Assembly: GCF_002999235.1 (NCBI RefSeq)
Contig: NZ_CP027236.1
Location: forward strand, 434,001 to 498,000
DNA: 64,000 bases
DNA from: Actinomyces sp. oral taxon 897
Lineage (GTDB): Bacteria; Actinomycetota; Actinomycetes; Actinomycetales; Actinomycetaceae
Direction: 5' to 3'
Position numbers and translations under genes: made by a program. Shown here piece by piece: positions 1-64,000 of the stretch. How positions within the stretch are numbered: position 1 is the stretch's first letter; each line of letters starts with the position of its first letter. Under the pieces are notes generated by a model. That model did no database searches. It was not told where the DNA came from and saw only the letters and a list, made by a program, of their open reading frames with translations.

Positions 1-2
1 TC

Positions 3-131
3 GCCGCCGTCATCGCCGTCTCGGCCCTGGTGGCCTGGGCCGACCTGCGTGCCAGTGCCCGGCGGGACCGGCGCCCGCCGTCGCTGGGGCGGGCCGGTGG
101 GGTGCCGGACGAGCCGGGGACCGCGGTGTGA
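3..131 (+). CDS. C-terminal end of a membrane protein (partial)
   Basis: Only the last 42 codons are present; the gene begins before the window. The visible peptide starts with a hydrophobic stretch (AAVIAVSALVAW) that looks like the end of a final transmembrane helix. An Arg/Asp-rich, then Gly/Pro-rich, cytoplasmic-type tail follows and ends at TGA. Base use matches the neighbours. A 7-bp hairpin begins 13 bases after the stop. The family cannot be named from this fragment; a transporter or other polytopic protein would fit. Coding status rests on the clean helix-plus-charged-tail pattern and the third-position GC of this frame. Confidence 0.6.
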   Translation, partial: AAVIAVSALVAWADLRASARRDRRPPSLGRAGGVPDEPGTAV

Positions 132-144
132 GATGCCTGACCGT

Positions 145-167
145 TACCGCTGAGGGCGGGAGCGGTA
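145..167 (+). terminator. Hairpin after the partial membrane gene
   Basis: TACCGCT and AGCGGTA form a perfect 7-bp stem around a 9-base loop, 13 bases after the stop codon of the upstream gene. There is no T-run, so factor-independent termination is not certain. It also lies only 16 bases before the esterase start and could act in that leader instead. Confidence 0.4.
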
Positions 168-183
168 GGCGGACACTACCCTG

Positions 184-1179
184 GTGCCTGTGAGGTATGA
201 CAGGCGTCAGACGGTGCTCAGTGTCCTGGCCGTGCTGACCGCGGCGGCCACAGGACCGGCGCTCATGGGCGGTCACGCCCCGTACGACTTGTCGCCCGAA
301 GGAGCGCAGGCCACCGCCACCACCGTGGCGCAGGCGTCCGCCTCCGCCCAGAAGGCTCCCTCGCGCCCCACGCTGACCTCCGTGGACTACCAGGTCACCT
401 ACGACGGGACGGTCTATAACAAGACCGCCCTGGTCTACCTCCCGCACCCGGACGCCCCCCTGAGCCGGGACACGAACTTCCTCTACCTCATGCACGGCTC
501 CTCCCAGTCGGCCCAGGACATGGCCAGCCAGCTCCAGCCGGTCCTGGAGGACATGACCCGGAAGGGCACCCTGGACACGGTGGTGGTGTTCACGACCTAC
601 TACCCGGACCCGAGCCTGGACTCCGACAGTGACGACTGGATGCTGGACGAGCCCCTGGTCACCTTCTTCACCGACCACGAGCTCACGGAGGCCCTGGTCC
701 CGGCGGTGGAGGCCCGGTACCGCTTTGGCACGACGCCGGAGCAGGTCAGGACGAGCCAGCTCGTGGACACCCGTGACCACCGGGCCTTTGGCGGCTTCTC
801 CATGGGCTCGATCATGACCTGGGACGTCCTGGAGGACCAGCTGCCGTTCTTCTCGCGGTTCATGCCCGTCTCCGCGAGCAGCTGGGAGGTTGACGGCTAC
901 CAGGGCGCCGAGGCGGCGCAGGCCACCGCCGAGCACATCTCCGCCGAGGCCGCGCAGGTCGGGACCACGTCGTTGGACCTGCGGATCTATGCCGTGGTGG
1001 GGGAGAAGGACATCGAGGAGACGCAGTTCATGGACCTCCTGGTCGATACGCTGCGCACCTCCGACCCGGAGCTGTTCACCTCGGAGTCCCTGACCTACAC
1101 GGTCATGCCGGGTGGCGGGCACGACCTCGGGGTCTTCACCAAGGCCTTCGAGGACAACGTGCCCGGGCTGTTCGACTGA
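184..1179 (+). CDS. Secreted alpha/beta-hydrolase esterase (esterase D / feruloyl-esterase type)
   Basis: 331 residues. The N-terminus has a basic start (PVRYDRRQ) and a hydrophobic core of about 20 residues, as in a Sec signal peptide, followed by an Ala/Thr/Ser-rich spacer, so export is expected. The hydrolase core runs from about residue 65 to the end. It has a strand ending in YLMHGSSQS (oxyanion region), the nucleophile elbow GFSMG with Ser206, an acidic stretch in VVGEKDIEE, and a catalytic His313 in GGGHDLG. This order is typical of the putative esterase family related to xylanase-associated feruloyl esterases and trehalose mycolyltransferases. The substrate cannot be read from sequence. 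The GTG start was chosen to keep the full signal peptide; a second GTG two codons later is possible. The gene faces the RsmC-like gene tail to tail. Confidence 0.85.
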   Translation: MPVRYDRRQTVLSVLAVLTAAATGPALMGGHAPYDLSPEGAQATATTVAQASASAQKAPSRPTLTSVDYQVTYDGTVYNKTALVYLPHPDAPLSRDTNFLYLMHGSSQSAQDMASQLQPVLEDMTRKGTLDTVVVFTTYYPDPSLDSDSDDWMLDEPLVTFFTDHELTEALVPAVEARYRFGTTPEQVRTSQLVDTRDHRAFGGFSMGSIMTWDVLEDQLPFFSRFMPVSASSWEVDGYQGAEAAQATAEHISAEAAQVGTTSLDLRIYAVVGEKDIEETQFMDLLVDTLRTSDPELFTSESLTYTVMPGGGHDLGVFTKAFEDNVPGLFD

Positions 1180-1187
1180 AGGGTCCC

Positions 1188-1793
1188 TCAGCGGGTCACG
1201 CGCAGCACCCGGTACCCCTTGGACGACGAGGCCCTGGTGGCCTGCCAGCCCTCGGCGCGCAGCCAGGCGGCCAGGGAGTCAGCACCCAGGTTCCTCTGGA
1301 CGACGAGCCAGGCCTGCCCCTGCTCGCTAAGGAGGCCGAGCCACGTGGTCAGCAGGGCGTGCAGGGCCCCCTTGCCGATGCGGACCGGCGGGTTGGACCA
1401 GATCAGGTCCAGGGTGGTCCCCGCCTGACGCAGTGAGGCCAGGGCCTGGTCGGCCAGGGCCGCGTGGACGGTCAGGCCGTTGGCGACGGCGTTGCGGGCT
1501 GTCAGCTCCACGCACCGCTCGTTGATATCGACGGCGTGGACGGTCGCGTGGGGGGCGGCGCCAGCCAGGGCGAGGCTAATGGGCCCCCACCCGCACCCCA
1601 GGTCCAGGAGGGTGCCCTGCTCGGGCGGGTCGGGGACGTGGGCGAGGAGGACCTGGGTGCCCTTGTCCAGGCGGTCGGCGGAGAAGACCCCGTTCGCGGT
1701 GGTGACGGTGAGGTCACGCCCCCGGATTGTGAAGTGGTGGGTCCGCTCCTCGGTAGGGGTGCTGGGGCCTGGGGTGAAGTAGTGCTCGCTCAC
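1188..1793 (-). CDS. RsmC-like class I SAM methyltransferase
   Basis: 201 residues, cytoplasmic. The SAM-binding motif I is LLDLGCGWG (about residues 62-70), a VHAVDIN motif II follows near 86-91, and the catalytic motif SNPPVRIG lies at 133-140. SNPP followed by basic residues is characteristic of the RsmC/RlmG family of N2-guanine rRNA methyltransferases. At about 200 residues it corresponds to the single catalytic domain found in Gram-positive bacteria, without the N-terminal half of the E. coli enzyme. The GTG start gives the family's usual opening (SEHYFTPGP); the frame stays open upstream but that part is His/Pro-rich and not protein-like. Likely target is a guanine in 16S rRNA; this is inference. 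Its start lies 78 bases from the 22-bp repeat array. Confidence 0.85.
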   Translation of the reverse strand: MSEHYFTPGPSTPTEERTHHFTIRGRDLTVTTANGVFSADRLDKGTQVLLAHVPDPPEQGTLLDLGCGWGPISLALAGAAPHATVHAVDINERCVELTARNAVANGLTVHAALADQALASLRQAGTTLDLIWSNPPVRIGKGALHALLTTWLGLLSEQGQAWLVVQRNLGADSLAAWLRAEGWQATRASSSKGYRVLRVTR

Positions 1794-1870
1794 GCCACCA
1801 GGGTAGTGGCGGCACGGCGGGCGGGGCCGCCCGCGTCCTCCCGTCCCTCCCCTCCGTCCCGCCCGCCCTT

Positions 1871-1927
1871 TCGTAAGAACGGTACTTATTCGTCGCGAGA
1901 ACGGTACTTGTTCGTCGTGAGAACGGG
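1871..1927 (+). repeat. 22-bp repeat array A (facing right)
   Basis: Two full units plus a partial third, with AGAACGG starting at 1876, 1898 and 1920, so the period is exactly 22 bp. Shared core AGAACGGTACTTRTTC followed by GTCGYG. The last, partial unit breaks off as GAGAACGGGTG. The same unit in opposite orientation occurs at 3742-3786, and two more arrays occur near 61 kb. There are no unique spacers, so it is not a CRISPR array. Confidence 0.95.
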
Positions 1928-2229
1928 TGTGAGCTGGTGGTGTCTGGGTGGTGCTGCGGGCGGGGTCCGGGGCGGGTGCTGCTGGGCTGCTGCCTGGGTG
2001 CCGGTTCGGTTGGGTGGGTGTGGGACGTGGGTCCTGGTTTGGGGGGTGTGGGTGTGGGGGTGTCTGGGGTTCTGGTGTGTGGTGGTTGTGGTGTGTGTGC
2101 GTGGGTTGGGTGGTGGTGTTATGGTGGTGTGTGTCGTCTGGTTGGCGGTGGGGTTGGTCGTGGTGGCGCTGGTGCCGCCGGGCCCGCCCCTGGTGTTCGT
2201 CGTTTTCCTGGGTGTGTGAGGGGGTCGTG
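1928..2229 (+). other. G/T-rich, C-poor intergenic tract before the lipoprotein gene
   Basis: About 300 bases dominated by G and T on the plus strand, with runs such as TGTGGTGGTTGTGGTGTGTG and very few A residues. The open frames across it translate to Val/Gly/Trp-rich or His/Pro/Thr-rich low-complexity peptides and are not credible genes. It separates array A from the lipoprotein start and should contain that gene's promoter, but no hexamer pair stands out. Many GG/GGG runs give G-quadruplex potential on this strand. Confidence 0.7.
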
Positions 2230-2889
2230 ATGGTGCGGGTCCGGTCGTGGACGACGCCTGTCCTGGTGGTGGTCATGGTGTCCGTCCTGGTGGGGTGCTC
2301 TGGCGGGGCTGGTGCGGGGGCGTCGCCGAGTGTGGATCCCTATGAGGTGGGGGCCAGCGCGATGGCGGCTGCGGCCTCTGCGTCGGCCAGTGCGCGGGCC
2401 AGTCGTGACGCGGCCCTGGGGCCGGACCTGGCGGCCAGGCGCGAGGCGGCCCTGGCCACACCACCACCGGAGCGGCCCGAGAACCTGGGTGAGGACAGCC
2501 TGGAGGCGGCAGCGGCCGCGGCCGTGTACTTCCTCCGGCTCTACCAGTACGCCTTCGTCACCGGTGACACCAAGGACTTCGAGGCCATGAGCGAGCAGCA
2601 GTGCAAGTTCTGCAACAACATTATCGACAAGGTCACCAGGCTGCACCAGGAGGGGGGCTGGGCCGACCCCTGGGAGCAGACCGCCGAGAAGGTCGAGGCC
2701 TACCCCCTCAACCCCGGATACGAATACCACCAGGTAGACGTCACCCTGCACAGCGGGGACATCTCGACCCACCACGGGGACGGCTCGGACGGAAAGAACT
2801 CCCCGGCCGAGACCAACCTCGTCCGCATAGCGATACGTTATCACGACGGCACATGGACCGTAGGGGGCACGGAGGTAGTAGAGTCATGA
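2230..2889 (+). CDS. Lipoprotein resembling DUF6318
   Basis: 219 residues. A short basic N-terminus and hydrophobic core end in the lipobox LVGC (Cys23), so signal peptidase II processing and anchoring on the outer face of the membrane are predicted. An Ala/Ser-rich linker follows. The folded part starts near residue 90 with AAAAVYFLRLYQYAFVTGD, then a CKFC pair (Cys125, Cys128), and ends in a YHDGTWTV strand. This layout resembles DUF6318, a family of unknown function seen in Actinomyces. ATG is preceded by a strong GAGGGGG site. It overlaps the next gene by four bases (ATGA), so the pair is translationally coupled. The 3' end is less GC-rich than the 5' half. No function is assigned; the CxxC may bind metal or form a disulfide. 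Confidence 0.75.
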   Translation: MVRVRSWTTPVLVVVMVSVLVGCSGGAGAGASPSVDPYEVGASAMAAAASASASARASRDAALGPDLAARREAALATPPPERPENLGEDSLEAAAAAAVYFLRLYQYAFVTGDTKDFEAMSEQQCKFCNNIIDKVTRLHQEGGWADPWEQTAEKVEAYPLNPGYEYHQVDVTLHSGDISTHHGDGSDGKNSPAETNLVRIAIRYHDGTWTVGGTEVVES

Positions 2890-3713
2890 CAGCAAGGTTC
2901 CTGCGCGGTCTCGGGGTGCTGGCCTCTCTCTCATTCGTCACCATCGCTCCTGCGGCACAGGCCGACGGAGACTCGTCAAATGCCGCCATCACCGGATCAT
3001 CAGAAGGAAACTCCATTACGCTTATTGGTGATCAGTATGAGCGTCTGGATCCGGCTGCGGGTGCGGGGTCGGGTTCGTCTAGTGGTTCTGGGTCGGGTTC
3101 GTCTGGTGGGTCGTCTGACGTGGTGGTGTCGTTCTCGGTGTCGAAGCCGGGCAAGACCCCGCTGGTGTGCGTGGCCTACGCCCCGGACCCCGGCCACCTG
3201 TTCTGCAGGCCCTACGAACCCGAGGAGCCCGAGGAGCCCGCCCCGGCAGTGGTGCCGGTGGTGGTCTCGGCCAGGGACGTGGCCTCCCTGATGGTGGACG
3301 GGTCGGGCATCACCCGCCAGCCCCCTGGTACCACGGCCCGGGTGGACGTGGACCTCATCGCCTACACCGACCCCTCCACCCGCACCCTGTCCACCACCGT
3401 GGCCGGGGTGGCCGTGGAGGTCGAGGCCACCCCCACCTCCTACCACTGGGACTGGGGCGACGCCACCACCACGACCACCACCAGCCCCGGCGCCCCCTGG
3501 CCCCACCAGACCCTGACCCACCGCTACCACCACCCCCAGACCGGCGTCCACCTCACCCTGACCACCACCTGGACCGCCCGCTACCGCCCCCAGGACGGAA
3601 CCTGGCACGACGTCCAAGGCACCGTCACAACAACCCAACAGTCTGACACCTTCAACCTAGTAGACACCACAACACACCTCACCGACCACGCAGAGCACAA
3701 ACAAGGACACTAA
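2886..3713 (+). CDS. Secreted protein with PKD-like domain
   Basis: 275 residues. It has a signal peptide (RFLRGLGVLASLSFVTIAPAAQADG, cleaved near residue 26) and a Ser/Gly-rich spacer near residues 60-80. Then comes a Val/Ser-rich strand region with two cysteines (LVCVAYAPDPGHLFC) and a Glu/Pro stretch. The C-terminal half contains SYHWDWGD and LTHRY, which match the WDWGDG and HxY hallmarks of PKD-type beta-sandwich domains. The last 90 residues are Thr/His-rich because the plus strand is C/A-rich there. There is no LPxTG or C-terminal helix, so it is probably released or held by its partner. ATG overlaps the stop of the upstream lipoprotein gene, so the two are likely co-produced. Role unknown; a surface or adhesin-like part is plausible. 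Confidence 0.7.
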   Translation: MTARFLRGLGVLASLSFVTIAPAAQADGDSSNAAITGSSEGNSITLIGDQYERLDPAAGAGSGSSSGSGSGSSGGSSDVVVSFSVSKPGKTPLVCVAYAPDPGHLFCRPYEPEEPEEPAPAVVPVVVSARDVASLMVDGSGITRQPPGTTARVDVDLIAYTDPSTRTLSTTVAGVAVEVEATPTSYHWDWGDATTTTTTSPGAPWPHQTLTHRYHHPQTGVHLTLTTTWTARYRPQDGTWHDVQGTVTTTQQSDTFNLVDTTTHLTDHAEHKQGH

Positions 3714-3741
3714 ACAACCCCCAGCACCCACCCCCGCACAC

Positions 3742-3786
3742 AATAAGTACCGTTCTCACGACGAACAAGTACCGTTCTCACGAGAG
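3742..3786 (-). repeat. 22-bp repeat array A' (facing left)
   Basis: On the minus strand there are two units, GAGAACGGTACTTGTTCGTC and GAGAACGGTACTTATT, preceded by a short partial unit CTCTCGT. It is inverted relative to array A, so the two arrays face each other across the lipoprotein/PKD pair. It begins 29 bases after the stop of the PKD-like gene and ends about 115 bases from the convergent mannosyltransferase stop. Confidence 0.95.
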
Positions 3787-3901
3787 GGTGCGAGGCAGCA
3801 CACCAGCGGCCAACCCCACCCCACCGCCCGTACTCACCGACACGCCGCCCACCAGGAGCACAGAGCCTGACGAGCCGCCCGCGCCTTGAATCCAAGGTGT
3901 C

Positions 3902-5080
3902 CTAGTCCGTCCAGGCCCCTATTGAGAACAAGAACGTGTTCAAGGTGAACAAGAGGAATGAGCTGGCCATGACGAGGACGCGGACTCGGGTCCTGGCCCT
4001 GGTCAGGACGTCACCCGCCAGGACCCACGTCGGAAACAGGGTGACGGAGTTCCGTGCGAATGACACGAGCGTGGTCGAGGTACCCATTGACAGGACAAGC
4101 AGGGTCGCGTACATGAGCTCGGCGTATTCCCTCCGCCTCCACCAGGCCCAGCAGCAGGACAGGACGACCAGGAAGAAGATAAAGTCGAGAAGGAACTGGA
4201 GCTGACGGTCCGGGGTACTCCCGACGGCGGCGACGCCCAGGGTCCGCGCTATCGTCATGACCGGGAGGCTCAGCTCACGGTTCCACCCGTGGCCCTGGGC
4301 GTGCGACCAGGCGAGCGCGTCCCCCGTCACCGAGTAGAGGCGCGCGAACCAGCCGAGCAGGAAGCCTGCGGGGAGAACTACCCACGAAAAGCGCCACCAC
4401 CTGCTCAGGCCGCACCGACACGCCTGCATGACCAGTACCGCCGCCACGAGAAACACGGCGTTGACGCGGACGAGCACGGCCAGGGACAGCAGGGCCGCGC
4501 ACGTCCACCAACGTCCACGACGAGCGAGGTACCACGCCGTCACGGCCAGGGCAAGGTACAGCGACTCGGCGTAGGACGCATAAAGGAACACCGAGTAAGG
4601 TCCGGCCATGAGCAGGACGACCGGGAGAAGCTCGTTGTACGACAGCTCATCCCCGGCTCCGGTCTCCAGGGCGACGAGGCGTGAGAAGACCACCGCAGTC
4701 CACCAGGACGACGCGGAGGCGACGACCAGCATGGCGATCCCGGTGCTCTGGGAGGGAAGGACTGCGGCAACCCAGCGCGAAAGGTACGGGTACCCCGGGA
4801 AGAAGGCCGCGAGGCCGTACTCGGCGTCTGCGCCGTACCCTTGTGAGGCGATCGTGAAGTAGTAGTTCGTGTCCCAGTGGCCTAACAGCCCCGGCAGTCC
4901 CGTGACGGAGTCCGCGGAGGGGTCTCCGAGCCGGTCGGTCACGCCAGGCGAAAGCTCTGTGCACCACGCGACGAGGCTGATGCCGAGGACCACCAGCCTC
5001 GCCAGCAGCCAGACGACCGAACCCAGGGTCAGGGCGTGAACCCACGGCCGGGTTCGTGGGGAGTAGTGAACGCAGTCCAC
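3902..5080 (-). CDS. PIG-V-like membrane mannosyltransferase
   Basis: 392 residues with about nine predicted membrane helices. Signature positions of the PIG-V/GT-C type are visible: HWDTNYYFTIASQGY (acidic residue in the first extracytoplasmic loop, about residues 68-82), FFPGYPYLSRW (about 93-103) and GPYSVFLYASYAESLY (about 158-173). Such enzymes transfer a sugar from a polyprenyl-phosphate donor on the outer face of the membrane, here perhaps to a glycolipid, wall glycan or secreted protein. The start is GTG with no clear ribosome-binding site, so the transcript may be leaderless. Base composition is less GC-rich than most neighbours, which could reflect transfer or simply many membrane codons. 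Acceptor unknown. Confidence 0.8.
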   Translation of the reverse strand: MDCVHYSPRTRPWVHALTLGSVVWLLARLVVLGISLVAWCTELSPGVTDRLGDPSADSVTGLPGLLGHWDTNYYFTIASQGYGADAEYGLAAFFPGYPYLSRWVAAVLPSQSTGIAMLVVASASSWWTAVVFSRLVALETGAGDELSYNELLPVVLLMAGPYSVFLYASYAESLYLALAVTAWYLARRGRWWTCAALLSLAVLVRVNAVFLVAAVLVMQACRCGLSRWWRFSWVVLPAGFLLGWFARLYSVTGDALAWSHAQGHGWNRELSLPVMTIARTLGVAAVGSTPDRQLQFLLDFIFFLVVLSCCWAWWRRREYAELMYATLLVLSMGTSTTLVSFARNSVTLFPTWVLAGDVLTRARTRVRVLVMASSFLLFTLNTFLFSIGAWTD

Positions 5081-5141
5081 GAGGGGGAGCGTACAGCAGG
5101 CCGTCTGCCCGCCCGAGGAGTGCTGCCCGTGCCTTACGGCG

Positions 5142-5942
5142 TCAGATGGACGCCCCCCAGCAGGCCTCCGTCACGCCCCGGCCCACCGGCAGGCTGCGGG
5201 ACGCCCCGGTCGGGACCAGGCCGGCACCGGCCAGGAGGCGCGTCAGCGACTCGTCCCCGCGCACGGCCCAGACCAGGAGCACGCCCGCCCCGTCGGCCCG
5301 GGCCAGGTCAACGGCTGCTGCCAGGAGGCGTGAGCCGTGGCCGGCGCGCTGGTGGTCCGGGGACACCGCCAAGGCGGTCAGCTCCGCCGCCCGGACGGGC
5401 CCGGCGCCAGCAGGTCCAGCGGTGGCCCTGTCCGCGCTGGTGGGGCCCGTGCTGGTAGGTCTGTCCGCGCCGGTGGCCCCGAGGTCGACGCCGTCAACGG
5501 ACGAGGGGGTCCCGGCCCCGTCCACGCCGGCGGCCCCGCCCTGCCGGACGTCAGGCAGGGGTGCCAGGGCGGCCAGGCCGACGACCCCGCCGTCCTGCGT
5601 GGCCACCAGCACGTGGTGGGCCGGGCTCGGTGGTGCGCACACCGCGTCCCGCCAGCCGGCGGTCAGGACCGGTGCCGAGACCACGGCCCGCACGTCCTCC
5701 GGGACCCCGACATCGTGCACGGTGCGGTGGGCGGCGTCGAGGGAGGCCGTCATGGCGGCGGCGTGAACCGCACCGACCGCCTCCAGGTCCTCGGCGCGCG
5801 CCTCGCGCACAAAACCGCCCCTGGCCGTCCGCCCGCCGCCCGCAGCGGACGCTCCCGGGTGCCGGAGACGGCGGACGGGGCGCAGGGGCCCGGGCTCCGT
5901 GCCGTGCGCGGCTGCTGCGCCCTGGCCCTGGTGCGTGCTCAT
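5142..5942 (-). CDS. GNAT-family N-acetyltransferase with low-complexity insert
   Basis: 266 residues. After about 40 unstructured residues the GNAT fold begins at FVREARAEDLEAVGAVHAAAM. A strand follows (HVLVATQDGGVVGLAAL), and the acetyl-CoA-binding segment is ELTALAVSPDHQRAGHGSRLL (about residues 187-207), matching the family's Q/RxxGxG/A motif as QRAGHG. Between strands 3 and 4 is an insert of about 50 residues rich in Gly, Ala, Thr and Pro, unusual for the family and probably a disordered loop. The C-terminal LLAGAGLVPTGASRSLPVG is the usual last strand pair. Substrate unknown. The gene starts just inside a set of 60-bp repeats and is divergent from the SatD-like gene. Confidence 0.8.
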   Translation of the reverse strand: MSTHQGQGAAAAHGTEPGPLRPVRRLRHPGASAAGGGRTARGGFVREARAEDLEAVGAVHAAAMTASLDAAHRTVHDVGVPEDVRAVVSAPVLTAGWRDAVCAPPSPAHHVLVATQDGGVVGLAALAPLPDVRQGGAAGVDGAGTPSSVDGVDLGATGADRPTSTGPTSADRATAGPAGAGPVRAAELTALAVSPDHQRAGHGSRLLAAAVDLARADGAGVLLVWAVRGDESLTRLLAGAGLVPTGASRSLPVGRGVTEACWGASI

Positions 5943-5990
5943 GGGGTGAGCCTACCGGCGTCCCGGGCCGCCCACCGGCGCCTCCCGGCG

Positions 5991-6179
5991 TCCCGCGGGG
6001 GTCCTGCCCCGTGGCGGGCCGCCACCGGCGCCGCGGCAGGCCATCCCGCAGGGGTCCTGAGGAGCAGCTGGTGCCCGGCACGACTCCGCCAGCCGGGTAG
6101 CCGTCCTGCGGGGGTCCTGCGCCCGCCAGCGGGTGGCCGGCGGGCACGGTCACGGGCAGTCCGTCCCGCAGGGGTCCTG
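5991..6179 (+). repeat. Four-copy 60-bp-period repeat
   Basis: The motif TCCCGCRGGGGTCCTG (one copy has TCCTGCG at its start) begins at 5991, 6044, 6104 and 6164. Spacing is 53, 60 and 60 bp. The sequence between copies is not conserved. It lies directly upstream of the GNAT gene, so it could be a set of binding sites or the remnant of tandem duplication. Confidence 0.8.
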
Positions 6180-6326
6180 CCCCGGGTGCGGGCGTCCGCG
6201 GCCACCGGCATCGCGGCGGTCAAAGGTCTTAGACACGCCGGTTCCGAGCCGATGTGGTGCCAATGCGGTCGCGACACCCGTCAATCACAACTTAAGCCTT
6301 GAATCCCGTCGATCAAGTTCCTGGTC

Positions 6327-6356
6327 TTGAGGATTCCTGGGCGGGTGCCGCATACT
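6327..6356 (+). promoter_or_regulatory. Leaderless promoter of the SatD-like gene
   Basis: TTGAGG (6327-6332) and CATACT (6351-6356) are separated by 18 bp. The expected start of transcription coincides with the GTG at 6363, so the message would be leaderless. This explains why the in-frame TTG at 6327 is not the start codon: it is part of the -35 hexamer. Confidence 0.55.
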
Positions 6357-6362
6357 GTCCAC

Positions 6363-6980
6363 GTGCTTGTCCTGACCATTGACCAGCAGGGATCGCGCAC
6401 CGGCCAGGACCGGGTGCCCGGGCTCCTGCGGGCCCTGGAGGCCGTGCCCGTCCGGGCCGCCTTCGAGCGCACCGTGGGTGACGAGCTCCAGGGCGTCCCC
6501 CAGGGGGCGGAGGCCGCATACCAGGCCATCCGCGTGGCCACCCGTGACGGCGACTGGCACGTGGGCCTGGGTGCCGGGCCCGGGGAGCTCGACGACGGCG
6601 CCAGTACCCGGGCCGGACGCGGCCCCGCCTTCCTCCACGCCAGGCAGGCCGTCGAGGCCGCCAAGGGCTCCCACGTCTCCCTGGCGGTCCGGGCGCCGGA
6701 CGCGCAGGCCGAGGCGAGGGCCCAGGCCGTGCTCCGGCTCCTGGCCTGCCTCCTGGGGCGCCGCACCCCCGCCCAGTGGGAGGCCGTCGATCTGCTGGAG
6801 GAGGGCCTGAGCGGGCACGAGGCCGCAACCAGGCTGGGTATTAGCGACCAGGCCCTCTCCCAGCGGCGCCTCACCTCCGGCCTCGAGGAGGAGGTGGGGG
6901 CGCGCCCCTACGTCATCGACCTCCTGCGGGCCCTGGACACCCCGGCCCAGGGACCTGTGCCGTCGTCGGGAAAGAGGTAG
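6363..6980 (+). CDS. SatD-like protein with C-terminal helix-turn-helix
   Basis: 205 residues. The N-terminal strand LVLTIDQQGSR and the following LLRALEAVPVRAAFERTVGDELQGV resemble the SatD family, whose members open with a strand ending in D-x-x-x-S-R and then a GDEFQ-type motif (here GDELQ). A strand GDWHVGLGAGP follows. The C-terminal 75 residues contain a helix-turn-helix (EGLSGHEAATRLGISDQALSQRR) that could bind DNA. A GTG start is preferred over an upstream TTG because a promoter occupies that position. The downstream membrane gene starts five bases after its stop; the streptococcal satD/satE pair, linked to acid tolerance, has a similar order. Function here is unknown. Confidence 0.65.
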   Translation: MLVLTIDQQGSRTGQDRVPGLLRALEAVPVRAAFERTVGDELQGVPQGAEAAYQAIRVATRDGDWHVGLGAGPGELDDGASTRAGRGPAFLHARQAVEAAKGSHVSLAVRAPDAQAEARAQAVLRLLACLLGRRTPAQWEAVDLLEEGLSGHEAATRLGISDQALSQRRLTSGLEEEVGARPYVIDLLRALDTPAQGPVPSSGKR

Positions 6981-6985
6981 CCGTC

Positions 6986-7522
6986 GTGTCTGACGTCACC
7001 GCCGTCGGGACCGTCCTGGCCGTGCTGGCGGCCTCCACGCTGGGCGGGTGGGGCGTCGTGGTCCTGCACTGGGCCAGGGTCCCCCAGCCGCCCGTCGGCA
7101 CCGTCACCAGCCAGGACGGCACCCAGGTCCCGGTCCTGGAGGCGGGGCCCCAGCACGAGCCGGTCGTGCTCAGGGGCGGGACCTGGATCGGCCTGCTGGA
7201 GCGGCTCGCGACCACCGGGGCTCTCCTGGCGCTCCAGCCGGGGCTGCTCGCCGTCGTCGTGGCCGTCAAGGGCCTGGGACGCTGGTCCGACCTGCGTGAC
7301 AACCCCGCGGTCACCGAGCGCTTCATTATCGGCACGCTCGCCTCCCTGACCTGGGCGGGGGCCTGCGGCATCGTGGGGGCGCGCCTGCTGGGCGGGGCGC
7401 TCAGCCCGCAGCGGCCTTGCCGCTCAGCTCGGCGACCGGCTCAACTCCCACCCGTGGGGCGTCGCGCACGGCCCCACCCCAGCGAGTGGCGTCACAGGTG
7501 GCTGGGGGCGCCGGAGACGTAG
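6986..7522 (+). CDS. Small membrane protein, partner of the SatD-like protein
   Basis: 178 residues. Three hydrophobic segments are visible, at about residues 5-25, 72-93 and 112-135, with a polar loop between the first two. GTG is preceded by AAGAGG at a normal distance, and the gene sits five bases after the SatD-like gene, so they form an operon. The last 40 residues (after RLLGGAL) are Arg/Pro-rich and look out of frame. A neighbouring frame reads more naturally there and would end in an ATGA overlap with dapA. A frameshift or simply a divergent tail are both possible. No family assigned with confidence. Confidence 0.6.
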   Translation: MSDVTAVGTVLAVLAASTLGGWGVVVLHWARVPQPPVGTVTSQDGTQVPVLEAGPQHEPVVLRGGTWIGLLERLATTGALLALQPGLLAVVVAVKGLGRWSDLRDNPAVTERFIIGTLASLTWAGACGIVGARLLGGALSPQRPCRSARRPAQLPPVGRRARPHPSEWRHRWLGAPET

Positions 7523-7531
7523 GCTCTGCCC

Positions 7532-8437
7532 ATGACGGCTCCTGCCACACCTCCCTCCCGTTCCTTCGGCTCCGTCGGCGTGGCCATGGTCACGCCCTTT
7601 ACCCCAGAGGGCGTCATCGACATCCGTGCCGCCCAGGAGCTCGCCGTCTCCCTGGTGGACGACGGCGCCGACCTCATCCTCCTGGCGGGAACCACCGGCG
7701 AGGCCCCCACCACCCACCTGCCGGAGAAGCAGGCCCTCATCCGTGAGGTCAAGGACGCCCTGGAAGGACGCGCCCTGCTCATGGCCGGGGCCGGGAGCAA
7801 CGACACCGCCCACGCCGTGCGCATTGGCGTGGGCTCCCAGGCGGCCGGGGCCCAGGCCCTGCTCATTAACGCCCCGTACTACAACCGCCCCAGCCAGGAG
7901 GGCGTCTACCGGCACATTATGGCCGTGGTCGAGGCCACCGACCTGCCTGTCATGATCTACGACATCCCCGGCCGCACCGGCGTGCGTATTGAGGACGGCA
8001 CCCTGGCCCGCCTGGCCGAGCACCCCCGTGTCCTGGCCGTCAAGGACGCCACCGGCGACGTCGAGCAGGGCTTCTGCCGTATGGAGGCCACCGGCCTGGA
8101 GTACTACTCCGGGGACGACGGGCTCAACTTCGCCTGGCTCGCCCACGGCGCCTCCGGCATGGTCTCCGTGGTGGCCCACGCCGACGCCCACTCCTGGCGC
8201 CAGATGGTCACCGAGGTCGACGCCGGGGACCTCGCCGGGGCCCGCGCCGTCGCCCAGCGCATGCGTCCGCTGGTGCGCGCCATGATGGGCGGGGGACAGG
8301 GCGCCGTCATGGCCAAGGAGGCCCTCCTCCTCCAGGGGCGCATCCCCTCGGCCGCCCTGCGCCTGCCCCTGGTGCGTGCCAGCCAGACGGAGGTCGAGGC
8401 CCTGCGCACCACCCTCGCTACCTGCGGGCTGCTCTGA
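7532..8437 (+). CDS. dapA: 4-hydroxy-tetrahydrodipicolinate synthase
   Basis: 301 residues, the normal family length. It condenses pyruvate with aspartate semialdehyde at the branch point to diaminopimelate and lysine, in the cytosol. Visible motifs are the pyruvate-binding GTTGE (LLAGTTGEAPTT), YYNRP with the catalytic-triad Tyr, the PGRTG strand, and the Schiff-base lysine in VLAVKDATGD. A (beta/alpha)8 barrel covers the whole protein, with the usual helical C-terminus. No other lysine-pathway gene is adjacent, so it is not part of a dap operon here. The upstream SatD-like pair is in the same direction with only nine bases between, so dapA may share its transcript. Confidence 0.95.
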   Translation: MTAPATPPSRSFGSVGVAMVTPFTPEGVIDIRAAQELAVSLVDDGADLILLAGTTGEAPTTHLPEKQALIREVKDALEGRALLMAGAGSNDTAHAVRIGVGSQAAGAQALLINAPYYNRPSQEGVYRHIMAVVEATDLPVMIYDIPGRTGVRIEDGTLARLAEHPRVLAVKDATGDVEQGFCRMEATGLEYYSGDDGLNFAWLAHGASGMVSVVAHADAHSWRQMVTEVDAGDLAGARAVAQRMRPLVRAMMGGGQGAVMAKEALLLQGRIPSAALRLPLVRASQTEVEALRTTLATCGLL

Positions 8438-8555
8438 GGCGGTACCTGGGGAGGGTAGTCGACCACAGGGCCTACACCTGACTGGGCCTAAGGGATGCCC
8501 TCCGCTCCTTCTTATGGAGGAAGAGAACCTCTCTGCCACCTCGTAACCTGCTGGT

Positions 8556-9857
8556 GTGCCAGCTCTGAACCTACGTATCTCCGCCCCCGACCACCAAGAA
8601 GGGCCGGACCTGGGCCCCGGCGACCTGCTGGGGCCCCGTGCCCTGGACTGGCGGTCCCGCCTGCGCTGCCTGGCGCTGGGCAACACCTGCCTGATACCGC
8701 TCAGCGACCTCGTCCTGACCGGCGTGTGCCTGCTCGCCACCGGCGTCGAGGCCCTGGTGCTCAGCGACCCCCGCCCGGCCGGCCTGGCCCTGCTGGCCGT
8801 CCACCTCCTCATGACCCTCGTCCAGCCGCTGAGGCACGTCCGCCAGCGCACCTGCCTGGTCCTGACCTACGCGGGACTCGCCCTGAGCGCCCTCCTGGCC
8901 TGGGCCGGCCCGGTGGGCCTCCTGGGGCTGAGCCCCCTGGTGGTGACCGCGGCCACCAGCCTGCACACGATCACCCGCTGGGATCCGGACCACCGGTGGG
9001 CGGTGGGCGCCCTCCTCCTGGCCGTAGCCGGGTCCGTGGCCAACCCGGCCCTCCTGGCACGCCTGGACTCACCCGCCCTGGCCCGCGACATGGCCTGGCT
9101 GCTGCCCCTCACGGTGGCCTGCGCGGTCGCGGTCGTCGTCACCTACCTCCAGGCAGCCTCCCGCCGGGACGCCCTGGAGCAGCGCCAGCAGGGCCTCTGC
9201 TGGCTCGCCGCGCAGGCCACCGTGGCCGAGCGCCTGGACCTGGCCCGTGAGGCGCACAACGTCATCGGCCACCGCCTGACCGCCATTAGGCTCCAGGCCG
9301 CCAGCGGGTCCATGATGACGGACCCGGAGAGGCTGCGCACCGCCATGAGCACGATCCAGGACGTCGCGGACACGACCCTGGTGTCCGTCCACGAGGTGGT
9401 CGCGCTCCTGCAGGCCGACAGGTCACCGGTGCCCGGCCGCTACGCCCCCACGGGGGACGTCACCGTCGTCCCGGACCTCCTGAGCCACTGGGGGGCCGAG
9501 CCTGACGACACGCCGTCGGGCGCCGCCGTGCCCGACGCCGCCACCCTGGCCACCTGGAACACCACCTGGACGCTCCTGCAGCGCCTGGCCCTCGTCCGCG
9601 TCCTCAACGAGGCCCTGGCCGACGCCTCCCGCGGCTCCACCCCGCGGGTGAGCCTGTACGTGCGTGACGGCTGGTGCAGGCTGTCGGTCACCGACGCCCT
9701 GCCGCCGCGGCGCCGGTCCGAGGAGCGTGGGACCGGCCTGGTCGGCCTGGGGGAGCGGCTGAGGATGGCCGGGGGGTTCTTTGAGACCGGACCCGTCGAG
9801 CTGCCTGACGGCACCCCGGGGTCCCGGCTCTCCCTCGCCTTCCCGGTGGCCGGATAG
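8556..9857 (+). CDS. Orphan NarL-type sensor histidine kinase
   Basis: 433 residues. Five or six membrane helices occupy about residues 45-198 and form the sensor. The dimerisation/phosphoacceptor segment of the HisKA_3 type is ERLDLAREAHNVIGHRLTAI with His234; the residue after the histidine is Asn235, where most relatives have Asp. The ATPase part shows an N-box (LNEALADA, Asn351), a D-box (VTDALPP, Asp380) and a G-box (GTGLVGLGERL, about 392-402). No response regulator gene lies next to it; its downstream neighbour is convergent. The signal and partner are unknown. The GTG start is the first in frame after the AT-richer leader. Confidence 0.85.
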   Translation: MPALNLRISAPDHQEGPDLGPGDLLGPRALDWRSRLRCLALGNTCLIPLSDLVLTGVCLLATGVEALVLSDPRPAGLALLAVHLLMTLVQPLRHVRQRTCLVLTYAGLALSALLAWAGPVGLLGLSPLVVTAATSLHTITRWDPDHRWAVGALLLAVAGSVANPALLARLDSPALARDMAWLLPLTVACAVAVVVTYLQAASRRDALEQRQQGLCWLAAQATVAERLDLAREAHNVIGHRLTAIRLQAASGSMMTDPERLRTAMSTIQDVADTTLVSVHEVVALLQADRSPVPGRYAPTGDVTVVPDLLSHWGAEPDDTPSGAAVPDAATLATWNTTWTLLQRLALVRVLNEALADASRGSTPRVSLYVRDGWCRLSVTDALPPRRRSEERGTGLVGLGERLRMAGGFFETGPVELPDGTPGSRLSLAFPVAG

Positions 9858-9961
9858 CCCCGGTGCCAGTGCCAGCCGGGTGGGCCGGGTGGGCTACTGG
9901 CCCCACGCCCGCGCCCGGTGGGTGGCTGCCGGCCCAGCGCTGGGCGGTCCGGACCGGCGCA

Positions 9962-9986
9962 GGCGCCCGGCCCGGTGCCGGGCGCC
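9962..9986. terminator. Bidirectional hairpin between convergent genes
   Basis: GGCGCCCGGC and GCCGGGCGCC form a perfect 10-bp stem with a 5-base loop, between the ends of the histidine kinase and the acyl-CoA ligase genes. No T-run on either side. Position and symmetry suit a shared terminator. Confidence 0.55.
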
Positions 9987-9991
9987 CCGGC

Positions 9992-11758
9992 TCAGTCCGT
10001 CTGCCCGTCGCGGCGCGCGACCTCCTGGCGTACCAGGCGGCGCATGACCTTGCCAATGGGGCTGCGGGGCAGCTCCTGAAGGATCTCCAGGCGGCGGGGC
10101 AGGGCGTAGCGGGGCAGCGTGCGCCCGGCGTGCTCACGCAGCTCCTCCAGGGTCAGGGTGGCCCCGGGCGCCAGGACCACGCCCGCCACCACCGTCTCAC
10201 CCACCGCCCCGGCGGGCAGGCCCACCACGGCCACGTCGGCCACCTGCTCCATGTCCCGGACCGCGGCCTCCACCTGGGAGGGGTAGACGTTGAAGCCCCC
10301 GGTGAGGATGAGCTCACGGTGGCGGTCGGCCATCCACAGGAAGGAGTCCTCCCGGCGCACCATGTCACCGGTGCGCAGCCAGCCGCCGGGCAGCATGACG
10401 GCGGCGGTGGCCTGCGGATCCTGCCAGTAGCCGGCGAACACCTGCGGGCCGCGCACGAGCAGCTCACCGGGCGTGCCGTCGGCCACCTCCCGGTCCGGGT
10501 CGGGGTCGTCGGGGTCCACCACGCGCACGTCGGTGGAGGCGAAGGGCAGCCCGAGCGAGCCCATGCGGCGGCTGGGCCCCATGGGGGTGCCGCTGACGAT
10601 CGGGCTGGTCTCGGTCATGCCGTAGCCCTCGACGAAGAAGCCGCCGGTGTCCTCCTCCCACATGCGCCCGACCTGCTGGGGCATGGGGGCGGCGCCGCAC
10701 ACCCCGAAACGCAGGGAGCGCAGGGACACCCCCTCCTGGCGGGCGCGGGTGAGGATCCGCTCGAACATGACCGGCACCCCCACGAAGAAGGTGTAGGGGC
10801 GCCGCCGCTGGCCGGCCAGGACCTGGGAGACGTCGAAGGAGGGGAACATCACCTGCGTGGCCGCCTTCTGCACGGCGCAGAACAGGTTGAAGGTCAGGCC
10901 GAAGGCGTGGAAGAAGGGCAGGAGCGCCAGGAAGACCTCGCCCCCCTCGTGGAGCATCGGCACCCAGGCGATCGCCTGGTTCGCGTTGGCCCGCAGGTTG
11001 CGGTGGGTGAGCATGGCGGCCTTGGGGGTGCCGGTGGTGCCGCCGGTGTACAGCAGGACGGCGACGTCGTCAGCCTGGGGCAGCGGGGCCGAGGCCGTCA
11101 CCGGGGCGTGCCTGGCGACCTCGCGGTCCCAGGAGCGTACGGTGGCGGGCAGGGCGGCGGCCTTGAACGCGGAACGCTGCCGGCGGGCCCGGTCCACGGG
11201 CAGGCGCAGGGCGGCGCGCAGGTGCGGGGGCATGGCGGCGGACAGGTCCACGGTGAGGACCGTGCGCTCCGCCGTCGGGTCGCCCAGTGCGGCCAGGGCC
11301 TCGAACCCCTTCTCCCAGGCCACCAGGACCCGGGCCTGGTGGCTCTCCAGCTGGGCTCGCAGCTCCTCGGCCGGGGCCAGGGGGTTGTGCTCGGCCACCA
11401 CCGCCCCCAGGCGCAGGGCCCCGTAGACGGCGACGACGTGCTGGGGGCAGTTGGGCATGAGGAGGGCCACCCGGTCCCCCCAGCGCACGCCCGCCTCCCA
11501 CAGCAGCCCCGCGGCCCGCAGGCTGGCCTCCCGCAGCTCGGCGTAGGTCAGGGTGGCGCCCAGGAAGTCTAGGGCCACCCGCTGGGGGTAGAAGGCGGCG
11601 GCCGTGTCCAGCAGCTCGGTGAGCGGGGTGTCGGGTACCTCGATGAGCGCCGGGATCCCCATCTGGTAGTGGGGCCGGTGGTAGGCGGCCGCGTCCTGCC
11701 TCGCCGGGGTGTCCTCTGGCAGGGGGCGACTGGGGGAGGTGGTCACGGTCTCCCTCAC
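9992..11758 (-). CDS. Long-chain fatty-acyl-CoA ligase (AMP-binding), copy 1
   Basis: 588 residues. ATP-dependent activation of a fatty acid to its CoA thioester through an acyl-adenylate. The ANL-superfamily motifs are clear: P-loop YTGGTTGTPK with the TGGTTG signature, LPFFHAFG, the adenine-binding EGYGMTETSP, the hinge GWLRTGD, GGFNVYPSQVE and the catalytic lysine in PRSPIGKVMRR near the C-terminus. The GTG start overlaps the stop of the upstream ligase (GTGA). An internal GTG four codons later has a better ribosome-binding site (GAGGGAG) and may be the true start. It is a close paralogue of the upstream gene, so the pair arose by duplication; different chain-length preferences are likely but not readable. 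Confidence 0.9.
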   Translation of the reverse strand: MRETVTTSPSRPLPEDTPARQDAAAYHRPHYQMGIPALIEVPDTPLTELLDTAAAFYPQRVALDFLGATLTYAELREASLRAAGLLWEAGVRWGDRVALLMPNCPQHVVAVYGALRLGAVVAEHNPLAPAEELRAQLESHQARVLVAWEKGFEALAALGDPTAERTVLTVDLSAAMPPHLRAALRLPVDRARRQRSAFKAAALPATVRSWDREVARHAPVTASAPLPQADDVAVLLYTGGTTGTPKAAMLTHRNLRANANQAIAWVPMLHEGGEVFLALLPFFHAFGLTFNLFCAVQKAATQVMFPSFDVSQVLAGQRRRPYTFFVGVPVMFERILTRARQEGVSLRSLRFGVCGAAPMPQQVGRMWEEDTGGFFVEGYGMTETSPIVSGTPMGPSRRMGSLGLPFASTDVRVVDPDDPDPDREVADGTPGELLVRGPQVFAGYWQDPQATAAVMLPGGWLRTGDMVRREDSFLWMADRHRELILTGGFNVYPSQVEAAVRDMEQVADVAVVGLPAGAVGETVVAGVVLAPGATLTLEELREHAGRTLPRYALPRRLEILQELPRSPIGKVMRRLVRQEVARRDGQTD

Positions 11759-13482
11759 TTCCTGGCGTCCCGGCGCAGGACCTCCTCGCGCACCAGGCGG
11801 CGCATGACCTTGCCGATGGCGCTGCGGGGCAGCTCCTCGAGGATCTCCAGGCGGCGGGGCAGCGCGTAGTGCGCCAGGGTCCGCTCCGCCCAGGCCCGCA
11901 CCTGGTCCAGGGTGACGGTCTGGCCCTCGGCGGGCACCACGGCGGCGACGACCTGCTCGTTGCCGGCCTGCCCGGGCAGGCCCACCACGGCCACGTCGGC
12001 CACCTGCGGCATGGAGCGCACCGCGGCCTCCACCTCAGTGGGGTAGACGTTGAACCCGCCCGACAGGATGAGCTCCTTGCGGCGGTCGGCCATGACGTAG
12101 AAGTCGTCCTCCTCCTGGCGGGCCAGGTCCCCGGTGCGCAGCCAGCCGCCGGGCAGCAGGACCGCCTCGGTCTCCTCAAGGTCCCCCCAGTAGCCGGTGA
12201 ACACCTGCGGGCCGTGGGCGAGGATCTCACCCACCTCGCCGCGCTCCACCTCCCGCTGCGGGTCCTCGGGGTCCACCAGGCGCACCTGGGTGGAGGGGAA
12301 GGGCACGCCCAGCGCCCCCGGGCGGCGCTCGGGGGAGATGGGGTTGCCCAGGATAATGGGGGAGGCCTCGGTCATGCCGTAGCCCTCGATAATGACCCCG
12401 CCGGTGGCCTCCTCCCAGGCCGCCGCCACCGCGGCCGGTGTGGCCGCCGCCCCGCAGACCGCGATCTTGCAGGAGGACAGGTCCGCGCCCGTGGCCCTGG
12501 CGCGCGAGGCGATACGGTCGAACATGACCGGCACCCCGGGGAAGAAGGTCGCCGGACGCCGCTTCCAGGCGGCCAGGACCATGTCCGCCCCGAACTTGGG
12601 CAGGACCACCTGCGTGGCGGCCAGGCCCACCGCGCACAGCAGGGACAGGGACAGGCCGAAGGCGTGGAAGAAGGGCAGCACCGCGTAGAAGGTCTCCTGG
12701 CCCACCTGGGTGGTCTGGGAGGCCCAGGCCAGGCTCATCTCCGCGTTGGCCCGCAGGTTGAGGTGGGTCAGGCACACCGCCTTGGGGGTGCCGGTGGTCC
12801 CCCCGGTGTGCAGCAGGGCGGCGGCGTCGTCCACCTCCGGCAGGGGGTGGTCGGGGGCCAGGGGCTCGCAGAGGGCCGCCAGGTCGTCCCAGGAGCGCAC
12901 GGACTGGGGCACCGGGGCCCGCAGCTCCCGGCGCCGGGTACGGGCCGCGGCCACGGGCAGGCGCAGGGCCAGGCGGCTGCGCAGCGGCAGGCCCCGGGAC
13001 AGGTCCACCGACAGCACCGTCATCCCCTCCAGGCCCGCGGCCTCCAGGGAGCCGGCGGTGGACACCAGGTGGGCGACGGACTTCTCCCAGGCGATGAGGA
13101 CCGTGCCGCGGTGGATCCTGATCTGCTCGCGGATCTGGGCCGCCGGGGCCAGGGGGTTGTGCTCGGCCACAATGGCCCCGATACGCCAGGCGGCGTAGGC
13201 GATGACCACGTGCTGGGGGCAGTTGGGCAGGATGAGGCCGACGACGTCCCCCGCCCGCACGCCCAGGGAGCGCAGGGCCTCGGCCGCCCGGGCCACCTGC
13301 CCGCTCAGGGCGGCGTAGGTCGTGGTGGCTCCCATGAAGTCCAGGGCCACCCGCTCGGGGAAGCGCCTGGTGGCATCCTCCAGCATCTGGCTCAGGGGCT
13401 CGGTGACCGGCTCGATCACCGCGGGTACCCCCGGGGCGTAGTGCGGGCGCCCAGCCTCGCTGCGGGCCTCGTGCGTCGTCAT
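11755..13482 (-). CDS. Long-chain fatty-acyl-CoA ligase (AMP-binding), copy 2
   Basis: 575 residues. Same enzyme class and motif order as its downstream paralogue: HTGGTTGTPK (P-loop, with His where copy 1 has Tyr), LPFFHAFG, EGYGMTEASP, GWLRTGD, GGFNVYPTEVE and PRSAIGKVMRR with the catalytic lysine. ATG is preceded by AGGAAAGGG. First gene of the two-gene operon; a 14-bp palindromic element lies 60 bases upstream. Both ligases share an N-terminal HYxxGxPAxIE stretch absent from many acyl-CoA synthetases, which supports recent duplication. Likely role is fatty-acid uptake or membrane-lipid turnover at the inner membrane face. Confidence 0.9.
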   Translation of the reverse strand: MTTHEARSEAGRPHYAPGVPAVIEPVTEPLSQMLEDATRRFPERVALDFMGATTTYAALSGQVARAAEALRSLGVRAGDVVGLILPNCPQHVVIAYAAWRIGAIVAEHNPLAPAAQIREQIRIHRGTVLIAWEKSVAHLVSTAGSLEAAGLEGMTVLSVDLSRGLPLRSRLALRLPVAAARTRRRELRAPVPQSVRSWDDLAALCEPLAPDHPLPEVDDAAALLHTGGTTGTPKAVCLTHLNLRANAEMSLAWASQTTQVGQETFYAVLPFFHAFGLSLSLLCAVGLAATQVVLPKFGADMVLAAWKRRPATFFPGVPVMFDRIASRARATGADLSSCKIAVCGAAATPAAVAAAWEEATGGVIIEGYGMTEASPIILGNPISPERRPGALGVPFPSTQVRLVDPEDPQREVERGEVGEILAHGPQVFTGYWGDLEETEAVLLPGGWLRTGDLARQEEDDFYVMADRRKELILSGGFNVYPTEVEAAVRSMPQVADVAVVGLPGQAGNEQVVAAVVPAEGQTVTLDQVRAWAERTLAHYALPRRLEILEELPRSAIGKVMRRLVREEVLRRDARK

Positions 13483-13542
13483 CGCGTCCCTTTCCTGCGT
13501 GCCCGGTCGGGCGGCTGCACAGAGTTCCTACGCAACCGTAAC

Positions 13543-13556
13543 CTACGGTGCCGTAG
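13543..13556. promoter_or_regulatory. Palindromic candidate operator upstream of the acyl-CoA ligase operon
   Basis: CTACGG-TG-CCGTAG is a perfect 6-bp inverted repeat around two bases, about 60 bases before the first ligase gene. On the coding strand it reads CTACGGCACCGTAGGTTACGG, with a third TACGG half-site. The size and symmetry fit a TetR-type repressor site for lipid genes; no such regulator is encoded nearby. Confidence 0.45.
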
Positions 13557-13595
13557 CCCTGCCTCCTCGTGGGGCCCTGACCCCTGTCGGGGGCA

Positions 13596-16084
13596 TCACC
13601 CCGGCCTGCCGGGCGCGGCCCCAGGGGGCCGGGCGTCGGTCCGGGCACTCAGCCCCTGGGGCAGCGCCCGGCGGGAGACCACGTGGAGACGGCGTGTGGG
13701 GCGGGTCATGGCCACGTACAGGTCCCCGGGGCTCGTCCCGCCGATGACCGCCGGGTCCACCAGGACCACGACGTCGAACTCCAGGCCCTTGGAGGCCACC
13801 GGCCCCATGACCGCCAGGCGGGCGCGCAGCACGTCCCCCCCGGGGCCTCCATGGCGGCGGCCAGGGCCGGGTCCTGGGCCAGGAGCGAGGTCACCGGGCC
13901 GGGCTCCGGGGCGATGACGGCGATCCTGCCCCCGCCGGGGCCCGCCGCGGCGTCCATGGCGGCGCACTCGGCGCTCACGGCCCGACGCAGGGCGCGGGCC
14001 CAGGCGGCCTCCCCGGCCCCGTCGGCCGGCAGGGCGCTGAGGTCCTCCACCCTCAGGCAGTCGTCCAGATCCCGCACCGAGGACACCGGGTAGACCGGGG
14101 GGTGCCCCAGGGCCGTCACCGTGCGCTCCGCCACGGCCATAATGGTGGCCGGGGTGCGGTAGCACACCGTGAGGACCTCCTCACGCAGGGGGGTCGAGCC
14201 CCCGCGGGACCGCGGCCTGCGGGATCCTGGCCCCCGGGATCCCGCCCGCGCCTGCTCGTGCTCGTCCGGGCCCGCCGTCCCGAGCTCGGCGAGCGCCTGC
14301 GACCAGGAGGCCGGGGTGGTGGGGCCCGAGTACTGGGCCAGGTCGCCGACCACCGTCAGGGAGCGCACCGGGCAGCGTCGGGCCAGGGCCCGCCAGGCCA
14401 TGGCACCCAGCTCCTGGGCCTCGTCCACCACCACGTGCCCGTAGGTCCAGGTGCGTTCCGCCCTCGCCCGCTCCGCCAGGGTCGTCCGGGGCCCGGTGTC
14501 CTCCACCCGGTCGGCGAGCATCTGCGCGGTCACCATGCCCTGGCCCAGCTCCTGGGCCTCAATGGCCTGGGCCGCGTAGGAGAGCAGCTCCTGACGGCGT
14601 CGGGCCGTGTGCCGGGCCCGGGCGGCCTGGGCGTCCTCGCTGGGGCCCAGCAACTCGGACAGCTCGTCAATAAGGGGCACGTCGGCGGCGGTGAGCACCT
14701 GGTCCGGGTCGGCCCCGGGCTCACGGCGCAGCAGGTCGCGCTCGGCCTGGCTCAGCTCGGGGGCCAGGCGCTCCAGCAGGGCCGGGCGGGACCACAGGCG
14801 CTCCAGCAGGCCCACCGCCGTGGTCGGCATCCAGCACAGGTTGATCTCCCGGCGGGCGTCGCGTGCCGTACGGATGTCCTCCCGGATCCAGGCGCGCGTG
14901 TCCTTGTCTGAGGCGTCCTGGCCGGTGAGGCGGGCGTACTGGTCCGTGAGCCGCTCCAGGAGCCACAGGACGAAGGTCTCTCGCGCCAGGTTGTGGGGCC
15001 TGCCCGAGCGCCGCGCCCGGCCCACGGCCTCGGTGACCTCCTGCGGGGTCAGCCACAGGCTGGTGCCCTCCACCACGATCTCACGGGGCTGCGCCGGGAC
15101 CCGCTGGAGGGAGCGCACCGCCCGCCGCAGCACCCGCGCCCACAGGGCCCTGCCCTTGAGCTCGGCCACCGCGGGGCTCTCGGAGCCCCGGGCCCGCACG
15201 CCCGGCACCAGGTCCGCCAGGGTGGTGGAGACCACACCGTTCTCACCCAGGGAGGGCAGCACCTGCTCCACGTAGCGCAGGAAGGTCCGTGAGGGCCCCA
15301 CCAGCAGCACCCCGGAGCGCTCCAGACGTTCCCGCTCGGCGTAGAAGAGGTAGGCCACCCGGTGCAGGGCCACGGCGGTCTTGCCGGTGCCGGGCCCGCC
15401 CTGGACCACCAGGACGCCCCTGCCGTCACTGGTGACGACCCGGTCCTGCTCGGCCTGGATCGTGGCCACGATGTCGCCCATGCGCCCGTCGCGGGCCGCG
15501 GACATGGCCGCCAGGAGCGCGCCCTCGCCCTGGAGGCCCTGGACGCTGAGCCCGCCCCCGCCCGTCCCCAGCTCCGAGGCGTCCAGCAGCTCGTCCTCCA
15601 GCCCCACCACGACGCGGGCGCGGGAGTCAATGTGCCGGCGGCGTACCAGGCCCATCGGGTCCAGGGCGGTGCCCTGGTAGAAGGCCCGGGCCAGGGGGGC
15701 GCGCCAGTCCAGCACCACCTCGCGGCGGGAGGCGTCCTGCAGGCCGGTGCGTCCCACGTAGTGGCGCCCGCCGGAGCGGGTGTCCATCCGCCCGAAGACG
15801 AGCCTGTCCTCCACGCCCTCCAGGCAGGAGATAATGTCCGAGTAGTGCACGGCGTAGGCGTCCCGCTCCCCCCGGGACTGGTGGGTGCCGGCGGCCCCCG
15901 CGGCCTCGGTGGCGGCCAGGGCGGACCTGGCGGCGGCCAGCTGCCGGTCCAGCTCCCCGTAGGCGCGGTCCACCTGGGCCTGCTCGACGGCGATCTCCCG
16001 CTCCCGCAGTACCGCCGCCGCGTCGGCTCCGTCCCCGGCGGGGGGCTTGGCGTCCTGGGTACGCGCAGGCTTGGCAGACGTCAC
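13596..16084 (-). pseudogene. helD: HelD-type UvrD/Rep-like helicase, interrupted by a one-base shift
   Basis: In two frames it would give about 829 residues. HelD proteins are SF1 ATPases that remove stalled RNA polymerase from nucleic acid; some actinobacterial members protect against rifamycins. The N-terminal coiled coil (about residues 20-65) is followed by RDAYAVHYSDII and DWRAPLARAFY, then Walker A GGPGTGKTAVALHR (Lys235) and Walker B VVVDEAQEL (Asp554, Glu555). In a G7 run at 13835-13841 the frame changes. The upstream frame runs into a Trp/Ser/Arg-rich false tail ending at 13706. The -1 frame continues with VMGPVASKGLEFDVVVL and LYVAMTRPTRRLHVV (motifs Va and VI). A lost G, an assembly error or -1 slippage could explain this. 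GTG start with GAGG at 5-base spacing. Confidence 0.8.
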
Positions 16085-16135
16085 AGGGCCTCACAATCAT
16101 TGGGTCGGTGATCGGTTCCGGTGCCAACGAGTGCA

Positions 16136-16164
16136 TATATCACCCGGCGGCAGAGGGCAGTCCA
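16136..16164 (-). promoter_or_regulatory. Candidate promoter of the helD-like gene
   Basis: On the minus strand TGGACT and GATATA are 17 bp apart, about 50 bases before the GTG. This AT-richer stretch stands out in the divergent gap. No rifamycin-associated element (an inverted repeat with a GGGCTTGC arm) is visible. Confidence 0.4.
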
Positions 16165-16340
16165 TTATTCTCTGAGTGCCCCCGGTCGCGCCCCGGGCGG
16201 CCGACGCCCGTGGCGAACACGGACGGGGGCCGTCAGGAACACGGGGGCGGACCGCGACGTTGCAGGCTGGAGAACCAGGTCCGTGACTTGCGGACCCGAC
16301 GGCCTCACGGTCCATTCCCCGGCGCGAGAAGGAGGAAGAC

Positions 16341-17744
16341 ATGGCACCAGTCCCCACCGGACGGCCCCTGCTGAACATGGAGCAGGCCCAGGCCTCACGC
16401 CTCACCCGTGCCCGCGTCCTCCTCCACCACCTGGACGGGGCCATGGACGCCGGGCACGCCGGGGCCCTGGCCGTCGAGCAGCTCCTCATGACGCTCCCCC
16501 ACGAGAGGCTCGCCACCTTCGACGCCGACGCCCTGGTGGACTACCGCGCCCGCCGTCCCCTCATGGTCTACTCCTCACGGCGCTACCAGAGCGCCGTCAT
16601 GCCCCAGATCGTCCTGGACGTCCTCCAGGACGACGACGGCGAGAGCCTGCTCCTGCTCCACGGCGCCGAGCCGGACTACCGCTGGGAGGACTTCCTGGCG
16701 GCGCTGACCCGGGTGGTCACCACCATGGGGGTCACCCAGGTGGTCGGCATGTACGGCCTCCCCCTGGCGGTGCCGCACACCCGCCCCACCTTCGTCCACC
16801 ACCACGGGTCGGACGCCTCCAAGCTCCCCGACCAGCCCGACTTCTTCGGGACCGTGGAGCTGCCCGGCACCATGGGCGCCATGATCGAGCTGCGCATGGG
16901 GGAGATCGGCCTGGACTCCCAGGGGCTGAGCGCGGGGGTGCCCCACTACGTCGCCCGCGACGACTACCCCGCCGGGGCCTCCGCCCTGCTGCGCACGGCC
17001 GCCAAGGTCACCGGCCTGGCCCTGCCCGTGGGCGACCTGGAGGCCGCCGCGGCGGTGACCCGGGCCGAGATCAACGCCGAGACCCAGCGCCAGAGCGAGG
17101 TGGCCACCATCGTCTCGGCCCTGGAGAACCAGTACGACTCCCTGGTGCCCCAGGGGGCCGACGAGGCGGTGGGGCAGTTCGACCTGCCCAGCGCCGACGA
17201 GATCGGGGCCCGCCTGGAGGCCTTCCTGGAGGCCAACGACGCCGCCGAGAACCAGCTGTCCAGCGCCGCCGGGCCCCTGGCCCCCCAGCCCTCGCCCGTG
17301 GTGGTACCGGGTCCGGCACCCCGCCACGCCGGGAAGCAGCCGGGGACCTCCCGGGGCGTGACGGGGCGCCGGGTGGGCCGGGCCCCCGGTGAGCCGCGCC
17401 CGACGCCGGAGACCCGCCCCCTGCCCACCCCCACCTACCGGGGCCGCCACGCGGCCGCCCCCAGCGCCGACCAGGTGGCCCGCGAGGAACGGGCCCGCCT
17501 GGAGGCCGGGGCCCGGTGGAAGACCGCCTGGGACCAGGAGAACAACACGGACCAGGCCGGTGACCAGCGGCCCCAGCCCGACCAGCCCCGCGGCCGACGC
17601 GGTACCCACACCCCCGGCCCCACGGGACACAAGCCAGCTGGCGCCCCCGGCCCCACAGGGCACCGGCCAGCCGGTACCCCCGGTGGTACCACGGGCCCCC
17701 GGCCAGGTGGCACCCCCGAGCCCGACCAGGACACCGAGGCCTGA
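16341..17744 (+). CDS. PAC2-family protein with disordered collagen-like tail
   Basis: 467 residues. The PAC2 (proteasome-assembly-chaperone-like) domain covers about residues 25-275: LVDYRARRPLM, LLLLHGAEPDYRWEDFLAAL, VVGMYGLPLAVPHTRP and the GVPHYVA strand are all typical. Actinobacterial PAC2 proteins are conserved cytosolic proteins of unclear role. From about residue 300 the chain is Pro/Ala/Arg-rich. The last 45 residues form three imperfect GPTGHxPAGxP repeats of about 11 residues, likely disordered. ATG is preceded by an excellent AAGGAGG. The gene is divergent from the helD-like gene and convergent with the spermidine-synthase-like gene. Confidence 0.85.
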   Translation: MAPVPTGRPLLNMEQAQASRLTRARVLLHHLDGAMDAGHAGALAVEQLLMTLPHERLATFDADALVDYRARRPLMVYSSRRYQSAVMPQIVLDVLQDDDGESLLLLHGAEPDYRWEDFLAALTRVVTTMGVTQVVGMYGLPLAVPHTRPTFVHHHGSDASKLPDQPDFFGTVELPGTMGAMIELRMGEIGLDSQGLSAGVPHYVARDDYPAGASALLRTAAKVTGLALPVGDLEAAAAVTRAEINAETQRQSEVATIVSALENQYDSLVPQGADEAVGQFDLPSADEIGARLEAFLEANDAAENQLSSAAGPLAPQPSPVVVPGPAPRHAGKQPGTSRGVTGRRVGRAPGEPRPTPETRPLPTPTYRGRHAAAPSADQVAREERARLEAGARWKTAWDQENNTDQAGDQRPQPDQPRGRRGTHTPGPTGHKPAGAPGPTGHRPAGTPGGTTGPRPGGTPEPDQDTEA

Positions 17745-17814
17745 GCCCGCCGGGCCACCGTCCCGGACCCGCGCCCCGGACCCAGGGCCTCGCACCGGGA
17801 TAGCGCCGGGCCCC

Positions 17815-18627
17815 TCAGCCCTGCGGGAGCGCCGGGTCGTGCACCTCCCAGGTACGCACCGGCAGGGGCAGGCGGCGTACGGCCCGCTCCACAGCCCGGG
17901 CCTCCCGGGACGTCAGGGGCTCGGCCCGGGCCACCACGACCAGGTTCCCCGGACGCCGTCCCCGGACCACCGCCGCGTCCCCCACCACCAGGACCCCGCC
18001 GAAGACCTCACGGGTCCGTGCCAGGTCCGCCCCCGCCCGCTCCCGGGGCGGGCAGGCCACATTGGCCAGGTACAGCCCCCGAGGCGCCAGGGCGGCGCGA
18101 CAGGCCGCCAGGAACTCCGTCGTGGCGCACCGCGGGGGCACCCTCCCGGCCGCGAACACGTCCCGCACCACCACGTCCCACTGCCCGCCGCGCAGGTGGG
18201 GGACGACCTGGGCGGCGTCACCCACCCGGATCCTCAGGCGCGGGGAGCGGGGCAGGTCGAACCACTGGCGCACCCTGTCCGCCAGGACCGCGTCAACCTC
18301 CACGGCCGTCTGGGTACTGCCCGGCCGGGAGGCGTCCCAGGCCCGGGCCAGGGCGCAGCCCGCCCCGCCCAGGTGCACCGCCCGCAGCGGGCCCTCGCCC
18401 CACAGCGCCCCCAGGGCGGCGTCCATCTGCTGGTGGTACTCAAAGTCCAGATGAGTGGGGTCCCCCAGGTCGATCCAGGAGGACTCCGTCCCGTCCAGCA
18501 GCAGCAGGACCCCGCCGTCACGGACCTGGAGCTCAGCCACCGCCAGGGACGTCGGCACCGGCCCCCGGGGCAGGCCCGCCAGGGACGGGGTCCGGGGACG
18601 CGGTGCTCTGGCAGCCTGTCGTGTCAC
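17815..18627 (-). CDS. Spermidine-synthase-like (aminopropyltransferase-fold) protein
   Basis: 270 residues with a Rossmann methyltransferase-like core. RAVHLGGAGCALAR (about residues 82-95) is the nucleotide-binding loop, TAVEVDAVLADRVRQWF the acidic second strand, and LRIRVGDAA plus WDVVVRDVF the third and fourth. True spermidine synthases have an Asp in a DGGGDG-like motif and a gatekeeper DxxD; here the loop is GGAG and the match is partial. A polyamine product is therefore doubtful and a methyltransferase role is equally possible. GTG start. It is divergent from dinB with a short gap. Confidence 0.7.
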   Translation of the reverse strand: MTRQAARAPRPRTPSLAGLPRGPVPTSLAVAELQVRDGGVLLLLDGTESSWIDLGDPTHLDFEYHQQMDAALGALWGEGPLRAVHLGGAGCALARAWDASRPGSTQTAVEVDAVLADRVRQWFDLPRSPRLRIRVGDAAQVVPHLRGGQWDVVVRDVFAAGRVPPRCATTEFLAACRAALAPRGLYLANVACPPRERAGADLARTREVFGGVLVVGDAAVVRGRRPGNLVVVARAEPLTSREARAVERAVRRLPLPVRTWEVHDPALPQG

Positions 18628-18674
18628 AGGGGCACGCTAGCCTGTTCCCGGCGCCGGTCCCGGCAGCACCACCT

Positions 18675-18762
18675 GCCGGCCCGCCAGGAGGAGGAAGCAT
18701 GCGGGTCAATGACCTGCCCCTCCACGCTCAGGACGCCGGCCCCGCCAGGAGGAGGAAGCATG
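18675..18762 (+). repeat. Duplicated ribosome-binding-site/ATG leader before dinB
   Basis: The block CGCCAGGAGGAGGAAGCATG occurs twice, ending at 18701 and 18762, with GCCGGC-C before each. The copies are 61 bp apart, so the two ATGs are in different frames. The downstream one starts dinB. The upstream one opens a frame that overlaps dinB out of phase. Confidence 0.85.
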
Positions 18763-19995
18763 AGCCGAGCCCCACGGGCCCAGGGCGCCCGCCGCAGCTG
18801 GGGCACGGACGACTCCGCCACCCCCGTCCTCCACGTGGACATGGACGCCTTCTTCGCCTCCGTGGAGCTCCTGGAGCACCCCGAGCTGCGCGGACGGCCC
18901 CTCATCGTAGGAGGCCAGGACGGGCGGGGCGTGGTCTCGGCCGCCTCCTACGAGGCCCGCGCCTACGGGGTCAACTCGGCCATGCCCATGGCCCGGGCCC
19001 ACCGGCTCTGCCCCCAGGCCGTGGTGCTACCCGTGCGCCACGGGCACTACGGGGCCGTCTCGGCCCGTGTCATGGAGGTCCTGGCCGAGGTCACCCCCCT
19101 GCTGGAGCAGGTCAGTATCGACGAGGCCTTCCTGGACGTGTCCGGGGCCAGACGGCGCATGGGCACCCCGGTCCAGGTCGCCACCTGGATCCGCTCCCAG
19201 ATCCGCCAGCGGGTGGGGGTGCCGGCCAGCGTCGGGGTGGCCGCCACCAAGTTCGTGGCCAAGCTCGCCTCCTCCCACGCCAAGCCCGACGGCCTCCTGC
19301 TCGTCCCCGCCCACGCCACCCAGGACTTCCTGGACGTCCTGCCGGTGGGCGCCATGTGGGGGGTGGGGGAGCGGACCGCCGCCGCCCTGGAGCGCTGGGG
19401 CATTACCGACGTGCGCACCCTGGCGGCCACCGACGTGCGCACCCTGGAGAGGATCCTGGGCCAGGCGGCCGCCCACCACCTGGCCGACCTCTCCCACGGC
19501 ATCGACCCCCGGCCGGTGACCACCAGCCGCCAGGAGAAGTCCGTGGGCACCGAGACCACCTTCTTTGACAACCTCACCGACCACGAGCAGGCCCGCCTGG
19601 TCCTGCTCGACCAGTGCCACCAGTGCGCGGCCCGTCTGCGGGCCAGGGCGCTGCGCTCGCGGGTGGTGGTCCTCAAGGCCCGGGGGGCGGACTTCGTGAC
19701 GGTGACCCGCTCACGGACCCTGCCGGCCTCCACGGATCTGGCCCGGGACGTGTGGCAGACCGTCAGCGCGCTCTTCGAGGCCCTTCCCGTCCCGCCCGGC
19801 GGGTACCGGCTCCTGGGGGTGCGCCTGGAGGGCCTGGAGCGCGGTGAGGACGGGATCCAGCTGAGCCTGGACGAGGACCCGCGCCGGGGTGCGCCCGAGC
19901 GCGCCGCCGACGCCGTCCGACGGCGCTGGGGGCCGGGCTCCCTGGCCCCGGCGAGCCTGCTGGGGACGGGCAGGCGCCCGCCACCGGGCCGCTGA
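18760..19995 (+). CDS. dinB: DNA polymerase IV (Y-family)
   Basis: 411 residues. Error-prone translesion polymerase. Catalytic residues are in HVDMDAFFASVE (Asp27) and SIDEAFLDV (Asp121, Glu122), with YEARAYGV in the fingers. A helix-hairpin-helix thumb region follows (MWGVGERTAAALERWGITDVRTL) and then a little-finger domain. Near the C-terminus IQLSLD matches the beta-clamp-binding consensus QLxLF closely. An extra 19 residues precede the usual N-terminus. ATG has a strong AGGAGGAGG site, one of two identical copies 61 bp apart. No SOS box is obvious in the gap shared with the divergent gene. Confidence 0.93.
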   Translation: MSRAPRAQGARRSWGTDDSATPVLHVDMDAFFASVELLEHPELRGRPLIVGGQDGRGVVSAASYEARAYGVNSAMPMARAHRLCPQAVVLPVRHGHYGAVSARVMEVLAEVTPLLEQVSIDEAFLDVSGARRRMGTPVQVATWIRSQIRQRVGVPASVGVAATKFVAKLASSHAKPDGLLLVPAHATQDFLDVLPVGAMWGVGERTAAALERWGITDVRTLAATDVRTLERILGQAAAHHLADLSHGIDPRPVTTSRQEKSVGTETTFFDNLTDHEQARLVLLDQCHQCAARLRARALRSRVVVLKARGADFVTVTRSRTLPASTDLARDVWQTVSALFEALPVPPGGYRLLGVRLEGLERGEDGIQLSLDEDPRRGAPERAADAVRRRWGPGSLAPASLLGTGRRPPPGR

Positions 19996-20030
19996 AGGGG
20001 CGGCGGGCGTCCCGGACCGGGCCAGTTCGG

Positions 20031-20060
20031 GACGGTCCGGGACGGTCCGGGACGGGCCCC
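20031..20060. repeat. 10-bp tandem repeat in a convergent gap
   Basis: GACGGTCCGG occurs twice in direct succession, followed by GACGGGCCCC, between the ends of dinB and the MgtC-type gene. GGACCG (just upstream) can pair with CGGTCC, so it may form part of a terminator. Confidence 0.6.
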
Positions 20061-20792
20061 TCAGTCCAGGCCGGAGGCGTGGACGGCGTCGACGCTAATG
20101 ACGCCCTCCACCTCCGCGAGCGCGCGCACCAGGGCCTCGGCGTCCTTCCCGCCCTGGAAGGACATGCGCGCGCTCATTACCCGCCCCCGGTCCGAGCGCT
20201 GCGAGGAGGTAGAGGAGATCGATGTCGCGTAGCCCAGGGACGTCGCCGTGGAGACCAGGGCCGGCATGACCGCGTGCCCGACCTCGTAGGTGACCTCCAC
20301 CGCCTGGTGGACCCCCTGCTGCGGCAGGTGCGCCGTCAGGGGCGCGACGGCGAAGACCAGCAGGTAGTGCAGGCCCAGGGCCAGGGCGGCCGCCGGCAGC
20401 ATCCTGGCGGCGCAGGCCACGCCGATTGCCGCGGAGAGCCAGACCGTGGCCGCGGTCGTCAGCCCCCGGACGGTGTCGTTGTTGACGAAGATGACCCCGG
20501 CGCCGATGAACCCGATCCCCGAGACGATCTGGGCCGCGATGCGCGAGGGGTCCGGGTGCGCGTCCGCCCCGCCGGCCCCGGTGCTGAATCCGTAGGCGCT
20601 GACCAGGGTGAACAGGCAGGCGCCCAGTCCCACCAGGACGTGGGTCTTGATCCCGGCGTCCTTGAGGTGCAGGTGGCGCTCGAGGCCGAGCAGCAGGCAC
20701 AGGACGAAGGCCGCGCACAGGGACACCGTCTGCGGCCCGATCCCGGTGGTACTGACCAGGGCGTCGAGGGCGGTTCCGGGGTGGTGGTGCAT
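20061..20792 (-). CDS. MgtC/SapB-family membrane protein
   Basis: 243 residues. Five membrane helices occupy roughly residues 12-155. The MgtC signature is plain: LGLERHLHLKDAGIKTHVLVGLGACLF (conserved E-R then K-T-H), IVSGIGFIGAGVIF, and VRGLTTAATVWLSAAIGVA. The cytosolic C-terminal 85 residues fold as an ACT-like domain (VEVTYEVGH ... VEGVISVDAVHASGLD). MgtC proteins inhibit ATP synthase or adjust Mg2+ homeostasis in some pathogens; the role in actinobacteria is less clear. The start is the ATG with AGGAAAG nine bases upstream. The frame stays open further upstream, but that part is Arg/Pro-rich and not conserved-looking. Confidence 0.85.
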   Translation of the reverse strand: MHHHPGTALDALVSTTGIGPQTVSLCAAFVLCLLLGLERHLHLKDAGIKTHVLVGLGACLFTLVSAYGFSTGAGGADAHPDPSRIAAQIVSGIGFIGAGVIFVNNDTVRGLTTAATVWLSAAIGVACAARMLPAAALALGLHYLLVFAVAPLTAHLPQQGVHQAVEVTYEVGHAVMPALVSTATSLGYATSISSTSSQRSDRGRVMSARMSFQGGKDAEALVRALAEVEGVISVDAVHASGLD

Positions 20793-21126
20793 GTGCGGGT
20801 CTTTCCTGCATCGGTGGGTGCGCGGCGGTGTGCTGGCTGCGTCAGGGGCCGTCGGGAGGATCGTATGCCGCCGGCCCGGGTCGGGTCGGCGGACCCGCCG
20901 CACCCGGACGGGTCCTGTCGGCGTGTCGTGGTGGTTGCCACTACCGGCCCCGGACCCGGTCGGCGCTGCGGCCAGAACCGGGTCGTTGCGGGCTGTCGGG
21001 GACGGGATGGTGGTGTCCACCGCTTGACACACGTTTTCGCTCCGGGCCGGTTAAGCGCCTATCCTTGGGATCACGGTCCGGTGACGGCGCCCCGCCCGCG
21101 GGACTGACACGGAAGGGAGTCCCGGC
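20793..21126. other. Intergenic region between mgtC-like and DUF3040 genes
   Basis: No gene seen. A perfect TTGACA at 21024-21029 followed by a TTAAG-containing stretch is the only promoter-like sequence on the plus strand; its spacing to a -10 is not ideal. It presumably drives the DUF3040 gene. The rest is GC-rich without clear repeats. Confidence 0.5.
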
Positions 21127-21531
21127 ATGGCACTGTCAGAGCGCGAGCAGCAGGTCCTACGCGACCTTGAGAAGCAGCTCGGTGCGGAGGACCCGGGTCT
21201 GGCCCAGACCATGACCGCCGCGGACAAGCGTCTGGGACGCCCCACGCCCCGGCGTATCGGTGCCGGTATCGCCCTGGTCCTGGGGGGCTTCGCGGTCGTG
21301 GTGGCGGGGGTGGCCATCGCCCACGACCTGTGGTCCGTCCTGGTGGGCCTGGTCGGCTTCGCCCTGGCCGTCTGGGGGATCACCCTTATGCTCACCGGCC
21401 CCTCCCGCCCCGCTGACGAGTCGTCCTCACCCGCCCGCGGCGGCAGGAGAGGCGGGAGCGGCACGGACAGGCCCCGCTCACGTTTTATGCAGCGTCAGGC
21501 TGAGCGCTGGGAGCATCGTCGCGACCACTGA
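21127..21531 (+). CDS. DUF3040 membrane protein
   Basis: 134 residues. The N-terminus ALSEREQQVLRDLEKQLGAEDPGLAQTM is the DUF3040 hallmark (LSExEQ...LeaDPxfA). Two membrane helices follow at about residues 45-65 and 70-92, then a basic Ser/Arg-rich tail. DUF3040 genes commonly sit just upstream of mraZ in actinobacteria, as here. ATG with GGAAGGGAG upstream. Function unknown; the location suggests a link to the envelope. Confidence 0.88.
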   Translation: MALSEREQQVLRDLEKQLGAEDPGLAQTMTAADKRLGRPTPRRIGAGIALVLGGFAVVVAGVAIAHDLWSVLVGLVGFALAVWGITLMLTGPSRPADESSSPARGGRRGGSGTDRPRSRFMQRQAERWEHRRDH

Positions 21532-22039
21532 GCCCCCGGCCCGCGGGAGCGTGCGCCACCACGGGTACGCCAAGGCGTCGGGGCCAGGGGCGGCCTCCGC
21601 GGCGCCGTGGGACGGCCTCCGGCGTGGCGCCCCAGTGGCGTGCCCTGGACCCGGCACCGTGAGCGGCCTCCTGCCGTGCCGGGGCGCACCGGGACCCGCC
21701 TCCTCGCCGTCGGGTGCGCCCGGTGCGGGTGCGTAGAAGAGAGTGGCGCCCGGCCCGCTACGGCATGGAGGCCAGTGCGGGCGTAAGGAAGAGCGCCGCA
21801 CGCTCTGACGTCAAGGTCCTCGGCCCCGGCGTGTCGCGTACCCGGGGTTCCGGGTGAGTGCGCACGTCCCCCGGCGTGTCGCGCGCCTATGGCCGGTCTG
21901 TCGCCCTTTCCGGGTCCGGGCACGTTCGCGCCCGGTGGTGCGCGCACGTCCTTGACGCCCGGGCTGGCGCGGTTTTCCGGCGGCAGGCAGACCTCTCAGC
22001 CCGCAGCGATCTAACTGTGACGTGCCCTCGACCTGTTGC
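21532..22039. other. Intergenic region upstream of mraZ
   Basis: About 500 bases with no credible gene. RNase P RNA, sometimes found near here in actinobacteria, was looked for: its GAGGAAAGTCC and AGACAG signatures are absent. A 15-base direct repeat, CCCCGGCGTGTCGCG, occurs at 21824 and 21869. The right end is AT-richer (near GATCTAACTGTGAC) and probably contains the dcw promoter. Confidence 0.5.
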
Positions 22040-22065
22040 GTGGAGGGAAGTGGAGGGAAGTGGAG
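22040..22065 (+). promoter_or_regulatory. MraZ operator (GTGGAG repeats)
   Basis: GTGGAG occurs three times at exactly 10-bp spacing (22040, 22050, 22060), with GGAA between, 45 bases before the mraZ start. Direct TGGAG/TGGGA repeats at helical spacing are the known MraZ binding site, through which MraZ represses its own dcw operon. A fourth, weaker GTGG follows. Confidence 0.85.
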
Positions 22066-22109
22066 TATGGTGGTGCCCGCTGGATAGTTGAGGTGGGAGG
22101 AGCGGGCCC

Positions 22110-22541
22110 ATGTTCCTGGGTACCCACTCGCCTCGCCTCGACACCAAGGGTCGACTCATCCTTCCGGCGAAGTTCCGCGAGGAGCTCGCTGGAGGGGTGG
22201 TTCTCACCCGCGGCCAGGAGCACTGTCTCTACGTCTTCACCACAACCGAGTTCGAGCGCATGTACGCCCAGCTCCGCGAGGCCCCGTTGACGCAGAAGCA
22301 GGCACGCGACTACGTGCGCGTCATGCTCTCGGGCGCGGACTCCCAGGTCCCCGACAAGCAGGGTCGTATTACCCTGCCGGCCCACCTGCGTACCTACGCG
22401 GGGCTGGACCGGGACCTCGCCGTCATCGGCGCAGGATCCCGGGTGGAGATCTGGGACGCCGCCGCGTGGCAGGAGTACCTCACCAGTCAGGAGCAGGTCT
22501 TCGCCAACACGGCCGAGGAGATCGTCCCGGGCCTCTTCTGA
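22110..22541 (+). CDS. mraZ: Transcriptional regulator MraZ
   Basis: 143 residues, the standard length. Two AbrB-like SpoVT domains, one per half, each carry the family DxKGRxxxPxxxR pattern: [15 protein letters not shown] (about 11-25) and [15 protein letters not shown] (about 84-98). MraZ forms a ring and binds the GTGGAG repeats just upstream, so it is autoregulated. First gene of the dcw cluster. The ATG gives the usual [11 protein letters not shown] start. Confidence 0.96.
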
Positions 22542-22718
22542 GACCCGTCGCCTAGCACAACGTGGAGCCCCGCCTGGCGAGGTCCCCTTCCGCCGCCGTC
22601 CGACGTCACTTCCCCGACGCCGGAACCTGCGGAAGGAGTCCTGGTCCGACGGCGCCGCCACACCACATCCGTCACCGTGGTGGGCCGCCCACCCGACTCA
22701 CGCCCGAAGGAGGACAAC

Positions 22719-23894
22719 GTGCGCGAGAACGCCAGCCCCGCCGTCGAGACCGGCGTCGGAGCGGGCTTCGCAGACACCTCCCGGGCCGCGGAGCAGGCGG
22801 CTGGGCTCCACACCCCCGTCCTCCTGGGGCGCTGCCTGGACCTCCTGGCGCCCGCCCTGGAGGAGGCCGTGGCCCACGGGCGGGAGCCGGTCATGATCGA
22901 CGCCACCCTGGGTATGGGCGGGCACGCGGAGGGGGCCCTGAGCCGCTTCCCCGAGCTCACGCTCGTGGGTATCGACCGTGACCCGCAGGCCGTGGCCCTG
23001 GCCAGTGCCCGTCTGGCCCGCTTCGGGGGACGCTTCCACGCCGTGCAGACCACCTACGACGCCGTCGCGCAGGTCGCCGCCCGCTTCAGCACCGACGGGG
23101 CGGGCACGGTGGACGCCGTCCTCATGGACCTGGGGGTCTCCTCCCTCCAGCTCGACGAGGACGGGCGCGGCTTCTCCTACTCCCGGCCCGCGCCCCTGGA
23201 CATGCGCATGGACCCCACCACGGGCCCCAGAGCCCAGGACCTCCTGGACACCTGGGACGCCGCCCAGATCACCCACGTCCTGCGCGCCTACGGTGAGGAG
23301 CGCTTCGCCACGCGCATCGCCGCCGAGGTCGTCCGCCGCCGCCAGGCGGGCGCCCCGGTGCGCAGCACCCGGGACCTCAGCGACCTGGTGCGCTCCGCCG
23401 TCCCCGCCGCCACCCGGCGTACCGGGGGCCACCCCGCCAAGCGGACCTTCCAGGCCCTGCGCGTGGCCGTCAACGCCGAGCTCGACGTCCTACAGAGGGC
23501 CCTGCCCCGGGCCCTGGACTGCCTGCGCGTGGGCGGCCGCCTGGTGGTGGAGTCCTACCAGTCCCTGGAGGACCGGCTCGTCAAGCGGGCTATCGCCGCC
23601 GGGACCACCAGCCGGGCCCCCCAGGGCCTGCCCCTGGTCCCCCAGGCCGCCCGGCCCTACCTGGAGGCTCTCACCCACGGCGCCGAGAAGGCCACCCAGG
23701 CCGAGATCGACGCCAACCCCCGATCTGCCCCCGTGCGCCTGCGTGCCGCCGTCCGCACCCGTCCCGCCTGCGACGCCCCCGCCTCGCAGCCGGGCCAGGA
23801 GCGGTGCCGGTACGGGGACCGTGGAACCCAGCACGGTCGACGCCGCCCAGCCGCGTCCGCACGCTCCCGTAGCCGCCACACCGGAAGGAGTTGA
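22719..23894 (+). CDS. rsmH: 16S rRNA (cytosine-1402-N4)-methyltransferase
   Basis: 391 residues. Methylates C1402 in the ribosomal P site using SAM. Motifs: LHTPVLLGRCLDLL near the start, MIDATLGMGGHAEGAL (SAM loop), VGIDRDPQA, DAVLMDLGVSSLQLD (catalytic region), and later GGHPAKRTFQALRVAVNAEL and VESYQSLEDRLVK. The last 45 residues are a Ser/Arg-rich extension beyond the usual end. GTG start chosen because AAGGAGG lies five bases upstream. About 25 extra residues precede the conserved core. ftsL begins two bases after the stop. Confidence 0.95.
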   Translation: MRENASPAVETGVGAGFADTSRAAEQAAGLHTPVLLGRCLDLLAPALEEAVAHGREPVMIDATLGMGGHAEGALSRFPELTLVGIDRDPQAVALASARLARFGGRFHAVQTTYDAVAQVAARFSTDGAGTVDAVLMDLGVSSLQLDEDGRGFSYSRPAPLDMRMDPTTGPRAQDLLDTWDAAQITHVLRAYGEERFATRIAAEVVRRRQAGAPVRSTRDLSDLVRSAVPAATRRTGGHPAKRTFQALRVAVNAELDVLQRALPRALDCLRVGGRLVVESYQSLEDRLVKRAIAAGTTSRAPQGLPLVPQAARPYLEALTHGAEKATQAEIDANPRSAPVRLRAAVRTRPACDAPASQPGQERCRYGDRGTQHGRRRPAASARSRSRHTGRS

Positions 23895-23896
23895 AG

Positions 23897-24385
23897 ATGT
23901 CCGCCAGCAACGCAGTCAGGGCCACCCGCCCCGCACCGCGTCACACCTCACGAGCCACCGCCTCCTGGGAGGGGGCCGGTCAGGCCCGTCCTTCACGCCC
24001 GCGGCGCGGTGAGCCCCGCCGCGCCGAGCGCTCCGAGGCCACCACCCGCCCGCGCCTGTCCGTGGTCCAGGGCCTCGCGGCCTCGCGCTCCACGCTGCCC
24101 TTCCTCCTGGGTGTCGTCTTCATCCTGGTGGCCGTCCTGGTCAGCTCCATGGCCCTGAACGCCGCCATGGCGGACACCGCCTACCGTATGCAGGCCGCCC
24201 AGGTCCAGCTCGGTGTGGCCAACGACCACGTCGCCACCCTCGCCGACCAGGTCCAGAAGGCCTCCTCGCCCTCCAGCCTGACCCAGGCCGCCCAGCGTCT
24301 GGGCATGGTCCCCTCCGGGGCCCCGGGGGTCGTGGACCTGACCACCTCCACCGTCTCGGGCGGGACGCCCGCCGCGGAGAAGTAG
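23897..24385 (+). CDS. ftsL: FtsL-like cell-division protein
   Basis: 162 residues, bitopic: an Arg/Pro/Ser-rich cytoplasmic tail, one helix (about residues 66-88, LPFLLGVVFILVAVLVSSMAL), then a short extracytoplasmic coiled coil (QAAQVQLGVANDHVATLADQVQ) and a polar end. This is the FtsL/FtsB plan, and the position between rsmH and ftsI identifies it. It bridges FtsQ and the FtsW-FtsI synthase. The ATG was chosen because GGAAGGAG ends six bases before it. Sequence conservation in this family is low, so the name rests partly on gene order. Confidence 0.8.
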   Translation: MSASNAVRATRPAPRHTSRATASWEGAGQARPSRPRRGEPRRAERSEATTRPRLSVVQGLAASRSTLPFLLGVVFILVAVLVSSMALNAAMADTAYRMQAAQVQLGVANDHVATLADQVQKASSPSSLTQAAQRLGMVPSGAPGVVDLTTSTVSGGTPAAEK

Positions 24386-24389
24386 GCCT

Positions 24390-26207
24390 GTGGACCTGAG
24401 CCGCCGTCGGATGATGCAGCTGGCCGGAGCCGTCGGGTTCACCGCCCTGGCGGGCAGGACGGCCTGGATCCAGGTCGTCCAGGGCCCGGAGCTGGCCGCC
24501 AGGGCCAAGGCCGAGCGCACCGTCTCCTGGGTCAACCGCGCCCCGCGCGGCCAGATCCTGGGGCGTGACGGCACGGTCCTGGCCTCCTCCGTGGTGTCCT
24601 ACGACGTCGGCGTCAACCAGGTCCTGGTCTCCCAGTACGAGCGCCGCGAGAAGAGGACCGACCCCACCACCGGCGCGGAGGAGGAGGTCGTCGTGGGCTA
24701 CGGCGCCCTGGCCGCCGCCGAGCTGCTCGCCCCGGTCCTGGGCGTGGACGTCAACGAGCTCGGCGGCGCCATGGTGGGCGACTCCACCTACGTCATTGTC
24801 GCCGAGGCGGTCACCCCCGACACCTGGCGCCAGGTCAAGGCCCTGGACATCCAGGGCATCGAGCCCGACCAGCGCAGTCGGCGCACCTACCCGGCCGGCA
24901 GGACGGCCGGCAACGTCGTGGGCTACACCAGTGAGAAGGAGCACCGGGTCCTCACCGGTGCCGCCGGCCTGGAGTACAGCCAGAACGACCTGCTGTCGGG
25001 GACCGACGGTGAGGGCAGCGTCGAGATCGGTCGCAGCGGCGTCATTATCCCCACCGGTGAGCAGCAGGACACCCCGGCCACCGCCGGGACCACCGTGCGC
25101 ACCACCATCAACCCCGACCTCCAGGCCCTGGCCCAGGAGGTGATCGACGCCGCCGTGGACTCCCAGAGCGCGGACTGGGGCTCCATCGTGGTCATGGAGC
25201 CCTCCACCGGCAAGATCCTGGTCATGGCGGACTCCCACACGGTGGATCCCTCCGACCCCGTCGCCAGCGCCGAGCAGGACCGCGGGGCCCGGGTGGTCCA
25301 GGCCGTCTTCGAGCCCGGCAGCGTGGGCAAGGTCGTCACCTTCGCCAGCGCCCTGGAGCAGGGGGCCGTCACCCCGACGACCCCCTGGACCGTCCCCTAC
25401 AGCTGGGTGTCCCCCGACGGGGAGGAGTTCCACGACTCCCACGAGCACCCTGACCAGTACCTCACCAGCGCCCAGATCCTGGCGGAGTCCTCCAACGTGG
25501 GCACCGTCCAGGTCGGTGACACCGTCAGCGACCAGAGCCGCTACGAGCTCATGAAGCGGTTCGGCTGGGGCACCCTGAGCGGGATCGAGCTGCCGGGGGA
25601 GTCCTCCGGGCTCCTCTACCCCCCCGACTCCTGGGACGGCCGGACCCGCTACACCACCATGTTCGGCCAGGGCGTGGCCGTCACCGCCCTCCAGGCCGTC
25701 CAGGTCCTGGCCGCCATCGCCAACAAGGGCGTGCGCATGCCCCCCCGGGTCATCGACGCCTGGATCGGGGCGGACGGCAAGGAGATCCCCCAGACCCAGC
25801 CCGAGGGCGTCCAGGTCATCTCCGAGGCCACCGCCGCCGCCCTGACCGACATGCTCATCGGGGTCACCCAGGAGGGGGGCACCGCCGAGACCGCCTCCCT
25901 GGACGGCTACCTGGTGGCGGGCAAGACCGGCACCACCGAGATCCTCACCGGGGAGGGCGGGACGGTGGCCTCCTTCGTGGGCTTCACCCCGGCCCGGGCC
26001 CCGGCCATCGCGGTCTCGGTGGTCCTGTACCGTCCCGAGGGCGTCTACGGCGGGACCGTCTCGGGCCCCGTCTTCCGCAAGATCGCCACCGCCGCCATGC
26101 ACGCCCTGGGGATCGCCCCGGATCCCACGGTGGTGGCCGCCCAGGCCGCCGCCCGCGCCGACGCCGAGACCTCCGCGCCCCCCGGCCACTCACCGGACGG
26201 CGGCTGA
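24390..26207 (+). CDS. ftsI: Peptidoglycan transpeptidase FtsI (PBP3)
   Basis: 605 residues. Septal class B penicillin-binding protein. A single N-terminal hydrophobic segment (about residues 8-24) is followed by the dimerisation domain (RAPRGQILGRDGTVLA) and the transpeptidase domain with all three motifs: SVGK with Ser311, SSN at 367-369 and KTGT with Lys512. It cross-links peptidoglycan at the septum with FtsW. The GTG start gives a very short cytoplasmic tail and sits four bases after ftsL. The usual DUF-like extra C-terminal PASTA repeats are absent. Confidence 0.95.
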   Translation: MDLSRRRMMQLAGAVGFTALAGRTAWIQVVQGPELAARAKAERTVSWVNRAPRGQILGRDGTVLASSVVSYDVGVNQVLVSQYERREKRTDPTTGAEEEVVVGYGALAAAELLAPVLGVDVNELGGAMVGDSTYVIVAEAVTPDTWRQVKALDIQGIEPDQRSRRTYPAGRTAGNVVGYTSEKEHRVLTGAAGLEYSQNDLLSGTDGEGSVEIGRSGVIIPTGEQQDTPATAGTTVRTTINPDLQALAQEVIDAAVDSQSADWGSIVVMEPSTGKILVMADSHTVDPSDPVASAEQDRGARVVQAVFEPGSVGKVVTFASALEQGAVTPTTPWTVPYSWVSPDGEEFHDSHEHPDQYLTSAQILAESSNVGTVQVGDTVSDQSRYELMKRFGWGTLSGIELPGESSGLLYPPDSWDGRTRYTTMFGQGVAVTALQAVQVLAAIANKGVRMPPRVIDAWIGADGKEIPQTQPEGVQVISEATAAALTDMLIGVTQEGGTAETASLDGYLVAGKTGTTEILTGEGGTVASFVGFTPARAPAIAVSVVLYRPEGVYGGTVSGPVFRKIATAAMHALGIAPDPTVVAAQAAARADAETSAPPGHSPDGG

Positions 26208-26288
26208 TACCTCAGTCCTCGCACGTCACACTCCTTCTCCGGGCGAGCCCGACGCCCGTTCCCCGACCCCGAGATAGATTGAGGAGCT

Positions 26289-27878
26289 ATGAGTAACGCC
26301 TATGAGTCGGCTGCGGCCCTGCGCCCCCACCACCTGGAGCCCACCGATCTGAGGCAGCTGGTGCGGTCCTTCTCGCTGGTCCCGGCGCCAGGCACCAGCC
26401 AGGAGGACGTGGACGGCGTCATGGTCACCGGCGTGAGCGTGGACTCCGGTGACGTCGCCCCCGGGGAGCTGTTCGTGGGCCTTCCCGGCTTCAAGGTCCA
26501 CGGCGCCTCCTTCGCCGCCCAGGCCGTGGGGGCCGGGGCCGTGGCCGTGGTCACCGACAGCCAGGGGGCCCACCTGGCCGCCGACCTCCCCGGCACCCCG
26601 GTCCTGGTCCACGAGGACCCCCGGGCCCTGGTCGGCCCCCTGTCCCAGGCGGTCTACCACCACCCCGCCGAGCACCTGACCGCCACCGCGGTGACCGGTA
26701 CCAACGGCAAGACCACCACCAGCTACTTCCTGGACGCCATGCTCGCGGCCCACCTGGGCGGCTGCATGGTGGCCGGGACCGTCGAGCTGCGCGTGGGAGG
26801 CACCTCGGTGGAGTCCCCGCGCACCACCGTGGAGGCCCCGGTCCTGGCCCGCATGATGGCCCTGGCCGTCGAGGAGGGCGTGGGCGCCGCCTCCCTGGAG
26901 GCCTCCAGCCACGCCATCGTGCTGCACCGCCTGGACGGCGTCACCTTCGACGTCGTGGGCTTCACCAACCTCCAGCGCGACCACCTGGACTTCCACAAGA
27001 CCATGGAGGGGTACCTGGAGGCCAAGTCCCGCCTGTTCACCCCCGCCCACGCCCGCCGCGCCGTGGTCTGCGTGGACGACCGGTGGGGGGCGTCCCTGGC
27101 CCGTACCGCCTCCGCCACCGGCCTGGAGGTGGAGCGGGTGCGCGCCTACCCCGGTGACGCCGAGTGCGACTGGTGGGTGTCTGACGCCGCGGTCTCCCTG
27201 GCGGAGGCGGCCACCACCTTCACCCTCCACGGGCCCGGCGCCCAGGAGATCAGCGCCTCCTGCCCGCTGCCGGGCCTGGTCAACGTCCAGAACGCCGCCC
27301 TGGCCCTGGTCATGGCTGTCCGGGCGGGCGTCCCGGCGCCCACCGCGGTGGCGGCCCTGGCCGGCGCCCACAACATCCCCGGGCGCATGCAGCGCGTCAG
27401 CCAGCGGGACGGGACGCGCGGGCTGTGCATCGTGGACTTCGCCCACACCCCTGACGCCATGGAGCTGGCCCTGGAGGCGGTGCGCCCCATCACACCGGGG
27501 CGCCTCATCGTGGTCTTCGGCTCCGACGGCGACCGCGACCAGGGCAAGCGGCCCATGCTGGGGGAGGTGGCCGCCCGCCTGGCCGACGTCCTGGTGGTCA
27601 CCGACGAGAACCCCCGCTCCGAGGACCCCCAGACCATCCGCGACGCCGTCCTGGCCGGGGTGCGCCGGGTCCGTCCCGACCTGGCGGACGTCGAGGAGGT
27701 CACCACCTGGCGGGGTGACGCCGTGCGCCGCGGCGTGGAGCTGTGCGGCCCGGACGACACCGTCATTGTCACCGGCAAGGGCCACGAGCCCTTCCTGGAG
27801 GTCGCCGACCAGTTCATCCGCTACAACGACGCCCCGGTCATGCGCGAGGCCGTCGAGGCCAAGTGGGGGCAGGCGTGA
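26289..27878 (+). CDS. murE: UDP-MurNAc-tripeptide synthetase MurE
   Basis: 529 residues. Adds the third residue to the UDP-MurNAc dipeptide. The three Mur-ligase domains are visible: an N-terminal UMP-binding part (GVSVDSGDVAPGELFVGLPG), a central ATPase (TGTNGKTTTSYFLDA, Lys141), and a C-terminal part with the specificity loop DENPRSED (439-446). DNPR-type loops go with diaminopimelate enzymes, while Staphylococcus lysine enzymes have a different loop. Actinomyces walls carry lysine or ornithine, so the substrate here is uncertain. It has its own ATG with TTGAGGAG and an 81-base gap from ftsI. The stop overlaps the murF GTG. Confidence 0.95.
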   Translation: MSNAYESAAALRPHHLEPTDLRQLVRSFSLVPAPGTSQEDVDGVMVTGVSVDSGDVAPGELFVGLPGFKVHGASFAAQAVGAGAVAVVTDSQGAHLAADLPGTPVLVHEDPRALVGPLSQAVYHHPAEHLTATAVTGTNGKTTTSYFLDAMLAAHLGGCMVAGTVELRVGGTSVESPRTTVEAPVLARMMALAVEEGVGAASLEASSHAIVLHRLDGVTFDVVGFTNLQRDHLDFHKTMEGYLEAKSRLFTPAHARRAVVCVDDRWGASLARTASATGLEVERVRAYPGDAECDWWVSDAAVSLAEAATTFTLHGPGAQEISASCPLPGLVNVQNAALALVMAVRAGVPAPTAVAALAGAHNIPGRMQRVSQRDGTRGLCIVDFAHTPDAMELALEAVRPITPGRLIVVFGSDGDRDQGKRPMLGEVAARLADVLVVTDENPRSEDPQTIRDAVLAGVRRVRPDLADVEEVTTWRGDAVRRGVELCGPDDTVIVTGKGHEPFLEVADQFIRYNDAPVMREAVEAKWGQA

Positions 27879-29335
27879 TCCCCCGCCCCCTGGCGCAGGT
27901 CGCCGCCATGGCCGGCGGCACCCTCCTGGGCAGCCGGCCCGCGGGCCCCCTCCCGGGCGACGCCGCCAGCGCCCAGGTCACCGCCGTGGTGACGGACTCC
28001 CGCCGCGCCGGGCCGGGCAGCTTGTTCGTGGCCATCGCGGGGGAGAGGACCGACGGCCACGCCTACCTCGACGCCGTCGCCCGCGCACACGCCGAGGCCG
28101 CCCTGGTCAGCGACGTCCAGGCCGCCCGGGCCGCCCTGGGCGGGGCGGAGCTGCCCCTGGTGGTGGTCCCGGACACCGTCGCGGCGCTGGGCCGCCTGGC
28201 CCGCGAGCACCTGGCGGACCTGCGCCGCCGGGCCCGGGAGCGCGGCGGGGAGCTGACCGTCGTGGCCGTGACCGGCTCGGTGGGCAAGACCACCACCAAG
28301 GACCTCACTCGCCAGATCCTGGCCTCGGTGGCCCCCACGGTGGCCCCGGTGGCCTCCTTCAACAACGAGATCGGCCTGCCCCTGACGGTCCTGTCCTCCG
28401 ACGCCTCCACCCGCTACCTGGTCCTGGAGATGGGTGCCTCGGCGCCCGGGCACATTGCCTACCTCACCGGTATCGCCCCCCTGGACGCCGCCGCGGTCCT
28501 CGTGGTGGGGCACGCCCACATGGACGGCTTCGGGGGGATCGAGGGCGTGGCGGCGGCCAAGGCGGAGATCCTCTCCGGCCTGCGGCCGGGCGGCACCGCC
28601 GTGCTCAACCTGGACGACCCCCGCTCCGCGGCCATGCGCCCCCTCGCCCCGGCGGCGGTGCTGACCTTCTCCGCCAGCGGCCGGGCCGGGGCGGACGTGC
28701 GGGCCACCGACACGGTCCTGGAGGCCGGGGCCTACCCGCTCACCACGGTCCACCTGCCCGGGGCCGGGCCCACCCGCCTGCGTCTGTCCCTGCCCGGGGC
28801 CCACAACGTGGCCAACGCCCTGGCCGCCGCCGCCCTGGCCCTGGCCGCCGGGGTGGCCCCCCGGGACGTCCTGGCGGCCCTGGCCGACGCCCGTATTGAG
28901 AGCGCCCACCGTATGGACGTGCGCCCCCTGGCCGGTGACCTCCTCCTGGTGGACGACTCCTACAACGCCAATATCGACTCCATGACCGCCTCCCTGGCCA
29001 CCCTGCCGGTCCTGGCGGCCGGACGCCGCCGTGTCGTGGTGGTCTCCGAGATGCTGGAGCTGGGGGCGTCCTCGCCCGCCGACCACCGCCGCACCGGCGA
29101 GCTGGTGGCGCAGGCCGGTGCCGCCCTCCTGCTGACCGTGGGGCAGGGGGCGGCCCCCGCCGCCGCCGCCGCACGTGAGCGCGGTGTGGAGGTCGTGGAG
29201 GTGGCCGACGCCGGTGCGGCGCTGGCGCGTATTGACTCCCTGGTCCGTGACGGTGACGCCGTCCTCGTCAAGGGCTCCCACGGCTCAGGCGCCTGGCGCC
29301 TGGCCGACCACCTCAAGGAGGTCCGTTCCCAATGA
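27875..29335 (+). CDS. murF: UDP-MurNAc-pentapeptide synthetase MurF
   Basis: 486 residues. ATP-dependent addition of D-Ala-D-Ala, completing the UDP-MurNAc-pentapeptide. The ATPase loop is TGSVGKTTTKDL (about residues 130-141), with FNNEIGLPLTVL and LEMGASAPGHI following (both MurF hallmarks), VNALAAAALA and the C-terminal DDSYNANIDSM. GTG overlaps the murE stop by four bases (GTGA), so it is translationally coupled. The stop overlaps the mraY ATG the same way. Confidence 0.96.
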   Translation: MIPRPLAQVAAMAGGTLLGSRPAGPLPGDAASAQVTAVVTDSRRAGPGSLFVAIAGERTDGHAYLDAVARAHAEAALVSDVQAARAALGGAELPLVVVPDTVAALGRLAREHLADLRRRARERGGELTVVAVTGSVGKTTTKDLTRQILASVAPTVAPVASFNNEIGLPLTVLSSDASTRYLVLEMGASAPGHIAYLTGIAPLDAAAVLVVGHAHMDGFGGIEGVAAAKAEILSGLRPGGTAVLNLDDPRSAAMRPLAPAAVLTFSASGRAGADVRATDTVLEAGAYPLTTVHLPGAGPTRLRLSLPGAHNVANALAAAALALAAGVAPRDVLAALADARIESAHRMDVRPLAGDLLLVDDSYNANIDSMTASLATLPVLAAGRRRVVVVSEMLELGASSPADHRRTGELVAQAGAALLLTVGQGAAPAAAAARERGVEVVEVADAGAALARIDSLVRDGDAVLVKGSHGSGAWRLADHLKEVRSQ

Positions 29336-30420
29336 CCGGTATCTTTATCGCGGCAGCCGTGGGCATGCTGGTCTCCCTGTTCGTCACGCCCCTGCTCATC
29401 CGCTACCTGCACCGTAAGCAGTACGGGCAGTTCATCCGGGAGGACGGGCCCCAGGGGCACTTCACCAAGCGCGGTACCCCCACTATGGGCGGCCTGGTCA
29501 TTATCGGCGGCACCGTCCTGGGCTACGCCGTCGGCAGCCTGATCATGTGGCGGCCACCGCGTGCCAGCGGCCTGCTTCTCATGCTGCTCATCGTGGGCCT
29601 GGGGGCGATCGGCTTTATGGACGACTTCGCCAAGATCGCCAAGGAGCGGTCGCTGGGGCTGAGGGCCTGGCAGAAGATCGCGGGCCAGGCCGTGATCGGT
29701 ATCTCCTTCTCCGTGGCCGCCCTCAACTTCGCCGACCGCAGCGGCCTGACCCCCGCCTCCACGCGCATCTCCTTCGCCCGGGACTCACGCCTGGACCTGG
29801 CCTTCGGGGGCGCGGTGGTGGGGATGATCCTGTTCGTCATCTGGTCCAACCTCCTGATCACCGCCTGGTCCAACGCCGTCAACCTCACCGACGGCCTGGA
29901 CGGCCTGGCCACCGGCGCCTCGACCATGGTCTTCGGCGCCTACGCGCTCATTAGCGTGTGGCAGTTCAACCAGTCCTGCCAGTACGGTCACCGCGAGGCC
30001 ATTGCCGTGACCTGCTACCAGGTCCGTGACCCACGTGACATGGCCATGATATCGGCCGCCCTCATGGGGGCCTGCTTCGGCTTCCTGTGGTGGAACGCCT
30101 CCCCGGCCAAGATCTTTATGGGCGACACCGGCTCCCTGGCCCTGGGGGGGGCGCTGGCCGGGCTGTCCATCCTGACCCGTACCGAGTTCGTCGCCGTGGT
30201 CATCGGGGGGCTGTTCCTGGCGGAGGTCCTCAGCGACATCCTCCAGGTCGGCTCGTTCAAGATGACCCGTAAGCGCGTGCTGCGCATGGCCCCCCTCCAC
30301 CACCACTTCGAGCTGGGGGGCTGGACCGAGGTCAACGTGGTCATCCGCTTCTGGATTATCGCCGGGGTGTGCGTGGTGGCCGGCATGGGGCTCTTCTACG
30401 GCGAGTACCTCGTGTCCTGA
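29332..30420 (+). CDS. mraY: Phospho-N-acetylmuramoyl-pentapeptide transferase MraY
   Basis: 362 residues, ten membrane helices. Transfers phospho-MurNAc-pentapeptide to undecaprenyl phosphate, making lipid I. Key cytoplasmic loops: FTKRGTPTMGG (about 44-54), GFMDDFAK with the two catalytic aspartates, NAVNLTDGLDGLATG (NxxNxxDGxDGL) and HHHFELGGW with the conserved His triad. ATG overlaps the murF stop. A strong hairpin follows before murD. Confidence 0.96.
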   Translation: MTGIFIAAAVGMLVSLFVTPLLIRYLHRKQYGQFIREDGPQGHFTKRGTPTMGGLVIIGGTVLGYAVGSLIMWRPPRASGLLLMLLIVGLGAIGFMDDFAKIAKERSLGLRAWQKIAGQAVIGISFSVAALNFADRSGLTPASTRISFARDSRLDLAFGGAVVGMILFVIWSNLLITAWSNAVNLTDGLDGLATGASTMVFGAYALISVWQFNQSCQYGHREAIAVTCYQVRDPRDMAMISAALMGACFGFLWWNASPAKIFMGDTGSLALGGALAGLSILTRTEFVAVVIGGLFLAEVLSDILQVGSFKMTRKRVLRMAPLHHHFELGGWTEVNVVIRFWIIAGVCVVAGMGLFYGEYLVS

Positions 30421-30462
30421 GCGTCCTGCGCCGCTACCCCGGTGCGACGGCGTACCCTCACC

Positions 30463-30504
30463 CCGGGACCGGGCCCGGCGGGCGTCCGGCGGGCCCGGTC
30501 CCGG
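30463..30504 (+). terminator. GC hairpin in the mraY-murD gap
   Basis: A 15-bp perfect stem, left arm CCGGGACCGGGCCCG and right arm CGGGCCCGGTCCCGG, with a 12-base loop. It sits inside the dcw cluster, 27 bases before the murD GTG. No T-run follows. It could attenuate transcription or protect an mRNA end. Confidence 0.5.
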
Positions 30505-30531
30505 CATTAGCTCCAGCAGGAAGGTGGGCCC

Positions 30532-32025
30532 GTGCCCAGTAACGTCACGAGGATCGAGGACCTGGCCGACGCGCACGTCGGCGTGGTCGGGATGGGGCGC
30601 ACCGGGCGTGCCGTCCTGGAGGCCCTGAGCACCCTGGGGGCGCGCGTGAGCGTCTACGACGAACGGCAGGAGTCCCTGGAGGACCTGCCCGCCGCCGTGG
30701 CCTCGGCCTGCGCCGGCAGCCCCGGGCGCCTCGCCCAGGCGCTCACCGAGCAGCGCCCCCGCCTCCTCGTGGTCTCCCCGGGGGTGCCCGCCACCGGGCC
30801 GGTCCTGGCTGCCGCGGCCGCCTGCGGTATCGAGACCTGGAGCGAGGTCGAGCTCGCCTGGCGCCTCCAGCGCGCCTCCGCCCGCCCGGACGTGCCCTGG
30901 GTCGCCGTCACCGGCACCGACGGCAAGACCACCACGGTGGGCATGCTCGCCGCCATCCTGACCGCGGCCGGTCTCAACGCCCCGGCGGTGGGCAATATCG
31001 GCGCCCCTGTGGTCACCACCGTCCTGGAGGGGGGCGCTGACGTGCTGGCCGTGGAGCTGTCCAGCTTCCAGCTCCACACCACCCGCACCCTGTCCCCGCT
31101 GGCCGCCGCCTGCCTCAACCTGGCCCCCGACCACCTCGACTGGCACGGTGGCTACGAGGACTACCGGGCGGACAAGGCCCGCGTCTACGCCCGCACCCGG
31201 CGTGGGGCCGTCTACAACTGCGCCGACGAGGCCACCTGCCTGATGGTCCGGGAGGCCGACGTCATGGAGGGCTGCCGCGCCGTCGGCTTCACCCTGGAAG
31301 CCCCCGCCCTGGGGCAGGTGGGGGTGGTTGACGACCTGCTGGTGGACCGTGCCTGGCACCCCGGCCGCCACACCGAGGGCCTGGAGGTGGCCACCCTGGC
31401 CGACCTGGCCCACCTGGCGCCGGGCGGGCAGGCGGCCCGTCTGCCTGCCCACGTCCTGGCCGACGCCCTGGCCGCCTCCGCCCTGGCCCTGGCCGTCGGC
31501 GTCCCGGGGCGGGCCGTCTCGGCCGGGCTGCGCGCCTTCGCCCCTGGCGCCCACCGGCTGGTCACCGTCGCCCAGGGCGGGGGCGTGACCTGGGTGGACG
31601 ACTCCAAGGCCACCAACCCCCACTCCGCGAGCGCGGCCCTGAGCGCCCTGGAGCCGGGGACGGGCGTGTGGATCGTGGGCGGGGACACCAAGGGGGCCCA
31701 GTTCCACGACCTCGTGCGCCAGGTGGCCGTGCGCCTGCGGGCCGCGGTGGTCATTGGCGCCGACCAGACCGAGGTCCTGGACGCCCTGGCCCGCCAGGCC
31801 CCCCAGGTCCCGGTGCGCCGCGTGCCCCACGGCGGCCCCCGGGAGGTCGTGGACGGCGCCGTGGCCGCCGCCGCGGCCCTGGCCCGTCCCGGTGACACCG
31901 TCATGCTGGCCCCCGCCTGCGCCTCCTGGGACCAGTTCAGCTCCTACGCCCAGCGCGGCGACCTGTTCGCGGCCGCCGCCAGGGACCACGTACGTCGTGG
32001 GACCACGGACCAGGAGCGTGACTGA
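30532..32025 (+). CDS. murD: UDP-MurNAc-L-alanine:D-glutamate ligase MurD
   Basis: 497 residues. Adds D-glutamate to UDP-MurNAc-L-alanine. N-terminal Rossmann-like domain (VGVVGMGRTGRAVLEAL), ATPase loop VTGTDGKTTTVGML, LSSFQLHTTRTLSP and NLAPDHLDWHGGYEDY in the centre, and VDDSKATNPHSASAAL plus GGDTKGAQF at the C-terminal domain. GTG with AGCAGGAAGG upstream. It is preceded by a 111-base gap with a strong hairpin, one of the larger breaks in the cluster. ftsW starts at the very next base after the stop. Confidence 0.95.
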   Translation: MPSNVTRIEDLADAHVGVVGMGRTGRAVLEALSTLGARVSVYDERQESLEDLPAAVASACAGSPGRLAQALTEQRPRLLVVSPGVPATGPVLAAAAACGIETWSEVELAWRLQRASARPDVPWVAVTGTDGKTTTVGMLAAILTAAGLNAPAVGNIGAPVVTTVLEGGADVLAVELSSFQLHTTRTLSPLAAACLNLAPDHLDWHGGYEDYRADKARVYARTRRGAVYNCADEATCLMVREADVMEGCRAVGFTLEAPALGQVGVVDDLLVDRAWHPGRHTEGLEVATLADLAHLAPGGQAARLPAHVLADALAASALALAVGVPGRAVSAGLRAFAPGAHRLVTVAQGGGVTWVDDSKATNPHSASAALSALEPGTGVWIVGGDTKGAQFHDLVRQVAVRLRAAVVIGADQTEVLDALARQAPQVPVRRVPHGGPREVVDGAVAAAAALARPGDTVMLAPACASWDQFSSYAQRGDLFAAAARDHVRRGTTDQERD

Positions 32026-33294
32026 GTGCCCGCAGACCCTACCGGCGGCGGCCCCCGACCCGCACACCCCCTGCGCCGCCTCCTGGCCTCCTCCGAGGGC
32101 CCCCGGGAGGGGGAGTCCGCCACCCTGAGCTACTACACGCTCCTCCTGGCCAGCCTCGCCCTGCTCACCTTCGGCCTGATCATGGTGTTCTCCGTCCAGT
32201 CGGTCAAGAGCGCGGCCGACGGGGGCAGCGCCTACGAGAACTTCGCCAAGTACCTCGTGTTCGCGGTGGTGGGGCTGGCCCTCATGGCGCTGGCGGCGCG
32301 CCTGCCCGCCCGGGCCTGGCAGCGTCTGTCCGTGCCGGTCCTGGTGGTGGCGACCCTGCCCCAGCTCCTGGTGGACTTCGTGCCCTCCGTGCGCACCTGC
32401 ACGGGCGGGAACTGCAACTGGATCAGGCTCCCCGGTGACCAGACGGTCCAGCCCTCGGAGTTCATCAAGCTCGCGATCTGCCTGTACATCGGCTACGTCG
32501 TCGCCTGCCACGCCGACCGTCTCAAGGACCTCAAGGGCCTGGCCCTGTGGCTCCTGGTCCCCGTCGGCGTCCCGATCGCCCTGGTCCTGTGGGGCGGCGA
32601 CCTGGGGACCGTCATCGTCCTGGTGCTCCTGGGCGCCGGGGCGCTGTGGGTCTACGGCCTGCGTGCCAGGTGGTTCGCCCTCCTGGGGGCCCTGGGCGTG
32701 GCCGGCTTCGCGGGGGCCTCCCTGCTCGTGGCCAACCGGCGCGCCCGGATCCTCATGTGGTGGTTCCCGGACTCCGCCGACCCCCTGGACGTGGGCTACC
32801 AGCCCAAGCACGGGCGCTGGGCCCTGGGGACCGGCAGCTGGACCGGGGTCGGGCCGGGGGCCTCGCGCCAGAAGTGGGGCTACCTGACCCAGGCGGACTC
32901 CGACTACGTCTTCGCGGTCCTGGGGGAGGAGTTCGGGCTCGTAGGCACCCTGGCGGTCATCGCCTCCTTCGCCGTCGTCGGGTGGTGCTGCCTGCGCGTC
33001 ATGCGGCGCTGCGAGTCCGTCTACGTCTCGGTGGTCACCGCCGGCATTATGACCTGGATCGTGGGCCAGGCCTTTATCAATATGAGCGTGGTGGTGGGTC
33101 TCCTGCCCGTCCTGGGCGTCCCCCTGCCCCTGATCAGCGCCGGGGGCTCCTCCCTCATATCGGTGCTGGCGGCTGTCGGCGTCCTGCTGTCCTTCGCCCG
33201 CGCCGAGCCGGGGGCCGCCCAGGAGCTCGCGGCACGTCCTGGTGCGGTGCGCCGTACCCTGTCCGTCGTCTCCTCAAGGAGGAAGAGTGTCTGA
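32026..33294 (+). CDS. ftsW: Septal peptidoglycan glycosyltransferase FtsW
   Basis: 422 residues. SEDS-family polymerase that works with FtsI. A polar 35-residue N-terminus precedes ten membrane helices. Signature segments are QPSEFIKLAICLY (about 144-156), WGGDLGTVIVLVL (catalytic Asp region), TQADSDYVFAVLGEEFG with the conserved acidic pair, and GVPLPLISAGGSSL near the end. GTG directly follows the murD stop. The 3' end overlaps the murG start by eight bases, which places the murG ribosome-binding site inside ftsW. Confidence 0.95.
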   Translation: MPADPTGGGPRPAHPLRRLLASSEGPREGESATLSYYTLLLASLALLTFGLIMVFSVQSVKSAADGGSAYENFAKYLVFAVVGLALMALAARLPARAWQRLSVPVLVVATLPQLLVDFVPSVRTCTGGNCNWIRLPGDQTVQPSEFIKLAICLYIGYVVACHADRLKDLKGLALWLLVPVGVPIALVLWGGDLGTVIVLVLLGAGALWVYGLRARWFALLGALGVAGFAGASLLVANRRARILMWWFPDSADPLDVGYQPKHGRWALGTGSWTGVGPGASRQKWGYLTQADSDYVFAVLGEEFGLVGTLAVIASFAVVGWCCLRVMRRCESVYVSVVTAGIMTWIVGQAFINMSVVVGLLPVLGVPLPLISAGGSSLISVLAAVGVLLSFARAEPGAAQELAARPGAVRRTLSVVSSRRKSV

Positions 33295-34738
33295 GCTACC
33301 TGCCGCCCCGTCCCGGCCACTGCGCGTCCTGCTCGCGGGTGGCGGCACGGCGGGGCACGTCAACCCCCTGCTGGCCACCGCCCACGCCCTGCGTGACCCC
33401 GCCCTGGGCGGGCACCCGGACACCCAGGTCCTGGTCCTGGGCACCGCCGAGGGGCTGGAGGCCGACCTCGTCCCCGCCGCCGGGCTGGAGCTGGCCCTGG
33501 TCCCCAGGGTCCCCATGCCCCGGCGTCCCTCGGTGGACCTGCTGCGCCTGCCCTCCCGCCTCAACCGGGCGGTCGCCGCCGCGGCCGAGGCCATCGGGCG
33601 TCTGGGGGCCGACGTGGTGGTGGGGTTCGGTGGCTACGTCTCCACCCCCGCCTACCTGGCTGCCCGTAAGGCCCGTGTCCCGGTGGTCATCCACGAGCAG
33701 AACGCCCGTCCCGGCCTGGCCAACCGGCTGGGGGCCTCCTGGGCCGCCTCGGTGGGTCTGACCTTCGCCTCCACGCCCTTGCGCTCCGCCCACGGCCGCA
33801 CCGAGGTGACCGGCCTGCCGCTGCGTCCGGCCGTGGCCGACCTGGTCGCCCAGCGCGCCACCCCCCAGGGCGAGCGTACCGCCCGGCTCCAGGGGGCCGC
33901 CGCCCTGGGGCTGGACCCCCAGGCCCCGACCCTCCTGATCACGGGCGGCTCCCTGGGTGCCCAGCACCTCAACGAGGTCGTGGGCGCCGCCCTGGCCAGC
34001 CTCCCTGAGCGGCTCCAGGTCCTCCACCTCACCGGCCGGGGTAAGGACGCGCCGGTGAGGGCCGCCCTGGAGGACGCCCTGGATAACGGGGCCCCGCAGA
34101 GCCTGCGTACGCGCTACCACGTCCTGGACTACCTGACCGCCATGGAGCAGGCCTACGCCTGCGCCGACGGCGTGCTGTGCCGCTCCGGGGCGGGGACGGT
34201 GGCGGAGCTGACCGCCCTGGGCCTGCCCGCCCTGTACGTGCCGCTGCCGGTGGGCAATGGTGAGCAGCGTCTCAACGCCGCGGACGTCATTGCCGCCCAC
34301 GGGGGCGTGCTGCGCTCCGACGGCGACCTGGCCGCCTCCGACGTGCTGGACTTCGCCACCCTCCTGACCGACGTCCGCAGGCGCCAGGAGATGGCCCGAG
34401 CCGCCGCCACCACCGGGGTGCCCGACGGCGCCGCGCGCCTGACCGCGCTGGTGACCGCCACCGTCCTGGCCCCCGGGCAGGATCCGGACGGGGCGGCAGA
34501 CGCTGCCGGACCGGACGCCCTCGGGCCGGACCTTGAGGACCCGGGCGCCGAGGACCCGGACCTTGAGGACCTGGGCGCCAGCGGGCCGGTGGCCCCGCAG
34601 GCCCCTACCACCCGGCCGGCGTCGGGCACCGCGCCCCGCACGTGGACCGGCCTCTCCGGGGGCGGGGCGGGGGGCGGCCCCCTCTACGACCCAGACACCG
34701 ACCCTACGAGCACGGCGAGGACCACGGATCATGACTGA
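33287..34738 (+). CDS. murG: UDP-GlcNAc:lipid I GlcNAc transferase MurG
   Basis: 483 residues, about 100 longer than typical. Adds GlcNAc to lipid I, producing lipid II at the inner face of the membrane. GT-B fold motifs: LLAGGGTAGHVNPLL (about 14-28), VIHEQNARPGLANR, TGGSLGAQHLNEVV and CRSGAGTVAELTALGLPAL. The extra C-terminal 90 residues are an acidic Gly/Pro/Asp-rich tail with an imperfect 30-bp DNA repeat (PDLEDPGAEDPDLEDLGA), probably disordered. The start is the GTG after AAGGAGG, inside the end of ftsW. Its stop overlaps the murC start by eight bases. Confidence 0.94.
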   Translation: MSELPAAPSRPLRVLLAGGGTAGHVNPLLATAHALRDPALGGHPDTQVLVLGTAEGLEADLVPAAGLELALVPRVPMPRRPSVDLLRLPSRLNRAVAAAAEAIGRLGADVVVGFGGYVSTPAYLAARKARVPVVIHEQNARPGLANRLGASWAASVGLTFASTPLRSAHGRTEVTGLPLRPAVADLVAQRATPQGERTARLQGAAALGLDPQAPTLLITGGSLGAQHLNEVVGAALASLPERLQVLHLTGRGKDAPVRAALEDALDNGAPQSLRTRYHVLDYLTAMEQAYACADGVLCRSGAGTVAELTALGLPALYVPLPVGNGEQRLNAADVIAAHGGVLRSDGDLAASDVLDFATLLTDVRRRQEMARAAATTGVPDGAARLTALVTATVLAPGQDPDGAADAAGPDALGPDLEDPGAEDPDLEDLGASGPVAPQAPTTRPASGTAPRTWTGLSGGGAGGGPLYDPDTDPTSTARTTDHD

Positions 34739-36215
34739 GAGCAACCGGGACCGGGGGGCGGGCGCCGCGGCGCTGGACGGGCAGGCCTTCCACCTCATTG
34801 GCGTGGGGGGCGCCGGGATGAGCGTGGTCGCCCAGCTGCTGGCGGAGCGCGGCGCCACCGTCACCGGCTCGGACGCCCACGACGGGCCCGCCCTGGAGCA
34901 CCTGCGTGACCTGGGGCTGGGGGTGTACGTCGGCCACGACCCCGCCCGCGTCCCGCCGCGGGCCACGGTGGTGGTCTCTAGCGCGATCAGGGCCTCCAAC
35001 CCCGAGCTCCTGGCCGCCCGGGCGGCCAGGGCCAGGGTCGTGCACCGCTCCCAGGCCCTGGCCCTGGCGGCCCAGGGACGCGACCTGGTGGCGGTGGCCG
35101 GCGCCCACGGCAAGACGACCACCTCCTCCATGCTGGCCCAGGCGCTGCGCCGCCTGGGCCAGGACCCGTCCTTCGCCGTCGGCGGGGTCGTCAGGGACCT
35201 GGGGACCGGGGCGCACCTGGGCGGCGGAGCCGTCTTCGTGGCCGAGGCTGACGAGTCCGACCGCTCCTTCCTCAACTACAGCCCCCGGGTGGAGGTCATT
35301 ACCAACGTCGAGCCCGACCACCTGGACACCTACGGCACGGCGGAGGCCTTTGAGGCCGCCTTCCTCGACTTCGCCCACTGCCTGGTCCCCGGCGGCCTCC
35401 TGGTAGCCTGCGCCGACGACCCCGGTTCCCTGCGCCTGGCGCTGACCGCCGCCGAGGAGGGGCTGCGGGTGGCCACCTACGGCACCACCGGGGTCGCCAG
35501 CCTGCCGGCTGGCTCCCTGGTGGAGTCCCACGTCCACCTGGAGGTCACCGGGCGGCACGCGCAGGGCACCCAGGCCGTCCTGACCCGCACGGTCATGTCC
35601 GACGGCGGCCTGTCCACCTCCGTACCCGTGCACCTGGACCTGGGCGCACCGGGGGACCACGTGGCCCTCGACGCCGCCGGGGCCTGGGCGGCCGGGCTGG
35701 AGGTCGGTGCCGACCCCGAGGCCATGGCCCGGGCCCTGGCGTGCTTCGGCGGTGCCGGGCGCCGTTTCGAGGCGCGGGGGGAGGGCGACGGCGTGCGCGT
35801 CGTGGACGACTACGCCCACCACCCCACCGAGATCCGGGCGCTGCTCGAGGCCGCCCGCCAGGTCGTGGCGCCGGGGGGGCGGGTCCTGGTCCTCTTCCAG
35901 CCCCACCTGTTCTCCCGCACCCAGGCCTTTGCCGACCGCTTCGCCGCCGCCCTGGACCAGGCCGACGAGGTCATTGTGACCGGCGTCTACCCGGCCCGTG
36001 AGAACCAGTCCGACTTCCCGCAGGTCACGGGCGCCATGATCACCGACCGCATGCGCGCGGGCCGCTACGTGGCCGACCGGGAGCAGGCCGCGCACGCGGC
36101 GGCCGCCGCCGCCCGCCCCGGTGACCTGCTGCTGACCGTGGGGGCCGGGGACGTCACCGAGCTGGCTGACGTGGTCCTGGAGGACCTGCGCCGTCGTGGG
36201 GACGGGGCGTCGTGA
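34731..36215 (+). CDS. murC: UDP-MurNAc:L-alanine ligase MurC
   Basis: 494 residues. First amino-acid-adding step of the wall precursor. N-terminal domain HLIGVGGAGMSVVAQLLAERG, ATPase loop VAGAHGKTTTSSMLA, NVEPDHLDTYGTAEAF, and C-terminal VVDDYAHHPTEI and LFQPHLFSRT, all MurC-specific. ATG lies eight bases inside murG, giving tight coupling. A GTGA overlap links it to ftsQ. murB and ddl, often next to murC elsewhere, are not in this cluster. Confidence 0.96.
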   Translation: MTESNRDRGAGAAALDGQAFHLIGVGGAGMSVVAQLLAERGATVTGSDAHDGPALEHLRDLGLGVYVGHDPARVPPRATVVVSSAIRASNPELLAARAARARVVHRSQALALAAQGRDLVAVAGAHGKTTTSSMLAQALRRLGQDPSFAVGGVVRDLGTGAHLGGGAVFVAEADESDRSFLNYSPRVEVITNVEPDHLDTYGTAEAFEAAFLDFAHCLVPGGLLVACADDPGSLRLALTAAEEGLRVATYGTTGVASLPAGSLVESHVHLEVTGRHAQGTQAVLTRTVMSDGGLSTSVPVHLDLGAPGDHVALDAAGAWAAGLEVGADPEAMARALACFGGAGRRFEARGEGDGVRVVDDYAHHPTEIRALLEAARQVVAPGGRVLVLFQPHLFSRTQAFADRFAAALDQADEVIVTGVYPARENQSDFPQVTGAMITDRMRAGRYVADREQAAHAAAAAARPGDLLLTVGAGDVTELADVVLEDLRRRGDGAS

Positions 36216-37117
36216 GGCACCGGCGTCCCCGCGCCCCGGGCCCCTCCTCGCGAGAGGAGGGGCAGGCCGACCAGCCCGCCACGGGGCGCGGTGAGCTGGA
36301 GGTCCTGGGACGCTCCCCGTCCGGGGAGCTCGCGCCGGCGGGGGAGCGGGTGGTCTCCACCGGTCTGGCCGACCGCCTGGAGGAGCGGCGCCGGGCGGTG
36401 CGCTCCCTGCGCCGCAGGCGGCTGGTGACCACCCTGGCCGTGGTGGCCGTGGTGGCGGTCCTGGTGTGGATCCCCCTGTTCTCGCCGTTGTTCTCCCTGC
36501 ACGCCGACGACATCCACGTCTCGGGCGCCGACTCCACGGTGAGCGTCCAGGACGTCCGCCAGGCCCTGGCCCCCCAGATGGGGCAGTCCCTGGTGTCCCT
36601 GAACCTGGAGGAGATGGGCCACGAGGTGACTGACGCCCTGGTGCGGGTGCGCTCGGTGCGGGTCACCCGCAACTGGCCCCGGGGGGTGGACGTGGCGCTG
36701 ACCCTGCGCGTCCCGGTGGCGGTCCGGCAGGTGGAGGGCGGCTACGAGCTCCTGGACGGTGACGCCGTCGTCCTGGGGACGGTGGGTGAGGCGCCCGCGG
36801 GCCTGGCCACGATCGTCACCCCGCAGGGGGAGTCCCTCACCGGGGAGCAGGTCAGTGCCGTGGCGGTGGCCATAGGCGCCCTGGACCCCGCCGTGCGCGC
36901 CCAGGTCGTCTCGGGGACGGCCTCGGCCACCGGGCAGGTGTCGCTGAGCCTGGCCAGCGGGTCCACCGTGGTCTGGGGCGACACCACGGACCTGGCGCTC
37001 AAGGCCAGGGTGCTCACCCAGCTGCTGGGTGCCCGCAGCGCCAGCGTCTACGACGTCTCGGCCCCGCGCTCGCCGGTGACCGCGGGGGAGGCGACGCCCA
37101 CGCCCACGGCCCCGTGA
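36212..37117 (+). CDS. ftsQ: Cell-division protein FtsQ
   Basis: 301 residues, bitopic. An Arg-rich cytoplasmic tail (about 70 residues) precedes one helix (LVTTLAVVAVVAVLVWIPLF). The POTRA domain begins right after (HADDIHVSGADSTVSVQDVRQAL), then the FtsQ domain (VRSVRVTRNWPRGVDVALTLRVPVA and VVWGDTTDLALKARVLTQLL). It recruits FtsL and FtsW/FtsI. Overlaps murC (GTGA). The last dcw gene before the ftsZ promoter region. Confidence 0.9.
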   Translation: MRHRRPRAPGPSSREEGQADQPATGRGELEVLGRSPSGELAPAGERVVSTGLADRLEERRRAVRSLRRRRLVTTLAVVAVVAVLVWIPLFSPLFSLHADDIHVSGADSTVSVQDVRQALAPQMGQSLVSLNLEEMGHEVTDALVRVRSVRVTRNWPRGVDVALTLRVPVAVRQVEGGYELLDGDAVVLGTVGEAPAGLATIVTPQGESLTGEQVSAVAVAIGALDPAVRAQVVSGTASATGQVSLSLASGSTVVWGDTTDLALKARVLTQLLGARSASVYDVSAPRSPVTAGEATPTPTAP

Positions 37118-37192
37118 CCGCTGCCGGCTACCGGGTCGCCTGCCCCGGGCCGCTGGTCCCGGTCCTGGGGCCCGGGGGCGCCCGGGTGGGAA

Positions 37193-37230
37193 ATTTGCCC
37201 TCACAGGTGGTGAAACACGCCGGGGCAAAT
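37193..37230. promoter_or_regulatory. Spaced inverted repeat upstream of ftsZ
   Basis: ATTTGCCC and GGGCAAAT form a perfect 8-bp inverted repeat separated by 22 bases, in the ftsQ-ftsZ gap. The AT-containing arms are unusual in this genome. It could be an operator read by a dimeric regulator, or a weak ftsQ terminator. Confidence 0.45.
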
Positions 37231-37260
37231 GCGGACCACATCCTGCCTGGGCTCATAACG

Positions 37261-37290
37261 TTGACCTCGTCATCAACACAATGACATAAG
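37261..37290 (+). promoter_or_regulatory. Candidate ftsZ promoter
   Basis: TTGACC (37261-37266) and CATAAG (37285-37290) with 18-bp spacing, in the AT-richest stretch of the gap. Transcription would begin close to 37297, at the foot of an inverted repeat. Confidence 0.5.
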
Positions 37291-37296
37291 TATCAA

Positions 37297-37322
37297 CCTC
37301 AACCTCAGGTTCAAGGTTGAGG
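37297..37322 (+). promoter_or_regulatory. Stem-loop at the predicted 5' end of ftsZ mRNA
   Basis: CCTCAACCT and AGGTTGAGG pair perfectly (9 bp) around the loop CAGGTTCA. A competing pairing, AACCT-C-AGGTT, shares the same bases, so two alternative folds exist. It lies about 48 bases before the ftsZ start. Confidence 0.5.
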
Positions 37323-37369
37323 GCAACCGGGGGAGCTCCAGTGGCTCTCAACTCGCTCGGAGGCACACA

Positions 37370-38734
37370 GTGGCGGAATCTCAGCACTACCAGGCAGTCA
37401 TCAAGGTGGTGGGCGTCGGCGGCGGTGGCGTCAACGCCGTCAACCGCATGATCGAGGCCGGTCTGCGTGGCGTCGAGTTCATTGCCGTGAACACGGACGC
37501 TCAGGCCCTCCTCATGTCCGACGCCGACACCAAGCTCGACATCGGCCGCGACCTGACCCGTGGCCTGGGTGCCGGGGCCGACCCCAGCATCGGGCGCAAG
37601 GCGGCCGAGGACCACCAGGACGACATCCGCGAGTCCCTGGACGGGGCCGACATGGTCTTCGTCACCGCTGGTGAGGGCGGTGGCACCGGTACCGGGGCGG
37701 CCCCCGTCGTGGCCCACGTGGCCCGTGAGCTCGGCGCCCTGACCATCGGGGTGGTGACCCGCCCCTTTGCCTTCGAGGGCCGTCGTCGCGCCAACCAGGC
37801 CGAGAGCGGCGTGGCCAACCTCCGCGAGGAGGTGGACACCCTTATTGTCATCCCCAACGACCGCCTTCTCCAGATCGCGGACCGCAATATCTCGGTGGTG
37901 GACGCCTTCAAGCAGGCCGACCAGGTCCTCCTCCAAGGTGTCCAGGGCATTACCGAGCTCATCACCACCCCCGGGTTGATCAATGTCGACTTCAACGACG
38001 TGAAGTCCGTTATGCAGGACGCCGGCAGCGCCCTCATGGGCATCGGCTCGGCCACGGGCGAGGACCGCGCCCTGACCGCCACCGAGCAGGCCATTGCCTC
38101 CCCGCTGCTGGAGACCTCCATCGAGGGCGCCCACGGCGTCCTGCTGTTCTTCCAGGGCGGCTCCGACCTGGGCCTGTTCGAGATCAGCAACGCCGCCGAG
38201 CTGGTCCGTGAGGCCGTCCACCCCGAGGCCAATATCATCTTCGGCAACGTGGTCGACGGCGCCCTGGGCGACGAGGTCCGCGTGACGGTCATCGCCGCCG
38301 GCTTCGACGACGACTCCCAGGTGGCCCGTCCCGAGAGCGCCGCCGCCCGCCCGCCCGCCACCACCCGCCAGGCCGTCACCAGCCGCCAGGCCGTCACCAG
38401 CCGCCAGGCCCCGGCCCCCCGCCCGGTGATGGGCAACCAGGCACCGACCGCCTCGGTGCACAGGCTCCACCAGGCCTCCGAGACCCAGGCACGCGGCGTC
38501 CACGCCGTCCAGAACCCGGTCACCCGCCCGGTGGTGGTACCGCCGCCCAACTCCTACCAGCCGAGGTCGGCCTCGCCGGTGGCCTCCGCCCCCACCACCA
38601 GCGAGATCCCCCCCTACGCCGACGTGCCCTGGACGGCCGCGGCCCGCTCCGGGCCGGAACTGGACGTGCCCCCCACCATCGGGTCGGAGGACTCCGACAA
38701 CGACAACCTGGACCTGCCGGACTTCCTGCGCTGA
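37370..38734 (+). CDS. ftsZ: Cell-division GTPase FtsZ
   Basis: 454 residues. Tubulin-like GTPase that forms the Z ring. [15 protein letters not shown] near the start, the GTP-binding signature GGGTGTG in [15 protein letters not shown], the synergy-loop region [11 protein letters not shown], then a long linker. The linker contains six-residue repeats (VTSRQA twice, from an 18-bp DNA duplication at 38374-38409). The C-terminal peptide LDLPDFLR matches the conserved SepF-binding tail. GTG with GGAGG six bases upstream. It has its own promoter region, as is usual where FtsZ levels are regulated apart from the mur genes. Confidence 0.97.
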
Positions 38735-38736
38735 GC

Positions 38737-39486
38737 ATGACCGTCCCCGACCTGGTCGAGGTCAGCCTCGGTCCTGGTGCCCGTGGTGTCTTCACCACCA
38801 CGGGCACCGCCCTCGGGCGCGCCCAGGCGCCTGCCGCCGCGGGCGACCCGGGCTTCAACCTGGCCGCCCACGTGGGTGACGACCCCGACCGTGTGGCCGC
38901 GCGCCGGCGCGAGCTGGAGGAGGCGCTCGGGACGCGGGTGGCCTGGATGCGCCAGGTCCACTCCACGGTCGTCGCCCCCGCCGCCCCGGGGCAGGAGCCC
39001 ACCGCGGACGCCCTGGTGGCCGACCTGCGTGGCCGCGGGCCGCTGGCCGCGGGCGTCCTCACCGCCGACTGCGTGCCCCTCCTGCTGGCCTCGGCCGACG
39101 GGCGGCTGCTGGCGGCCGTCCACGCCGGGCGGCGCGGCATGTGCGAGGGCGTCGTGGACGCGGCCCTGGGTGAGATGGCGCGCTTGGGCGCGGCCGTCCC
39201 GGACATCCTGGCCGCCCTCGGCCCCTCGATCTGCGGGGCGTGCTACGAGGTCCCCGAGGCGATGCGCGCCCAGGTGGCCGCCCGCGAGCCGGACTGCGCC
39301 AGCCGGACCCGGTGGGGCACCCCCGCCATTGACGTCGCCGCGGGGGTCCGTGCGCAGCTACGACGTGCAGGAGTGAGGCATATTACAGATGTGAGTATAT
39401 GCACGTATGAGGACGAGCGCTTCTACTCCTACCGCCGGCAGGGGGACGTCGGACGCCTGGGAGGCGTTGTTCTGCCCGTGTTCTGA
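38737..39486 (+). CDS. pgeF: Peptidoglycan editing factor PgeF (laccase-domain, YfiH family)
   Basis: 249 residues. PgeF (YfiH) is a multicopper-oxidase-like fold that binds zinc; in E. coli it removes L-Ser-containing muropeptide errors. Metal ligands are visible: His in MRQVHSTVV, Cys in TADCVPLLL and His in [21 protein letters not shown] is also typical. It starts two bases after ftsZ, a conserved arrangement in actinobacteria. Near the 3' end about 45 bases are strikingly AT-rich with rare codons ([11 protein letters not shown]), unlike the rest of the gene. Confidence 0.9.
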
Positions 39487-39524
39487 GCCGATTTCCCCGG
39501 TCCCGGGCCCGGGGGCCGGGAGGG

Positions 39525-39543
39525 CCGCGGGGGCGCCCCGCGG
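39525..39543. terminator. Hairpin in the pgeF-sepF gap
   Basis: CCGCGGGG-GCG-CCCCGCGG, a perfect 8-bp stem with a 3-base loop, 38 bases after pgeF. No T-run. It may end or attenuate the ftsZ-pgeF transcript. Confidence 0.4.
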
Positions 39544-39659
39544 CGCCCGCGGGCAGCGTGTGCGAGACACGCCGGGCTCAATCGACCTCGCGGGCCCCCC
39601 GGCCAGCTACGGTCAGGGCGTTCGGTTGCACCGGAGCCGGACGGACAAGGAGCACACCC

Positions 39660-40109
39660 ATGAGCGCCAGCGCCCTGCGCAAGGTATCAACCTTTCTCGG
39701 CATGGCCGAGCAGCCCGACGAGGCCACCTACGCGGAGTCCTACGCGGCCGAGGCCCCCATGGACTACGAGGACGTGACCCCCTACGAGGAAGATGTCGAG
39801 GAGGAGATGGAGGAGCCTGTTCCTGCCGACCTTCGCCGGATCGTCACCGTGCACCCCTCTACCTACAACGAGGCCCGTGTCATCGGTGAGTCCTTCCGTG
39901 ACGGCGTCCCCGTCATTGTGAACCTCAGCAACATGAGCGAGTCCGACGCCCGCCGCATGGTGGACTTCTCCGCCGGCCTGGTCTTCGGTCTGCACGGCGC
40001 CATCGAGCGGGTCACGCCCCGCGTCTTCCTGCTGACGCCCATCTCAGTGTCGATCGACGACGGGGAGGCCGCTACCACCACGCACAGCCGCTTCTTCAAC
40101 CAGGGCTGA
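39660..40109 (+). CDS. sepF: Cell-division protein SepF
   Basis: 149 residues. Membrane anchor of the Z ring in Gram-positives lacking FtsA. The N-terminal amphipathic segment ([15 protein letters not shown]) is for membrane binding. An acidic linker ([18 protein letters not shown]) follows, then the DUF552 core from residue 60 ([55 protein letters not shown]). ATG with AAGGAG eight bases upstream. It is the expected binding partner of the FtsZ C-terminal peptide. It starts after a 173-base gap with a hairpin. Confidence 0.95.
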
Positions 40110-40119
40110 GGCCGTCTCG

Positions 40120-40419
40120 GTGAGCAGCTCCCTGAGCCAGGTCGTCTGGATCGTCTGGTGCCTGCTGAGCCTCTACCTTCTCGTCCTCCTGGTCCGGGTG
40201 GTCCTGGACTGGGTCCGGTTCTTCGCCCGCTCCTGGCGACCACGCGGGGTGGTCCTGGTCCTGGCCAACCTCGTCTACTGGCTGACGGACCCGCCCTTAC
40301 GCTGGCTGCGGAGGGCGCTGCCGGTCCTCCGGCTGGGAGCCATGGGCATCGACCTCGGCTTCATCGTACTTTTCCTTGGAATCATGCTGATTCAGGAGGC
40401 TCTCCTGGCACTTGTCTGA
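40120..40419 (+). CDS. YggT-family membrane protein
   Basis: 99 residues with two membrane helices, at about 7-28 and 75-97. DWVRFFARSW and YWLTDPPLRWLRRALP are the family's conserved loop (normally W..DP...PIRRxIP). YggT proteins lie between sepF and divIVA in nearly all actinobacteria; the role is unclear but linked to envelope and division. GTG start, ten bases after sepF. Confidence 0.9.
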   Translation: MSSSLSQVVWIVWCLLSLYLLVLLVRVVLDWVRFFARSWRPRGVVLVLANLVYWLTDPPLRWLRRALPVLRLGAMGIDLGFIVLFLGIMLIQEALLALV

Positions 40420-40560
40420 GGTGCCGGGAGTCTGTGCGCGGCGTGATGTACGCCATCCGAGGTGGCCGACTGGCAGGTTTCCGGTACGCTGTGACCAGAG
40501 TGACCGGTTCTTCACCGGTGCTCGTGTACCCTGTTCCGTGACGACACCGAGGTGACGACT

Positions 40561-41154
40561 ATGGCGCTGCTGACCGCAGACGACGTCCTCAACAAGAAGT
40601 TCCAGGCCACCAAGTTCCGCGAGGGCTACGAGCAGGACGAGGTTGACGAGTTCCTCGACGAGGTCGTGGAGGCCATGCGGCAGCTGGAGGCCGAGAACAT
40701 CGACCTCAAGGCCCGTCTAGAGGCTGCCAACCGCCGCGTTGCGGAGTTCGGTGAGGGCGGCCCCTCCACCGTGGTCCCCGTGGTGGAGGAGCACCGGGTG
40801 GCCCCCGTCGCCCCCGCCCTGACCGTGGACTCCCCCGAGCAGGAGCCCTCTGCGGCCTCGGGCATGCTCGAGCTGGCTCAACGCCTGCACGACGAGCACG
40901 TGGCCAACGGCAAGGCCGAGGGCGACCGCATTATCGCCGAGGCCCGCACCACCGGTGAGCAGATCGTGCGTGAGGCCGAGGACCAGCGCAACCGCACACT
41001 GGCTCAACTTGAGAAGGAGCGCTCGGGCCTGGAGCACAAGATCGACGAGCTCCGGCGCTTCGAGTCCGACTACCGCACACGCCTCAAGAGCTACCTCCAG
41101 AACCTGCTGTCCAACGTTGAGGACGGCAACCAAAACAGTGACCTTGGTATCTGA
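40561..41154 (+). CDS. wag31: Polar growth/septum-site protein Wag31 (DivIVA)
   Basis: 197 residues, mostly coiled coil. The N-terminal lipid-binding DivIVA domain reads ALLTADDVLNKKFQATKFREGYEQDEVDEFLDEVVEAM. A short coil follows, then a variable Pro/Val-rich linker (about residues 70-100), then a long second coil from about 105 to 190. In actinobacteria this protein marks the growing poles and recruits wall synthesis. The ATG at this position is preferred over a GTG three codons earlier because GAGGTG lies six to seven bases before it. Ends before a strong terminator hairpin. Confidence 0.95.
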   Translation: MALLTADDVLNKKFQATKFREGYEQDEVDEFLDEVVEAMRQLEAENIDLKARLEAANRRVAEFGEGGPSTVVPVVEEHRVAPVAPALTVDSPEQEPSAASGMLELAQRLHDEHVANGKAEGDRIIAEARTTGEQIVREAEDQRNRTLAQLEKERSGLEHKIDELRRFESDYRTRLKSYLQNLLSNVEDGNQNSDLGI

Positions 41155-41212
41155 GACGCACCTGGTGCGGCTGCGGACACCGTAGCCCACCGCGTGGTAC
41201 CAACCATGCTGT

Positions 41213-41250
41213 CCGTGAGGGCGGCGGCCCACCGGTCGCCGCCCTCACGG
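41213..41250 (+). terminator. Strong hairpin after wag31
   Basis: A 14-bp perfect stem, CCGTGAGGGCGGCG with CGCCGCCCTCACGG, and a 10-base loop, 59 bases after wag31 and 24 before lspA. No T-run follows, which is common for actinobacterial terminators. It likely ends the sepF-wag31 transcript. Confidence 0.7.
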
Positions 41251-41273
41251 CATAACCGCCCGGAAAGGATCTC

Positions 41274-42011
41274 ATGCCCACTCCTGCCCGTACCGGCCTG
41301 CCCGCACGGCCGTGGTCCCGCTCCGTCCTCATGGTGTGGCTCCTGGCCGCAGCCGTGATCCTGATCGACCAGCTCACCAAGGTGTGGGCCGTGGCGGCCC
41401 TCAGCGACGGCAGCCGGGTGCGCCTCCTGGGCTCCTGGCTGTCCCTGGTCCTGCTGCGCAACCCCGGGGCGGCCTTCTCCTTCGCCACGGGGCAGACGTG
41501 GCTCTTCGCCCTCATCGCCGTGGTGGTCTCCGGCATTGTCGTGTGGGTCAGCCGCCGCCTGGCCTCCACCTGGTGGGCCCTGGCCCTGGGGCTGGTACTG
41601 GGCGGGGCCGTGGGCAACCTGGTGGACCGGCTCGTACGCTCCCCGGGGTTCCTGCGGGGCCGGGTCATTGACTTCCTGGACTACGGCGGGCACTTCGTGG
41701 GCAATATCGCGGACATCGCCATTGTGGTCGCGGCCGGGATCGTGATGGTTCTCTCGATCCTGGGGGTCAACCTTGACGGGAGCCGCGTCGGTAAGCCCGC
41801 GGAGAACACCTCGTCGGACCAGGAGCCCGACCCGGACGCGGAGTCCGCCGAGGCAGAGGACACTGCCGAGGCAAGGGATCCTGCTGAGGTGAGAGACCCT
41901 GCTGAGGTGAGGGACGCCGCCCCGGTGGGGTCCTCCCCGGAGGCGGCACCGGGGGCCGACCCCGCCCCGGGGCGGGAGCCGGCACCGGGGGCCCCGGGGG
42001 CTGGTGCATGA
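41274..42011 (+). CDS. lspA: Lipoprotein signal peptidase (signal peptidase II)
   Basis: 245 residues, about 75 longer than typical. Four membrane helices. Catalytic aspartates are in GNLVDRL and in FVGNIADIAIV (NxxD), with VIDFLDY between. It cleaves prolipoproteins such as the DUF6318-like one in this window. The extra C-terminus is an acidic Ala/Glu/Pro tail with an 18-bp DNA repeat (PAEVRD twice). ATG start with GGAAAGGA. The stop overlaps the start of the pseudouridine synthase gene (ATGA). Confidence 0.94.
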   Translation: MPTPARTGLPARPWSRSVLMVWLLAAAVILIDQLTKVWAVAALSDGSRVRLLGSWLSLVLLRNPGAAFSFATGQTWLFALIAVVVSGIVVWVSRRLASTWWALALGLVLGGAVGNLVDRLVRSPGFLRGRVIDFLDYGGHFVGNIADIAIVVAAGIVMVLSILGVNLDGSRVGKPAENTSSDQEPDPDAESAEAEDTAEARDPAEVRDPAEVRDAAPVGSSPEAAPGADPAPGREPAPGAPGAGA

Positions 42012-42928
42012 GCCTGCGTCTCCTGCCGGTGCCCGAGGGGCTGGTCGGGGAGCGCCTGGACGCGGCCCTGGCCCGCATGACCGGCCTGTCCCGCTCCCGG
42101 GCGGAGGAGATCTGCGCGCGCGGAGGGGTACGGGTCGACGGCCGGGAGGTCCGCAAGTCCGAGCGCCTGGTGGCCGGTACCACCCTGGAGGTGGACCTGC
42201 CCGACCCCCGGCCCGCCGGTCCCGTGGCCACGCCCGTGGAGGGCATGGGGATCCTCTACGAGGACGAGGACATTGTGGTGGTGGACAAGCCGCCCGGCGT
42301 CGCCGCCCACCCCTCCATGGGCTGGGACGGCCCCGACGTGCTGGGGGCGCTGGCCGCCATGCGGGTCCGCGTGGCCACCTCCGGGGCCGCCGAGCGTCAG
42401 GGGATCGTCTCCCGCCTGGACGTGGGGACCTCCGGGGTCATGATCGTGGCCAAGGGGGAGCGTGCCTACTCCGTGCTCAAGCGCTCCTTCCGTGAGCACG
42501 TGCCGGTCAAGGTCTACCACGCCCTGGTCCAGGGGCACCTGGATCCCTCCTCGGGGACGATCGACGCCCCCATTGGGCGCCACCCGGGCCGGCAGTGGCG
42601 CATGGCGGTCGTCGACGGCGGGAGGGAGTCGGTCACCCACTACGACGTCATGGAAGCCATGCCCCTGGCCAACCTCGTCAAGGTCCGCCTGGAGACCGGT
42701 CGCACCCACCAGATCCGGGTCCACTTCTCAGCCGTCGGTCACCCCTGCGTCGGGGACGAGTCCTACGGCGCCGACCCCGCCCTGAGCGCCCGCACCGGCC
42801 TGCGACGCCAGTGGCTCCACGCGGTCGAGCTCAGCCTGCCGCACCCGGTCACAGGGGAGTGGATGGGGTTCTCCTCCCCCTACCCCGCCGACCTGGTCCG
42901 CGCCCTGGACGCCCTGCGCCTGCCCTGA
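42008..42928 (+). CDS. rluD: RluD-type 23S rRNA pseudouridine synthase
   Basis: 306 residues. An N-terminal S4 RNA-binding domain (GERLDAALARMTGLSRSRAEEICARGGVRVDG) is followed by the RluA-family catalytic domain. That domain has VVVDKPPGVAAHPS, the catalytic aspartate in SRLDVGTSGVMIVAK, KVYHALVQG and LETGRTHQIRVH. It modifies uridines in the large-subunit rRNA, probably in helix 69. The lspA-rluD pair is conserved in many bacteria. ATGA overlap with lspA. Confidence 0.92.
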   Translation: MSLRLLPVPEGLVGERLDAALARMTGLSRSRAEEICARGGVRVDGREVRKSERLVAGTTLEVDLPDPRPAGPVATPVEGMGILYEDEDIVVVDKPPGVAAHPSMGWDGPDVLGALAAMRVRVATSGAAERQGIVSRLDVGTSGVMIVAKGERAYSVLKRSFREHVPVKVYHALVQGHLDPSSGTIDAPIGRHPGRQWRMAVVDGGRESVTHYDVMEAMPLANLVKVRLETGRTHQIRVHFSAVGHPCVGDESYGADPALSARTGLRRQWLHAVELSLPHPVTGEWMGFSSPYPADLVRALDALRLP

Positions 42929-42976
42929 CCCCGCGCCCGGCCCCGGCCCGGGAGACCACACCACCTAGGAGACCTC

Positions 42977-43561
42977 GTGGACGAGGAGCGAGCGATGACC
43001 CTGCCCAGCAGGCGCCCCGGGATCCCGGAGCTGCTGATCACGCCCCTGGGCGCCGCCGTCGAGCCGTACCGGTTCGAGACCTGCACGGGGGACCAGAGAG
43101 GCCCGGCCGCCGAGTCCACCCGCGCGGGCGTGGCCGACGTGCGCCTGGAGGTCTTCGTCGGGGAGCAGGGCGTGCCCCTGGTCCTGGAGATCGACGCCCG
43201 TGACGACCTGGCCACCACGGTCCACGTGCTGGCCCGCGGGGCGGACGGGGCGCCGCTGGCGGCCGGACGCCTCCTGATCGACCCCGCTCACCCCGGCCTG
43301 GTCCACCTGGGACGCCTGGCCGTGCGGCGCGCCTGCCGCGGCACGGGCCTGGGGGTGAGGGTGGTCGCCGCGCTCGAGGACGCCGCCTGGCACCGCGCCG
43401 CGGTGGACCGGGACGGCACCGCCGCCGTGGTCGTCGTGCTCGCCGCCCAGGAGCAGGCGATGGGCTTCTACGCCCGCTGCGGCTACACCGTGCTCACCGG
43501 CAGGTCCTACCTGGACGCGGGCATCGCCCACCAGGACATGACCCGCGTGGTCTCCCGGTAG
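42977..43561 (+). CDS. GNAT-family N-acetyltransferase (ElaA/YjcF-like)
   Basis: 194 residues. The order VRLEVFVGEQGVPLVLEIDARDDLATTVHVLA matches the ElaA/YjcF group, which begin with R.xVFVxEQxVP. The acetyl-CoA-binding segment is LGRLAVRRACRGTGLGVRVVAAL, and GFYARCGYTV is the last strand. Substrate unknown. GTG start preceded by TAGGAGA seven bases upstream. It lies between rluD and dnaE with small gaps, as in related actinobacteria. Confidence 0.85.
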   Translation: MDEERAMTLPSRRPGIPELLITPLGAAVEPYRFETCTGDQRGPAAESTRAGVADVRLEVFVGEQGVPLVLEIDARDDLATTVHVLARGADGAPLAAGRLLIDPAHPGLVHLGRLAVRRACRGTGLGVRVVAALEDAAWHRAAVDRDGTAAVVVVLAAQEQAMGFYARCGYTVLTGRSYLDAGIAHQDMTRVVSR

Positions 43562-43665
43562 GCGGGGGCGGCGCGGGCCCCGGCCGCCGTCGGGCGGCGC
43601 AGGCGGTCGGGAGGCGCGGGCGGCCCGGCGCACCTGGCCGGCATGCGTGCCCCTAGGATGACCCC

Positions 43666-46600
43666 ATGGCGGAGACAAGCAGCACGGGCAGCCAGGACGC
43701 ACCCAGGGACGACTTCGTCCACCTCCACGTCCACACCGACTACTCCATGCTGGACGGCGCGGGCAAGATCAAGGACTACGTCGCCGAGGCCAGGCGCCTG
43801 GGCCAGCCGGCCCTGGCCATTACCGACCACGGCTACATGTTCGGCGCCTACGAGTTCTACGCCGCCGCCAGGGCCGCCGGTATCAAGCCGATTATCGGGG
43901 TCGAGGCCTATATGACCCCGGGCACCTCCCGCTTCGATCGGACCCGCGTCTTCTGGGGGGACGAGTCCCAGCGCGGCGACGACGTCTCCGCCCGCGGCTC
44001 CTACACGCACATGACCCTCCTGTCACGCACCAACGAGGGCCTGCACAACCTCATGCGCCTGGACTCCCTGGCCTCCCTGGAGGGGCAGTGGGGCAAGAAC
44101 CCGCGCATGGACCGCGAGCTGCTCTCCCGCTACAGCGAAGGGCTGATCGGCACCTCCGGCTGCCCCTCCTCGGAGATCCAGACCCGCCTGCGCCTGGGCC
44201 AGTGGGACGAGGCGCTGCGGTGCGCCGGGGAGCTGCAGGACGTCTTCGGGCGCGACTTCTTCTACGTCGAGCTCATGGACCACGGCCTGGAGATCGAGCA
44301 GAGGGTCACCAAGGACCTGCTGCGCCTGGCCGAGAAGATCGGCGCCCCCCTGCTGGCCACCAACGACTCCCACTACGTGCGCCCCGAGGACCGCACCATC
44401 CAGGACGCCATGCTGTGCATTAACTCCGGGTCGGTCCTGTCCGACCCGGACCGGTTCAAGTTCGACGGCGACACCTACTACCTGCGTCCCGGGGCGGAGA
44501 TGCGCCGCCTCTTTACCGAGATGCCGACCGCCTGCGACAACACCCTGCTGGTCGCCGAGCAGTGCGACGTGTCCTTCCAGACCGTGGACGAGGGCGCCTC
44601 CTTTATGCCCGTCTTCCCCGTCCCCGAGGGTGAGACCATGGAGTCCTGGTTCGTCTCCGAGTGCTGGTCGGGAATGGAGCGCCGATTCGGCGGCAATATC
44701 CCCCCCGAGTGCCGCAAGCAGGCGGACTACGAGATCGGCGTCATTACCCAGATGGGGTTCCCCGGCTACTTCCTGGTCGTGGCGGACTACATTAACTGGG
44801 CCAAGCGGCAGGGAATCCGGGTCGGGCCGGGACGCGGCTCGGGGGCGGGCTCCATGGTGGCCTACGCCATGGGTATCACCGAGCTCAACCCCCTGGAGCA
44901 CGGGCTCATCTTCGAGCGCTTCCTCAACCCCGAGCGCATCTCCATGCCCGATATCGACGTCGACTTCGACGAGCGCCGGCGTGACGAGGTCATTGAGTAC
45001 GTCAAGCGCAAGTACGGCGAGGACAAGGTCAGCCAGGTCGTCACCTACGGCGTCATCAAGGCCAAGCAGTCCCTGAAGGACTCCAGCCGGGTCATGGGCT
45101 ACCCCTACGCGGTGGGAGACCGCCTCACCAAGGCCATGCCCCCCACGGTCCAGGGCAAGGACATTACCATCAAGGGGATCTTCAACCCCTCCGACGAGCG
45201 CTACGGGGAGGCCGAGGAGTTCCGTAAGCTCCACGCCGAGGACGCCGACGCCCAGAAGATCGTGGAGCTGGCCAAGGGGCTCGAGGGAATGACCCGGCAG
45301 TGGGGCGTGCACGCCTGCGCCGTCATTATGTCCTCGGCCACGCTCACCGACATTATCCCCATGATGCAGCGCGTCCAGGACGGGGCCTACATCACCCAGT
45401 TCGACTACCCCACCTGCGAGCACCTGGGCCTGCTCAAGATGGACTTCCTGGGGCTGCGCAACCTCACGGTCATCTCCGACGCCCTGGAGAACATCGTGGC
45501 CAACGGCAAGCCCGCCCTGGACATTGACAGCGTGCCCCTGGACGACCAGGGCACCTACGAGCTGCTCTCGCGCGGCGAGACCCTGGGCGTCTTCCAGCTC
45601 GACGGCGGGGGCATGCGCACCCTCCTGCGCCTCATGCGGCCGGACAACTTCGAGGACATCTCCGCCGTCGGCGCCCTGTACCGGCCCGGGCCCATGGGAG
45701 CGGACTCCCACACCAACTACGCCCTGCGCAAGAACGGCCAGCAGGAGATCGTCCCCATCCACCCCGAGCTCAAGGAGGCCCTGGAGCCGATCCTGGGTAC
45801 CACCCACGGACTGATCGTCTACCAGGAGCAGGTCATGAAGATCGCCACGGACTTGGCGGGGTTCACCATGGGCAAGGCCGACGCCCTGCGCAAGGCCATG
45901 GGGAAGAAGAAGATGGACATCCTGAACAAGATGTTCGTCGAGTTCGAGGCCGGAATGGTCTCCAACGGCTTCTCCAAGGAGAGCGTCAAGACCCTGTGGG
46001 ACGTGGTGGTCCCGTTCGCCAAGTACGCGTTCAACAAGGCGCACTCGGCGGCCTACGGCGTCGTGTCCTACTGGACCGCCTACCTCAAGGCGCACTACCC
46101 CACCGAGTACATGGCGGCCCTGCTGACGTCCCAGAAGGACAACAAGGACAAGCTGGCCGTCTACCTGGGGGAGTGCCGTCACATGGGCATTACCGTGCTG
46201 CCCCCGGACGTCAACGCCTCCCGGGCCCAGTTCTCCGCCGTCGGGGACGACGTGCGGTTCGGCCTGTCGGCTATCCGCAACGTGGGCCTCAACGTGGTCG
46301 ACGCCATTGTCAGGGCCCGCCAGGAGAAGGGCGAGTTCACCAGCTTCGAGGACTTCCTGGACAAGGTCCCGGCGGTGGTGTGCAACAAGCGCACCATCGA
46401 CTCCCTCATTAAGGCCGGGGCGTTCGACTCCCTGGGCCGTACGCGCCGCAGCCTGCAGGCCGTCCACGAGGACCTGGTTGACGAGATCATCGGGGTCAAG
46501 CGCAACGAGGCCGCCGGCCAGTTCGACCTCTTCGCCTCCCTGACGGGCGGTGAGGCGCAGGACGACGCATTCGGCTCCGGCCCGGTCTTCTCCTCCGAGG

Positions 46601-47253
46601 TCCCCGACCTCCCCGAGTGGGACAAGAAGGACAAGCTGGCCTTTGAGCGCGAGATGCTGGGACTGTACGTCTCCGACCACCCGCTCCTGGGCCTGGAGGG
46701 GATCCTGGGCAAGCTCAGCGACACCGAGATCTCCGACCTCATCGGGGACGAGGAGCGGTCTGACGGCGCCGTGGTCACCATTGCCGGGCTCATTACCTCC
46801 CTGACCCGCAAGACCACCAAGCAGGGCAACCTGTGGGCGATCGCGCAGATCGAGGACCTGGGCGGGAGCCTGGAGGCGCTGTTCTTCCCCGCCACCTACC
46901 AGACGGTCTCCACCATGCTGGCCCCTGACACGGTGGTCACCGTGCGCGGGCGCCTCAACCGGCGCGACGGCCAGGTGGCCCTGTACGCCCAGGAGATGAC
47001 CATCCCCGACGTGGCCAGCGCCGCCAACGAGGCGGTGACCCTCACCCTGCCGTCGAACCGCTGCACCGTCCCGCTGGTGGAGCGGCTGCGCGAGGTGCTC
47101 ACCAAGCACCCGGGGATGTCCACGGTACGCCTCAACCTCACCAGCCCCGGGCGCGAGATCCGCACCCAGCTCGACGACGCCCTGCGCGTGGAGGCCACCG
47201 CGGCCTTCTACTCCGACATAAAGGCCCTGCTCGGCCCCGGCTGCCTGCGCTGA
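43666..47253 (+). CDS. dnaE: DNA polymerase III alpha subunit
   Basis: 1195 residues, full length for the DnaE1 type. Replicative polymerase. The N-terminal PHP domain starts FVHLHVHTDYSMLDGAGKI. The polymerase active site shows PDIDVDFDERRRDEV (Asp429, Asp431) and GPGRGSGAGS just before it. VPFAKYAFNKAHSAAYG, FLDKVPAVVCNKRTIDSLIKAGAFDSLG (helix-hairpin-helix) and a C-terminal OB fold (VVTIAGLITSLTRKTTKQGNLWAIAQIEDL) follow. The clamp-binding motif is QFDLF. ATG start. No frame defects seen. Confidence 0.97.
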   Translation: MAETSSTGSQDAPRDDFVHLHVHTDYSMLDGAGKIKDYVAEARRLGQPALAITDHGYMFGAYEFYAAARAAGIKPIIGVEAYMTPGTSRFDRTRVFWGDESQRGDDVSARGSYTHMTLLSRTNEGLHNLMRLDSLASLEGQWGKNPRMDRELLSRYSEGLIGTSGCPSSEIQTRLRLGQWDEALRCAGELQDVFGRDFFYVELMDHGLEIEQRVTKDLLRLAEKIGAPLLATNDSHYVRPEDRTIQDAMLCINSGSVLSDPDRFKFDGDTYYLRPGAEMRRLFTEMPTACDNTLLVAEQCDVSFQTVDEGASFMPVFPVPEGETMESWFVSECWSGMERRFGGNIPPECRKQADYEIGVITQMGFPGYFLVVADYINWAKRQGIRVGPGRGSGAGSMVAYAMGITELNPLEHGLIFERFLNPERISMPDIDVDFDERRRDEVIEYVKRKYGEDKVSQVVTYGVIKAKQSLKDSSRVMGYPYAVGDRLTKAMPPTVQGKDITIKGIFNPSDERYGEAEEFRKLHAEDADAQKIVELAKGLEGMTRQWGVHACAVIMSSATLTDIIPMMQRVQDGAYITQFDYPTCEHLGLLKMDFLGLRNLTVISDALENIVANGKPALDIDSVPLDDQGTYELLSRGETLGVFQLDGGGMRTLLRLMRPDNFEDISAVGALYRPGPMGADSHTNYALRKNGQQEIVPIHPELKEALEPILGTTHGLIVYQEQVMKIATDLAGFTMGKADALRKAMGKKKMDILNKMFVEFEAGMVSNGFSKESVKTLWDVVVPFAKYAFNKAHSAAYGVVSYWTAYLKAHYPTEYMAALLTSQKDNKDKLAVYLGECRHMGITVLPPDVNASRAQFSAVGDDVRFGLSAIRNVGLNVVDAIVRARQEKGEFTSFEDFLDKVPAVVCNKRTIDSLIKAGAFDSLGRTRRSLQAVHEDLVDEIIGVKRNEAAGQFDLFASLTGGEAQDDAFGSGPVFSSEVPDLPEWDKKDKLAFEREMLGLYVSDHPLLGLEGILGKLSDTEISDLIGDEERSDGAVVTIAGLITSLTRKTTKQGNLWAIAQIEDLGGSLEALFFPATYQTVSTMLAPDTVVTVRGRLNRRDGQVALYAQEMTIPDVASAANEAVTLTLPSNRCTVPLVERLREVLTKHPGMSTVRLNLTSPGREIRTQLDDALRVEATAAFYSDIKALLGPGCLR

Positions 47254-47500
47254 GGCCGGTGCGGGCCTCCGGTTGGCGGGCTCAGGCCGGCGAGGCCTGT
47301 CGCGTGAGGCTGGTGCCAGTGCGGGCCCTAGGCCAGCGGGCTCAGGCCGGCGGGACCCCGGGCCAGCGGGCCCAGACTGGCACGGAGGCTGGCGTAGGGC
47401 CTGGCCGCGCCCAGCGCGCTGCTCGCCGCCACGGGCAAGCAGGCCCAGGCAGGCGTGGAGGCTGTGCTGGCGGGCTCGTCTGCTCTGCCGGGTCTGCGGG

Positions 47501-47740
47501 TCAGGCCCCGGCGACGCGAGCGCCGACCCGGGCGGAGGGGGCCTCCACCTCGACCACGTCCCCCGCCTCCAGACGGTGTCCGCGGCGCCTCTCGACCCGG
47601 CCGTTGACGCTCACGTCCCCGCACTGGACGGCGAGGCGGGCCGAGGCGCCGTCCTCCACGAGTCCGGCGAGCTTGAGGAACTGGCCGAGCTTGATCTCGC
47701 CTCGGACGGGGACGGCGGGGTAGGGCTGGTGGGTGCTCAC
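47501..47740 (-). CDS. Small S4-domain RNA-binding protein
   Basis: 79 residues, a single S4 domain: IKLGQFLKLAGLVEDGASARLAVQCGDVSVNGRVERRRGHRLEAGDVVEV. Matches the YbcJ/RqcP-like family of stand-alone S4 proteins. These bind structured rRNA or tRNA; RqcP acts in rescue of stalled 50S subunits, but the exact subgroup cannot be told here. GTG start with GGGAG at a long spacing. It is convergent with dnaE across a 247-base gap that holds imperfect repeats of CCAGCGGGCTCAGGCC. Confidence 0.85.
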   Translation of the reverse strand: MSTHQPYPAVPVRGEIKLGQFLKLAGLVEDGASARLAVQCGDVSVNGRVERRRGHRLEAGDVVEVEAPSARVGARVAGA

Positions 47741-47862
47741 GCCCCCATTCTCCCAGCCCCGGTACCCGTGTCCGCCCCGTGCGCCTCTGACGTACTGTGC
47801 GTTCGGGCAGCTAGGAGTGCTCGCCCCGGAGGCCCGAACGCCTCGGCATCTCAGCTAATTGC

Positions 47863-47878
47863 GTTATTGCGCAATAAC
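47863..47878. promoter_or_regulatory. 16-bp palindromic operator of the MFS gene
   Basis: GTTATTGCGCAATAAC is a perfect palindrome in a GC-rich genome, 16 bases before the MFS start codon. TAGATA immediately after it (47879-47884) is a good -10 box, so a bound repressor would cover the promoter. ArsR-family regulators use AT-rich palindromes with TTGCGCAA-like centres, and an ArsR gene follows the MFS gene. Confidence 0.65.
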
Positions 47879-47894
47879 TAGATAACCTGGTGAC

Positions 47895-49124
47895 GTGCTC
47901 AGCATCCTCCGACAGCGCACCTACCGCCGTCTCTTCCTGGCCCACGTGGTCTCCCTGGTAGGCACGGGCCTGGCCACCGTGGCCCTGGGGCTGCTGGCCT
48001 ACGGGCTCGCCGGGGCCCGCGCCGGCGGCGTCCTGGGGACCGCCCTGGCCATTAAGATGGTGGCCTACGTCGGCGTCGCCCCCGTGGCGGCCACCCTGCT
48101 GGAGGGCCGTCCGCGCCGCACGGTCCTGGCCGTCGCCCAGGGCGTGCGCCTGGCCAGCGCCCTCGCCCTGCCGCTGGTGGACCAGGTCTGGCAGGTGTAC
48201 CTGCTCATTGCCGTCCTCCAGTGCGCCTCCGCGGTCTTCACCCCCACCCTCAGCTCGGTCGTCCCCGACGTCCTGCCCCGGGAGGAGGACTACACCTCCG
48301 CCCTGTCCCTGACGCGCGTGGCCGCGGACCTGGAAAGCGTCCTCTCCCCGGGGCTCGCCGCCGGGCTGCTCCTGGTCCTGCCCGCCGGGCGGCTCTTTGA
48401 CATCACCGCCCTGGGGTTCGCCGCCTCGGCGCTGCTCATTGCGGGTGCGGGCGTGCCCGCCCGCGCGCCCGGCAGCCGGGAGGCCCCCTTCTGGGAGCGG
48501 GTCCGCCGGGGCACGGCCCTGTTCGTCCGCCTGCGGGCGCTGCGGCCGGTGGTTGCCCTGGACGTGGTGGTCGCCGCCCCCTGCGCCTTCGTCCTGGTCC
48601 ACTCCGTGGTGCTGGTACGCGAGCGCCTGGGGCTGGGGGAGGCGGCCCTGGGCGTCGTCCTGGCCGTCAACGGGGCCGGGTCCATGCTCGTGGCGGCCCT
48701 GCTGCCCCGGCTCCTGGAGGCGGTGGGGCAGCGCCGGGTCATGCTCACCGGCGCCGTCGTCCTGGTGCTCGGCGGGGTCGGGGAGACCGGTCTCACCCTC
48801 CTGCCCGACGCCGCCCTGGCCCCGGCGCTCCTGGCGACCTGGCTGGTGGTCGGGGCGGGGTGGGCGGCCGTGGAGGTCCCGGTGGGCCGCATTGTCCGCC
48901 GCGAGGTCCCCGACGCCGACCTGCCGGCCGCCTTCGCCGCGGACTTCTCCGTCTCCCACGCCTGCTGGCTCCTGACCTACCCCCTGGTGGGGTGGCTCGG
49001 TGCGGCCAGCCTGCCCCTGGCGGCCGGGACCATGACGCTCCTGGCCGCTCTGGGCACCGTGGCGGCCGTACGCCTGTGGCCCCCGGATGCGGAGACGACA
49101 CGTCTCACGGCGGCGACCTGTTGA
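47895..49124 (+). CDS. MFS transporter (exporter)
   Basis: 409 residues, about 12 membrane helices in two halves. It opens LRQRTYRRLFLAHVVSLVGTGLATVALGLLAYGLAG, typical of the DHA/enterobactin-exporter-like MFS group, with a basic loop (LEGRPRRTVLAVAQGVRL) between helices 2 and 3. Such genes are often paired with an ArsR regulator and thought to export a metal complex or drug. The GTG is about 10 bases after a TAGATA -10 box, so the mRNA is probably leaderless. The substrate is not readable. Confidence 0.85.
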   Translation: MLSILRQRTYRRLFLAHVVSLVGTGLATVALGLLAYGLAGARAGGVLGTALAIKMVAYVGVAPVAATLLEGRPRRTVLAVAQGVRLASALALPLVDQVWQVYLLIAVLQCASAVFTPTLSSVVPDVLPREEDYTSALSLTRVAADLESVLSPGLAAGLLLVLPAGRLFDITALGFAASALLIAGAGVPARAPGSREAPFWERVRRGTALFVRLRALRPVVALDVVVAAPCAFVLVHSVVLVRERLGLGEAALGVVLAVNGAGSMLVAALLPRLLEAVGQRRVMLTGAVVLVLGGVGETGLTLLPDAALAPALLATWLVVGAGWAAVEVPVGRIVRREVPDADLPAAFAADFSVSHACWLLTYPLVGWLGAASLPLAAGTMTLLAALGTVAAVRLWPPDAETTRLTAATC

Positions 49125-49452
49125 CCGACATGAACCGTGGCCCCCGGACGCGGGGACGGGTAGTAGGCCCCGCTGCCGGGGCCGGCAGGTGGCCCACCGG
49201 TTGCTGAGCCGGTGCCGCCGGGGCCTCCGCCTGGGCCGGTAGGCGGATCTCTCCCGGGTCCGTCCCCGGGCCACCTGGGCCCGCCCAGACCATTGGGTGG
49301 GGCCTTGTGGGCCGCGCCTACGAGCCAATCAGGCTATTCGGGCCCCGCCCGGACCGTTGGAGCCCCGCCCCCAGGCGGTAGTGGCCCAGCCCAGCGCGTG
49401 CGGGGATGATCCGGCGACCCAAGCCCCGCCCTCGGGCGGTAGGGTCCTGGCC
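49125..49452. other. Intergenic region before the ArsR gene, with GC-box-like repeats
   Basis: No gene seen. Copies of a GGCCCGCCC(A/G)GACC motif occur at 49279 and 49341. AGCCCCGCCC-(C/T)C-GGCGGTAG-type hairpins lie at 49361 and 49422, giving a recurrence of about 61 bp. The last one (CCGCCC-TC-GGGCGG, 49426-49439) ends 13 bases before the ArsR ATG and may affect its translation. Confidence 0.55.
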
Positions 49453-49803
49453 ATGAGCCAGAACCGGTCCGCCCAGCCCCCCGGGCGCTCGCCCACGGCC
49501 GCCGAGCTGGAGCGGTCCGCGCGCATCCTCAGGCTCCTGGCCGACCCCACCCGTCTGGCCATACTGGCCTGCCTGCGCCAGGGTGAGCGCGGCGTCGGGG
49601 AGATCGCTCAGGGGCTGGGCCGGCCCCTGCCCGCCGTGTCCCAGCACCTGGCGAGGCTGCGTGACGGCAGCCTCGTCACAGTGCGGCGGGAGGCCAACCG
49701 CTCCTACTACGCCCTGGCCAACGAGCACGTGGAGCTCCTGGTCACCAACACCCTGGAGCAGGCCGAGCACGTCCTCTACCCACTGCCGCCCCACCACCGC
49801 TGA
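49453..49803 (+). CDS. ArsR-family transcriptional regulator
   Basis: 116 residues, winged helix. RSARILRLLADPTRLAILACLRQGERGVGEIAQGLGRPLPAVSQHLARLRDGSLVTVRREANRSYYAL covers the helix-turn-helix and wing; PAVSQHLARLR is the recognition helix. The C-terminal helix NEHVELLVTNTLEQAEH aligns with the alpha-5 zinc/nickel site of CzrA/NmtR-type sensors. Of the four ligand positions (D-x-H and H-x2-H) only two histidines are kept, with Asn and Gln at the others. It probably represses the upstream MFS gene through the 16-bp palindrome. No ribosome-binding site is obvious. Confidence 0.85.
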   Translation: MSQNRSAQPPGRSPTAAELERSARILRLLADPTRLAILACLRQGERGVGEIAQGLGRPLPAVSQHLARLRDGSLVTVRREANRSYYALANEHVELLVTNTLEQAEHVLYPLPPHHR

Positions 49804-50206
49804 GCGGCACCGGGCACGGGACAGGCGGTCCCCCGGCACCGGGTGCGTAGCGGGTCGGGAGACCGGGTAGCGCGGCGTGGCATGGGGCAGGCGGACCCCG
49901 GCGTCGGGCACAGGACAGGCGGGATACCGGTATTGGGCTCGTGATGCGGTGGGAGACCAGACGCCGTCATGGCATGCCTTCCAGGCCTGGGCGGGCGTGT
50001 GGAACACCAGGCAGACCGCGGTCACCGCCGTGACTATGCCTTCCCCAGGCCTGGGTAGGCGCGTAGCGGGGCTGGAGACCGGCTAGGGCAGGCGGACCCC
50101 GGCGTCGGGCTCGTGGCGGCGGGGGCCGGGAGCCGGTACGGTGGGGGCGTCCCGCAGCCGACCGGGCAGGTTCCCGGCCCACCCGCCAGTGACAAGGAGG
50201 TCACCC
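49804..50206. other. Intergenic region with a two-copy direct repeat
   Basis: No gene seen. An exact 25-bp repeat (GGGCAGGCGGACCCCGGCGT plus CGGGC) occurs at 49885-49909 and 50086-50110. GCGTAGCGGG-type and GAGACCGG sequences precede both copies, so the duplicated block is about 60-70 bp with divergence. CAGGCCTGGGC/T also occurs twice between them. Confidence 0.7.
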
Positions 50207-51157
50207 ATGGCACTGTTTGAGGTCCCCTTTGAGTCAGCCAACCACCGCGACCAGATCCAGGCGTGGATCTACACCCCGACCACCGCCCCGCGCGGTGTCG
50301 TCCAGGTCATCCACGGCCTGGGCGAGCACTCGCGCCGCTACCTCCACCTCATTACCACCCTGCTCGACGCCGGCTTCGTGGTGGCCGCCGACGACCACGC
50401 CGGCCACGGGCGCACCGCCATGGTCTCGGGCGTGTGGCAGGACACGGGCCAGGACGGGGCCCACGTCGTCGTGGCAGACGAGCAGCACCTGCGTCAGGTC
50501 GTCACCGGGCGCTTCGAGGGGCTCCCCTACATCCTGTTCGGCCACTCCTGGGGCTCCATGATCGCCCGGGTCCTGGCGTCGCGCCACCCCGAGGGCCTGG
50601 CGGGCCTGGTGCTGTGCGGTGTCGCCGCCCAGATGAGGGGTCTGGAGGACCCCGCCCTGCTGCGCGCCCTGGAGGCCGCCGTCACCGAGCGAGGGGGGCA
50701 GGCGCTGGACGACGACGGCCTCTTCGGGGCCGCCTTCGCCGGTGCCCTGGACCGCTTTGAGGACGTGCGCCGCCCCACCGACTGGGTGGCCCTGGACCGC
50801 GGGGTCGTCGAGGACCACGCCGTGGACCCCTTCAACAACTTCGGCGCCCCCATGACCCTGCGCTTCGCCCGGGACTTCGCCGTCCTCTACGCCCAGGCCA
50901 ACGACCCCGCCTGGGTCGAGACGCTGCCCCGGGACCTGCCGGTGCTGGTGCTGGCCGGCGACCAGGACCCGGTGGCCAACTACGGTGAGGGCGCCTACCA
51001 CGTGGCCAACTGCCTGTGGGGTGCCGGGCTGCGCGACGTACGCACCCGCGTCTACACCGGGGTGCGTCACGAGGTCCACAACGAGCCCTCTACCCGCGCC
51101 GACGTCGAGGCCGAGGTGGTCGCCTTCGCCCGGCACTGCGCGAGGACCGGCCTTTAA
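50207..51157 (+). CDS. Monoglyceride-lipase-like serine hydrolase
   Basis: 316 residues, alpha/beta-hydrolase. The oxyanion loop is VIHGLGEHSRRY, the nucleophile elbow GHSWGS (Ser near residue 115), the acid in LAGDQDPVANYG and the catalytic His in GVRHEVHNEP. This is the Hydrolase_4 (monoacylglycerol lipase / lysophospholipase) pattern. No signal peptide, so it is cytosolic. The start is the ATG after AAGGAGG. Likely acts on monoglycerides or other small esters. Confidence 0.9.
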   Translation: MALFEVPFESANHRDQIQAWIYTPTTAPRGVVQVIHGLGEHSRRYLHLITTLLDAGFVVAADDHAGHGRTAMVSGVWQDTGQDGAHVVVADEQHLRQVVTGRFEGLPYILFGHSWGSMIARVLASRHPEGLAGLVLCGVAAQMRGLEDPALLRALEAAVTERGGQALDDDGLFGAAFAGALDRFEDVRRPTDWVALDRGVVEDHAVDPFNNFGAPMTLRFARDFAVLYAQANDPAWVETLPRDLPVLVLAGDQDPVANYGEGAYHVANCLWGAGLRDVRTRVYTGVRHEVHNEPSTRADVEAEVVAFARHCARTGL

Positions 51158-51163
51158 CCAGCG

Positions 51164-51242
51164 ACGTACCTTAGCCACCGTTAACGTACCTTAGTCGCCG
51201 GGGAAGTACTCTAAAGGTACGTCCCCCATGGCTAAGGCACGT
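51164..51242. repeat. Nested inverted repeat
   Basis: Outer arms ACGTACCTTAGCC (51164-51176) and GGCTAAGGCACGT (51230-51242) pair with one mismatch. Inner arms ACGTACCTTAG (51184-51194) and CTAAAGGTACGT (51211-51222) pair with one bulge. So one 11-13 bp unit occurs twice forward and twice inverted in 79 bases. It lies just after the hydrolase gene and may be its terminator, or a small mobile-element remnant. Confidence 0.75.
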
Positions 51243-51256
51243 CCCCGGTGGGCCAA

Positions 51257-51310
51257 GGCGAGGACGGGCGGGGCGAGGACGTACGGGGCGAGGACAGGCG
51301 AAGGCGAGAA
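51257..51310 (+). repeat. 15-bp tandem repeat
   Basis: GGCGAGGAC recurs at 51257, 51272 and 51287 (period 15), with a degenerate fourth unit at 51303. It fills the space between the nested palindrome and the next start codon. Confidence 0.7.
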
Positions 51311-51351
51311 GCGAGGGCGGGCGTGGGCGGCGAAACGGTAGGGTCCTGACC

Positions 51352-51750
51352 ATGGTGACCACCTCCGACGCCCCGACGGACGCCCCCGGCGCGACGGCCC
51401 CACAGGACCTGGTCCTGACCACGGGGGAGCGCTACCCGGTGGGGGAGCGGCTGCACACCCTCACGCCCCGCCTGGCCCGGGCCGCCGCCGACGCCCGGCA
51501 GGTCCTGGTGGACGTGGCCGCGCACCGCGAGACCATCACCTACGGCGAGCTCAGCGAGGAGATCGGGGGAGCGGTCCTGCCCCGTCACATGGGGCCGCTG
51601 CTGCACATGCTCGACCACGACTGCGCCGCCCGCGGGGAGCCCGCCCTGGCCGCCCTGGTGGTGAGCGCCGCCAGCGGCGAGGTGGGGACCGCCTCCACCA
51701 CCTGGGCCCCGCCCGAGCGCCTGGCCTGCTGGGAGTACTGGGCCCCGTGA
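51352..51750 (+). CDS. Small conserved protein of unknown function
   Basis: 132 residues, no signal peptide or membrane segment. After 35 variable residues the core reads LARAAADARQVLVDVAAHRETITYGELSEEIGGAVLPRHMGPLLHMLDHDCAARGEPALAALVVSAASGEVG. The ITYGEL...IG...MGPLL...RGEPALAALVV pattern recurs in short proteins found alone or near nucleases in many bacteria; I do not recall a named function. The N-terminal helix plus TYGEL turn resembles a winged-helix. ATG start; no strong ribosome-binding site. Confidence 0.65.
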   Translation: MVTTSDAPTDAPGATAPQDLVLTTGERYPVGERLHTLTPRLARAAADARQVLVDVAAHRETITYGELSEEIGGAVLPRHMGPLLHMLDHDCAARGEPALAALVVSAASGEVGTASTTWAPPERLACWEYWAP

Positions 51751-51958
51751 GCCGCCGGCATGCCGCCTGTGACACGGGCCGCCCCGGCGCCGCTGCGGTG
51801 GCATGCCCTGTGTGCTCAGACGGTCCCGCAGGACCTGACACCACCAACAGGGGGCTGACGGCAGGGGACGTGTCACAGTGCCGCTGTGCGCCGACCAACC
51901 ACGGATCACGGTATGGTAACACCCGTTGATGACCTCTACCTTTTGGGAACAAGGAGCC

Positions 51959-54253
51959 ATGCTGGGAATACGACCCGTGTCTCGTCGTCTATGCGCCTAT
52001 CTTCTGACAGTATTTATGCTGGTCGCCGTGGGTAGCCTGGTGCCCTCGCAGGCCCTGGCCGCCCCGGCGGGGACAACCGTCTACGTCTCGGCCCAGTCCG
52101 GGTCCGACGCCGCCGACGGCAGCGCGGAGCACCCGCTACGCACCCTGGGGGCCGCGCTGTCGGCCGCCGCCCCGGGGGACACGATCGAGCTCGCCGAGGG
52201 GACCTACCGCGAGGGCGAGCTGTTCGTGGACAAGTCCGTGACGATCCGCGCCGCCCAGGGCGCCTCCCCCGTGCTCTCCGGGGCCACGGTCCCCACCTCC
52301 TGGACGCCCTCGCAGGGGGGCACCTGGTCCACCGCGACCGACATGGTGCGCTTCTGCACCGTGTGCACGGTCAACGCCAACCCCGCCGTCGAGGGGATGG
52401 CCGCGCACCCTGAGCAGGTCTTCGTCGACGGCGTCCCCCTGACCCAGGTGGCCTCCCCGGACCAGGTGACGGCCTCCAGCTTCTACGTCCAGGACCCGGA
52501 CCCGGTCACCCTCAAGGACCCCACCAACAACCGGGCCGGCTACAACGTCAAACCGCACACCGGTACCGCCTACGTCATCGGCGTGGACCCGGCGGCCCAC
52601 ACCGTCGAGGTGGTCCAGCACTCGCGTGCCATGTCCGTGGCCGCGGACGGCACCACCCTCTCGGGCCTGGTGGTGGAGAAGTACGCCCCGGTGGCGCAGT
52701 GGGACTACCCCGACCCCGAGATCGGCACCGCCTCCGGCGGCGCCATGCTGGTGACCTCCGCCAACGCGGTCCGCGTGGAGAACTCCGTCTTCCGCTACTC
52801 CTCAGGGGCCACCGCCCTGGGGATCACCAGCGCCGCCGGCGCCACGGTGACCGGAAACCGCTTCGAGCACAACGGGGCCGGCGGGTTCGGGGTCGTGGAC
52901 TCCAGCGACGTGACCGTGGAGCACAACACCTGGACGGACAACAACACCGACGGGTTCAACACCACCTCCTGCGGCGCCTACTGCACGATCGCGGACATGA
53001 AGATGACCCACTCCCAGCGCCTCCGGGTCGCCTTCAACACGGTGGACTACTCCTTCACCGGCGTCGACGTCTCCGACCCCAGCCAGGAGTCCCGGGACCA
53101 GCACGGGGCCATCTGGTTCGACGAGGGCATCATGGACTCCCAGATCGTGGGCAACAACCTGGTCAATGTGCCGGTGGGTATCTTCAACGAGGTCTCCTCC
53201 AACACCACGATCGCCTCCAACCTCGTCAACGGCGCACGCACCGGCATCCACGTCTCAGGATCCAATGACACCAAGGTGTGGAACAACACCGTCTCCCACG
53301 CCCTGACCAGCGTCATGATCCAGGAGGACTCCCGCTCCAAGGGCTGCAACGCCCGTCGGCCCGACGGCGTGTGCGTCGCGGTGGAGCCCTGGAGCACCAA
53401 CCACGGCCTGTCCTGGGACACCACCGGCACCAGCGTGGTCAACAACATCTTCTCCTCCGAGCAGACCATCCCGGCCCCCGGTGACGTGTGGCGCTACTCC
53501 GCTATGATCCAGGTCACCGGCGGTACCAACGACGACGGCTCCGGGTCGGTCTACGCCAACGAGATGGTGCGCCTGATCGACAACAACGTCTACTACCGGC
53601 CCGTGGACACCGGCCTGCCCTCCACCACGGTCCTGTGGAACTGGGGCGCGGACCTGGCCAACCAGAGCATTAACGCCTCCTCCCTGGCGGACTTCACCGC
53701 CAGCCCCCACGTCACCGCCGAGGGCAAGGAGGCCAGCGGCCTGGACCTGCACGGTGACGGCGCGGGCAACCCCCTGTTCGTCTCCGAGCCGGTCCAGACC
53801 ACGGCCTGGGGTACCGCGGACCTGCACCTCAAGGACGGCAGCCCCGCCTCGGGCACCGGACGGCCCCTGCCCCAGGACGTCGCCCAGGTCGTGGGCCTCC
53901 CGGCGGGCACGGCCGTGGACCGCGGGGTCCTGAGCAACGAGGCGTGGCAGCCTGCCGCCCAGCCGGCGCCCGCACCCCAGCCCACCCCGGAGCCCCAGGC
54001 CCAGCCCACCTCCCAGCAGCCCGCCCCGGCGCCCGTCGTCACGCCCGCGGCGGCCCAGCCCGCGGTCCTGAGCGGGCCCACGCCCACGGCTGCCGTGGCG
54101 CAGGCCCCGGTCCAGGCCCCCAAGGGCAGGACGCCGGTGTGGATCCCGGTGGTTGTCGGACTGGGCCTGGCTGCCCTGGTCGTCACCGGGTTCCTCCTGG
54201 GCAGGCCCCTGCTGGCCCGTCTGAGGGGAACCGCTCCCGGGGGCCCCGCCTAG
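51959..54253 (+). CDS. Secreted right-handed beta-helix protein with C-terminal membrane anchor
   Basis: 764 residues. It has a signal peptide (RRLCAYLLTVFMLVAVGSLVPSQALAAP), then TTVYVSAQSGSDAADGSAEHPLRTLGAAL, the usual opening of DUF1565/pectate-lyase-like folds. Repeated NxxxxN/GNxxxxNG rungs follow (TVTGNRFEHNGAGGFGV, SQIVGNNLVNVPVGIF, TTIASNLVNGARTGIHV). Cysteine pairs occur at CTVCTV, SCGAYC and CNARRPDGVC. A Pro/Ala/Gln-rich spacer of about 80 residues leads to a helix (WIPVVVGLGLAALVVTGFLLG) and a basic end. There is no LPxTG, so it is membrane-held, not sortase-linked. Probably binds or cuts a glycan. ATG with AAGGAG close upstream; an earlier in-frame ATG is less likely as it would bury the signal peptide. 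Confidence 0.85.
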   Translation: MLGIRPVSRRLCAYLLTVFMLVAVGSLVPSQALAAPAGTTVYVSAQSGSDAADGSAEHPLRTLGAALSAAAPGDTIELAEGTYREGELFVDKSVTIRAAQGASPVLSGATVPTSWTPSQGGTWSTATDMVRFCTVCTVNANPAVEGMAAHPEQVFVDGVPLTQVASPDQVTASSFYVQDPDPVTLKDPTNNRAGYNVKPHTGTAYVIGVDPAAHTVEVVQHSRAMSVAADGTTLSGLVVEKYAPVAQWDYPDPEIGTASGGAMLVTSANAVRVENSVFRYSSGATALGITSAAGATVTGNRFEHNGAGGFGVVDSSDVTVEHNTWTDNNTDGFNTTSCGAYCTIADMKMTHSQRLRVAFNTVDYSFTGVDVSDPSQESRDQHGAIWFDEGIMDSQIVGNNLVNVPVGIFNEVSSNTTIASNLVNGARTGIHVSGSNDTKVWNNTVSHALTSVMIQEDSRSKGCNARRPDGVCVAVEPWSTNHGLSWDTTGTSVVNNIFSSEQTIPAPGDVWRYSAMIQVTGGTNDDGSGSVYANEMVRLIDNNVYYRPVDTGLPSTTVLWNWGADLANQSINASSLADFTASPHVTAEGKEASGLDLHGDGAGNPLFVSEPVQTTAWGTADLHLKDGSPASGTGRPLPQDVAQVVGLPAGTAVDRGVLSNEAWQPAAQPAPAPQPTPEPQAQPTSQQPAPAPVVTPAAAQPAVLSGPTPTAAVAQAPVQAPKGRTPVWIPVVVGLGLAALVVTGFLLGRPLLARLRGTAPGGPA

Positions 54254-54566
54254 GGCGTCTCCAGCCCGCTGGCAGCCAGGCGGCCCCGGACCCCCGGGTC
54301 CTGCCCAGGGCCGCTCTGGTGGTGACCCCTGGATCCCCCCGGGCCCCGCCCAGGGCTGCCGGGCGGTAGGCGGGGCGGTGACTGCGACCCTGCGGAGTCG
54401 GCCCGTATCCTGGACGTGGGGCGGACCGCGTCTCCCTGGCGGTCCGGGCACCGGACGCTCCCCGTATCCTGGCTGCGCCGGGCGGACACGGGGCTGCGGC
54501 ACCGCGGGCCCCGGGCGGGAGTAGGCTTGCCGGGTACGGTCCCCGTGCCCAGGAAGGTGTTAGGAC
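54254..54566. other. Intergenic region upstream of the aldehyde dehydrogenase
   Basis: No gene seen. The 12-base sequence CCCGTATCCTGG occurs at 54402 and 54461. Each contains TATCCT, which could serve as a -10 element; no matching -35 is obvious. The aldehyde dehydrogenase ATG follows AGGAAGGTGTTAGGAC. Confidence 0.5.
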
Positions 54567-56189
54567 ATGACCTCCTCCCAGGCCCTTGGCGCCCCGCCCC
54601 TGAGTGCCCCTGACCAGGTCGACGACGTGGCGGGTCGTATCGACGCCCGGGGCCGGGCCGCCCTGGCCCGCTTGGGCGTGACCCTCCGGCCCCCGCGCTC
54701 CCCGGGCCTCGAGGCCTCCTCCGTGCTGACCGGGACCAGGGTGGGGACCCTGCCGCGTACCCGTCCCGAGGCCCTGGCCGCCCTGGCGGACCGGGCGCGC
54801 GCCGCCCAGCAGCGCTGGGAGACGGTCAGCGTGCGGGACCGGGGCCGGGTGCTCCTGGCCTTCCACGACCTGCTCTGGCAGGAGCGGCAGGCCCTGCTCG
54901 ACCTCGTCCAGTGGGAGTGCGGCAAGGCCCGGGCCCACGCCTTCGAGGAGCTGGCCGACACGGCCATGAACGCCCGCTACTACGCGGCGACGGCGCACCG
55001 CCACCTGGCCCGGTGCCGCCGCCGCGGTGCCGTGGCGGGCCTGACCCGGGTCACCGTCGGCTACCAGCCCAAGGGCCTGGTGGGCGTGATCTCCCCTTGG
55101 AACTACCCCCTGACCCTGGCGGCCTCGGACGCCCTGGCCGCCCTGGTCGCGGGCAACGCGGTCATGCTCAAGCCCGACAGCCTCACCCCCCTGACCGCCC
55201 TGGCCGTGCGCTCCCTGCTGAGGCGTGCGGGCCTGCCCGAGGGGCTCCTGACCGTGGTCCTGGGGCCGGGGGCCGAGCTCGGGACGCCCCTGGTCAAGGC
55301 CTGTGACGCGGTCATGTTCACCGGCTCGTCGGCCACCGGCGCGACGGTGGCGGTCCAGGGCGCGGCCCGCCTGGTGAGCGTGTCGGCCGAGCTCGGCGGC
55401 AAGAACCCGCTCATTGTGCGCGCCGACGCGCCCCTGCGCCGGACGGTGCGCGGCGCGCTCAGGGCCTGCTTCTCCAACTCCGGGCAGCTATGCGTCTCCA
55501 TTGAGCGCGTCTACGTCCACGAGGCCGTCTGGGACCGGTTCGTGCCCGCCTTCGTGTCGGCCGCCCGCACCCTGCGGGTGGGGGCCGACATGGAGTGGTC
55601 CACCGGCATGGGCCCGCTGATCAGCCCCGCCCACCTGGAGCGGGTCCACGCCCACGTGGAGGACGCCGTCGCCCGGGGGGCCACTGTCCTGACCGGCGGG
55701 CACCCCCTGCCCGGTACCCACCCCACCGCCTACGCACCCACCGTCCTGACCGGGGTGGGGCCCGGCATGAGGGTCTACCGGGAGGAGACCTTCGGTCCCG
55801 TCGTCGCCCTGTACCCGGTGGCGGACGACGCCGCCGCCCTGGCCGCCGCCAACGACAGCCCCTACGGCCTCAACGCCTCGGTGTGGACCCGGGACACCGC
55901 CGCTGGCCGGGCGCTGGCACGTCGCCTGCGCTGCGGCACCGTCAACGTCAACGAGGGCTACGCCGCCACCTGGGGCTCGACCGACGCGCCCATGGGCGGC
56001 ATGGGGGCCTCCGGTCTGGGACGGCGTCACGGGCCGGAGGGGATCCGCAAGTACACCGAGGTCCAGGCCGTCGCCGTGCAGCACGGGCTGGGCCTGCACG
56101 CGCCCCCGGGCGTGGGGGAGCGGGCCTGGGCGGGGGCGCTGGCCACCTACCTGCGCGGCCTGCGGCACCTGACCTGCCCGCTGCGCTGA
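54567..56189 (+). CDS. NAD(P)-dependent aldehyde dehydrogenase (succinate-semialdehyde type)
   Basis: 540 residues. Cofactor and substrate motifs: VGVISPWNYPLTL, GNAVMLKPDSLTPLTAL, FTGSSATGATVA, the general base Glu275 in SAELGGKNP and the catalytic Cys309 in NSGQLCVSIERV. EETFGPVVALYPV is the conserved late segment. The YQPKGLVGVISPWNYP start and S-x-x-NEG near the end resemble the succinate-semialdehyde dehydrogenase group of actinobacteria, whose real substrates vary. A short-chain dehydrogenase follows in the same direction, so the two may oxidise an alcohol to an acid in sequence. Confidence 0.88.
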   Translation: MTSSQALGAPPLSAPDQVDDVAGRIDARGRAALARLGVTLRPPRSPGLEASSVLTGTRVGTLPRTRPEALAALADRARAAQQRWETVSVRDRGRVLLAFHDLLWQERQALLDLVQWECGKARAHAFEELADTAMNARYYAATAHRHLARCRRRGAVAGLTRVTVGYQPKGLVGVISPWNYPLTLAASDALAALVAGNAVMLKPDSLTPLTALAVRSLLRRAGLPEGLLTVVLGPGAELGTPLVKACDAVMFTGSSATGATVAVQGAARLVSVSAELGGKNPLIVRADAPLRRTVRGALRACFSNSGQLCVSIERVYVHEAVWDRFVPAFVSAARTLRVGADMEWSTGMGPLISPAHLERVHAHVEDAVARGATVLTGGHPLPGTHPTAYAPTVLTGVGPGMRVYREETFGPVVALYPVADDAAALAAANDSPYGLNASVWTRDTAAGRALARRLRCGTVNVNEGYAATWGSTDAPMGGMGASGLGRRHGPEGIRKYTEVQAVAVQHGLGLHAPPGVGERAWAGALATYLRGLRHLTCPLR

Positions 56190-56316
56190 CGCCCCTGCCT
56201 ACTGCGCTGACGGCCCTGACCGATGCGGTGACACAGGACCGGCAGCACGGACATTCTGGCGAGTGCTGGCACCCCTGCCCGCTGCGCCGCCACCCGCCGA
56301 CACTAAGGACCCTGAC

Positions 56317-57186
56317 ATGAGAAGTACAGCGCGGACCCCTCGTCCCCTGTCTCCCGCCCGTTCGCGTCGCACCCCCGTGCGGGGCGCCGTCGTCCTGGTC
56401 ACCGGGGCGGCCTCCGGGATCGGCGCCCTCGTGGCCGTCCAGGCTGCCCACCGGGGCGCCCGGGCCGTGGTCCTCTGGGACCTGGACCTGCCCGCCGCCC
56501 AGGACGTGGCCACCCGGGTCCAGGCGGCCGGGGCCACCTGCCTGGCCCAGCGGGTGGACCTGCGCGACGCCCAGGAGGTGGAGGCCGCCGGGCGGGTGGT
56601 CCTGGAGCGCCTGGGAAGGGTGGACGTACTGGTCAACTCCGCGGGGGTGGTCACCGGCAGGCGCTTCGAGGACCTCTCCGAGGAGGACGTGGCGCGCACC
56701 TTCGACGTCAACGTCCTGGCCCTGTACCGGGTGGTGCGCTGCTTCCTGCCCGGTATGCGCACCCGGGACCGGGGCTGCGTGGTGACTATCGCCTCCGCCG
56801 CCGGGCTGGTGGGGGTGGCCCGGCAGACCGACTACTCGGCCTCCAAGTTCGCCGCCGTCGGCTTTATGGAGTCGCTGCGCAGTGAGCTGCGCCGCTCCGG
56901 CTCCCACGTGCGCACCCTGGTGGTCGCGCCGTACTACGTCTCCACCGGCATGTTCGCCGGCGTGCGCACCCGCGTCCCCCTCCTCCTGCCCGTCCTGGAG
57001 CCGGGGCGTGTGGCCAGCCAGGTCCTGGACTCCGTCGAGCGCGGGGACGCCCGGCGGATCCTGCCGTGGTTCGCCAACGCGGTCCTGCTGGTCAAGGCCC
57101 TGCCGGTACCGGTGGCCGACGCGGTCACGGACCTGTTCGGCATCTCGACCACCATGGACACCTTCACAGGTCGCTCCGGGCACTGA
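56317..57186 (+). CDS. Short-chain dehydrogenase/reductase (SDR16C-like)
   Basis: 289 residues. Rossmann motifs: VVLVTGAASGIGALVA (about 25-40), LVNSAGVVTG, and the active site with Ser in TIASAAGLVG and Tyr-x-x-x-Lys in YSASKFA. The C-terminal helices (PWFANAVLLVKALPVPVADAV) form a hydrophobic stretch as in the SDR16C (retinol/long-chain alcohol dehydrogenase-like) group. The start is the ATG after AAGGA. It likely uses NAD(P) with a lipid-like alcohol or ketone, and follows the aldehyde dehydrogenase. Confidence 0.85.
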   Translation: MRSTARTPRPLSPARSRRTPVRGAVVLVTGAASGIGALVAVQAAHRGARAVVLWDLDLPAAQDVATRVQAAGATCLAQRVDLRDAQEVEAAGRVVLERLGRVDVLVNSAGVVTGRRFEDLSEEDVARTFDVNVLALYRVVRCFLPGMRTRDRGCVVTIASAAGLVGVARQTDYSASKFAAVGFMESLRSELRRSGSHVRTLVVAPYYVSTGMFAGVRTRVPLLLPVLEPGRVASQVLDSVERGDARRILPWFANAVLLVKALPVPVADAVTDLFGISTTMDTFTGRSGH

Positions 57187-57575
57187 GCCAGTCGCCCCGG
57201 GCACTGAACCGGCCGCCCCGGTACTTAGGGCCGCAGGGGCGGGGACTGGGGGCCCGCTGGCACGAATCGGCTGGCGCTAATCACACCGGGACCACGGGGC
57301 CGGGGCCCGGGCACCGGGTAGGGCCATGGGCGTGCCTGCGCCCGCTGAGGCCCGGGGAAGGGCACAATACAGCCAGGATGGTGGCCCGCGTACCGTCGCT
57401 GCGCCACCCCTCCTGCCGGTGCGCGCCAAAGCCGCCTGCACCCGCCCAGGCGGTTCCTGAGCGCGGCCCACCTGGTACCGGTGGGACGTCCTTGTCCAAG
57501 TGTCGGAGTCCGGGACGACGTCGTCTGCCCGGAGGCGCGGTCGCCAGGCCCGTGGTGACTGAAGAGGGAGCGAGT
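57187..57575. other. Intergenic region before the 656-residue orphan gene
   Basis: No credible gene. The frame of the next gene stays open through here but translates to Gly/Pro/Arg-rich sequence. No strong hairpin-plus-T-run or repeat; CTTGTCCAAGTG near 57492 is a slightly AT-richer spot where a promoter could lie. Confidence 0.45.
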
Positions 57576-59546
57576 ATGCTGGGGTACCGAAGCACCTTCA
57601 CCGTGGCCGATCCCCGTGACTCGGTCGTGGACCGGGTCCGGGGGATTATGGTGCGCTGGTCGGAGGCGAAGCACGGGGAGGTGCTGGGACCGCACGGGCT
57701 CGACGACCTCGTCCCCGGCAGCCGGGTGTCCCCGGCGCCCTCGCTGGAGTTCTTCCTGGTCGACACCACGGAGGAGTCGGGGGACCGGATCATGGGGTTC
57801 GTCTGCGTCGAGAGCAACGGGCGTGACGCCTGGACGAGCCAGGTCATGGTGGCCGGCCCGGAGGAGGGCGGGCGTACCGTGATCGCGGTGGACATCGACG
57901 CCCAGTCCGCCTCGACGGAGCCGTCCCGCCCCACCACCATGGGCGTACCCCGTTTCGTGCGCAATATGCTGGAGGAGTTCGACTGCGACGACAACGGGAT
58001 CACCCTGTCCAACGACCCGCGCGTGCTCCACGCCGAGGACGTGGACACCCTCATTAAGGAGCTCGGGGAGGACGACCACCACGGGCTCGTGCTCGTGGCG
58101 GGGACGCCCGAGGACTTCCCGGTGGACAGGTGGAAGAGCCTCATTGACAGCAAGGTCACCTGCGGGACGGCCGGGCAGAGCGCCGTCTACGTCCTGGACG
58201 CCAAGGCCACCGAGGCCTTCAATGCCAAGGTGTCCCCCCGCCACGAGGTCCTCCCGGGCGGGCTGCGTACCTTCCTGCCCGGTGCGCACCTGAACGAGCC
58301 GCAGGACGGGATCCGCCACAGGTTCCTGGTGCCGGGCTCGATCGCCGACGACGTCGCCTGCCAACGGGCCGCGCGCGCGATCGAGCGGCGCGCACGGAAC
58401 TTCACCAACGAGCGGGCCCAGGACCGGCAGGTACGTCGCTACCGGCAGGTCCTGGACCGGCACCTGGACGACATCGTCTTCGCCCAGAGCGCCGAGAAGG
58501 AGCGACGTCGCCTGGCCGTGCAGCCCTCGCTGCTGCCCAATGAGGCCTACACGGCCATTGAGCAGCAGATCCCCACGACGCTCACGGCCGACGCGCTGAC
58601 GGCGCAGGCAGACCAGGTCACGCCGGTGCCCCGGGCGGACGCGACCATGATCGAGGCGCTGCGCGTCGAGCTGGCCCAGGTCCGCTCGGAGGCGGAGAGC
58701 CTACGCAACGAGGCCGGTGAGCACCAGCGCGCGCTCCTGGCCGCCGAGACCACGAACGACGAGATACGCCAGCGCCTGGCCTCCTCCGCCAACGAGGTCG
58801 AGCGGCTCAACGAGCAGATCGAGGCGGTGATCGACGAGCGTGACCTGCTTAAGAAGGCCCACGAGGACCTTGAGCTCGAGCTCGCCATCGCCATTGAGGA
58901 GACGGACAAGTCCGTCCCCCGTATGGTGCGGGCACAGCGTGAGATACTGCGCCTGCGTCGGCTCCTTGAGGACAACGGCCTGAGCGCGGAGGCCTGGAAC
59001 GAGGATCCCGAGTCGGTGGGGCCGGAGCGCCCCTCGAGCTGGAACGAGCTGGCGGTGCGGGCCTCCAGCGGGCACCTGGAGGGGCTGCCGGGGGTCACCT
59101 TCACGTGCGACTGGGACATTGTGGCCGACCTCGACGACCACTCCGACGTCCTGTGGCTGACCAAGACCTGGCAGATCCTCCAGGTGCTGAGCGACTACGC
59201 GCGCGCCCGGGCCGACTCCGAATGCGGGGTCAAGAACCTCCACACCTACCTCCAGGAGACCCCGCCCGGTTACCTGCCCCTGCCCGCGAGCAAGTACAAA
59301 CCACGAGAGTCCGACACCGTGACCAACCGGCCCGAGCTGGCCAAGGAACGCATGTTCCCCGTGCCCGTTACGGTCCCCGGCCGTGACCGCAACGGGTGCG
59401 TGTTCATGCAGGCGCACTTCGTGATCGCCCAGAGCAGCATGGTGTCCCCGCGCCTCTACCTCTACGACGCCACGAGGGTCAGGGGCTGCGGTGACGTCAT
59501 TGTCGGCTATATCGGCCCGCACCTGAGGAACGCCCACACCAACTGA
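57576..59546 (+). CDS. Large coiled-coil protein of unknown function
   Basis: 656 residues, cytosolic. Part 1 (1 to about 290) is mixed alpha/beta: MLGYRSTFTVADPRDSVVDRV, TVIAVDIDAQ, GLVLVAGTPEDFPVDRW, VYVLDAKATEAFN. Part 2 is a coiled coil (about 355-465) with heptads such as VERLNEQIEAVIDERDLL. Part 3 (about 485-656) ends in a compact basic region, MQAHFVIAQ, PRLYLYDAT, VIVGYIGPHLRNAHTN, with His614, Arg626 and His649 at positions that would suit a small RelE-like nuclease fold. This is inference. A single-gene, coiled-coil, modular layout is common among defence proteins. ATG with GAGGGAGCGAG. No partner gene adjoins. No known family recognised. Confidence 0.6.
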   Translation: MLGYRSTFTVADPRDSVVDRVRGIMVRWSEAKHGEVLGPHGLDDLVPGSRVSPAPSLEFFLVDTTEESGDRIMGFVCVESNGRDAWTSQVMVAGPEEGGRTVIAVDIDAQSASTEPSRPTTMGVPRFVRNMLEEFDCDDNGITLSNDPRVLHAEDVDTLIKELGEDDHHGLVLVAGTPEDFPVDRWKSLIDSKVTCGTAGQSAVYVLDAKATEAFNAKVSPRHEVLPGGLRTFLPGAHLNEPQDGIRHRFLVPGSIADDVACQRAARAIERRARNFTNERAQDRQVRRYRQVLDRHLDDIVFAQSAEKERRRLAVQPSLLPNEAYTAIEQQIPTTLTADALTAQADQVTPVPRADATMIEALRVELAQVRSEAESLRNEAGEHQRALLAAETTNDEIRQRLASSANEVERLNEQIEAVIDERDLLKKAHEDLELELAIAIEETDKSVPRMVRAQREILRLRRLLEDNGLSAEAWNEDPESVGPERPSSWNELAVRASSGHLEGLPGVTFTCDWDIVADLDDHSDVLWLTKTWQILQVLSDYARARADSECGVKNLHTYLQETPPGYLPLPASKYKPRESDTVTNRPELAKERMFPVPVTVPGRDRNGCVFMQAHFVIAQSSMVSPRLYLYDATRVRGCGDVIVGYIGPHLRNAHTN

Positions 59547-59641
59547 GGCGGGGGCGCCTCGTGTACGCCCACAGGGGCGCCCGCACCAACTGGTGCGGGG
59601 TGCGGGGGCGGCCAGCGGGCCCGGGCCGGTAGGCTCCTGCC

Positions 59642-61006
59642 ATGCTCCGCCGAACTGACCTGCGCCGCTCCGACCTGTCAGCCCGCCAGCTCGCCGCGGT
59701 CCTGCCGCGCGCCGAGGTCGACGTCGCCTCCGCCCTCCAGGCGGTGGCCCCCGTCCTGGCTGACGTGCGCCGGCGCGGGGCCGCCGCCCTGCGTGACGCC
59801 GCCGAGCGCTTCGACGGCGTGCGCCCCGAGCACCTGCGGGTCCCCGCCTCCGCCCTGGCCCGGGCCCTGGAGGACCTTGACCCCGCGGTCCGCCAGGCGC
59901 TGGAGCTCTCCGTCTCCCACAACCGTGCCGGGCACGCCGCCCAGCTGCCCACCGGGCGCAGCACGCAGGTCGTCCCCGGGGGCGTGGTCACCCAGCGCTG
60001 GGTCCCGGTGCGTCGCGTGGGCCTCTACGTCCCCGGGGGCCTGGCCGTCTACCCCTCCAGCGTGGTCATGAACGCGGTGGCTGCCCAGGTGGCGGGCGTG
60101 GAGCAGGTCGCCCTGGCCTCCCCGCCCCAGGCGGCCTTCTCGGGCCTGCCCCACCCCACCATCCTGGCGGCCTGCGCGCTGCTGGGGGTGGAGGAGGTCT
60201 ACGCCGTCGGCGGGGCGCAGGCCATTGCCATGCTGGCCTACGGCGCCGCCGTCGAGGACGACGTGGACCGTGCCGACGCCGGGGGTGAGGTGCTGTGCGA
60301 GCCGGTGGACGTGGTCACCGGCCCGGGCAACGTCTACGTGGCCGCCGCCAAGCGGGCGGTGCGGGGGGTGGTCGGCATTGACGCGGAGGCCGGGCCCACC
60401 GAGATCATGGTCCTGGCCGACGCCACCGCCGACGCCGAGTACGTGGCCGCCGACCTCCTGTCCCAGGCCGAGCACGACCCCCAGGCCGGCAGCGTCCTGG
60501 TCACCGACTCCGAGGCGCTGGCCGACGCCGTGGACGCCGCCCTGGAGCGGAGGCTGGCGGCCACCCGGCACCGGCAGCGGGCCGGGACCGCCCTGCGGGG
60601 CCCCCAGTCCGGCGTCGTGCTGGTGCGGGACACCGAGCAGGCCCTGGCCGTGGCCGACGCCTACGCCCCCGAGCACCTGGAGGTACAGACCGCCGACGCC
60701 GCCCGACTGGCCCGGCGGGTGCGCAGTGCCGGGGCGGTCTTCGTGGGGCCCTACAGCCCGGTGCCCCTGGGCGACTACCTGGCCGGCTCCAACCACGTCC
60801 TGCCCACCGGCGGCACGGCGCGCTTTACCGGCGGGCTGTCCGTCATGTCCTACCTCAAGCCGGTCCAGGTGGTGGAGTACGACGCCGCCGCCCTGGAGGC
60901 GGTGGCCGGGCCGCTGACGGCCCTGGCCGAGGCCGAGGACCTGCCTGCCCACGGCGAGGCGGTCCAGGCCCGCCACCCCCGCGAGAACGGTACTTATTTT
61001 TCGTGA
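59642..61006 (+). CDS. hisD: Histidinol dehydrogenase
   Basis: 454 residues. Zn-dependent two-step oxidation of histidinol to histidine. Motifs: [50 protein letters not shown], the zinc ligands in SQAEHDPQ and [15 protein letters not shown], and HGEAV at the end. The usual end is near HGEAVQAR; the last eight residues, RENGTYFS, are encoded by the first unit of the 22-bp repeat array, which supplies the stop. No other his genes adjoin. ATG start. Confidence 0.95.
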
Positions 61007-61080
61007 GAACGGTACTTGTTTGCCGTGAGAACGGTACTTGTTCGCCGTGAGAACGGTACTTGTTCCTCGTGAGAACGGGA
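60983..61080 (+). repeat. 22-bp repeat array B (facing right)
   Basis: Four full units and a partial fifth; AGAACGG starts at 60984, 61006, 61028, 61050 and 61072, so the period is exactly 22 bp. Core as in array A, with the same T/C variants after TTRTT. The first unit lies within the hisD coding sequence. The final unit breaks off as GAGAACGGGAG, like the end of array A. Confidence 0.95.
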
Positions 61081-61367
61081 GAGTCATTCAGGACGCCTAT
61101 GACTCCTGCCCTGATCTGCGAGGAGGCCTATACCTGGTAGTCCTCGGGGCGATCCACTGACACTCGGCGAGGGGCAAGGGGCATCCTGCGACGAGTGGTC
61201 TCCAGAGCGTTCTCCCATGTCGCCTGCTGGGGCCTGGCGGCTGCCAGCAGACTGAGTCGGGTGCGGGGGCACGATGGGCGTGCCACGCAGAGATCCCCGA
61301 GCCTCCGAGCCTGGCGTGCCGCACAGGTCCCGAGCTTCCGAGCCTGGCTCCCCGCGAGCACCCCTCC
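61081..61367. other. Non-coding DNA enclosed by arrays B and B'
   Basis: No credible gene in 287 bases. It contains an imperfect tandem repeat of about 35 bp (separate entry). This is the B-pair counterpart of the gene cassette enclosed by A and A', but it is far shorter. Confidence 0.6.
61278..61346 (+). repeat. 35-bp imperfect tandem repeat
   Basis: Two units, each beginning GGCGTGCC and ending CCGAGCYTCCGAGCCT, at 61278 and 61313. Within each, CCGAGC is itself doubled. Confidence 0.75.
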
Positions 61368-61444
61368 CGTTCTCACGAAGAATAAGTACCGTTCTCGCGG
61401 CGAACAAGTACCGTTCTCGCGAGGAATAAGTACCGTTCTCGCGG
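61368..61444 (-). repeat. 22-bp repeat array B' (facing left)
   Basis: On the minus strand three full units of GAGAACGGTACTTRTTC(C/G/T) plus a partial inner unit GAGAACGGGAGGGG. Inverted relative to array B. It lies 46 bases past the stop of the CorA-type gene, in the same sense as that gene. Confidence 0.95.
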
Positions 61445-61490
61445 AGGGGAGCGGAGGAGGTGGAGGGGTGGAGGGGCCCGGGGCGGGTGC

Positions 61491-62531
61491 CTAGATCCAG
61501 TCGTGGCGGCGCATGATCCACCACATGCCCACGCCCGACCCCAGGGTCAGGAGGCAGGTCAGGACGTACCCGAAGGTGTTACCAAAGCCCGGGAACGGCA
61601 CGTTCTGACCGAACCAGCCGGTCACGAAGGTAATGGCGGCCAGCACCGCCGCCCAGCCCGAGAGCTTCTTCATGACCACGTTCAGGCGCGCGTCCTGCAG
61701 CGCCAGGTGGGTGTCGAAGATGGTGCTGATCATGTCGCGCAGGGACTCGCTCCACTCCCCGGCACGCAGCACGTGGTCGGTCAGGTCGGAGTACCACGGG
61801 TCCAGCTGCACCAGCTCCAGGCGGCGGTTGCGCCACAGGATATTGACCAGGTCCCGCATGGGCAGCACCACCCGGCGCAGCGCCACGAGCTTCTTGCGCA
61901 TGGTGTAGGCCTCCCGCTGAAAGTCCGGACCGGGCCCGTCGACGTCAAAGAGCTGGTCCTCCAGGTGGTCAATGTGCTCGTCAAGATCCTGGATGGTGGA
62001 GAAGTAGCCGTCCACAATGACGTCCAGCAGGCCGTGGACCAGCGCGAACGGCCCCAGGCGCAGCATGTCCCCGGCGGTGTGCCAGCGTTCCAGGACCGGT
62101 CCCATGTCAAAGCCGTTGCCGCGGCGGATGGTAATGAGCCCGTAGGGGGAGATAAAGGCGGAGACGCGGTGCAGCAGGAGGCCGTCGCCGTCAGGGTCCT
62201 CGGCGCTGGCCTGGGGGAGCACCTCCGACGTCAAGGTGGTGGCGTAGGCCACGAAGAAGGCGTGGTCTCCGTGGTGCGTGGCCTTGGCCCGCTCAAAGGG
62301 CGCGATGGCGTCCTCCACGGAGGTGGGCTCGAGGCTGAGCTCCTCGGCCAGGAGGACCAGCGTGGCCGGGTCGGGGTCCACCAGGTCGATCCACACCAGG
62401 GAGGTCGGGTCCTCGATCTGCGCGGCAATGTGGCCCAGGGGCAGGACGGTGGACGTCTTCTCCCCGTCACGCCAGATAACGGAGTTGACCTCTCCCGCAC
62501 GGGCGGGTTGCGTCATAGGAGATACAGACAT
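61491..62531 (-). CDS. CorA-family divalent-cation transporter
   Basis: 346 residues. A large cytosolic N-terminal domain (strands and long helices: EDPTSLVWIDLVDPDPATLVLLAEELSLEPTSVEDA, LDEHIDHLEDQLFD, MRKKLVALRRVVLPMRDLV) is followed by two C-terminal membrane helices. The loop between them carries the ion-selectivity motif as GQN (FGQNVPFPG) instead of the canonical GMN. Such variants occur in the CorA superfamily and may change ion choice (Mg2+, Co2+, Ni2+, Zn2+). The ATG giving MSVSPMTQP was chosen; a second ATG five codons on is possible. Confidence 0.88.
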   Translation of the reverse strand: MSVSPMTQPARAGEVNSVIWRDGEKTSTVLPLGHIAAQIEDPTSLVWIDLVDPDPATLVLLAEELSLEPTSVEDAIAPFERAKATHHGDHAFFVAYATTLTSEVLPQASAEDPDGDGLLLHRVSAFISPYGLITIRRGNGFDMGPVLERWHTAGDMLRLGPFALVHGLLDVIVDGYFSTIQDLDEHIDHLEDQLFDVDGPGPDFQREAYTMRKKLVALRRVVLPMRDLVNILWRNRRLELVQLDPWYSDLTDHVLRAGEWSESLRDMISTIFDTHLALQDARLNVVMKKLSGWAAVLAAITFVTGWFGQNVPFPGFGNTFGYVLTCLLTLGSGVGMWWIMRRHDWI

Positions 62532-62840
62532 AAGCCTATGATCACACTCACAGCGGCTGTGTGCTGTGATCTGAGGCCGGAGAGCCGTCTTCGGGACCGG
62601 CCCGACGGCACCGGTGCCCGACGCCGCCCCGGGCCTGGTGCCCGACGTCGCCCCGGACCTGGGTGCCGGTCCGTGACAGGCAGCCCGGCGCTGGCGGCCA
62701 CCCCGACGCCGCCCCGGGCCCGGATACCGCCGCCTCCGGACGCCGTGCTGCACGCGCCGCCATCTGCCGCGACGGGCTGGCCGGGGTCATCGCCCCCGGG
62801 CGCACCGTGCTGTCGTGCTGCACGCGCTCATCACCTGCCT
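62532..62840. other. Intergenic region with a 24-bp tandem repeat
   Basis: No gene seen. GGTGCCCGACG(C/T)CGCCCCGG(G/A)CCT occurs twice back to back (62613-62660), and a third diverged copy lies near 62700. The corA promoter should be at the left, where the sequence around TAGGCTTATG on the minus strand is AT-richer. Confidence 0.6.
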
Positions 62841-64000
62841 TCAGCGCTGGGCCAGCACCAGGGGGTGGACCGCGGCGGCACCGGCCTGGCGCAGCAGGGA
62901 GGTGGCCACCGTGAGCGTCCAGCCTGAGCCGGTCCAGTCGTCCACGAGGACCACGGTGGCCCCCTGCAGCCTCCCCAGCGCGGCAGCGGACCAGGCACCC
63001 AGGCTCAGGCTGCGGGCCACCTGTGCCAGGCGGAAGGCCGAGCCGACGTCGTGACGTGGTGGCTCGTCCCCGCTGACGCCCACGATCCCCAGGGCCCTGC
63101 CCCTGAGACGGTTCGCGACGGCCCGGCCCAGCTGGCGCACCAGGCGCGGCCGGGTACGGGAGTCCACAATGACCACGGCCAGCGGCCCCCGCCCCTCGTC
63201 GTCCGCCTGACCACTGGCGTCGGCCTGGCGGACGACCTCGCCGAGGCGGTCAACCACCTCCAGGAAGGGGGCGCGCAGGGCCCGGGGGACCTCACCGTCT
63301 CGCCCGGAGAGCACCAGGTCCCGCAGCGGAGCGGAGATCCCCAGACCGTCCAGACGGCCGAGGGCCATACCCGCCCCGGCCTGCTCGTCAACGCCGATAC
63401 GGCCCCTGTAGCGCGCCAGCCCCAGGCGGTCCATGCCCGTGGGCCACTGACGACGCGCACGCAGCTCCACGCCCGTGCGTGCCAGTGCCTGGCGGGCGGC
63501 ACCGACCTGCCCGGCGTCGGGCGCCTGGGGCAGGACCAGCCCGCCGCACAGGTCACAGGCCCCGCAGCGCCAGCCCTCAGTGACCTCAGGGTCGTCAAGG
63601 GCCTGTCGCAGGAACGCCATACGGCACGCCCCGGTACCAGCCCCGGTGCCGGGCCCGGCGACGGTGCCAGCCCCGGCACCAGCCCCGGCGACGGTGCCAG
63701 CCCCGGTGCCGGCCCTGTTCGCGTCGTCCGCGGGGCGCGGCGCCCCACCGAGGTGAGGGACGGCGCCAGCGCGCTTAGCCCCCAGGGGCTCGGCCCCCAG
63801 GTGCTCGTAGGCGACCATGGCCTCCTGCTCGGCCAGCCGGGCCGCCTCCAGGCGGGCGTAGCGGTCGGCGTCGTAGGCCCAGGGGCGGCCGGTGGGCTCC
63901 CACCCGCCACGCACCCGTCTCACCGCCCCGTCCACGTCCAGGACCTTAAGCATGGACTCCAGGCGGGCGCGGCGCAGTGAGGTGAGGGTCTCCAGCGCGG
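62841..64000 (-). CDS. recQ: RecQ-like helicase with C-terminal phosphoribosyltransferase domain (3' part)
   Basis: 386 codons are visible; the frame is open past the window edge, so the helicase domains lie beyond. The sequence starts inside the RecQ C-terminal region (LRRARLESMLKVLDVDGAVRRV, RPWAYDADRYARLEAARLAEQ). Then comes a Gly/Ala/Thr low-complexity insert of about 35 residues from DNA repeats, CRMAFLRQALDDP, and zinc ligands CGACDLCGG. After about residue 200 of the visible part a phosphoribosyltransferase-like domain follows, ending in VVLVDDWTGSGWTLTVATSLL, a PRPP-loop-like motif. This fusion is known in actinobacterial RecQ-like proteins. Role: DNA unwinding in repair; the PRTase part is unexplained. 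Confidence 0.82.
   Translation of the reverse strand, partial: ALETLTSLRRARLESMLKVLDVDGAVRRVRGGWEPTGRPWAYDADRYARLEAARLAEQEAMVAYEHLGAEPLGAKRAGAVPHLGGAPRPADDANRAGTGAGTVAGAGAGAGTVAGPGTGAGTGACRMAFLRQALDDPEVTEGWRCGACDLCGGLVLPQAPDAGQVGAARQALARTGVELRARRQWPTGMDRLGLARYRGRIGVDEQAGAGMALGRLDGLGISAPLRDLVLSGRDGEVPRALRAPFLEVVDRLGEVVRQADASGQADDEGRGPLAVVIVDSRTRPRLVRQLGRAVANRLRGRALGIVGVSGDEPPRHDVGSAFRLAQVARSLSLGAWSAAALGRLQGATVVLVDDWTGSGWTLTVATSLLRQAGAAAVHPLVLAQR

Follow-up and report, generated by a model that had tools for sequence, protein, structure and literature searches.

The four short tandem-repeat arrays in the 64,000-nucleotide stretch of DNA analysed here (the window) carry one species' version of a repeat family that recurs across the genus, which is beyond what the window alone could show. 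They are four of more than 100 arrays in the genome. We interpret the arrays as phase-locked sites of a lineage-specific protein at gene 3' ends, where they would most likely serve as a transcription boundary; this reading is tentative, and our confidence in it stops a little short of even.

The window arrays, described in an earlier note from the sequence, are real: at up to three mismatches there are 11 core matches, compared with a mean of 0.09 and a maximum of 1 in 100 shuffles. The 22-bp period, the inward orientation and the break GAGAACGGG common to arrays A, B and B' are all as that note had them (Table 1). The second unit of A' has a ragged end without the canonical terminal half. Three of the arrays had been placed just past a gene end. 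Arrays A', B and B' do lie in sense behind the PIG-V-like, hisD and CorA genes, respectively, but B overlaps its gene: the called hisD frame stops within B's first unit, and the final hisD codons are array sequence. Array A has no gene in front of it, and the minus-strand methyltransferase gene at 1188-1793 starts 82 bp away.

Table 1. Arrays and neighbouring features in the window.
Feature	Position	Strand	Description	Basis
Array A	1876..1927	+	22-bp units at 1876 and 1898; terminal half AGAACGGG at 1920-1927	
Array A' (locus L067)	3735..3782	-	Two units, cores at 3763-3778 and 3741-3756	
Array B	60984..61079	+	Units at 60984, 61006, 61028 and 61050; terminal half AGAACGGG at 61072-61079	
Array B'	61366..61443	-	Cores at 61424-61439, 61402-61417 and 61380-61395; terminal half AGAACGGG at 61366-61373	
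Leader of array A	1840..1875	+	C-rich and G-poor	Sequence; leader statistics, 111 arrays
hisD (histidinol dehydrogenase)	59642..61006	+	Array B follows in sense	Pfam
CorA-like transporter gene	61491..62516	-	Array B' follows in sense	Pfam
PIG-V mannosyltransferase-like gene	3902..4942	-	123 nt ahead of array A' in sense	Pfam
Two ORFs between A and A'	2347..3713	+	DUF6318 and one without Pfam match	Pfam

A search of the whole genome for the core at up to two mismatches, as the earlier note had proposed, returned 425 cores (420 at up to one mismatch, so that few copies are damaged) and none for the reversed control. The arrays follow the formula a(ba)n, in which an 11-bp half 'a' (CGYGAGAACGG) alternates with an 11-bp half 'b' (TACTTRTTNNY). 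Context counts come from 76 stretches fetched around 100 canonical array ends, that is, 345 of the ~425 units, in 111 arrays; one chance match in L069 was excluded, bringing the totals down from 346 units and 112 arrays, and the canonical-end search omitted arrays whose last half is lost or followed by T. Among the non-canonical core matches, three of the four loci inspected terminate in GAGAACGGT and one is ragged. All 345 units are spaced at exactly 22 bp without any indel, which bears out the strict two-turn period, and 329 of them are intact at every one of 17 fixed positions. Five positions vary freely, yielding 50 haplotypes, and 107 of the 111 arrays are distinct. Such figures argue against both decay and a recent spread of identical copies. 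CRISPR was rejected as an identity, as the units of the 111 arrays abut at 22 bp and have no spacers. Elsewhere, the exact core gave nothing beyond a stray match; the exact 17-mer was found in 17 stretches of public genomes, one match each and in unrelated taxa (that collection may lack this genome's own records), and a literature search on such repeats found no relevant paper.

The family is sited at gene ends, as the window had suggested. With gene calls from a home-made codon model, a same-strand gene end lies upstream of 87 of 110 arrays at a median distance of 47 nt (P = 6e-10); the other 23, window array A among them, have no same-strand upstream gene. In co-directional gaps, 34 arrays are in sense and 15 in antisense (P = 0.009). 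Convergent genes flank 51 of the 111 arrays, a single array is gene-internal, and four more overlap a gene end. Inward pairing is above chance: in the 14 cases where neighbouring canonical array ends lie within 2.5 kb of each other, 11 point inward, 2 outward and 1 the same way (P = 4e-5, binomial against 1/4). Most of this pairing arises because arrays lie in sense behind their own gene, and it mostly amounts to convergent genes that each have an array. A replication-oriented signal was discarded, since plus and minus canonical ends coexist in all 13 of the 250-kb stretches that hold any.

Tandem pairs of GAGANCGG number 15-574 per genome in 20 of 49 genus genomes, this one included (control, at most 3), and the units are 22 or 23 bp long across the genus. 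The GAGANCGG half is constant and, among the matches listed, the second half is species-specific. Orthologous sites were checked with a GAG-NN-CGG tandem pattern, which would overlook any array built on a different anchor. Of 19 relatives that have arrays, 6 carry one at the same mfd site, every one written in that relative's dialect; an array occurs in 1 of 19 at the PRK-family gene (which we take to be the 'coaA-like' gene), in 0 of 19 at purH and in 0 of 11 at hisD, whose downstream regions differ between species so that no empty site is readable there. Array sites turn over. In the close pair G012 and G043, 2 of 11 matched sites are array-less in G043, one of them leader-less too, and the edges of this single array-plus-leader difference are not clean. 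At 3 of the 11, unit number is off by one whole unit, as replication slippage would produce; the earlier note had reckoned with simple tandem-repeat noise. Hundreds of copies at unlinked sites, fixed as well as free positions and the sense placement nevertheless count against slippage; copy number and constraint refute it, and we give it practically no credence.

The same note had proposed that the arrays might be the ends of a non-autonomous element. The segment between A and A' is present again at L080 and L128, likewise between facing arrays, and the islands L081 and L122, also between facing arrays, are inverted copies of each other. Both groups (L067, L080 and L128; L081 and L122) have facing ends, a shared interior and unrelated flanks; most arrays are unpaired. 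Of the 111 arrays, 15 share sequence with another locus's array starting from their downstream edge and 2 from their upstream edge. These features, the array-less G043 sites, the patchy distribution over the genus and other 19-26-bp tandem repeats of relatives, which resemble transposon ends, fit a reading of the arrays as mobile-element ends or REPIN-like selfish repeats, multiplied by an enzyme that binds tandem sites, for which gene 3' ends would be merely tolerated landing places. On the enzyme side, the rve transposase domain (PF00665; detected in 6 of 14 known genomes as a control) gave no match in this genome, the Y1 (RAYT) domain (PF01797; control positive in 5 of 14) gave none in 49 genus genomes, this one included, and a scan of ten inner genes found no transposase. 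That very few copies are damaged at the fixed positions also counts against mobility, as may the unclean edges in the G012-G043 comparison. We regard this reading as a real contender that is on balance unlikely.

Several specific candidates of this kind were rejected. REP/RAYT elements fail on the Y1 enzyme, missing from 49 genus genomes, and on a unit that is not palindromic and folds weakly; the arms of its only partial dyad are not kept, because position 13 may be either purine and position 16 any base except A. The passages on REPs in two reports (PMC3116915, PMC3733652) describe palindromes, mostly with a GTAG or CGTC tag, and, for SBW25, many copies with substitutions. Against those passages, our arrays resemble REP/REPIN sequences with RAYT in their hundreds of short, extragenic, non-coding and species-specific copies and in their inverted pairs, and differ in their non-palindromic unit, phased direct tandem arrangement and near lack of substituted copies. 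Ends of rve-type transposons (IS3, IS481, IS21, Tn7, Mu) kept active here were rejected for want of PF00665 in this genome. Transposon ends of the Mu, Tn7 and IS21 type have several ~22-bp binding sites per end and face inward, which the arrays, facing and in part bounding dispersed segments, recall; unlike such ends, most arrays have no partner and follow a gene in sense. The ~22-bp iterons of plasmid replication are likewise direct repeats of phase-locked protein-binding units, but they serve one origin, whereas the arrays occupy more than 100 chromosomal gene-end sites. Within the viral and plasmid collections searched, a phage or plasmid origin was rejected, as the exact 17-mer was not found in viral contigs and no match occurred among 72,556 plasmid records.

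The leader in front of the arrays of this genome is C-rich, G-poor and less structured than shuffled sequence, and 87 array-free gene ends differ from it; its composition is alike in samples of G018, G010, G049 and G014. The mfd arrays of G026, G031 and G036 have no leader. Together with the sense placement after stop codons, such a leader would suit a 3'-UTR element acting as RNA. The array and leader might form a Rho-type terminator, or the element might be the target of a small RNA or an RNA-binding protein through which the transcript is trimmed or protected. Strong hairpins downstream of the array at 5 loci, which would place the array there inside the transcript and not at its end, also favour an RNA element, as do the identical arms of five close inverted pairs in G018 and G010. 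However, the RNA fold is unremarkable (mean z of -1.4 in sense and -1.0 in antisense, first 60 arrays), and weak folding and indel-free spacing say little for RNA structure; the leader-less mfd arrays are a further difficulty. Known structured RNAs were rejected, with no Rfam 15 match at gathering score in six loci. Rho-dependent terminators do contain a C-rich, G-poor, unstructured stretch, like that found here behind stop codons, but the arrays are phased and dialect-bearing, and we know of no Rho site with phased tandem repeats in species dialects. An RNA-level role appears improbable to us. A TYCACAG-like motif behind the arrays is weak (8/111 vs 1/87).

A constant core with a species-specific remainder is also what uptake or self-recognition signals would show. 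The account of Neisseriaceae DUS in PMC3630211 gives eight dialects around a common CTG core, with sequences of 10-12 bases that occur in thousands of copies and are commonly intragenic. As far as that account goes, the arrays are similar in their species dialect, their inverted pairs (at terminators in DUS) and their absence from some genomes, and dissimilar in their 22/23-bp units, phased tandem arrangement, lower copy number and nearly always extragenic position. In G010 and G018 inverted pairs lie behind genes; the stretches of these two genomes share 6 nucleotide matches, none longer than 300 bp. G004 has three pattern matches, of which, among the matches listed, two come from one array in the G049 dialect, with flanks resembling those of the G049 copy. 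These inverted pairs and the G004 array favour uptake signals; on the other side stand the rarity of intragenic arrays and a near-random spacing along the chromosome (CV 0.92). Phased tandem arrays are, to our knowledge, no feature of DUS. We consider an uptake function improbable.

Returning to the transcription boundary, the observations in its support are the phasing, the constraint, the few damaged copies, the sense placement, the leader, the mfd site and the lack of any special fold. Those counting against it are the arrays without an upstream same-strand gene (in G018 and G010 together, only 22 of 34 have one), the leader-less mfd arrays in three relatives, site turnover and the 5 downstream hairpins; moreover, array-capped dispersed segments and patchy genus spread would be explained no less well by a mobile element. 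In the proposed mechanism, the arrays would be tandem recognition sites of a putative protein, specific to the lineage, that acts at gene 3' ends and limits transcription running into the neighbouring gene, above all a convergent one. We infer that this protein recognises the array as DNA, binding one face of it, and has its effect on transcript ends. The dialect may shift together with the specificity of the protein, and selection together with recombination between arrays may keep those within a genome alike. The interpretation in the earlier note as a whole is partly supported. A bolder idea, which we consider a long shot, is a genus-wide DNA address system, where one protein lineage would read a two-part, 22/23-bp gene-end word set in phased tandem. 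Its constant half would serve as the anchor, while the second half would change jointly at over 100 sites per genome as species diverge, and the arrays would both insulate genes and mark the species' own DNA.

One species-specific form at many dispersed sites, with at least the mfd site shared by several species, makes the family a testable case of bacterial concerted evolution, and the concerted form at so many sites points to a factor that reads the sequence. The mfd sites, the close pair G012 and G043 and the array-poor congeners offer contrasts for seeking this putative factor; the same contrasts bear on its role, whether in transcript ends, DNA spread or self marking.

The repeat family described in the earlier note is real and far larger in scale than was described there. 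The four arrays A, A', B and B' were found in the window where the note had placed them and their 22-bp period was confirmed; the core AGAACGGTACTTRTTC has 11 window matches at up to three mismatches, against a mean of 0.09 and a maximum of one in shuffled windows. A whole-genome core search, which the note had suggested, yielded 425 copies at up to two mismatches in the 3.25-Mb genome and 420 at up to one, while the reversed-core control gave zero. The array-end pattern matched 100 places (46 plus, 54 minus); after removal of one chance match, the 76 surrounding stretches fetched held 111 arrays with 345 units. Arrays have one to seven units, most commonly three, spaced by exactly 22 bp without exception, and follow the formula a(ba)n, where 'a' and 'b' are the 11-bp halves of the unit: CGYGAGAACGG comes first, TACTTRTTNNY alternates with it and GAGAACGG is the usual close. 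Since an array as a rule closes again with an 'a' half, the terminal partial unit reported in the note is genuine and represents this last half, although a clean end is missing in some arrays, such as A'.

All 17 fixed positions are intact in 329 of the 345 units, and 10 of the 16 altered units are the last of their array. Positions 13, 16, 17, 18 and 21 vary freely, with 50 haplotypes, and 107 of the 111 arrays are distinct. This pattern fits neither a recent copying burst from a single source, after which the free positions would be expected to be uniform too, nor slow decay, which would be expected to hit the fixed positions. In P. fluorescens SBW25, REP sequences number 1053, 1249 and 1422 at 0, 1 and 2 substitutions (PMC3116915) and so include many altered copies, whereas here there are almost none.

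A same-strand gene end lies upstream of 87 of 110 arrays (P 6e-10 versus one half), at a median distance of 47 nt. Co-directional gaps hold 34 sense and 15 antisense arrays (P 0.009), convergent gaps 51 arrays, divergent gaps seven, and one array is inside a called gene. Inward facing, as noted earlier for the window, extends to 11 of 14 neighbouring canonical ends (those with a clean terminal 'a' half) less than 2.5 kb apart, with two outward and one the same way, largely because convergent genes each carry their own array. Array A is an exception to the gene-end rule, as the neighbouring methyltransferase gene is encoded on the opposite strand and starts 82 bp away. The start of array B falls within the final codons of hisD (called frame 59642-61006). 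Relatives displayed in this orientation have no array there, their hisD ending shortly after its conserved part. A Pfam scan of twenty upstream genes returned ordinary functions, among them the transcription-repair coupling factor (mfd), purH, a PRK-family kinase, transporters and a phosphorylase, and left one gene without a match.

Between stop codon and array, the leader is rich in C and poor in G (C 0.66, G 0.16 at -15 to -11), and its last 46 nt fold more weakly than shuffles (-12.2 vs -15.0). The 87 array-free gene ends used as controls, from the same stretches, have C 0.39 and G 0.40 over the first 30 nt and fold somewhat more strongly than shuffles. Folding somewhat above that of shuffles is seen in the first stretch downstream of arrays as well. 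Strong hairpins (stem score at least 13) lie downstream of 5 of 111 arrays and of about 5% of the 87 controls; such hairpins adjoin arrays in the fetched stretches L111 and L124. A TYCACAG/TGTGGATAA-like motif occurs within 60 nt downstream in 8 of 111 arrays (L057-L132) versus 1 of 87 controls, and, on the opposite strand, in 4 of 6 from the relative G049 (L171, L173).

Elsewhere the own-genome core at up to one mismatch is found only as a stray match, in 13 of 212 other genomes of the family, with one or two matches each, and one of these 13 belongs to the genus. A looser pattern, two GAGANCGG words separated by 12 to 16 bases, gave 15 to 574 matches in 20 of 49 genus genomes (own genome counted), at most nine in the remaining 29, at most six in 164 genomes of other genera and, reversed, at most three in any genome. 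Among the matches listed, the second half is species-specific, each species having its own dialect (TCGAAAATAGGAGC in genomes G010 and G018, TTCAGTTCCGCATC in G011, GACATATGGCTCAC in G049), and the unit is 23 bp long in G012 and G014. The C-rich lead likewise precedes sampled arrays of G049 (6), G014 (2), G018 (18) and G010 (16), with C 0.47 to 0.62 and G 0.14 to 0.20; in G018 and G010 together (22 of 34) and in G049 (4 of 6) the preference for sense placement is less marked. In a survey of 13-base words, array words rank top in samples of G049, G018 and G010, and nothing comparable was found in G035 (160 kb) or G029 (80 kb). Five inverted array pairs at most 12 nt apart in G018 and G010 have identical arms in all five cases, so that these close, facing short arrays form long perfect palindromes. 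The almost array-free G004 has a single array in G049 dialect, with flanks nearly identical to those of the G049 copy, as though acquired by transfer or inherited in common. A second contig, G000:C2 (L182, 5399 bp), looks like a chromosomal fragment, not a plasmid, as some of its ORFs appear by eye to be similar to NAD kinase and RecN; it has no array among the matches listed.

Among 19 other array-bearing genomes, an array is present at the purH end in none and at the PRK-family gene end in one (G028); at the hisD end it is absent from the 11 array-bearing relatives examined there. These sites being mostly array-free in relatives, most sites thus turn over. The mfd end has arrays in six of the 19 (G012, G015, G026, G030, G031 and G036), each in its own dialect, so that here one place bears arrays whose sequence is rewritten. 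In G026, G031 and G036 the first half-unit overlaps the mfd stop codon and the C-rich leader is absent. Between the close relatives G012 and G043 (flank probes 93 to 100% identical), 11 of 13 G012 array sites could be matched. The array is the same in both genomes at two of them; at three it differs by a single complete 23-bp unit plus a few substitutions; at four both genomes have arrays but the units or flanks differ; and at two G043 has none. In one of these last two the leader has gone along with the array, directly after the stop codon, but without clean edges. At a further site both genomes have arrays, yet similarity ends at the stop codon. Some units of both genomes look decayed, unlike those of the window's genome.

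Sequence common to several loci starts at the downstream array edge in 15 of 111 arrays and at the upstream edge in 2 of 111. The A-A' segment recurs, with facing arrays, at L080 and L128 (long pieces 87 to 92%; one protein 97% identical between window and L128), a count of three within the fetched stretches, and the noncoding islands of L081 and L122 are inverted relatives, each between different genes. Such sharing is compatible with transposon ends or with recombination using the arrays as common sequence; the main rival reading, which we consider rather unlikely, is that the arrays are mobile-element ends or a selfish repeat. Against transposon ends, searches found neither an rve transposase in the window's genome nor a Y1 enzyme in any of the 49 genomes of the genus, and ten scanned inner genes included no transposase. 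Relatives also carry other short tandem repeats resembling insertion-sequence ends.

Coordinates of arrays and associated features
Feature	Stretch (genome)	Position	Strand or orientation
Array A	window	1876-1927	+
Array A'	window	3735-3782	-
Array B	window	60984-61079	+
Array B'	window	61366-61443	-
DUF6318 gene and second secreted-looking ORF between facing arrays	window	2347-3713	
Same cassette	L080	3588-4936	
Same cassette	L128	3129-4486	
Noncoding island (~950 bp) between facing arrays	L081	2444-3398	opposite to L122
Noncoding island (~950 bp) between facing arrays	L122	2463-3392	opposite to L081
Other tandem repeats, 19-25 bp	L175	2256 and 9612	
Other tandem repeat, 19-25 bp	L181	449	
Other tandem repeats, 19-25 bp	L167	4097 and 7967	
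Other tandem repeat, 19-25 bp	L170	6501	
Palindromic array pair	L225 (G010/G018)	11984-12051	
Palindromic array pair	L226 (G010/G018)	11840-11907	
Palindromic array pair	L227 (G010/G018)	1469-1536	
Palindromic array pair	L218 (G010/G018)	9454-9521	
Palindromic array pair	L219 (G010/G018)	4998-5065	
G049-dialect array	L183 (G004)	1501-1552	
G049-dialect array	L173 (G049)	12610-12677	

We found no description of such arrays in the open-access literature; one may exist elsewhere. The species dialects resemble those of Neisseriaceae uptake sequences (PMC3630211), but unlike these the arrays here avoid genes. The reading we favour, tentatively, is that the arrays are tandem binding sites for a putative protein at gene ends.
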